IMG/VR virus record: IMGVR_UViG_3300035045_000495 | Span: 1-26,167 of that record | DNA length: 26,167 bases | Reading direction: 5' to 3' (one strand) | From: a virus | Shown here: positions 1 through 26,167 of the stretch, piece by piece | How positions within the stretch are numbered: position 1 is the first letter of the stretch | Layout: each line of letters starts with the position of its first letter | The notes under the pieces: generated by a model | What the model saw: only the letters and a program-made list of their open reading frames with translations | Databases searched by the model: none | What the model was told of the DNA's origin: nothing | Position numbers and translations under genes: made by a program

Positions 1-952
1 GGATAGAACTTGAAGCAGGAAGTTCAAGAATACCATCAGTATCAAATGATATATCACCAAAACCAAACTTTAGTTTCTGTGCACCAAGATCTACAGCACC
101 ATCTTCTTGTTCAGTAATTAATTTATTTTTAGATGAAATCTTAATATCACCAGATACTGCTAGTTCTTGTGTTTGGTTAGCAGTTCCTGTAGCACTAACT
201 GTAACAGTACCACGAGTAGCACCTGCTTCAGCAGTAAATGATGCAAATGTTGCTTCAATTTTATTACCATTAACATCCTCAATTTCTAGAGGTGTTCCCA
301 CTTTCATCGCACTAAAACGTAAACGAAGACCTTCTTCTTCTGTAGAGTTTTCTGACGCTAATTTAGATGTAATAGTACGAGTAGCACCTGTGTCTATACT
401 ATGAACAGTATGTGCTTTTCTCTTTCTACGAGTAATTTCTTGATCAGATCCTATAGAAATACCTGTATCATCCATCCAAATAGTAGAACTGGATAGATAT
501 AAATCCCTAAACTTAAGTGAGTTACTACCTAAGTCATATGTGTTGTCGGTGTTTGGTAGAAAATGAGTTGAGATAACAACGTTATTAGAACCATTGTTAG
601 TCAAGTTAGTAATGGCATTGCCCCCACCGCCACCACTACCTTGTAAGTCATCACCAGGTTGGAATCTTGAGTTTGCTGTATTCCATTTTAGTACTTGACC
701 ATTTCCAATACCAGTCAAGTCAACATCAGTCAAATTAGATGATGCCAGATCTCCTTCTGTAAATACTGTTCCATTCCATTTAAGGACTTGGTTTGTTGAT
801 GGTGATCCAATACTAACTTGCAAATTAGTATTATCACCAAGTTGGGTGTATAACTCGTTAATTACGTTATTAAGTTTTATAGCACCGTCTCTGAGGGTAT
901 CTCCTGTACCATCATTTGCCGATACACCGACGTTTACATTCTGCTTAGCCAT
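1..952 (-). CDS. Tail-fibre-like structural protein, N-terminal 317 residues (3' end outside window)
   Basis: An open frame starts at the ATG at 950-952 and stays open to the window edge, so the C-terminus is missing. The N-terminus reads MAKQNVNVGVSANDGTGDTL, a start I associate with tail-fibre or virion structural proteins of marine T4-like phages. Two short repeats contain QVLKWN (about residues 55-60 and 86-91). A Gly run follows at 105-111, then a YDLGSNSLKFRDLYLSSSTI motif at about 139-158, a type seen in beta-rich phage fibre shafts. The likely role is a virion appendage for host attachment; the receptor-binding tip would lie in the missing part. No Shine-Dalgarno sequence is visible before the start, but an exact NATAAATA element lies 24 bp upstream, so the gene may have its own late transcript. 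The reading frame is firm; 'fibre' is family-level inference. Confidence 0.8.
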   Translation of the reverse strand, partial: MAKQNVNVGVSANDGTGDTLRDGAIKLNNVINELYTQLGDNTNLQVSIGSPSTNQVLKWNGTVFTEGDLASSNLTDVDLTGIGNGQVLKWNTANSRFQPGDDLQGSGGGGGNAITNLTNNGSNNVVISTHFLPNTDNTYDLGSNSLKFRDLYLSSSTIWMDDTGISIGSDQEITRRKRKAHTVHSIDTGATRTITSKLASENSTEEEGLRLRFSAMKVGTPLEIEDVNGNKIEATFASFTAEAGATRGTVTVSATGTANQTQELAVSGDIKISSKNKLITEQEDGAVDLGAQKLKFGFGDISFDTDGILELPASSSI

Positions 953-976
953 AGTAGGGGGTTTTTTCTACAGTTT

Positions 977-984
977 TATTTATG
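977..984 (-). promoter_or_regulatory. T4-type late promoter element CATAAATA upstream of the fibre-like gene
   Basis: The minus strand reads CATAAATA, matching the NATAAATA late -10 element of T4-like cyanophages. It overlaps the TAA stop of the YHYH gene and ends 24 bp before the fibre-like gene ATG, so a transcript would have a leader of roughly 20 nt. The spacing is almost the same as for the element before gp25. T4-type late promoters need no -35 box. The 27 bp gap contains no terminator-like hairpin. Confidence 0.5.
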
Positions 985-2347
985 TCATATCGAAGGAAGT
1001 TGTCGAATTATCCAGTGTAAAGTTCTGTATAGTAAAGTCAGGGTTGTTATTATCCCTGTCAAAATTAACTGGAGTCATATCGTATTTTCCAATACCACTG
1101 TCAAATTTGAGGATACTGGCATAATCTATAGTCGTTCCACTACCTGTTACAGTAAGGATCGCCAAATTACTTATTAAAGGTGAGTTTTGTGCTTGAGTAG
1201 ATGCACCAACTGGACCAGTCAACACACATCTATAACGATAACCTGTCATAAATGGTTGAGCATTTATATTCAGTGTTGCTGATGTATTACCAGTTAAGTT
1301 AGACCAAGCAAATCCACCATCTGTTGATACTTGCCACTGATATGCAATAGTATCATTTTGTGGTTGTATTTCTGCTAACAAACTAAACTGTTGAAGGTTT
1401 CCACTTTGAATAGTAGCGTTTGTTGGTTGATTTGTAATTACAAGAGTAGGGGGTTGATCGGGAGTATCGCCACCATCATCAGTAGGTGGTGCAGTTTGTG
1501 TAAAACCATCATTGGCAGGTACTACCATTGCCTCTTTCGAGGTCAAACCCATCATAAAAGGAAATACTGGATTTCCAGAATTATCTTCAGTAAGAAAGTA
1601 TGCAAAAGTACCACTAGGATACTCAGGTGTTACACAATGTCTACCGTTATGTGTATCTAACTTTCCTGTTCCACCAGTATATTCATAATCTTCCATAAAC
1701 ACACCTGCGGGGTATGTTGTATCATATGCAGGTCTTCCAGGTGCTTCTTGAGTTCTTACTGTCCATCCAGAAGACATTCTGATTACAGGTGTAGTGTTAT
1801 CATTAGCATCTGTATATCCATAAGGACCATACACAGGATAACCATCAAAACTATAACCTATTATCTTAGAGTGACCATCAGGGTGTCTAATATTATCACC
1901 ATTATATTGAGATGAACCATAGTAATCATTATATCCTGCCATCACTTGATTGGCATTCCAACAATCTATGAAGTCGCTGTCGTTATAACGGTACTGACCA
2001 CTTGACTCAGGATACCCACCACAACTATCTTCTCCATAATTAACAGCAGAACCAATACCCGCTGCCACGTAGGAAAATCCTGACGGGGGCGACCCATCAG
2101 TTCCTGCACTAGGATTAAAGAAGACGACACCGTTTGCAGCAATACCAATAGCACCCAAACCGACAACCCCAGAATCAGACGTGTTTGATCCACCTCTGTA
2201 AACAAAGTTGTGGTTGAAAGCATATGATGTAATTGTGTTTGAATTGTTAGCATTAGGAAAAGTTCCTGAGTTCACTGGAGATGGCAAACCATCGCCAGTT
2301 ACTGTTAGGACATTATTGCTACTATTATAGGATCCATTTGCTGCCAT
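980..2347 (-). CDS. YHYH-domain and Ig-like-domain virion protein (455 aa)
   Basis: The gene starts 8 bp after the stop of the giant gene and is probably cotranscribed with it; no clear ribosome binding site is visible. Residues about 60-280 resemble a YHYH-family domain: a GHSKIIGYSFDGYPVYGPYGY block (His159 and following) and a DTHNGRHCVTPEYP block from about 231, followed by GTFAYF and FPFMMG. Where I would expect the family's YHYH motif, this protein reads FAYF, so the namesake histidines seem to be absent. An Ig-like domain follows at about 300-401, with an IAYQWQ strand and a Cys in YRYRCVL. The last 50 residues are Asp/Asn/Thr-rich and unassigned. There is no signal peptide or membrane segment. 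The same two modules occur in the giant protein upstream, which suggests a virion surface role and module duplication. The biochemical function of YHYH domains in phages is not known to me. Confidence 0.78.
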   Translation of the reverse strand: MAANGSYNSSNNVLTVTGDGLPSPVNSGTFPNANNSNTITSYAFNHNFVYRGGSNTSDSGVVGLGAIGIAANGVVFFNPSAGTDGSPPSGFSYVAAGIGSAVNYGEDSCGGYPESSGQYRYNDSDFIDCWNANQVMAGYNDYYGSSQYNGDNIRHPDGHSKIIGYSFDGYPVYGPYGYTDANDNTTPVIRMSSGWTVRTQEAPGRPAYDTTYPAGVFMEDYEYTGGTGKLDTHNGRHCVTPEYPSGTFAYFLTEDNSGNPVFPFMMGLTSKEAMVVPANDGFTQTAPPTDDGGDTPDQPPTLVITNQPTNATIQSGNLQQFSLLAEIQPQNDTIAYQWQVSTDGGFAWSNLTGNTSATLNINAQPFMTGYRYRCVLTGPVGASTQAQNSPLISNLAILTVTGSGTTIDYASILKFDSGIGKYDMTPVNFDRDNNNPDFTIQNFTLDNSTTSFDMT

Positions 2348-2355
2348 AAGAGTAT

Positions 2356-5300
2356 TTAGTCGTCGTCAAAGATTTGGGTAGGTGTGAAGGAACTGAGTGT
2401 TGTTGCACCGATGTTGACGGTAAGAACAGCAGCAGTTGATAGAACAGGGATTGCACCGTTAGATGTGATACCAACACGATATTCATCATTTGTATCTGCC
2501 TGTGTAGTAGCAGCAGTTGTATATGTAGAACTAATTGCTCCAGTGATATTGTTCCAACTTGATGTTCCATAATCTTTTTTCTGCCACTGATATGAAAGAG
2601 TTCCGTTGTTAACGTTAATTGCTGAACCCATATACTGATGATTACCACATACGTAATTAAGAGTAGCAGGAGCATCAGCAGCGACTGTAATGCTAACACT
2701 ACGTGTTGTAGCAGCATTAAATCCCGCAGCATATGTTGCGTAGTCTGCAACTTGATTACCGTTAAGACGATATACAACACCAGTCTCATATCTACTATTG
2801 CCACCATAAGCAGTAGCATCTTCACTAAAGTAAAGTGCGTGAGTAGCATTGGTAACATCGTTTTGATTAAACTGATATGTTGCTCCACGAACAAATACAA
2901 GTGTTGGTGCTTCAGTGCTTGAATTAAATTGACCACCAGTAAAGTTATAACCTTTTCCAGATCCTTGACCATAGTAAGGATGGTTAACAGACTTATCAGC
3001 AACATTAATTTGATAAGCAACAACATTAGATATTGTTACTTTTGCTGCAACTTGGAATGTAGCAGTCTGACCTTGGTTAACAGTAATATTTCTAGGTGAT
3101 TCAGTTATTGTTATAAAGTTCTCTATGACTCCAGTACCACCTGTTACAGGTATGAAGTTAGGATCGTAAATATCAATACCACCATTTAATGCAGGTCCTG
3201 TAGGTCCTAAGAAATCATCTGCAACAGTTGTATTTGCAACAATAGTAGGTAATGAATATCCTTGACCTGCGTTCTTAACATCAATTCTTGCTACACCAAC
3301 AAGTGCCTTAATACGTCCACCAAATCCTGTTGAAGATATAACATCAACTTGTGGTCTTGTACTATAACCATCACCAGAGTTTGTTAATATCGCATTTGTA
3401 ATACGTCCTTTTTCAATTTCAGCAAGTGCAGAAGCATTACGTCCTTTAACTGCTCCACCATACTCAAATGTAATTAGAGAGTTAGATGATTCAATAAGAG
3501 CAACTGTTCTTGTTTCTTCCTCACCATCAATGATAAGTTCATCACCTGCTTCAATAGGTGGTACAACTGTTGCTGCAATAACGTCAACATCAGAACCAAC
3601 ATAAGAGAATGCAACGAAGGTTGAACCTGCACGAGGAACTTCAGAGAAGATAATTCTAGAACCAACAATTTCAAAACCAATTCCAGGTTCCTGTATAACA
3701 CCATTTAACTGACAAATAATATTGTTCTCAGGTAAGATTGTATTTGATTGTACACCATCAGTTAAAGTCAATGAGTAGAACACTCCATTTAACTTTAAGT
3801 TGAATGAGTTACGTAATGAATCAAAGTCGAATGATATATCATCTAATTGTCTTAACTTACCTTTATATACACCGTGGAAAGTTGATCCTATAGCAGGTGC
3901 TTCAGTAAACTGTATGTTATCTGAGAATGCTGTGAATGCGTAGTCAGCACCAGGTGGTTGTAAGATACCATTCACAAAGATCATCATATGTCCTGCGGGA
4001 TCTGGGAAGTATTGTGTACCATTTCCTTGAGTTAGTTTAAATGCCTTTTGTACACCATCAAATCCTCTAAAGAATCTACGTACTCTACCTCTTAAAGATC
4101 TAGCAGATGAACAAGCACCTTTGAAACCATTGTCTCCAATAATTTGTGAGTTCTTCTGGAATGTTCCACTTGTTCCTTCTAAGTGGAGAACAGCACGAGT
4201 ACCAAACTGTGTAATCTTAGCAATCTTACCGTATGCTGTTGTATCTGTTATTGTAACTGCTGCAACTCCTGTATATACGGATGGGAATAGAGTTCCAACT
4301 GGTACTTTAGCAAGTTGATATTGTGAATTACTTGCAATATCAGAAATAGTTACACCTTCTGGAGTTCCAGTTTCATTTGCAACAAATACGTAATTATTAT
4401 TTGTATCAATCTCAGTAACAGTCACTGTCCAACCAATACTAATACCACCAGATTGAACCTGTAATACATCACCAACATTAAATGTATCAGTAACACCTGT
4501 ATCAGTAATTAACTGAACATATGTAAGTCTTGTAATTTGTCTACCGTGTACATACTCACCAAAATTAGGTAGAGTAACAAAAGATTCAATTTCAATAATT
4601 TGATCAGTAACAGATCCATAGATAACATCTTGGGGTTTAAACTCTCCAGTTACTGTGGTGATGTCGTAAGTGATTCTACCACTCTGATTATCAATTAGTG
4701 CACCGTTATTGTTTCTAACAATTAGAGCAGTTGCTTTAGATCCAGTATCTGTAGAGAAGAACTTATCAGTTGCAATAAATTCACCCTGACGGAAATTAAC
4801 AAGAAGTCTATCGTGCTCATCAGCAAATGTACAAGTACCACCAGATGTAACACCTTCTATAGTATCACCTGCTGTAAATGTTCCATTGTAATCAATCAAC
4901 TTAATATATGTCTCGTTATCAGTAGCAAGAACCTTACCAGTATTTTGAGTAGCACCTTGAACAACAACTGTCTCACCATTCTGAATCTTGATTCCAGTTC
5001 CACCACCTTGTGCAGAGAATGTATTACAGGTCATATATTTTGCCTGATACATAATATCTGCTAAATTATCTTCCATACGAACTATCTGAGCAGTAGCACC
5101 AGATGTTCCACCGTAGATAACATCAGCAAGGTTGAAACCTGCTTTGATTGGTGTTGGTACATCACGTGTTCCATAAGTTGTAGGTACACGATCTACACCT
5201 GGATCTACTTCAACAGCGAGTGTATGTAACTGTGATGCTAGACCTGGACTTAGATATATTGGTTCTCCATCAATATATTCTGTAAGAACTATCTTATTAG

Positions 5301-8300
5301 ATGTTGAATTAGGATGTACATAATAGGTTGTTCCATCAAGTTCTGGAATATTAGATCCTAGAACAATATAAGCAACTCTATCATATGGTTCAAAGTTATT
5401 AGCAACATTAATAACTCCATCATAAACAGCAACACCTGCGTCAAATTGTGTTCTTAAGTATGTTGTTGGGAATTGTGAGTATTGTAACGCAGTTAATATT
5501 AAGTGGAATAATTGATGTAACTTATGAGATGCAGTCGCAGTAGGACGTAATTCTCTATCAGGATTAGTTCCATCAAGTGAATAAAGAGGTTGGTTAGCAT
5601 TTACACCAGGATCAGGTGCAGTTCCTTTTAAGATATGATCCATCAACTCTTTAATCATTCTTGCGTGATAAAGAAGACGAGTTCTAAAGAGTGTTGGGTA
5701 TGCTACGAAATTACCATCAGCATCAAACCAAGAGTTAACTAATTGTAAAGTCCTAGCATTACCATTTGTAATGAAGTCATATACAATCGCTTTTTGTATT
5801 GGTTCAGCAAACGAAGCATCTCCTGCATAACCAGGATATTGATTTAAAGTTTTCTCATATGATTCTAATCGAGTATATGTGTCATTGTATATTAATAATC
5901 TTGCAGATTGTTTATACATCTCTGTGCCACTTCCAAGACCGTGAAGAAGTGTCTTGAATAGTACGTGTGCAGCAGATGTGACATCGTAACAAGTTCCACC
6001 TTTATATACAGTGTTGTTAGTGACAGGTGCAGTTCTGGTTATAGTTGCAAGATGACTACCATTTCCTTGAGCAGCAGTATCAATAGTATTAATAAGTATC
6101 TCCCAAAGGGTATTAATCGCTGAACTCTGTGTGGTGCAGTTTCCGTTACCTGCTGAATCGTAAGTTATAGAAACGTCACGTCTAATAGCACGTTCACCTG
6201 TAAGTGGCCATTCGAGTGGTAATGTTCTCGTAATTCCATTTAGATATGCTGTAGGATTACTTGTATTACTACTATCAAATAGATTGATAGGAATACCCAT
6301 TAATGTTGTTATAGACGCTGCTTCATTTACACAACGAACTCCACCACCACCAATAATAAAGGTTATAGCATTAGTATTAGCACTTACAAAGTTGTGAGGA
6401 TGATTACCACCATAAGATACAGCACCAGAAACAGCACTTACAAATGTATGTGGATATTGTTCGTTTGTAGGTGCAGGGTTTACATTAACCTTAATACGTC
6501 CATTCTTAAATCTAACACCTCCAGGTGCAGCAGATATGAATGTATGAGTGTAATTTCCACCTGCACTTATTGCATTTGTTGCAGCATTTACAAATGTATG
6601 AGTAGTTACGTTAGTAGATGGGATTCTTCCAGATGCTAAAACATTAACTGTAATAGTTGTTTGACCAACTGCTTTTACTTCTAAAGGAACATCATATGCT
6701 CTATCTTTCTTCCAAGTAATATTATTTGTAGCAGAAGAAACATATGTGTGTGGTGTTGTATTTGTTGAAGGTATTCCAGTAGATAATAAAACTTGAACTT
6801 TAAATGTATTTGCAGTTACATCTGAAATTTCTAACCAAGAATTAGCAGCAGGGTCAGTAGCACGTGGATATGTATGATTTGTTTGATTGTTATCTTGACC
6901 ACAAGTAAATGTTAGAGAATCAGTTGCAATCTTAATTTGATCACCATTCGCAAATCCGTGTTGAGGAACAGTCAACTGCATCATACCTGTAGTAGGTTCA
7001 TATACAGCAGCAGTGCTCTGATGTATTGTAGTTGTTGTTCTAGGATATGAATGCTCAGTAGCATTATTATCTTCTAAACAAGTAAATATTAATGAATTAT
7101 CAGCAATCTTAATGTGTGATCCAGGAACAAGACTGTGATTACCGATTGTGATAACCATATCTCCTGTAGTAGGACTGTAAACAACATTTGATGGAGTATA
7201 ATTTAGAGTATTTGTAGAACCAACGTTTACATCAAAAGTATTTGTAGCAACGTTGCTGATTGTTAGATACTGGTTTGATGCAGGATCACTAGCACGAGGA
7301 TAAGAATGTACACTATAGTTGTTATCCATTGTACAAGTGAAGTTCAATGAATTATTAACAAGTCTTATCTGATCACCATTACTAAATCCGTGTTGAGGAA
7401 CAGTCAGGGTCATAGCACCAGTAGTAGGTGAATATGTTGCTCCTGTTGCTGTAAACGCAGAATCACTAATTTCTAAAACTTCTAATGATTTACCACTAGC
7501 ATAGTCAGTAGGACGAGGATATGCGTGGTTAGTAGTATTACCATCTTTTGTGCAAGTAAATGTTATTGCATAATCTTGAGAGAACTTAATATGTCTTCCA
7601 ACATTAAGATTATTTGTACCAATATCTAAGAATAGATTACCAGTTGCTTCTTCATATATTGCATCAGTAACATCGTGAGTTCCGTTAGCAGTAGTTCCTA
7701 CATTTACTGTAAATGTATTTGTAGTAAATGCTGTAACTGGTAATAAAGCACCGCTAGAAGGATCTAATGGTCTTGGATATGTATGGTTTGTTGCATTACC
7801 ATCAAAATCACAAGTAAATGTTAATGAGTTTTGAGCAAGTTGAATACTATCACTTGTAGTTAAGTTATGACCATTAACAGTAAGTCTTAAATTACCTGTA
7901 GTTGGGAAGTATTCTACATTTGTTGGAGTTAAGTTACCAACTGTTGTATTAGTACCATCAATAGTAATACTAGAATCATATATTGCACTTCCTTCTGTTA
8001 CACCATTAATTGTAACAATCTGCTGTCTCATTATTTGTATTGCAATATCTCTTGCTTGTTCAAAGATATATTTAACTTCTGCTGCTTGGTTACTAATATG
8101 CTGTATAGCATTTCCAACTGTAATATAGAACTCACTTGAATACCACATACGGTTGTTACCACCGTGCTTTAAGTTGAATACTAATGCTTCAAGTAAATCT
8201 ACAACGTCATCAACACAAGACTGATAATTATAACCACCAGAGAATGCCAAATTAGGATACTGAGACATACCACGACCAACAGCAGTTGTAGCGATAAATC

Positions 8301-11300
8301 TTATATTATTTTCAATTTCATTTGCAGCATCATAGTAACCATTGGTTGTAGCATTATTATAGTAATCAGGTCTCTGTATTGCTTGTCCTAATCCACCTGT
8401 TGCTGCCTCACTCTCATAGGGAGTAAACCCTAAACGGTTTCTGATGGTTAGGATTGACATATCTCTTGCTAACTTAAACGCATAGATTGTCTCATCAGAT
8501 TGATTAGTTACGTGACTTAATGCTAAATCAGTATTTAAGTATAAAGCAGCAGCATCATATGTCTCGCTGTTACCACCAAAACGTAAATCGTGTGCTACAG
8601 ATTCGATGATGTCAACAATATCATCTTCACAGTTAACTTTACCACCTGGAACTCTAAACTTCTTAGATTGTGCAAACGATGTTTTAGTTAGAATATCAAC
8701 TGCTTCACCTGCAATGGTCTTAGCATTTTGCTGTAAAAGATTTGCAGCGTCAAGATCTCTATCAGATCCAGTATATGCTTTAGGATCTATTGTAATAGTA
8801 TCGTCACGATAAACAGACTCATCTGTGTATAACATCTGATAGTAATCAGAGAAATCAGCAGCGACTTGAGCAGGGTTCTCATTTCTACCAATTAATAAAC
8901 CTTGTATTGCTTTTTGTGCTAACTTCTTAGCATATTCAATAGCATCAATCATTGCAAGCAATTCATCTTCAATATAATTGATATTAGTCTCATTATCGAG
9001 ATAACTATCAATCATTGCTTGAGTTTCAAAGTTACCACCTGTAACCAAGTCACCTGCAATAGCAGGAAGTATATGATCTCTAATATCTCTTACACATTTT
9101 GCTCTATTAGGTATTGTTAGTTTATTTACTGTTGAGAAACCAACTTGTACTTGATATTTGTTTTCAATATAATATACTGCTTCATCAGCGATTGCTTTTC
9201 TATTAAAGTAAATTAAATCAGCACCATCTCTAAATCTATGACCTGTAGGACCTATAACATCTAATAGATCATCTACAAGAGTCATAATATCAGTTTGTAT
9301 CTGTGAAGATGCAGGAGATGCAAAATAATTAGGAACACGAACTTTAGTTGAATAAGTTCCTTCTAAATCTGCTTCATCTAATGTAATTACATCAATACAA
9401 AGTTTTGCAACTTCTCTCCAAGTATAGATTGATTGTAATTGCTCACCACCAATATGTTGTAATGCACCAGATCCTTCAATGTAAGCACGACCAACAATGG
9501 TTGTTTGGAAGTTACCACCTGATATAAGATCGTCAATTATAGCAGGAATAATATATGATTTAGTATCACGTAGACAAACATTAGATCCATAACCACTCAT
9601 ACCACCATCACCAGGGATGACAAAATCAGGGTATCTATACTTAAGACGACCAACTGCTTCTTCAGCAATATAGTCAATATTCTTACGTATAACTTCAGCA
9701 CATATTCTATATTCTTCACGACTAAGATCAACACCTTCAGTTGTAAGTTCAGAACGCCATAGCTCAACTTCATCAGCAGTAGCAGTAGATATTATATGAT
9801 TAACGTATGTTGCATATACTGCACTCTGTTCCATAGGGAATGGTGCTTCACCAAGAAGTGCGAATGATACATCTGTACTATCGTTAAAGATAATAGGGGG
9901 AGTAAAACTACTATTGTACTGGGAAATTCCTTTGCGGATTATAAGATTATCAATCCAACCATTGAAAGGATTACCATTGTTCCATCCTGCACCAACAGTA
10001 ATCTTACTATTTGCATTATAATTGTTTGTATCAGTGTATGTACCCATCTGCTGACCATTTACAAACAGTTTAGTAACACTTGTAGAACGAGATACTGCAA
10101 TATGATACCAGTTATTGATTGTAGTAATAGCAGAACTAACAGTAATTACATCACTAGCACCTATAGATAAGCGAAGTGACTGACCAGACATCAATATACC
10201 TAACTTAGTGTCAGAAGATGACTCTCTAAGATCAATAAGTCTCTGTGTGCCAGTAACAGAAGCAGGACGTATCCATAATTCCATTGTATAGTCACCAGTA
10301 GCAGCATCTGCTCCATCACCAAATAATACAGCATTACTTGATGGGAAAGTAGCATATGAACCAGATCCAGTAAATCTAAGTGAACCAGAATCAGTTTTAA
10401 ATGTTAATTTATCTTGAGATACGTTTGCATATGTAAGTTTAGAGTTGGTTATGTACTCACCTGCTTGTAATACACCACTAATCTGTTTAGAGAAGATCCA
10501 CTTGTTACCTGCATTAGATCCAATAACATCATATGTTGCACCTGATGTAACTGCTCTTACAGTATCACCAAATACAAAGAATCCACCAGATGATTTATCT
10601 CTATAAGCGTGTTTAGCACAACGTAAAGTTTCTCCATCCACAAAAGCATAAGGAGGAAGAACACGAGGTACATTAGTAATTGCCCACTGATATGTTGCAG
10701 GAGTGCCACCTGTAGGATCCTCTAGAGTATCAGTAATGATTCTCATATAGGATGTTATAGCATTTGCCTGATTAACACAACTGTTAGTATATCCTGCATA
10801 CGCTCCAGAAGGTGCAGTCTCAGTTACTGCTGCTTCAAATGCTGCTACTGTTCCTGGAGATGCAGTTGATCCAAGATTAGTAATCAAAATATTCATTAGT
10901 GTAGTAATTGCTGATGCAACTGCCTGACAAGTTGGGTTTGCAGGATCAGCGGTTATAGATGTATCAGTTACTTGATTCCAGTTATGAGATCCTGCTTTTG
11001 TCCAAGCATTATTTCTCATTACTTCAATAGCAATATCTCTTGCCTTAGTAAAAGCATCTACAATAGTATCTCTATCACCAGATGTTACACCATACTGTAG
11101 AGTTTTCTTAGTTGCTTTATATACAAAGTTATTACCACCGTGTGCTAAGTTATAAACCATCGCTTCAAGAACATCAACAATATCAGATAAACAATGAACA
11201 TCTCCACCTGATACGTTATATCCTGGATTTTGTGTTTTAGCATAATGTAATGCTTCATATGCAATGAACCATTTATTAGCAAGAATTAAATCTCTTGCAT

Positions 11301-14300
11301 CACCGTGACTATTGCTTATAACAGCAAACTCTTCTGTGATAGTAGGATCTCTATATTGAGGTAGATTAGTGGTAGTTGTATTAATAACTTCATTGCGGAT
11401 ACACTGTATCGCTAAATCACGTGCTTTGTTAAATGCGTATATTGTTTGTGCTACTTCACCATCAACGTGATATATTGCATTACCCTGTACATATGTACTA
11501 GCAGCATCCCAGATTTCTGAGTTACCATCAACTTCTAATTGATATGCAACAATATTTAAAATATCTACAATATCATCTTCACAATCTCTATCTCCACCTA
11601 ATGATGGAACTACAAATGATGGGAAAAATGCCTTCATTAATCCAACTGCTTCTTCAGCAATGAATCTAGCATTCTTTCTTATCAATACAGCAGCATCAAA
11701 TGAACGTTGATCGTCTACACCTACTAATGAAGCGTTATCATAGTAGATTTGTTTGTTACGTATTGAGTCACCTGCTGCAAATTGTGATCCTGACAGATAA
11801 TTATATCTAATTTCTTGGTTTCTTACCTCTTCAAAGTCTAAGAAGTCTTGGTTATTAGCAGTTCCCTCTTCATATAGTTCTTCTGGATTGATAACTGTCT
11901 CAGAAATATTGTCTAAGATAGTATTTGGATAGGTAATTGAAGGAACACGTTGGAAAATTAGACCAAAGAATGATGATGGAGGTGATAAATCAACAGTATC
12001 AATGATTTGTTGAGATACATCGTCTGTATATGGTGCAATTACAGTAACTCTTGCAGCAATTTTAGATGCAGCAGAGTATATTGTGTCGTTAAATTTGATA
12101 TTAAAGTCACCAGTTTCAAATTCAGATGTACCAGATGTACGAGAAACTACCAATCTAGCGTCTACAACACCATCTCTAAGGTTATTTTCTTCAATAATTG
12201 CAAAATCACCTTGTAAATTTGTTATTCTTTCACCTTGTTCGTAAATTGTTTTGCTAGTTAAACCAGTTACAGCACTTAATGTACCATCAAATCCACTAGA
12301 TGACGCTAAAACATTGTCACCAATCTGGAAAGTACCTTCTACATCGATAACATCAATGTAATCTACACCACTATCAATGACAGTTGCAGTTCCCTCGTTC
12401 TGTAAAGACCTTACAGGTTTACCTGTTTGTGGGAAAATACCAGATGTTGTACTAAATGTATATCTTATAATATTAATTTGAGAGAATGTAAGATTTCTAA
12501 ACTTAATTCTTGATGGTGCTTTAGGTGGTTCTGAGAATACAACAGATGGACCAGATGTTGTGAATGCAGTTCCAGGTGACTGGGCAACACCGTTAATAAG
12601 AATCAATAATTGATCATCAGTTGCAGTTACAGATTCACCTTCTACAGTCAATGGGAATTGTGTTTTAACACCATTAAAGTCATTATCAATATTATCAAGT
12701 TTTTTAACAATAGAAGTTAAGATTTCTTCAGAGTTAGTAAGTCTTCTTTGTCTGAATAATACTTCAGTGTTATTAAACTCGGTATATATTGGTTGTGAGT
12801 TAGCAAAAGATGTAATCTGATTAATATTAGTAGCACTAAAGATATTAACTTCTTTAACAAGATCAGATACAACCTTTCTTCCTGATATATCTTTACCTGC
12901 TGCAAGTGCCAATTCACCAAACATATTGAATCCAACTGGGTGATTGGTTTCAAGAATACTCTTTCTCCATTCGTTAATAGGAGTTTGTGATTTAATAACG
13001 TAAGAGAAGTTCTGATAGAAGTAAGAGTCTTGAATTTTCTGTACAATTTCAGATGGTTTACCAATGTCATCAATAAACTGACCAGTAGTGGTTGTCATTG
13101 AGTCTATATTCAATGTACCACGAGCAATAGATAAGTTATCAATCAAACCAGATGCACGAGATACCTGTGCAGTTACACGTTCTCCAACAGTCCAATTTCC
13201 GTTATAGTTTTCAAGTTTTAATATACGAGGACCAATCTGCCAACCTTCATTATCTGAAACGTAACCTGTTGCAGTAGCAGTTTCTAGGGATGAACCTTGA
13301 TATACAAGTTCTCCTTTTAAGAAACGAGATGTTTGTACAATAGCAGTTGCTTGACCACCAAATACTTCAGTAAGAAGAATCTGACGACCATCACCTTGAG
13401 TTAAGAATGTAATAAAGTTACCAGACTCAGCATCAACTTGTGTTAGTGCTATTCTAAGTTGGTCTGCTTCAAGTGAATTTGCCTCACCTGCAATAGCATA
13501 GTAAGTGGTTGTAGAACTTAAACTAACCAAACCTGCTGAACTTGGTTTTGGTAGAACACCAACTGTAGATCCTAAATCTTCTGCTCTAAGTTGAACAGCA
13601 GCACCAGTTGTAATACCGTGTGGGAAGTTAAACTGTAAATATCCTAAATCAAGGTTTACAACATAGTTAAATTCTGACTTAAGTGTAACTGATGGTTCAG
13701 AACTATATCCAGATCCAGGATTTTTAATTATTATTTCAGATAGTCTATTATTTTTAACAATCGCTTCTGCTTCAGCACCTGATCCACCACCACCTTCAAT
13801 AACAACTCTAGGAATTGATGTATAACCAGAACCAGGATCTGTAACCTTAATTTCAGAAAGTATAGCAGTATTAAACAACTGAAGGTTTACAGGGAATGTA
13901 ATCTCAGGTCTTAGTGTATAATCGTGAGAATAACCGAAACCAAATTCATTATTTTTAAGTTTCTTAATCTTACCAATACTTGTACCTTGTAAGAACACAG
14001 ATGCACCAGATCCCTCAGCAGGAATTACAACATCAAGTTGTCCACCAGAACCTTGTAATAGTGATCCCAATATTCCTGGAATAGTATCAATATCAATAGA
14101 TGCAGTAGTATATCCTTTACCTGGAGATGTTAATTCAACAGCAGTAATAACACCTGTTAATTCACCATCATCTGCAACTGTAATATTACATAGACCACCT
14201 TCACCATCTCCTGCAATAGGAACATTATAATAGATGCCATTAATGTATTCTGTACCACCAGATATGATACGTATTTTCTCAATTTCTCTATCAGATGATA

Positions 14301-17300
14301 TATCAGTAACAATAGGTAATTTCTGATAGAAACCACCTGGGTTTACCAGTTTGATACTTGCAATAGGACCAATCGCTTTTAGAGAAGTTGTACTATAAGA
14401 TGCTCTTGTAAGACCTGTTTCAGTTGTTCCTAAAGGAGCAGTTGTTTTTTCTGGTTCTACAAGAAGTGGGAATGTAAATTCTGTATCTGATAATATCTGA
14501 TTAATATTAAATGTTCCTTTATAAGGAGTTTCTATAACGTCAATAAATGATGCTTCACCTACAGGAGAGTTACTTGGAAGAGTTCTTGATGGATCGAAGT
14601 AATATGAAATATTGGTAACATCTTCATCAACAATAAACTTAACAAGTGGTTTAGGTGATGTTTGGTCAGTTAAACCTGGGATACCCTCTCTAACAATGTT
14701 TACAAAAGGATATTCTAATTTATATTGATTATCCTTAGAGAACGACATATAATATCCAAAATTAGATGGATCATCAAGGTCAAATATGTATTGATGTTTA
14801 CGAACAAATAATAATTGTGGATGTTTAGCGTAGATATTAACACTTGCAATAGTAGAACTTGTAAATGAAGGATCTTGTACAGCAGTTGATCTTAAACGAT
14901 ATAAGAATCTTCTACTATCAAGAACCTCTTCTACAAAGAATGATCCACCATATTCAGTTGTTGTAAATCCTTCAACAAATATAATTTCGTTTTGAGTAAA
15001 ATTATGCCTACTTGTAGAAACACAGAATACTAAATCTGTAAATGCTAGAGCACCAGTTGGAATAATATCTTTATCAAGATTCGATGTAAGATGGAATTTC
15101 TTAACTCCAACTAAACCTGATATTGTTATTATCTTTCCAGTAGCATCGAATGTTGCTGAAAGACCAACAGCGTCAGCATCAATGTTATCACCTTTAATAA
15201 ATGCTGATCCCTCATATACTGCTTCAATTCTAATTGAGTAATCTGTTGCTACAAATGGTCTCCAAGAACCAAATTGATTTAATGTTCCACTAGAATATGA
15301 AGTATTTGCAAGATCTATATTAAAACTACCTGCATCACGAGTATATACCCAGTTTATATTTCCATCAGTTACTGTACCAATCGTATGAATAGGAGCACTA
15401 GCACCAGAAACTCCAGTAGAACCTGCTGTATAGATCTTACCTGCATTATAAACTTCATCTCCAGTTGTATAACTGAAGTTTGTAAACCATTGAGGTATAG
15501 TTGTTTCAACTAAAAATGTTTGATTAATAAGGTTTACATCATTTGCAGTTGATTTTAATTTCTTAGTAGTATCAAAATTACCAATAATATTACCAATATC
15601 AACCTGTCCTTGTGCTCCACGAACATTTACAATAGTACCGTATGCACTGACTACATCTTGTCCACCAATAACTGAATACTGTTGTAATATAGAACCTTTA
15701 GTAAAGTTTGCTGTTTGGTTAAATGTTACTGTCTTTACAGTATCAATAGACTGATATATTGCATCACGAATATAGAATTTAGGAATAACAGTAGTGCTTA
15801 GTAGTAGTTTTCTACCAAGAGGTGTTGGGATAGTAGCAGTTCTAGTCTCATATATCTGATCTGTAGACGTAAATGAGTAAGTTCCTTCAACATTATTTGA
15901 TACAACATCAGCATAATCAAGTATTTGTAGACCCGCAGGACCTAATGTCCAATCTCCAGAAGTAATCACCTGGGTATTAAACGTAAAGTCGTTCACAGCG
16001 GCTGCGACTTGAATCTGCATACCAGTTTGAACGGTGTTTAATGTATATGTTCCAGTCTTAGTTTGTTCTCTATCTAACTTGTAGCAGAAAGCAGATACTG
16101 TTTTATTAGAACCAACTGCTTGTGCAGGAGTAAATGTATCACTATATTTTGCAATACCTGATACAGAAATATTATCTACCCAACCACCAATAGAACTAGC
16201 GACAACAGGAGATGATTTACCAAATAATAGTATAGATTTAAGTTGTGTATCTATAGTTGTACTTGTTACATCAATTTGTTCAACACCATTGATGAATACT
16301 TTATAAACGTAAGTACCAACACCAGGAGTTGACTTAACAAGAGCAACGTGTATAAATGCTTCGTTATTAAATGTTGTCCAGTTAGTTGTGGTTGTAGATA
16401 GGTAAGTATTAGAACCTAACTTTAAACGAACTTTACCAAAATCAGGACTTGTAGCATCACCTTCTAGTTCTACAACTGCATTATCACCTGTAGTAGGAGC
16501 AACATCAAAAATATTTGGTGTAGAACTTTGAGCATTGTATTGTGCTTGCCCAATAGCGATCCACGCTTCAATAGTATAATTTGTTGCTACATCAGCACCC
16601 CAGTCTAACGATAGTCTATTCGCAGCAGCACTGATATTTGCTGACTGTGCACCATATTTCCATTTAGAAGTATCTAATGTAGGATCTACAGACCATCCTG
16701 CTGTTAAAGTATTATTATATGTTTCATCTCCAGTTATAGTTGATTCAAAATTGAGTATTGCTAATTCATTAGATTCAATTTTATTACCTGCAATAATAGT
16801 ATCACCAGAATTATCGTTACTAATTGTAGTTGGTTGGAAACCAATACCACTAACCTGTTTTACAGAAGCAGCAGTTAATATATTACTTGTATTCCAAGAA
16901 ATCTTGAATATGATTGCTCTATGATCATTGAAAGCATATTTAACGTATGCACCAACATCAATATTACCAAATATATCAAATTTAACTCCAGTTGATTGTA
17001 TATCTTCAAATACACCAGTAGGTGAAAGTAATTTAACAACTGATGGAGTTTTGTAATCACTAGGTGCAAACTTCATATACAAAACACCAGTATTCTTGGT
17101 ATTAGAAATTTGGTATGCAGTTGCAGTTACGTATCTAGAACCATAGTCATCAATAGTAATTTTAGGATTAGAGAATCTATATCCAGTATTACCAAACTGT
17201 CTACTCCAAGAAACGTTAATAGTTACATTATCATAGTTAGTTTCACCAATAATAATTTCACTCGTTCCCGCAGGATCATTAACACCAACAAATATACAGG

Positions 17301-20300
17301 TGTTATCACTTGTAAATTTAAGGTCTGTTAATTGTTCTGATCCTGATGCAGTACATATCTTACGTTTTTCTTTAATAGCACCCTGTTCATCTAACAAAGC
17401 AATCCACATATCATCTGGATTTGGAGAGTTAGTATCTGTTGTACCACCAACGTATATTTGACCGTTATCATCTATAGTTAAGGATGATATATAATCTCTT
17501 CTTGAAGAACCAGATATACCTGCAATTTCACGTTGCCATACAGGAACAGCAGTAGGATTGTTCTGTGCATCAAATCCAGAGGTATATTTGGCAACAACTA
17601 GGTCTGGATTGTATGATAAGTTGACATTATTAGGAATTGTTTCACCAACAACGTAGATAGAATGTGGTGATGTGTTTTCAAGATAAATTCTGTTAAATAC
17701 ACAACGTTTATCTCCCGCAGCAGGTTGTAGTGGTGCCATTGTACGTGTCCACAACAATCTACCATCACTATTGAATTTTGCAAGTAATCCTGCTGAATCT
17801 CCATCAACATCATCTGCTTCACCGACAACATAGAATGTTCTATCATCAGCAGTAACAATATCTTTAAGTTTTACTATTTTCTCAATACCACTACTCTCAT
17901 CTAATAATGTAAGAGCATAATTTGCTTTTTTATATCTTTGTGGATGACTTACTCTAACTTCTGGTGGATTGCTAGGTGTATATTCTGATCCAGAGTTAAT
18001 AATATTAACTGTATTAACAGCACCAGATTCAAGTTGTACAAGTTCTAATTTAAAATCTTGACCAGTTCCTGTAACAATTTCGTAAGTTGGTGGAATATCA
18101 TCATTATATCCAAGACCTTGTTGACTAATATTTACTGTTTCAACACCAGATACAACTTTTACTCTAAATGTTTTGTTTGTTTGATCAATAATAGGAATAC
18201 TATCAACAATAATTTCATCATTAACTCTTAAATCGTGTTCACCAGTAGTTGTAATCTTTGCTAACGGTGAATCATTAACCATAGATGAAGTGTACTGACT
18301 GACATCAATACCTTTTACAGCATTTACTTTAGCAGATGCACCATATCCACCAGTTCCTGTATCGTCAAAGAACAACTTATCATTAACTTTATATGATATA
18401 CCTGGGTTTTCAACTACAAATCCACTAATTTTAGCATCTTCAAATTTAGTAGTAGTATCAATCTCAATATCAACCTGTGATCTAGTAGATACACTAGGGT
18501 AGTAATCAAATAATTGCAGTACAGGTTCTTCTGAGATATAATTTAATTCGTTTTCTTCTTCTGTTGATATAACACCATCTCTGTTAGTATCTTCTATTTC
18601 AAAGATAAACTCGTCACCTATCTCAGTTACAAGAGTATCTGTATCTTGGTTAGGTGTACGTTGAATATCAATGTCAACATCTTCATAAGGATCACGGAAT
18701 CTAACAACATCAAGAGGAATATTGGTTTGTACAGCATCTTGACTATAGTTCCATTCGTCAGGTCTTGAATATAATTGTGGTCCACAGACATATGGGAATA
18801 CAGGTAAACCTGCTTCTGATGCGTCAATGGAAACAAAATAAGCATAAGTTCCTTCAGGATATTCAGGTGTCTTACAATATCTACCATTATACTGATCTAA
18901 ATCACCTGCTTGGAACACATACTCATAATCTTCTATATAAGTTCCTGCGGGTTTGTCTGATAATAGTGGTCCATCAGCACGAACTGGATTTGGATTGGTT
19001 GCACTGTCAAATAATAACGCAGGTTTTACTCTGTAAGAAGATACACATCTCTTAATACCAGATGACTGATCAGCAGCATCAATATAACCATATGGTCCGT
19101 ATATTGGGTTTCCATCAAATGCCCAACCAATAATAGGAGAGTGTCTTAGTCCTGCTGAAAGTTCTCTAAGATTTCCTGATGATGGATCTTTAAATACATT
19201 ATCACCAAGAACATAACGTAATTGTTTAGGATCTGATAAATGTGCATATTCACCACCATATTGTGTGTTATATCCTGCAAATACATAACCACGAGAAGGA
19301 TCCATTAGTCCTGATAGTTCAGTTTCTAAGTTCTGTGTCCACTCAAATACATTTGCAGTAAATGATGCACCTTGACCAATAGATTCACAACGAATAGTTG
19401 TAAGACCAGTTGAATATCCTATACCTCTGTTCTCAACAGTAATACTTAAAACACGTCCTTTATCTTCACCAAATGTTCCTATGGTTGCTTTTGCAATAGC
19501 ACCATAACCATCACCATTAATAATTACATTAGGAGGAGATGTATATCCACTACCTGAGTTAATAATAGCGATTGATACAATACGACCATTGATAATAATT
19601 GGTTGTGCAACAGCACCTTCACCAGAATTTAATTTAATATTAGGTGCAGTTGTATAACTTGATCCTGCTGTATCTACACTAATAGATTGAATAGGACCTC
19701 TTACCTCGGCAGTAGCAGTTGCACCTGTTCCATTGCCTCCTGAGATGCTTACAGTAGGTGCTGAGGTGTACCCTTGACCAGGTGTTTCAACAAGAACTTT
19801 ACTTACAACTCCATTTGTAATAACAGCAGTTGCAGTAGCACCAAATCCACCTCCACCAACAATAGAAACTAATGGAGATGAGGTGTATCCAGAACCACCT
19901 GCTGTTACATCAACATTAAATAAAGAACCATTTACAACAACACTAGCAGCAGCACCAGATCCACCACCACCACTTATTTCAATTAATGGTTTAGAAGCAG
20001 CGTCATATCCTTCACCTGCATCTACAATATCAAAACTTGTAATTCCACCAAATTTTGTCTTAATTTGAGACTTATAAGACCAAACAGCAACACCATTTAC
20101 CCAACATCCAATAGGACCAAATGATAAATCATCACGACGTGATACAGTATCAACAATTCTAGGAAATCTACTTAACTTTCTTTGGTTTCCTGGGAGTAGA
20201 GCAGACCCAATGAACGGACCAACTTTATAGTTTGGAATACCTGTTGTAGCAATATAAGAGTAATTTGAGTTGAAGAACGTATTTTGTACATTAGTTGTAA

Positions 20301-23300
20301 ATTGTGCGATAGAGTTATTGATTGATTCTTCATCTGATTTACCTTTATTAAGGTCAACAGACATCAAAATGTTACCTTGAGGTGAATTAGGTGCAGGAGC
20401 AGATATTTGATATGAGAATACAGTAGCACTAATACGAGAAGTTACAGAAAACGTACCGTTAAATATCGTTGGGTTTGCACCATAGATTGTTACAGAGTCA
20501 CCAACAAGAAGACCGTGATTATTTGTAGTGTAAACAGTTGCAGTCTGGTTATTAAGACCACCTGGTTCAATATTGTTTACAGAGATTAATTTTTTAACAT
20601 TATATAACCAAGATGTAACTCTCTGATCTGTAGATGAAGAACCAAGAGATGCTACGTTTAATTTGTCACTAGGAAGATAATATGAACCAGTATCAGTAAG
20701 AACTGTTCCTGTTGCTTCAGCAATACCAAGAACACGTAATTTTACTTCAGTATCTAGTCCTCTATTGATATAACAGAAAATATCAGAGTAAATTGGAGTA
20801 CCAGAATCCCAATCTTCTACAATACCATTTTTAGAACGTGTACACTCAATAAACTGGTTTAATGATTTTTCTTTATATTGTATTCTTTCACTATCACCCA
20901 TAATGATGATACCGTTTCTTTCTGGCCACCCAATAGTAGAGTCAACAGTTATAATAGACTCAGTTGTCGTTAGTGGTTCTACAAGAGTGGTTTTATAAGG
21001 TATTGAGAACTTACCTTCTAAAGTTTCCTCAGATATTGATAATTCATAGATTGTTCTATCACCAGTGTTGATTGCAATAACGTTTTCAACTAAACATACA
21101 GCATTTCCAACAGTTGTATCTACAGCATCTGCATATTGGAATAATTGAGAGTCTAAAATATCAACTGGATTACCACTTATCAATTCAACACGAATAATAG
21201 TGTCAACAGACCAAGTTGCAGCAGATGGTTTGATTAATTCATCTTTTGGATATGAAACATCAACATTTTCAGAGAATAATATTTTAAATAAGTATTCTGT
21301 AGCAGTTTTTGTACCTTTAGAGACATAAAAGTCTTTAATTGTCTTAACAATCTGTGGAGCGTTGATTGTAGTGTAATCAATATCAGCATCAGGTAAGAAT
21401 TGATTTACAAAACGTTCATATAGTGTTTTTGCAAATAAAGAATCTAAATTTTCTATAGAAGTTCCAACTTCGTGTGAAGATTGAATACTTTGTGCTTCAT
21501 TAGTAAATACTTGGTTTCCTCTAATATCATATGAAGAAACACCAGAAACTCCTCTTTTACAATTCTTAAATTGTGATGGTTGATATTCAGAACCGTGTGA
21601 ATGAACTGTAAAACCAGTTATTTCTTGAAATCCAACATCACAAGACGCTGCTGCTGCTTTTGGACTTGCGATAAAGACTTGTGGAGGTTCAGTATCAGAA
21701 TATCCATCACCAAAACTTGTTATATTAATATCAGTAATTTCACCATTGAATATTGTTGCAACAGCAGTTGCTCCAGTTCCACCTATTGCTTCACCAGATA
21801 AATTCTTTCTATTATCAACAATATAAACAGATGGTGCATCATTGTAACCAGATCCACCAGTTAAAAGTTGAATATCAGTTAATTTACCACCAGATACCTT
21901 AACATCAAGTATTTGAGCACCTATAGGATCAATAATACGACATCTAGGAGGAGTTACATATCCTCTACCAGGAGAAATCATTTCAATCCTGTCTACTCTG
22001 CTCTGATCATCTAAAACTGCTATGGCAGATGCTCTAATACCAATAGGATCAACAGGAGCATCAATATAGACTTCTGGAGCAGTTGTATAATGTAATCCTT
22101 TAGTTAATACTTGGATAGATCCATCAACTACCTTTCCTTCCGAGTCAATTTGAGCATCACTAATAGTTGCACCTGCTGCATTTGTAAAACTAATGGATGG
22201 AATAGTGTCATATCCAGATCCAGATGATTGTACGTTAATTCCTGTGACTTGACCAGTAGCATCATCAACAGTTACAGTTGCTTTTGCTATAGAACCAGAA
22301 GGATCTGCGGGTGTATCAAATACAACTACAGGAGGGTTAGCAGAAGTATAACCTTGACCACCATCAATTAATTGTACATTCTTAATACCATTTACAAGTG
22401 CTTCAGCAGTCGCTTCTTTACCAGTTACACCTTCTGGAGTAAGAATAGTTACTTTTGGTGTGAAATTAATTCTATAATCTTGACCACCATTTTTTACAAT
22501 TAAATCTGTAACTTTATTATCACTAACTCTAGCAATAGCAGAAGCACCTTTACCAAATTGAGGTGCAATTAGTTCAACAGACCTTACAGTAATCTTATCA
22601 TTTAAAGATACTGCTTTTTTTAGTATTAAATGATCATTATAAACTGTGTAGTCAGTAAATGGTTCTTGAACCACTCCATTTACAGCAATCAAACAAGATA
22701 CTGTAGATAAAGGTGTATATACAACAGTGTTTAACCTTAATGGAAGTATTTTTGCACCTACAAGGTCGTCAGTTATATTAATTACATCTAAAACTCTAAC
22801 AGGAACACTTGTATAACCTATAAGATATTCAATCTTAGTTACTGTAGTTGATCCTGCAAGGTTTGCAGGAGGAGTTTGGAATCTAATGTTTGATCCATCA
22901 AGAAAATAATCAACATTAGGTTCTAACTGCAAACCATTTATTATAACACGTAAATACTCAACAGAACTTGGTGTAATTGGAGTTCCAAGTAGTTTTAATT
23001 GGAAACTTGTTTCAGTTCCATCAAATAGAGGTCTTATATTTTCTAACTCTTGTATTTTCTTATCAAATTCTAACTTATTGACACCTGGAGTAAATACAAC
23101 CTCTGGTGATTTAGTTGTTTCTTCATAAAAAATAATTTCATTATCAATCTTTATTGTTCCATCTTTCTCAAGAAAATTATCAACAGTTTCTACAGTAATA
23201 TTTTGATCAGTAGCACCTATGCGATCTAAAACAATAGATGATGAAGAAATAAAGTTAGGATCATATTCGTCACTTGAAATATCTGTATAACTTAAAATAT

Positions 23301-23442
23301 TGTTTAAAATATCATACGGTTTACCACTTTTCTCCTGTGACTTGTAGTATTGTACTAGCAAGTCTACAAAAGACTGATCCTCTTCTTTTATAAACGCAGG
23401 GATCTGGTCCTGTAACCGTTGGGATACCTTAACTGACTTCAT
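2356..23442 (-). CDS. Giant 7028-residue modular baseplate/adhesin-like structural protein
   Basis: One ORF of 21,087 bp has no interruption, encoding a protein of roughly 0.75 MDa. It starts at the ATG at 23440-23442, 19 bp after the gp6 stop, with only a weak AAGAG in front. Modules by approximate residue: start region 1-110; two INGxxQxP units 180-280; GxGY array I 295-632; helical module 665-770; GxGY array II 1128-1364; YHYH domain 1366-1565; EF-hand loop 1618-1629; propeller 1848-2232; LamG-like 2240-2441; GxGY array III 3018-3261; helical repeats 1-2 3918-4145; LamG-like 4338-4516; helical repeats 3-6 4584-5143; FTC/YPR repeats 5168-5556; HTFVSA repeats 5563-5693; INGxxQxPG pair 6485-6601; last GxGY units about 6640-6700; split Ig with cupredoxin 6776-7012. 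It sits where T4 has gene 7. I infer a baseplate-anchored, host-facing giant fibre or adhesin. The ORF is certain; the function is inferred. Confidence 0.85.
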   Translation of the reverse strand: MKSVKVSQRLQDQIPAFIKEEDQSFVDLLVQYYKSQEKSGKPYDILNNILSYTDISSDEYDPNFISSSSIVLDRIGATDQNITVETVDNFLEKDGTIKIDNEIIFYEETTKSPEVVFTPGVNKLEFDKKIQELENIRPLFDGTETSFQLKLLGTPITPSSVEYLRVIINGLQLEPNVDYFLDGSNIRFQTPPANLAGSTTVTKIEYLIGYTSVPVRVLDVINITDDLVGAKILPLRLNTVVYTPLSTVSCLIAVNGVVQEPFTDYTVYNDHLILKKAVSLNDKITVRSVELIAPQFGKGASAIARVSDNKVTDLIVKNGGQDYRINFTPKVTILTPEGVTGKEATAEALVNGIKNVQLIDGGQGYTSANPPVVVFDTPADPSGSIAKATVTVDDATGQVTGINVQSSGSGYDTIPSISFTNAAGATISDAQIDSEGKVVDGSIQVLTKGLHYTTAPEVYIDAPVDPIGIRASAIAVLDDQSRVDRIEMISPGRGYVTPPRCRIIDPIGAQILDVKVSGGKLTDIQLLTGGSGYNDAPSVYIVDNRKNLSGEAIGGTGATAVATIFNGEITDINITSFGDGYSDTEPPQVFIASPKAAAASCDVGFQEITGFTVHSHGSEYQPSQFKNCKRGVSGVSSYDIRGNQVFTNEAQSIQSSHEVGTSIENLDSLFAKTLYERFVNQFLPDADIDYTTINAPQIVKTIKDFYVSKGTKTATEYLFKILFSENVDVSYPKDELIKPSAATWSVDTIIRVELISGNPVDILDSQLFQYADAVDTTVGNAVCLVENVIAINTGDRTIYELSISEETLEGKFSIPYKTTLVEPLTTTESIITVDSTIGWPERNGIIIMGDSERIQYKEKSLNQFIECTRSKNGIVEDWDSGTPIYSDIFCYINRGLDTEVKLRVLGIAEATGTVLTDTGSYYLPSDKLNVASLGSSSTDQRVTSWLYNVKKLISVNNIEPGGLNNQTATVYTTNNHGLLVGDSVTIYGANPTIFNGTFSVTSRISATVFSYQISAPAPNSPQGNILMSVDLNKGKSDEESINNSIAQFTTNVQNTFFNSNYSYIATTGIPNYKVGPFIGSALLPGNQRKLSRFPRIVDTVSRRDDLSFGPIGCWVNGVAVWSYKSQIKTKFGGITSFDIVDAGEGYDAASKPLIEISGGGGSGAAASVVVNGSLFNVDVTAGGSGYTSSPLVSIVGGGGFGATATAVITNGVVSKVLVETPGQGYTSAPTVSISGGNGTGATATAEVRGPIQSISVDTAGSSYTTAPNIKLNSGEGAVAQPIIINGRIVSIAIINSGSGYTSPPNVIINGDGYGAIAKATIGTFGEDKGRVLSITVENRGIGYSTGLTTIRCESIGQGASFTANVFEWTQNLETELSGLMDPSRGYVFAGYNTQYGGEYAHLSDPKQLRYVLGDNVFKDPSSGNLRELSAGLRHSPIIGWAFDGNPIYGPYGYIDAADQSSGIKRCVSSYRVKPALLFDSATNPNPVRADGPLLSDKPAGTYIEDYEYVFQAGDLDQYNGRYCKTPEYPEGTYAYFVSIDASEAGLPVFPYVCGPQLYSRPDEWNYSQDAVQTNIPLDVVRFRDPYEDVDIDIQRTPNQDTDTLVTEIGDEFIFEIEDTNRDGVISTEEENELNYISEEPVLQLFDYYPSVSTRSQVDIEIDTTTKFEDAKISGFVVENPGISYKVNDKLFFDDTGTGGYGASAKVNAVKGIDVSQYTSSMVNDSPLAKITTTGEHDLRVNDEIIVDSIPIIDQTNKTFRVKVVSGVETVNISQQGLGYNDDIPPTYEIVTGTGQDFKLELVQLESGAVNTVNIINSGSEYTPSNPPEVRVSHPQRYKKANYALTLLDESSGIEKIVKLKDIVTADDRTFYVVGEADDVDGDSAGLLAKFNSDGRLLWTRTMAPLQPAAGDKRCVFNRIYLENTSPHSIYVVGETIPNNVNLSYNPDLVVAKYTSGFDAQNNPTAVPVWQREIAGISGSSRRDYISSLTIDDNGQIYVGGTTDTNSPNPDDMWIALLDEQGAIKEKRKICTASGSEQLTDLKFTSDNTCIFVGVNDPAGTSEIIIGETNYDNVTINVSWSRQFGNTGYRFSNPKITIDDYGSRYVTATAYQISNTKNTGVLYMKFAPSDYKTPSVVKLLSPTGVFEDIQSTGVKFDIFGNIDVGAYVKYAFNDHRAIIFKISWNTSNILTAASVKQVSGIGFQPTTISNDNSGDTIIAGNKIESNELAILNFESTITGDETYNNTLTAGWSVDPTLDTSKWKYGAQSANISAAANRLSLDWGADVATNYTIEAWIAIGQAQYNAQSSTPNIFDVAPTTGDNAVVELEGDATSPDFGKVRLKLGSNTYLSTTTTNWTTFNNEAFIHVALVKSTPGVGTYVYKVFINGVEQIDVTSTTIDTQLKSILLFGKSSPVVASSIGGWVDNISVSGIAKYSDTFTPAQAVGSNKTVSAFCYKLDREQTKTGTYTLNTVQTGMQIQVAAAVNDFTFNTQVITSGDWTLGPAGLQILDYADVVSNNVEGTYSFTSTDQIYETRTATIPTPLGRKLLLSTTVIPKFYIRDAIYQSIDTVKTVTFNQTANFTKGSILQQYSVIGGQDVVSAYGTIVNVRGAQGQVDIGNIIGNFDTTKKLKSTANDVNLINQTFLVETTIPQWFTNFSYTTGDEVYNAGKIYTAGSTGVSGASAPIHTIGTVTDGNINWVYTRDAGSFNIDLANTSYSSGTLNQFGSWRPFVATDYSIRIEAVYEGSAFIKGDNIDADAVGLSATFDATGKIITISGLVGVKKFHLTSNLDKDIIPTGALAFTDLVFCVSTSRHNFTQNEIIFVEGFTTTEYGGSFFVEEVLDSRRFLYRLRSTAVQDPSFTSSTIASVNIYAKHPQLLFVRKHQYIFDLDDPSNFGYYMSFSKDNQYKLEYPFVNIVREGIPGLTDQTSPKPLVKFIVDEDVTNISYYFDPSRTLPSNSPVGEASFIDVIETPYKGTFNINQILSDTEFTFPLLVEPEKTTAPLGTTETGLTRASYSTTSLKAIGPIASIKLVNPGGFYQKLPIVTDISSDREIEKIRIISGGTEYINGIYYNVPIAGDGEGGLCNITVADDGELTGVITAVELTSPGKGYTTASIDIDTIPGILGSLLQGSGGQLDVVIPAEGSGASVFLQGTSIGKIKKLKNNEFGFGYSHDYTLRPEITFPVNLQLFNTAILSEIKVTDPGSGYTSIPRVVIEGGGGSGAEAEAIVKNNRLSEIIIKNPGSGYSSEPSVTLKSEFNYVVNLDLGYLQFNFPHGITTGAAVQLRAEDLGSTVGVLPKPSSAGLVSLSSTTTYYAIAGEANSLEADQLRIALTQVDAESGNFITFLTQGDGRQILLTEVFGGQATAIVQTSRFLKGELVYQGSSLETATATGYVSDNEGWQIGPRILKLENYNGNWTVGERVTAQVSRASGLIDNLSIARGTLNIDSMTTTTGQFIDDIGKPSEIVQKIQDSYFYQNFSYVIKSQTPINEWRKSILETNHPVGFNMFGELALAAGKDISGRKVVSDLVKEVNIFSATNINQITSFANSQPIYTEFNNTEVLFRQRRLTNSEEILTSIVKKLDNIDNDFNGVKTQFPLTVEGESVTATDDQLLILINGVAQSPGTAFTTSGPSVVFSEPPKAPSRIKFRNLTFSQINIIRYTFSTTSGIFPQTGKPVRSLQNEGTATVIDSGVDYIDVIDVEGTFQIGDNVLASSSGFDGTLSAVTGLTSKTIYEQGERITNLQGDFAIIEENNLRDGVVDARLVVSRTSGTSEFETGDFNIKFNDTIYSAASKIAARVTVIAPYTDDVSQQIIDTVDLSPPSSFFGLIFQRVPSITYPNTILDNISETVINPEELYEEGTANNQDFLDFEEVRNQEIRYNYLSGSQFAAGDSIRNKQIYYDNASLVGVDDQRSFDAAVLIRKNARFIAEEAVGLMKAFFPSFVVPSLGGDRDCEDDIVDILNIVAYQLEVDGNSEIWDAASTYVQGNAIYHVDGEVAQTIYAFNKARDLAIQCIRNEVINTTTTNLPQYRDPTITEEFAVISNSHGDARDLILANKWFIAYEALHYAKTQNPGYNVSGGDVHCLSDIVDVLEAMVYNLAHGGNNFVYKATKKTLQYGVTSGDRDTIVDAFTKARDIAIEVMRNNAWTKAGSHNWNQVTDTSITADPANPTCQAVASAITTLMNILITNLGSTASPGTVAAFEAAVTETAPSGAYAGYTNSCVNQANAITSYMRIITDTLEDPTGGTPATYQWAITNVPRVLPPYAFVDGETLRCAKHAYRDKSSGGFFVFGDTVRAVTSGATYDVIGSNAGNKWIFSKQISGVLQAGEYITNSKLTYANVSQDKLTFKTDSGSLRFTGSGSYATFPSSNAVLFGDGADAATGDYTMELWIRPASVTGTQRLIDLRESSSDTKLGILMSGQSLRLSIGASDVITVSSAITTINNWYHIAVSRSTSVTKLFVNGQQMGTYTDTNNYNANSKITVGAGWNNGNPFNGWIDNLIIRKGISQYNSSFTPPIIFNDSTDVSFALLGEAPFPMEQSAVYATYVNHIISTATADEVELWRSELTTEGVDLSREEYRICAEVIRKNIDYIAEEAVGRLKYRYPDFVIPGDGGMSGYGSNVCLRDTKSYIIPAIIDDLISGGNFQTTIVGRAYIEGSGALQHIGGEQLQSIYTWREVAKLCIDVITLDEADLEGTYSTKVRVPNYFASPASSQIQTDIMTLVDDLLDVIGPTGHRFRDGADLIYFNRKAIADEAVYYIENKYQVQVGFSTVNKLTIPNRAKCVRDIRDHILPAIAGDLVTGGNFETQAMIDSYLDNETNINYIEDELLAMIDAIEYAKKLAQKAIQGLLIGRNENPAQVAADFSDYYQMLYTDESVYRDDTITIDPKAYTGSDRDLDAANLLQQNAKTIAGEAVDILTKTSFAQSKKFRVPGGKVNCEDDIVDIIESVAHDLRFGGNSETYDAAALYLNTDLALSHVTNQSDETIYAFKLARDMSILTIRNRLGFTPYESEAATGGLGQAIQRPDYYNNATTNGYYDAANEIENNIRFIATTAVGRGMSQYPNLAFSGGYNYQSCVDDVVDLLEALVFNLKHGGNNRMWYSSEFYITVGNAIQHISNQAAEVKYIFEQARDIAIQIMRQQIVTINGVTEGSAIYDSSITIDGTNTTVGNLTPTNVEYFPTTGNLRLTVNGHNLTTSDSIQLAQNSLTFTCDFDGNATNHTYPRPLDPSSGALLPVTAFTTNTFTVNVGTTANGTHDVTDAIYEEATGNLFLDIGTNNLNVGRHIKFSQDYAITFTCTKDGNTTNHAYPRPTDYASGKSLEVLEISDSAFTATGATYSPTTGAMTLTVPQHGFSNGDQIRLVNNSLNFTCTMDNNYSVHSYPRASDPASNQYLTISNVATNTFDVNVGSTNTLNYTPSNVVYSPTTGDMVITIGNHSLVPGSHIKIADNSLIFTCLEDNNATEHSYPRTTTTIHQSTAAVYEPTTGMMQLTVPQHGFANGDQIKIATDSLTFTCGQDNNQTNHTYPRATDPAANSWLEISDVTANTFKVQVLLSTGIPSTNTTPHTYVSSATNNITWKKDRAYDVPLEVKAVGQTTITVNVLASGRIPSTNVTTHTFVNAATNAISAGGNYTHTFISAAPGGVRFKNGRIKVNVNPAPTNEQYPHTFVSAVSGAVSYGGNHPHNFVSANTNAITFIIGGGGVRCVNEAASITTLMGIPINLFDSSNTSNPTAYLNGITRTLPLEWPLTGERAIRRDVSITYDSAGNGNCTTQSSAINTLWEILINTIDTAAQGNGSHLATITRTAPVTNNTVYKGGTCYDVTSAAHVLFKTLLHGLGSGTEMYKQSARLLIYNDTYTRLESYEKTLNQYPGYAGDASFAEPIQKAIVYDFITNGNARTLQLVNSWFDADGNFVAYPTLFRTRLLYHARMIKELMDHILKGTAPDPGVNANQPLYSLDGTNPDRELRPTATASHKLHQLFHLILTALQYSQFPTTYLRTQFDAGVAVYDGVINVANNFEPYDRVAYIVLGSNIPELDGTTYYVHPNSTSNKIVLTEYIDGEPIYLSPGLASQLHTLAVEVDPGVDRVPTTYGTRDVPTPIKAGFNLADVIYGGTSGATAQIVRMEDNLADIMYQAKYMTCNTFSAQGGGTGIKIQNGETVVVQGATQNTGKVLATDNETYIKLIDYNGTFTAGDTIEGVTSGGTCTFADEHDRLLVNFRQGEFIATDKFFSTDTGSKATALIVRNNNGALIDNQSGRITYDITTVTGEFKPQDVIYGSVTDQIIEIESFVTLPNFGEYVHGRQITRLTYVQLITDTGVTDTFNVGDVLQVQSGGISIGWTVTVTEIDTNNNYVFVANETGTPEGVTISDIASNSQYQLAKVPVGTLFPSVYTGVAAVTITDTTAYGKIAKITQFGTRAVLHLEGTSGTFQKNSQIIGDNGFKGACSSARSLRGRVRRFFRGFDGVQKAFKLTQGNGTQYFPDPAGHMMIFVNGILQPPGADYAFTAFSDNIQFTEAPAIGSTFHGVYKGKLRQLDDISFDFDSLRNSFNLKLNGVFYSLTLTDGVQSNTILPENNIICQLNGVIQEPGIGFEIVGSRIIFSEVPRAGSTFVAFSYVGSDVDVIAATVVPPIEAGDELIIDGEEETRTVALIESSNSLITFEYGGAVKGRNASALAEIEKGRITNAILTNSGDGYSTRPQVDVISSTGFGGRIKALVGVARIDVKNAGQGYSLPTIVANTTVADDFLGPTGPALNGGIDIYDPNFIPVTGGTGVIENFITITESPRNITVNQGQTATFQVAAKVTISNVVAYQINVADKSVNHPYYGQGSGKGYNFTGGQFNSSTEAPTLVFVRGATYQFNQNDVTNATHALYFSEDATAYGGNSRYETGVVYRLNGNQVADYATYAAGFNAATTRSVSITVAADAPATLNYVCGNHQYMGSAINVNNGTLSYQWQKKDYGTSSWNNITGAISSTYTTAATTQADTNDEYRVGITSNGAIPVLSTAAVLTVNIGATTLSSFTPTQIFDDD
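2410..3115 (-). other. C-terminal Ig-like domain of the giant protein, split by an insertion
   Basis: The first part reads TITESPRNITVNQGQTATF, typical of the first strands of a bacterial or phage Ig-like domain. The continuation LSYQWQKKDYG...NDEYRVGITSNG...AAVLTVN appears only about 130 residues later. The same strand order occurs without interruption in the downstream YHYH protein (residues 300-401, with IAYQWQ and ILTVTG), so the giant protein's copy seems to have received a domain between its second and third strands. Ig-like domains are common accessory modules on tailed-phage virions and are thought to help weak surface binding. Confidence 0.6.
2603..3020 (-). other. Cupredoxin-like domain inserted in the Ig-like domain
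   Basis: The insert contains LVFVRGATYQFNQND, then NATHALYFSED (His6868, codon 2839-2841), a YETGVVY segment, and VSITVAADAPATLNYVCGNH followed by QYMG. Cys6932, His6935 and Met6938 (codons 2647-2649, 2638-2640, 2629-2631) together with His6868 reproduce the order His...Cys-x2-His-xn-Met of type 1 copper sites. Plastocyanin has four residues between the second His and Met, whereas here there are two. I recall similar YYC..H..MGG segments in marine bacterial surface proteins. Metal binding is inferred; the domain could be a structural relic of the fold. Confidence 0.55.
3640..3990 (-). repeat. Pair of INGxxQxPG beta units near the C-terminus of the giant protein
   Basis: Two consecutive units read FVNGILQPPGADYAF...IQFTEAPAIGSTF and QLNGVIQEPGIGFEI...IIFSEVPRAGSTF. 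Related single copies occur in the same protein at about residues 181-200 (INGLQLEPNVDYFL), 252-278 (VNGVVQEPFTDYTV) and 3612-3641 (INGVAQSPGTAFTT). They look like one small beta domain reused at the start, middle and end of the polypeptide. No catalytic function is suggested. Confidence 0.55.
6365..6755 (-). repeat. Five short HTFVSA-type repeats in the giant protein
   Basis: The protein shows HTYVSSATNNI, HTFVNAATNAI, HTFISAAPGGV, HTFVSAVSGAV and HNFVSANTNAI in a stretch of about 130 residues directly after the FTC/YPR repeats. The spacing is irregular (about 20-50 residues). Each unit ends close to a Gly-rich turn and begins with a conserved His. The pattern suggests short beta hairpins in a fibre-like segment; I do not recognise a named family. 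Confidence 0.6.
6775..7940 (-). repeat. Five ~75-residue beta repeats with FTC...H.YPR signature
   Basis: Each unit has a YxPTTGxxxLTV strand, a G[DR]xI turn and the signature SLxFTCxxDxNxTxHxYPR: SLTFTCDFDGNATNHTYPR, AITFTCTKDGNTTNHAYPR, SLNFTCTMDNNYSVHSYPR, SLIFTCLEDNNATEHSYPR and SLTFTCGQDNNQTNHTYPR. Units 1, 2, 3 and 5 continue with a D-P-A/S-S/A segment and a strand such as NTFDVNVG. Unit 4 is short: after YPR it goes to TTTTIHQSTAAVYEP and lacks that second half. Units 3 and 5 both have PQHGF.NGDQI, while units 2 and 4 both have G.HIK. One Cys per unit is conserved. Confidence 0.75.
8015..9690 (-). repeat. Helical repeats 3-6 of the giant protein
   Basis: Four units of about 100 residues begin near IDYIAEEAVGRLKYRYP, KAIADEAVYYIENKY, KTIAGEAVDILTKTS and RFIATTAVGRGMSQYP. 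Each has one Cys followed by a D-rich helix (NVCLRDTKSYIIPAI, AKCVRDIRDHILPAI, VNCEDDIVDIIES, QSCVDDVVDLLEA), then L..GGN and a final helix (EVAKLCIDVI, YAKKLAQKAIQGL, KLARDMSILTIRN, EQARDIAIQIMRQ). Units 3-4 belong to an 'IIPAI..DL' subtype; units 5-6 are of the 'DIVDIL' subtype. I recall this pattern from large structural proteins of marine myoviruses but know no name or function. They may be helical spacers or trimerisation units. Confidence 0.7.
9895..10430 (-). other. LamG/concanavalin-like domain 2 of the giant protein
   Basis: Residues about 4338-4516 show the run of motifs typical of LamG-like jelly rolls: SLRFTGSGSYATF, then YTMELWIRPASVTGTQRLID, LRLSIGAS, NNWYHIAVSRS, VTKLFVNGQQMG and NGWIDNLIIRKGISQY. 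Such domains often bind glycans. Here the domain sits between helical repeats 2 and 3, so it would project from, or interrupt, the helical stack. Sugar binding is inference. Confidence 0.7.
11010..11690 (-). repeat. Helical repeats 1-2 of the giant protein
   Basis: Unit 1 runs from RKNARFIAEEAVGLMKAFFP through DRDCEDDIVDILNIVAYQL and GNSEIWDAASTYVQG to NKARDLAIQCIRNEV. Unit 2 runs from ANKWFIAYEALHYAKTQNP through VHCLSDIVDVLEAMVYNL and GGNNFVYKA to TKARDIAIEVMRNNA. They share the single Cys before D-I-V-D, the GGN/DGN turn and the closing ARD.AI...RN helix with repeats 5 and 6, so they are the same subtype. They are followed by two C....AIT..M segments (about residues 4166-4240). Confidence 0.7.
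13660..14390 (-). repeat. GxGY Gly-rich array III in the giant protein
   Basis: At least six units occur here: VNPGGFYQKLP, ISGGTEYINGI, LTSPGKGYTTA, a degenerate FGFGYSHDY, VTDPGSGYTSIPRVVIEG and IKNPGSGYSSEPSVTL, with intervening GGGGSGAEAEAIV-type Gly/Ala turns. The unit pattern is strand, GxGY turn, xxPxVxI strand, Gly-rich loop, short A-x-A strand. This looks like a beta-solenoid or serial beta-hairpin stalk. Identical logic is seen in arrays I and II. Confidence 0.65.
16120..16725 (-). other. LamG/concanavalin-like domain 1 of the giant protein
   Basis: Residues about 2240-2441 contain KYGAQSANISAAANRLSLDW, NYTIEAWIAIG, KVRLKLGSN, AFIHVALVKSTPG, YVYKVFINGVEQID and GGWVDNISVSGIAKYSDTF. 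This is the strand order of LamG-like jelly rolls and matches the second copy 2100 residues later. It directly follows the propeller-like region, so two potential ligand-binding folds are adjacent. Confidence 0.68.
16745..17900 (-). other. Probable seven-bladed beta-propeller in the giant protein
   Basis: Seven blade-like repeats are anchored by FYVVGEADD, IYVVGETIP, IYVGGTTD, CIFVGVNDP, RYVTATAYQ, IDVGAYVKY and TIIAGNKIE, at about residues 1869, 1929, 1996, 2048, 2101, 2161 and 2216. The spacing of 52-67 residues fits propeller blades. Most anchors are followed after 8-15 residues by a second strand (GLLAKFNSDG, DLVVAKYTSG, DMWIALLDEQG, GVLYMKFAPSD, AIIFKISWN, ELAILNF), as in outer-membrane or secreted propeller repeats (SBBP or WD40-like). 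A ligand-binding or scaffold role is inference. Confidence 0.55.
18556..18591 (-). other. EF-hand/dockerin-type calcium-binding loop in the giant protein
   Basis: Residues 1618-1629 read DTNRDGVISTEE. Positions 1, 3, 5, 6, 8 and 12 are D, N, D, G, I and E, which fits the canonical 12-residue EF-hand loop. The flanks are acidic (IGDEFIFEIE before, ENELNYISEE after) and could form a short helix on the C-terminal side. The loop sits in the linker between the YHYH domain and the next GxGY units. Calcium could rigidify that hinge. A single isolated loop may also be a chance match. Confidence 0.6.
18750..19345 (-). other. YHYH-like domain inside the giant protein
   Basis: Residues about 1366-1565 contain LRHSPIIGWAFDGNPIYGPY followed by GYIDAAD, then GTYIEDYEYV, a GDLDQYNGRYCKTPEYP block and GTYAYFVSIDASEAGLPVFP with YVCG. 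These blocks follow the same order as in the 455-residue protein encoded downstream. As there, the position expected for the YHYH motif reads YAYF. The domain is directly preceded by GxGY array II, as if mounted on that stalk. Confidence 0.65.
19350..20061 (-). repeat. GxGY Gly-rich array II in the giant protein
   Basis: Six near-regular units of about 38 residues include VDAGEGYDAASKPLIEISGG, VTAGGSGYTSSPLVSIVGG, VETPGQGYTSAPTVSISGG, VDTAGSSYTTAPNIKLNSG, INSGSGYTSPPNVIINGDG and VENRGIGYSTGLTTI. Between them are GSGAAASVVVNG or GTGATATAEV segments. This is the most regular of the arrays in this protein. The composition (Gly, Ser, Thr, Val, Ala) and periodicity suggest a repetitive beta stalk. 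Confidence 0.72.
21130..21445 (-). other. Helical, possibly baseplate-docking module of the giant protein
   Basis: Residues about 667-770 read LFAKTLYERFVNQFLPDADI, then IVKTIKDFYVSKGTKTATEY, LFKILFSENVDVSYPKDELI and PSAATW. I recognise this succession (FxxQFLP, IKDFY.SKGT, FLFK.LF, YP.D...K.S...W) as recurring near the N-terminus of large structural proteins in T4-like marine phages. The start of the protein (IPAFIKEEDQSFVDLLVQYY) fits the same type, with array I inserted between the two parts. Given the position after gp6, docking to the wedge is a reasonable inference, but homology to T4 gp7 is unproven. Confidence 0.5.
21547..22560 (-). repeat. GxGY Gly-rich array I in the giant protein
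   Basis: Seven units spaced irregularly: VKNGGQDYRINFTPKVTI, LIDGGQGYTSANPPVVVF, VQSSGSGYDTIPSISF, ISPGRGYVTPPRCRII, LLTGGSGYNDAPSVYIV, ITSFGDGYSDTEPPQVFI and VHSHGSEYQPSQF. The sequence is more diverged than array II, with Asp-rich loops instead of Gly runs. It separates the first ~290 residues from the helical docking-like module. Confidence 0.68.
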
Positions 23443-23461
23443 CTCTTATTATTTTTGGTGC

Positions 23462-25555
23462 TTAGAAGCAAGTGTCAAACTCAGGGTATTCAAATACCGT
23501 GGTTGGATAATCAATTATATTTATCGAGGTTCCGTCAAAGTTAATTGGAGTAAAGTCTAACGGATCGAAGTTTGGAATATTAGTTCCATCAATGGTGTAA
23601 TCTATAGTAATTACTTGTGGGTTGAAAATAGTAGGATCTACACCAGTTCCTATATTTACATTACCACTATCTAGCAGAACTGTAACAGGAATACGTGTTG
23701 TTCCATCAGGAGTACTTGCTACGTCTATAGGACCTAAACAAACTTCTCCAGTTTTATAATCTACGGTTCCAACACCAGATTTAAGAATAACTTCTTTTTC
23801 ATCAAGTTTTGTAACCATTATCAAACTACCTCTACCATCATCTCTTACGTTTACTGGTAAAAGTGCACTAGCATCATTTTCTACAAATGTACTGATACTC
23901 AATACTGAGTTTGTAGTTAGTTGTTGAGATGATACAGCAAGATCTAGTAAATTTTCTGTATAACCTGTTGAGTAGAATGTACCAGTCTTTACTGATGAGA
24001 AATTAGGACTACAAGTTATTCCTCCAGATGAGTCAGAAGGATTACCTGCACCAATATCACCAGGATTAACTATGGAGTTACCAAAGTCTACACACTGAGT
24101 AAATGTGCTTCCAAATGGGAATCCTGTAACATTTAAACCAAGAGTCATAGTGGTTTGATTACCAACTATGGAATTTTGTGACTGGTCGATCATTGTTTGG
24201 AACGCAGATCTATCAATTCTTCCATTAAATCTATTTGCAGATCCTTGAGTATTGTACTCATCAATAGCACCTAGAACTCTAGAAGCAAGTTCATTATTAG
24301 AAAGTGTTGTTGAAGTACCATCAAAGAACACATAAGTCTTAGGACGTATGTATAGAGTTGTAGGATCGATAATAACTGGTTCGATCGCTGCCATAGAGTA
24401 TTTCAACAAATCATTCTTAATACGCTTCTTAGTAGTTGCGTTTAATGCAGCACCAGACTTAGTTTTTACAGCAACAAAGACCTTTCCGTAAACTGGTGGA
24501 TAGATTCTTTCTCCACCATATGCAGTAACAGACTTTGCTTGAGGATAAACCAGTTTAGTAATGTATTCATAGTCGGACTCCGTGACTGCTCTGTTTTGAG
24601 CACTGAATGCCCTTGGAGCATTGTACTTGATGGATATAACATCTTCTCCCATTTCACCGTCCTGAGAGGCATCTACGGTCGCTAGAGAGATGTTAGCAGA
24701 TGATACAGCACGACCAGTATTATCTCTTACTTGACCTATAAAAGTAAACTTCTTACAACCATTTGCTTCTGGTCCATCTGTTCTAACATATTTCAGTCTT
24801 ATAACCTCACCTGCAATTAGTTCTCTACCAATAACACCATCACCAAATATAATTGTATATCTTAAATCGTCAGTTTCTTCTAAGAAATATCCACGAGTTG
24901 TTCCGTCAACATTAACAATATTTGTAATTTGGTTATAAGTGTCAATCTCTTCACTCTGAGCGTTAGGTGAAATAGACACATAAAGTAAGTCTGTATCTAT
25001 GTTGTCAACAGGAATTTCATATTTTCTTTTTTTAACATCAACAACATCATACTCATATGAAAGTAAGTTTCCTTGATATATGATTGTTTTGTTAAAAGAT
25101 GCAATACCAGTCTGTTGATCTACCATTTGAGTGATCTGTTCTGGAACAGTAAATGTAAATGCTTGACCATCAACAGATGAAACAAATACATCACCCGCAG
25201 GAATAGTTACAGTAGATGGATAAGTGGTACTAGCACCAACAAATGTAGTTTGTACAGAAAAAGCAACACACGCTTTTGCTGCTTTTATTGATCTAGGTGT
25301 ATAATTTAACTGTTTTGCTATCTTTACTACGTTGTCTCTTATTGTTGCTGACTCTAAAAATGCTTCGTTCATCGCCATATTAGCGTTGAAAGCAGAATAA
25401 TATGTATTATATGCTAGTACGTCTAGTAGATATGAAGCAGCAGAACCTTCAAAATCGTAATCAGTGAACTCAGTTCGAGTTCTCATATAAGATTTGATAG
25501 ATTCTTTTATTTCCGAAAAATCTAAAGAAGTTAAATTTGAGGGTATTGCGGGCAT
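23462..25555 (-). CDS. 6: Baseplate wedge protein gp6-like (baseplate J-like), 697 aa
   Basis: This is the T4 gp6-type wedge protein, which as a dimer links neighbouring wedges into the baseplate ring. Visible family features are the N-terminal TDYDFEGSAASYLLDVLAYN and TYYSAFNANMAMNEAFLESA blocks (residues about 30-70), FGDGVIGRELIAGEVIRLKY at about 236-255 and NAPRAFSAQNRAVTESDYEY from about 310, the hallmark of the baseplate-J-like core. The length is close to T4 gp6 (660 aa), with a longer Phe/Asp-rich C-terminal tail. The ATG at 25553-25555 follows the gp25 TAA directly; a GGAG 9 bp upstream (25565-25568), inside gp25, supports this start. The two genes are very probably translated from one mRNA. 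Confidence 0.93.
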   Translation of the reverse strand: MPAIPSNLTSLDFSEIKESIKSYMRTRTEFTDYDFEGSAASYLLDVLAYNTYYSAFNANMAMNEAFLESATIRDNVVKIAKQLNYTPRSIKAAKACVAFSVQTTFVGASTTYPSTVTIPAGDVFVSSVDGQAFTFTVPEQITQMVDQQTGIASFNKTIIYQGNLLSYEYDVVDVKKRKYEIPVDNIDTDLLYVSISPNAQSEEIDTYNQITNIVNVDGTTRGYFLEETDDLRYTIIFGDGVIGRELIAGEVIRLKYVRTDGPEANGCKKFTFIGQVRDNTGRAVSSANISLATVDASQDGEMGEDVISIKYNAPRAFSAQNRAVTESDYEYITKLVYPQAKSVTAYGGERIYPPVYGKVFVAVKTKSGAALNATTKKRIKNDLLKYSMAAIEPVIIDPTTLYIRPKTYVFFDGTSTTLSNNELASRVLGAIDEYNTQGSANRFNGRIDRSAFQTMIDQSQNSIVGNQTTMTLGLNVTGFPFGSTFTQCVDFGNSIVNPGDIGAGNPSDSSGGITCSPNFSSVKTGTFYSTGYTENLLDLAVSSQQLTTNSVLSISTFVENDASALLPVNVRDDGRGSLIMVTKLDEKEVILKSGVGTVDYKTGEVCLGPIDVASTPDGTTRIPVTVLLDSGNVNIGTGVDPTIFNPQVITIDYTIDGTNIPNFDPLDFTPINFDGTSINIIDYPTTVFEYPEFDTCF
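23518..23525 (-). promoter_or_regulatory. Possible internal late promoter GATAAATA for the giant gene
   Basis: The minus strand reads GATAAATA, an exact NATAAATA match, inside the last 65 bp of the gp6-like gene and 75 bp before the giant gene ATG. It could give the 21 kb gene its own late transcript. It is less certain than the other two because it lies in coding sequence (encoding Ser-Ile-Asn-Ile-Ile) and farther from the start. Confidence 0.3.
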
Positions 25556-25969
25556 TTATATTGTCTCCAATAGGAAGTCAACAGTTTGTATCAAGGTTTC
25601 ACCAACAATAGTATAGTCAAATTCAACACGAAGATTGTTTTCATCTTCTGGGTCATTAAAAACTCTAACTTGACGAACATTAATTCTTGGTTCTAGTCTT
25701 TTAACGACGTTGATGATTTCTTCTTTTATGTCTTGTGCTAGAAAAACATCATATGGTTCAAATAATAGTTGTCTCAAACGTGATCCAATCTTAGGTTGAA
25801 ATGGTCTTTCACCCATTCCAGTTAATACTAAATTACGTACTGATTGCTTAATAGCGTTTTCATTCTTAACCACAGTAAAATCTTCAGTATTCGGATTTGC
25901 TCTCATCTGAATACTGAAGTCTTTGAATTGTCTGCTAAGAGTTCGTTCTGCTCTGAACTTGTACGCCAT
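25556..25969 (-). CDS. 25: Baseplate wedge protein gp25-like (GPW/gp25 family), 137 aa
   Basis: This is the small wedge subunit that, with gp6 and gp53 in T4, forms the inner baseplate and contacts the sheath. It is recognised by GERPFQPKIGSRLRQLLFEP (residues 53-72) and a later LEPRINV (92-98; the EPR triplet is characteristic), and by a length close to T4 gp25 (132 aa). The start at 25967-25969 is preceded only by a weak GAG 3 bp upstream. An exact NATAAATA late element lies 26 bp upstream. The first 35 bp overlap the end of a small upstream ORF in another frame. The stop codon abuts the gp6 start. Confidence 0.93.
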   Translation of the reverse strand: MAYKFRAERTLSRQFKDFSIQMRANPNTEDFTVVKNENAIKQSVRNLVLTGMGERPFQPKIGSRLRQLLFEPYDVFLAQDIKEEIINVVKRLEPRINVRQVRVFNDPEDENNLRVEFDYTIVGETLIQTVDFLLETI

Positions 25970-26072
25970 TACTCAAAACTTTCATTTGTTTTAAGTATTT
26001 ATCACGTTCGGGCATAGTTACTAACCATCCACCAGTTTTGATAAAATCTTCACTCATATCTACTCGAATCAT
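25935..26072 (-). CDS. Small 45-residue protein of unknown function, overlapping gp25 start
   Basis: The ATG at 26070-26072 overlaps the TGA of the upstream gene (ATGA), and a GAGG at 26082-26085 sits 9 bp before it, the same spacing as for gp6. The product begins MIRVDMSEDFIKTGGWLVTM and continues PERDKYLKQMKV...RTNS. It is hydrophilic with a short hydrophobic WLV patch and has no signal or membrane segment. It ends at TAG 25935-25937, 35 bp inside the gp25 gene. Tight coupling on both sides and a good ribosome binding site favour a real gene, but the size is small. I do not recognise a family. Confidence 0.5.
   Translation of the reverse strand: MIRVDMSEDFIKTGGWLVTMPERDKYLKQMKVLSNGVQVQSRTNS
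25996..26003 (-). promoter_or_regulatory. T4-type late promoter element GATAAATA upstream of gp25
   Basis: The minus strand reads GATAAATA, an exact match to NATAAATA, ending 26 bp before the gp25 ATG. It lies within the small 45-residue ORF. The spacing nearly equals that of the element before the fibre-like gene (24 bp). It would start a late transcript covering gp25, gp6 and probably the giant gene. Confidence 0.5.
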
Positions 26073-26167
26073 TTACCTTGTCCTCGATAACGTTTTTTTG
26101 CTTTGTTACGAGAAGTTGCAGAATACTTACTGTGTTGTCCTCTGCCTTGTCGTGTTTTTTTAGGTTT
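26069..26167 (-). CDS. Small basic protein, C-terminal 32 residues (5' end outside window)
   Basis: The frame is open from the window edge to TGA at 26069-26071. It encodes KPKKTRQGRGQHSKYSATSR followed by NKAKKRYRGQGK, with about half of the residues Lys, Arg or Gln and almost no hydrophobic ones. I recall a small conserved protein of this composition in T4-like cyanophage and pelagiphage genomes, with no known function; nucleic-acid binding or a basic virion peptide are both possible. The upstream part of the gene and its start are not in the window. The next gene starts within its stop codon. Confidence 0.65.
   Translation of the reverse strand, partial: KPKKTRQGRGQHSKYSATSRNKAKKRYRGQGK

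What the first reader, a model, noticed from the sequence alone, without database searches (positions are those of the whole stretch)
2356..23442. A single 7028-residue phage structural protein in the gene 7 position
An unbroken 21.1 kb frame is present between a gp6-like and a YHYH gene in a T4-like baseplate cluster. T4 gp7 is about 1030 residues, so this would be nearly seven times longer. The modules (propeller, LamG, YHYH, Ig, cupredoxin, helical repeats) resemble a bacterial giant adhesin built onto a phage baseplate. A folded or fibrous protein of this size could extend far from the particle. That no stop occurs in 21 kb of AT-rich DNA argues for strong selection on the full length.
Basis: partly seen in the sequence, partly recalled or inferred. 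Interest (0 to 1): 0.78.

Follow-up and report, generated by a model that had tools for sequence, protein, structure and literature searches.

The report
Giant phage baseplate protein, phycobiliprotein-like repeats
The 7,028-residue protein is real but is a standard-sized part of the tail baseplate of viruses that infect marine cyanobacteria; what appears undescribed is that part of it consists of repeated domains related to the light-harvesting pigment proteins of the host.

Summary
The 21.1-kb frame is real. The same 7,029-codon frame recurs at 100% identity in two other contigs and at 96-97% in a third. It is under even purifying selection (dN/dS 0.11-0.21 per 500-aa window against the nearest relative). 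It lies between gp25-gp6 and YHYH-gp9/10 genes and carries the gp7 core motif of T4. It is not unusual: this is the giant gp7-type baseplate protein of cyanobacterial T4-like phages (Kyanoviridae, phrog_701), 4,400-9,900 aa in relatives. The 6,619-aa orthologue of phage S-SZBM1 was already seen by mass spectrometry in virions.

Six copies (aa 3909-5149) are homologous to phycobiliproteins: Pfam PF00502 above its cut-off, profile-profile E 1e-9 against none of 50 shuffles, and all 50 listed PDB fold matches for each of two AlphaFold models are phycobiliproteins. The bilin-carrying cysteine and a nearby aspartate are among the most conserved positions in 558 phage repeats. The repeats occur in about 350 cyanophage records and are absent from the T4, SAR11 and rhizobial relatives tested. 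No paper found describes them. Most likely they are captured host domains reused as modules of a long baseplate appendage. Pigment binding is possible but unproven.

The parts
2356..23442 (-). giant gp7-type baseplate wedge protein, 7,028 aa
   Evidence: phrog_701 over most of its length; dN/dS; identical frame in independent contigs
20563..21525 (-). gp7 core region (aa 640-960); motif DFYVSKGTKTATEYLFKILFSENVDVSYPKD at 21241-21333
   Evidence: hhalign to T4-like gp7 family, score 53.4, E 5e-6, shuffled columns at most 22.7; PF23786 Baseplate_wedge weak, below cut-off
19408..19980 (-). glycine-rich GxGYTSxPxVxIxGGGGxGAxAxA repeats (aa 1155-1345)
   Evidence: repeat HMM
18823..19266 (-). YHYH domain inside the giant (aa 1393-1540)
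   Evidence: PF14240, 105.6 bits; 72% DNA identity over 120 bp to the neighbouring YHYH gene
17431..17832 (-). beta-propeller repeats (aa 1871-2004)
   Evidence: PF06739 SBBP above cut-off, DUF5122 below cut-off
9943..10338 (-). LamG/concanavalin-like domain (aa 4369-4500)
   Evidence: PF13385, 85.5 bits
11365..11718 (-). phycobiliprotein-like repeat 1 (aa 3909-4026; Cys3954, motif CEDD)
10984..11322 (-). phycobiliprotein-like repeat 2 (aa 4041-4153; Cys4084, motif CLSD)
9352..9720 (-). phycobiliprotein-like repeat 3 (aa 4575-4697; Cys4623, motif CLRD)
   Evidence: PF00502; AF2 and Foldseek
8875..9240 (-). phycobiliprotein-like repeat 4 (aa 4735-4856; Cys4783, motif CVRD)
   Evidence: NCBIfam phy_ery_CpeA 24.5 bits, below its equivalog cut-off
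8410..8772 (-). phycobiliprotein-like repeat 5 (aa 4891-5011; Cys4938, motif CEDD)
7996..8352 (-). phycobiliprotein-like repeat 6 (aa 5031-5149; Cys5076, motif CVDD)
6826..7989 (-). five tandem repeats of about 80 aa with one FTC motif each (aa 5152-5539); mostly inside a block of about 430 aa (aa 5252-5681, 6400-7689) that close relatives lack
2599..2910 (-). cupredoxin-like module (aa 6845-6948) with H...C-x2-H-x2-M; absent from this place in sibling loci L020 and L021
   Evidence: sequence motif and homologues; no Pfam or PDB sequence hit
2413..2598 (-). C-terminal Ig-like segment (YQWQKKDYG...)
   Evidence: sequence similarity among phage tail proteins
25556..25969 (-). gp25 baseplate wedge protein
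   Evidence: PF04965, phrog_261
23462..25555 (-). gp6 baseplate wedge protein
   Evidence: phrog_219; hhalign to T4 gp6 probability 100%, E 4e-46
980..2347 (-). YHYH virion protein
   Evidence: PF14240, phrog_25852
2..952 (-). gp9/gp10-type fibre connector, cut by the contig end
   Evidence: PF07880; hhalign to T4 gp9 and gp10 about 96%

Best explanation
The gene encodes the gp7-type baseplate wedge protein of a cyanobacterial T4-like phage (Kyanoviridae). The N-terminal part (to about aa 960) carries the gp7 core that joins gp6 in the wedge (shown by profile and synteny; the binding itself is inferred). The other roughly 6,000 residues are a chain of modules (Gly-rich repeats, YHYH, propeller, LamG, phycobiliprotein-like repeats, Ig/cupredoxin) that probably radiates from the baseplate and works as a fibre or adhesin (inferred). 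The six helical repeats descend from a host phycobiliprotein captured by an ancestral cyanophage and then multiplied (homology shown, direction of transfer inferred). They keep the pocket half of the fold with its bilin-site Cys and Asp. They lost the Arg and Tyr that in true phycobiliproteins help the alpha and beta chains pair, so they now most likely serve as compact structural or binding modules rather than light-harvesting subunits.
For: Giant gp7; virion presence of the orthologue in PMC9146016. Phycobiliprotein homology: PF00502 32.3 bits against a 22.2 cut-off; single-repeat phmmer against PDB with 35 of 37 hits phycobiliproteins or proteins engineered from them; profile against PDB best E 4e-7 with all 60 listed matches phycobiliproteins or relatives; hhalign against 117 cyanobacterial phycobiliproteins 96%, E 1.3e-9, score 56.7 against at most 17.9 in 50 shuffles; AF2 of repeats 3+4 (pLDDT 81) and of repeat 1 (pLDDT 81), each with all 50 listed PDB matches phycobiliproteins, query-normalised TM up to 0.65 for repeat 1. 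Cys 470/485 and Asp 483/499 kept in 558 unique repeats. Cyanophage-only distribution. The same repeats occur in other tail-fibre-type ORFs, which fits an appendage role.
Against: No structure or microscopy of this protein. Foldseek E-values are modest (0.017-0.04) and Foldseek uses sequence as well as shape, so it is not fully independent of the profile result. Sequence similarity is strong only over helices A, B and E. Convergence cannot be formally excluded. The direction of transfer was not tested with a tree because the alignable part is too short and divergent.
Confidence: 0.8

Rival explanations
1. Chromophore version: the repeats covalently bind a bilin at the Cys84-equivalent, made by the host or by the phage's own bilin reductase, so the baseplate carries pigment groups for light sensing, photoprotection or stabilisation.
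For: C-x-x-D is among the four most conserved columns of 157 non-redundant repeats; repeats 3 and 4 keep the full C-x-R-D motif. The 112-kb contig with the identical giant encodes a phycocyanobilin:ferredoxin oxidoreductase (209.4 bits against a 206 cut-off). CpeT-type proteins occur in 15 of 23 records searched. Repeat-bearing Prochlorococcus phages have a bilin reductase (5/5) and Synechococcus isolates do not (0/5), as expected if phages supply the pigment where the host does not.
Against: In P-SSM4 all three repeats lack the Cys although the phage has a bilin reductase; P-SSM2 has the reductase but no repeats. The Arg is kept in only 55% of repeats. Invariant Arg93 and Tyr97 equivalents are lost. 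The host split is confounded by ecology and phylogeny.
Confidence: 0.12
2. The repeats only converged on the phycobiliprotein fold and motif; they are unrelated helical bundles.
For: C-terminal third of the repeat aligns poorly; Foldseek E-values are modest.
Against: Unanimous hit lists from sequence, profile and fold searches, shared N, PGG and C-x-R-D positions, and a host-lineage-restricted distribution.
Confidence: 0.05
3. Not one mature protein: the product is processed or split into smaller parts in some phages.
For: In metaG-MbCM1 the homologous region is three ORFs in one frame separated by single stops.
Against: MbCM1 is a metagenome-derived record, so the stops may be errors; the other relatives with a complete gene have one frame; the MS table lists S-SZBM1_208 as one entry of 724 kDa (71 peptides, 13.5% coverage), though positions of the peptides are not given in the text.
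Confidence: 0.1

Closest known systems
Giant gp7-type 'baseplate wedge initiator' / virion structural proteins of Kyanoviridae (phrog_701; S-SZBM1_208, S-WAM1, P-RSM6, P-TIM40, ACG-2014d)
   Same: position, N-terminal 1,000 aa at 47-56% identity, size class 6,600-8,600 aa, virion protein
   Different: module order and content of aa 4000-7028 vary; a block of FTC repeats and the cupredoxin are gained or lost even among close relatives
T4 gp7 (1,032 aa)
   Same: gene order gp6-gp7 and the DFYxSKG...FLFxxLxxE core motif
   Different: the giant is seven times longer, with the T4 C-terminal core lying near the N-terminus of the giant
Phycobiliprotein alpha/beta subunits (PF00502)
   Same: helices A, B and E by profile, overall fold by AF2/Foldseek, Cys84 and Asp87 equivalents
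   Different: about 118 aa instead of 160-177, alpha-beta pairing residues lost, tandem in one chain, no evidence of pigment
Bacterial giant adhesins (LapA/BapA type)
   Same: very long multi-module chain
   Different: baseplate gene context; only a sub-threshold BapA_N match

Membership tests
T4 gp7 baseplate wedge protein | encoded directly after gp6 in the baseplate cluster | tested here: met
T4 gp7 baseplate wedge protein | sequence-profile similarity to gp7 | tested here: met
   short core only: E 5e-6, score 53.4 against at most 22.7 shuffled
T4 gp7 baseplate wedge protein | forms the (gp6)2-gp7 wedge heterotrimer | not testable with these tools
   needs a structure or binding data
Kyanoviridae giant gp7-type protein (phrog_701) | profile match over most of the protein | tested here: met
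   E reported as 0 in all three pieces
Kyanoviridae giant gp7-type protein (phrog_701) | present in the virion | not tested
   published for the S-SZBM1 orthologue only (PMC9146016)
Phycobiliprotein family PF00502 | curated Pfam score cut-off | tested here: met
   32.3 bits against 22.2 on the 2,528-aa piece; the single repeat 3 scores 19.4, below it, and only 7 of 25 single repeats match at E 0.1
Phycobiliprotein family PF00502 | globin-like phycobiliprotein fold | tested here: met
   predicted models; all 50 listed PDB matches are phycobiliproteins, twice
Phycobiliprotein family PF00502 | bilin-site Cys84-Arg86-Asp87 | tested here: inconclusive
   Cys and Asp 97%, Arg 55% of repeats; full motif in repeats 3 and 4 of the window
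Phycobiliprotein family PF00502 | alpha-beta pairing residues Arg93 and Tyr97 (C+9, C+13; role from own knowledge) | tested here: not met
   100% in 117 cyanobacterial phycobiliproteins, not kept in phage repeats
Phycobiliprotein family PF00502 | covalently bound bilin | not testable with these tools
   needs spectroscopy or mass spectrometry
Bacterial giant adhesin | adhesin-type domains such as BapA_N | tested here: not met
   17.1 bits against cut-off 27
Cupredoxin | family profile match | tested here: not met
   no Pfam hit; no PDB sequence hit; ligand-type motif present only

The most novel reading that the evidence does not exclude
Cyanophage baseplates carry dozens of phycobiliprotein-like domains that bind bilins, supplied by the host or by phage-encoded bilin reductases and lyases. 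That would make the virion a pigmented, possibly light-responsive particle and would give a function to the phage bilin genes, whose role has been called a mystery (PMC3037559).
Probability: 0.1. Interest if true: 0.92.

Novelty: new variant of a known kind. Interest (0 to 1): 0.6.

Why it matters
The giant protein itself is known. That hundreds of sequenced cyanophages, including classic isolates such as S-PM2 and Syn9, build tail proteins from domains related to their hosts' antenna proteins seems not to be described in the papers searched. It is a striking case of viral reuse of a photosynthesis protein as a structural part. It also makes an old question testable in the laboratory: whether the bilin reductase and CpeT genes carried by these phages have a phage protein as their target.

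Tried and rejected
Chimeric assembly: rejected by identical frames in independent contigs. Tandem DNA repeats inflating the frame: none found. gp8 identity of the YHYH neighbour: no profile similarity to T4 gp8. Coupling of repeats to bilin genes by co-occurrence: confounded by host group, with exceptions P-SSM2 and P-SSM4. Direct sequence search of the C-terminus and of the N-terminal 1,000 aa against PDB: nothing useful. A family tree of repeats against host phycobiliproteins was not attempted: about 60 well-aligned positions at roughly 20% identity cannot carry it. Paper searches for phycobilisome or phycobiliprotein domains in cyanophage virions found no description; most subscription papers and all preprints are missing from that library.

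Full report
WHAT IS THERE. The window is a 26,167-bp virus fragment. The minus-strand ORF 23442->2356 encodes 7,028 aa. Upstream are gp25 and gp6, downstream a YHYH virion protein and a gp9/10-type connector. Third-position GC is uniformly low along the frame and the chance of a stop-free run of this length is about 10^-233. Three other contigs hold the same 7,029-codon frame, two at 100% and one at 96-97%. dN/dS is 0.11-0.21 per 500-aa window against the 97% relative, and still 0.14-0.35 at 65-72% identity.

IT IS A KNOWN KIND. The N-terminal 1,000 aa match 481 phage records, nearly all cyanophages, plus a few rhizobial, Pelagibacter and Methylophilales phages. Orthologues in the same place are 6,619 aa (S-SZBM1), 6,737 (S-WAM1), 7,351 (P-TIM40), 8,573 (P-RSM6), 6,818 (ACG-2014d) and 4,446 (P-HM1, annotated gp7); frames of 9,243 and 9,914 codons occur in metagenomic contigs. 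PHROGs models it as phrog_701 (6,136 positions). The 724-kDa S-SZBM1 protein was identified in CsCl-purified particles with 71 peptides and 13.5% coverage (PMC9146016).

IS IT GP7? hhalign of the N-terminal region against a T4-like gp7 alignment finds one core segment: DFYVSKGTKTATEYLFKILFSENVDV (aa ~704-729) against DFYSTKGIEASYKFLFKVLYNEEVEI in T4 gp7 (score 53.4; best of 30 column shuffles 22.7). gp6, gp8, gp9, gp10 and gp11 give nothing. With synteny this supports gp7, with the T4 C-terminal core lying near the N-terminus of the giant and about 6,000 residues added behind it.

THE HELICAL REPEATS ARE PHYCOBILIPROTEIN-LIKE. Six repeats of about 118 aa (aa 3909-4026, 4041-4153, 4575-4697, 4735-4856, 4891-5011, 5031-5149) share N...IA.EA...YP...PGG....C..D...GGN. 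Evidence: PF00502 at 32.3 bits against a cut-off of 22.2; NCBIfam CpeA at 2.8e-5, below its equivalog cut-off; one repeat against PDB gives 37 hits of which 35 are phycobiliproteins or proteins engineered from them; a 25-sequence profile gives E 4e-7 to phycocyanin alpha, with all 60 listed matches phycobiliproteins or relatives; profile-profile comparison with 117 cyanobacterial phycobiliproteins gives 96.4%, E 1.3e-9, score 56.7, while 50 column shuffles reach at most 17.9. AlphaFold2, without templates and with phage sequences only, folds repeats 3+4 (pLDDT 81) and repeat 1 (pLDDT 81) into helices that match phycobiliproteins in all 50 listed PDB hits each time. Foldseek E-values are only 0.017-0.04 at best and the method also uses sequence; the strength lies in the unanimity and in TM-scores of 0.6-0.65 over the query for repeat 1.

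CONSERVATION AND DISTRIBUTION. The invariant Cys of the repeats aligns with the bilin-carrying Cys84. Over 558 unique repeats it is Cys in 470 of 485, Asp at +3 in 483 of 499, Arg at +2 in 271 of 492. Arg at +9 and Tyr at +13, 100% conserved in phycobiliproteins and, from general knowledge, used for alpha-beta pairing, are not kept. Repeats occur in 317-350 phage records, all cyanophage apart from one labelled 'Marine' in one of the two searches, also in other tail-fibre-type ORFs. They are absent from T4 and two other T4-like phages, from Sinorhizobium phage phiM12 and from Pelagibacter phage HTVC008M, a Kyanoviridae member with another host; P-SSM2 is a cyanophage without them. This points to acquisition from the cyanobacterial host lineage and spread among tail proteins (inference).

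HOW IT MOST LIKELY WORKS. The core anchors in the wedge with gp6; the long modular tail projects and contacts the host. Module turnover supports this: relatives 90-97% identical lack a 430-aa block of FTC repeats, and siblings lack the cupredoxin-like module at this place. S-SZBM1, which has this protein, is reported to lack long tail fibres (PMC9146016). Surface location and receptor binding are inferred.

PIGMENT? The phage of this window encodes PcyA on the 112-kb contig with the identical giant. Prochlorococcus phages with repeats carry bilin reductases (5/5) and Synechococcus isolates with repeats do not (0/5). But P-SSM4 has the reductase and no cysteines in its three repeats, and P-SSM2 has the reductase and no repeats. 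Pigment binding is therefore an open, cheap test and not a claim.

VERDICT. The finding as written is a new member of a known family and modest in interest. The phycobiliprotein-like repeats raise it: no description was found in the papers searched, and the homology is well supported.

Noticed in passing
L008:20001-39767 (metaG-MbCM1): The giant is split into three ORFs in the same frame separated by single in-frame stops; metagenome-derived record, so either errors or a real split.
   Followed up: partly
window 6400-7689; L012, L014, L018: A block of about 430 aa with tandem FTC repeats is present or absent between phages 90-97% identical elsewhere.
   Followed up: partly
window 2599-2910; L020 and L011 downstream ORFs: Cupredoxin-like modules with H...C-x2-H-x2-M recur in several virion-type proteins of these phages; copper binding untested.
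   Followed up: partly
window 1592-1711 and 18832-18951: 120 bp at 72% DNA identity: the YHYH domain of the giant and of the next gene are close relatives.
   Followed up: no
L391-L392 (IMG/VR 3300030107_001446): A 9,914-codon frame of the same family, the longest in the records searched here.
   Followed up: no
L389 (same phage as the window, 112-kb contig): Phage-encoded phycocyanobilin:ferredoxin oxidoreductase of 205 aa.
   Followed up: partly
L381 (P-SSM4) and L382 (P-SSM7): These Prochlorococcus phages have wholly or partly lost the repeat cysteine.
   Followed up: partly

Follow-up and report, generated by a model that had tools for sequence, protein, structure and literature searches.

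A cupredoxin domain with a predicted type 1 copper site nested in an Ig-like domain of a giant marine T4-like baseplate protein

The window analyzed here, a whole stretch of 26,167 bases that makes up one virus record, encodes a 7,028-aa baseplate protein in which an Ig-like domain is split by a second domain. We consider it probable that this second domain is a genuine cupredoxin with a complete type 1 ligand set, inserted once near the C terminus of the giant protein; it may act as a copper-binding contact module on the virion surface. Blue copper proteins are familiar from electron transfer in cells and as parts of enzymes, and our search of the open literature on phage tails and cyanophages found no report of this domain. 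The wider finding, that a blue-copper-type module recurs in the baseplates of marine T4-like phages, seems to be undescribed in the literature searched.

The giant gene (2356..23442, minus strand) is a single open reading frame in the gp7 position, preceded by a gp25-position gene (25556-25969, minus strand) and then a gp6-like gene (23462-25555, minus strand; PHROG 219 baseplate wedge, E 1e-193), and the C-terminal part of its product matches PHROG 701 (virion structural protein) and PHROG 708 (baseplate wedge). Next after it come a gene with YHYH and Ig domains (980-2347, minus strand) and a gp9/gp10-like gene cut by the window edge (2..952, minus strand; PHROG 677, E=4e-28). Gene order and homology point to a baseplate or virion structural component, and the adhesin proposed in a first-pass annotation of the sequence is hypothetical; that annotation also put the domain at the far end, which agrees with its location near the C terminus of the giant, although a receptor-binding tip there would be equally hypothetical. 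The closest gp6 relatives are from cyanophages S-SZBM1 and P-RSM6 (57-58% identity), whose giant genes have the identical placement behind gp25 and gp6, and a cupredoxin match in P-HM2 lies inside the annotated gp7. The window protein shares its gene neighborhood and its Ig and YHYH partners with the giant gp7-position and YHYH-domain proteins of cyanophages, but P-RSM6 and S-SZBM1 have no insert at the site. Longer contigs, including one that measures 112 kb, contain stretches identical to the record. Four related contigs from the clade that carries the insert yielded no psbA, so we put a cyanobacterial host no higher than likely.

In work on pelagimyophages and cyanomyophages, T4 gp7 is absent, with VrlC apparently in its place, and YHYH domains are described in the structural operon, while cupredoxins go unmentioned (PMC7029224). 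YHYH domains, predicted elsewhere to be metal-dependent hydrolases (PMC7824862), are frequent partners of the phage cupredoxins. By eye, a YHYH-type motif stretch (GWAFDGNPIYGPYGY) can also be read at giant residues ~1425-1560 (window 18763-19170, minus strand), a second one besides that of the next gene, and at residues ~5160-5680 (window ~6400-7960, minus strand) an FTC...H-x-YPR motif recurs through a tandem array (e.g., FTCGQDNNQTNHTYPR), possibly another Cys/His-containing repeat.

The inserted domain covers residues 6806-6946 (2605..3027, minus strand; interval 2603-3020, residues ~6808-6947, in the first-pass annotation). It is flanked by a first Ig half with strands A, A', and B (residues 6772-6805; 3028..3129, minus strand) and a second half with strands C to G (residues 6947-7014; 2401..2604, minus strand), the latter delimited by the alignment of the halves and by the model described below. 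With the last 347 residues of the giant as query, two kinds of homologous locus were retrieved in which the same flanks are covered, through 1,041-base matches with the insert and ~620-base matches without it. In translation, the empty loci read "...VNQGQTASFTVIASTTPAGG-VINYQWQKKDYGT..." and the window locus "...VNQGQTATFQVAAKVTISN-[domain]-NNGTLSYQWQKKDYGT...", with the two flanking motifs spaced 13-20 residues apart in empty loci and 154 in occupied ones. Among 78 rows (homologous loci and isolates), 60 have an empty Ig site, including P-RSM6 and S-SZBM1, and 18 an occupied one. Because these 60 relatives have the same Ig domain unsplit at that point, the cupredoxin is nested in the Ig domain, as had been claimed from the separation of the flanking strands; the Ig paralog encoded by the next gene (1133..1456, minus strand) is indeed continuous.

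A 243-residue model (m81065b6e36df, pLDDT 92.6) has Ig strands A-B before the insert and C-G after it, which places the insert in the predicted B-C loop. The best structure match of this model (Z 13.3), spanning model residues 4-243 with only 96 aligned, comes from the capsid reconstructions of phages Moo19 and N4, in which it is one chain; many eukaryotic Ig domains follow. MAFFT applied to whole empty-site Ig rows together with the nested protein misplaced the N-terminal Ig half, and the halves were then aligned separately. On a tree of all 78 rows built from the flanks only, there is a single change between empty and occupied (support 88), and the outgroups are empty. Given this single change and the empty sites of P-RSM6 and S-SZBM1, one gain, by insertion into the Ig B-C loop, is the simplest history.

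The isolated domain is likewise predicted to be a cupredoxin. Its AF2 model (m3616a0467116; pLDDT 91.5, pTM 0.86, from 45 sequences) has cupredoxin topology, with a Greek-key beta-sandwich that agrees with solved cupredoxins. The leading solved structures in Foldseek (AcoP, rusticyanin, two-domain laccases, ceruloplasmin, CueO, and CuNIR) are copper proteins or non-copper kin (factor V), at E values down to 7e-4 and modest TM-scores of 0.35-0.44, which agrees with the cupredoxin-like fold first suggested for this region. The top Foldseek matches, AcoP and rusticyanin from Acidithiobacillus ferrooxidans, with low TM-scores, are respiratory electron-transfer proteins of an acidophile. By VIA-align, the best structural match is the cupredoxin domain of the Hyphomicrobium three-domain CuNIR (2dv6, 6tfo; Z 10.0, rmsd 2.6, 109 residues, 23% identity), which, unlike the window domain, is part of an enzyme, is not nested in an Ig domain, and has no phage link. 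In the model, the first His comes before strand 68-71, the Cys ends strand 125-130, and the second His and the Met lie in the loop ahead of strand 138-143, an arrangement like that of cupredoxins; together with the alignment, this topology suggests a predicted ligand geometry in which the four residues would cluster around one site. A BFVD search with the same model also matched predicted proteins of giant viruses (pithovirus- and marseillevirus-like) that are labeled "beta-sandwich proteins" (E about 1e-9).

The link of the window domain to cellular cupredoxins runs via profiles and fold. In single-sequence searches, the domain alone has no useful match in Pfam, NCBIfam, or PDB, and against PF00127 it gives no match at E<=1, short of the gathering cut-off. 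The best relative in the window family reaches E=1.1e-3 against PF00127, and single family members score E 0.001-0.04 against models of PF00127, plastocyanin, and amicyanin. The family profile weakly matches copper oxidase (E 0.017) and CuNIR (E 0.065), the CTLHPWM of the latter being aligned to the phage C-x2-H-x2-M. Direct hhalign comparison of the family with cellular PF00127 gives 79% with a wide profile and 11.5% with a narrow one. Phage cupredoxins of a second kind, found in gp9-like genes, act as a bridge: they align with the window family at 98.3% and with cellular PF00127 copies at 90.1%, ligands aligned in both cases, when represented by a profile of three phage copies and two other cupredoxin sequences (L168, L171). 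A phage-only gp9-type profile searched against solved structures ranks amicyanin first (E=2e-4), ahead of CuNIR and plastocyanin, and gp9-type members reach E 0.005 at best against PF00127, the window phage's own copy scoring 14.1 bits against a cut-off of 21.2. By virtue of this bridge and of the amicyanin match, homology to cupredoxins is supported by sequence as well as fold, and the profile similarity that the first-pass annotation had named as a check on its proposal was found. Unlike amicyanin, the window domain has no PF00127 match of its own, and its first His and its Cys lie farther apart. Plastocyanin has HN at the first ligand His, in contrast to the HAL/HPL of window-type copies, in which no Asn directly follows.

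The predicted ligands, assigned from the sequence and its conservation, are His6868 (2839..2841), Cys6932 (2647..2649), His6935 (2638..2640), and the axial Met6938 (2629..2631; Gln or Leu in some relatives), all on the minus strand. Translation of the minus-strand frame 2356-23442 puts all four exactly where they had been reported. They share the C-x2-H-x2-M spacing and the ligand order of amicyanin, a member of the plastocyanin/azurin family (PF00127), and Cys6932 is the only cysteine of the domain. The type 1 ligand order claimed earlier is retained widely: H, C, H, and M are invariant in ten copies from different protein contexts with 36-84% identity to the window copy, and 55 non-redundant copies with the columns covered comprise 45 with HCHM, 2 with HCHQ, 2 with HCHL, and 6 in which the ligands are lost (EGTL/NGLT/NGTL in 3, YCYY in 3), both His and the Met having gone jointly. 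The type 1 copper pattern (HCH plus M, Q, or L, in order) is therefore present in 49/55. One alignment left out ligand-less copies, so that the H/C/H invariance in it is partly a product of selection; the 55-copy count takes all copies.

Gln and Leu are natural axial replacements in blue copper proteins, Gln being typical of stellacyanin-type and Leu of fungal laccase-type sites. Both variants occur in the phage family, whereas the window copy has Met; natural examples with Gln (CHHHTGQ/CHYHTGQ) or Leu can be read at L067 825-1247 and L078 5731-6174, and in L126 and L133 near 2480-2960. When the ligand columns are left out of the tree, the loss of both His falls into two independent events, and no row lacks just one of them; the two Gln copies group in a single clade, and the two with Leu stand apart from each other. 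Joint losses of His and Met, together with Gln/Leu changes confined to the axial position, are the pattern expected of a metal site, unlike one kept for packing.

This pattern bears directly on an unlikely reading in which the domain is only a scaffold, a structural beta-sandwich spacer with ligand residues retained for packing rather than metal. Decoration domains of the beta-sandwich kind abound in phage tails, and the same phage family includes copies devoid of the ligands, one of them within the same giant: a cupredoxin-like stretch at residues 2871-2906 (14725..14832, minus strand; profile match E=1e-4), also present in the P-RSM6 and S-SZBM1 giants, has no His or Cys at the ligand places. 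The existence of such copies indicates that the fold can serve without metal. Packing alone would not lead one to expect, however, what the trees and counts show, namely two independent events in which both His and the Met went together, no single loss within H/C/H, and solo changes restricted to Met to Gln or Leu. Cys6932, as the lone cysteine, could in principle form an intermolecular disulfide that locks baseplate parts, with the His and Met residues incidental, and the tail of another phage is reported to be stabilized by a disulfide network (PMC10811340); yet both His and the Met share the conservation of the Cys, and one of the joint losses (YCYY) retains the Cys alone, which makes this the least credible reading, a very unlikely one.

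The metal might also be Zn or Fe, used in the virion for structure or for Trojan-horse-like receptor mimicry. Assembly takes place in a cytoplasm with little free copper, and iron-binding tail-fiber domains are proposed for another marine phage (PMC11705849). The set of two His, a Cys, and an axial Met, with its Gln/Leu variants, on a cupredoxin fold is nonetheless the pattern of copper, and we hold another metal to be improbable, somewhat more so than a bare scaffold. Copper binding by the inserted domain is strongly suggested.

On the reading that we prefer, a copper-binding cupredoxin module, we infer the metal, its loading, the surface exposure, and the role as follows. The cupredoxin domain would stand out from its Ig domain at the surface of the virion and bind one copper ion, acquired at or after lysis and not in the copper-poor cytoplasm. 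Apo-cupredoxins can take up copper without a chaperone, which makes loading on or after lysis probable. The bound copper would make the ligand loop rigid in an accessory module, one that may contact the host surface or adjacent baseplate parts. An exposed accessory or contact module is the most likely role, with a pure scaffold or, more speculatively, a redox or copper-delivery function as possible ones; taken by itself, contact with the host surface or with neighboring baseplate parts is a tentative proposal, to which we would give rather less than an even chance.

A cupredoxin in such a protein had been expected to be unusual; instead, marine T4-like phages commonly carry the domain. A search for its window type gave 262 matches in phage records (E<=1e-3), almost all in marine cyanophages and in genes labeled gp7, baseplate wedge, tail-fiber, or hypothetical, and it is found in 255 IMG/VR stretches; a genome collection yielded one match, in a Flavobacteriales MAG. 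The gp9/gp10-like gene of the same phage, complete in locus L199, has a second, C-terminal cupredoxin outside the window (17575-17904 of that locus, minus strand), with HCHM ligands and reading TYDFNNTTGSSHPLR...YYQCTIHSSMNGTIEIR. This gp9-type cupredoxin, from a gp9-like tail-fiber connector, is nearer amicyanin in sequence than the window domain and is found in 331 cyanophage records. A second kind of nesting occurs in S-ShM2 (L083 2950-3423) and S-SSM4 (L085 2950-3417), where a cupredoxin splits a YHYH domain.

In a sister clade (L021-L051, L065, L067, and L069), the cupredoxin lies in the YHYH and Ig gene after the giant and not in the giant itself. The next gene lacks a cupredoxin in all 18 occupied loci, whereas 30 empty loci have one there and 19 do not, and no locus among those read has it in both genes (stray rows P0002-P0004 being left out of the occupied/next-gene tally), counts that are not independent because they come from only two clades. 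Together with the next-gene copy of the sister clade and the gp9-type copy of the same phage, the window domain belongs to an exchangeable family of cupredoxin modules carried on the baseplates and fibers of marine T4-like phages. A further proposal, that these virions bear many blue-copper centers, gp9-type ones constant and others exchangeable, and would be copper-bearing or redox-active particles for host contact, tail triggering, or copper delivery, seems to us doubtful, though less so than a bare scaffold.

The comparison of empty and occupied sites provides a clear case of domain insertion and of hopping between neighboring virion genes. The conservation of ligand sets in virion proteins of marine phages that are very abundant leads to a directly testable claim, that these virions contain copper. 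If true, this would tie phage baseplates to marine trace-metal chemistry, would put names to domains in proteins so far annotated just as baseplate or hypothetical, and would be a copper counterpart to the idea of iron in phage tails.
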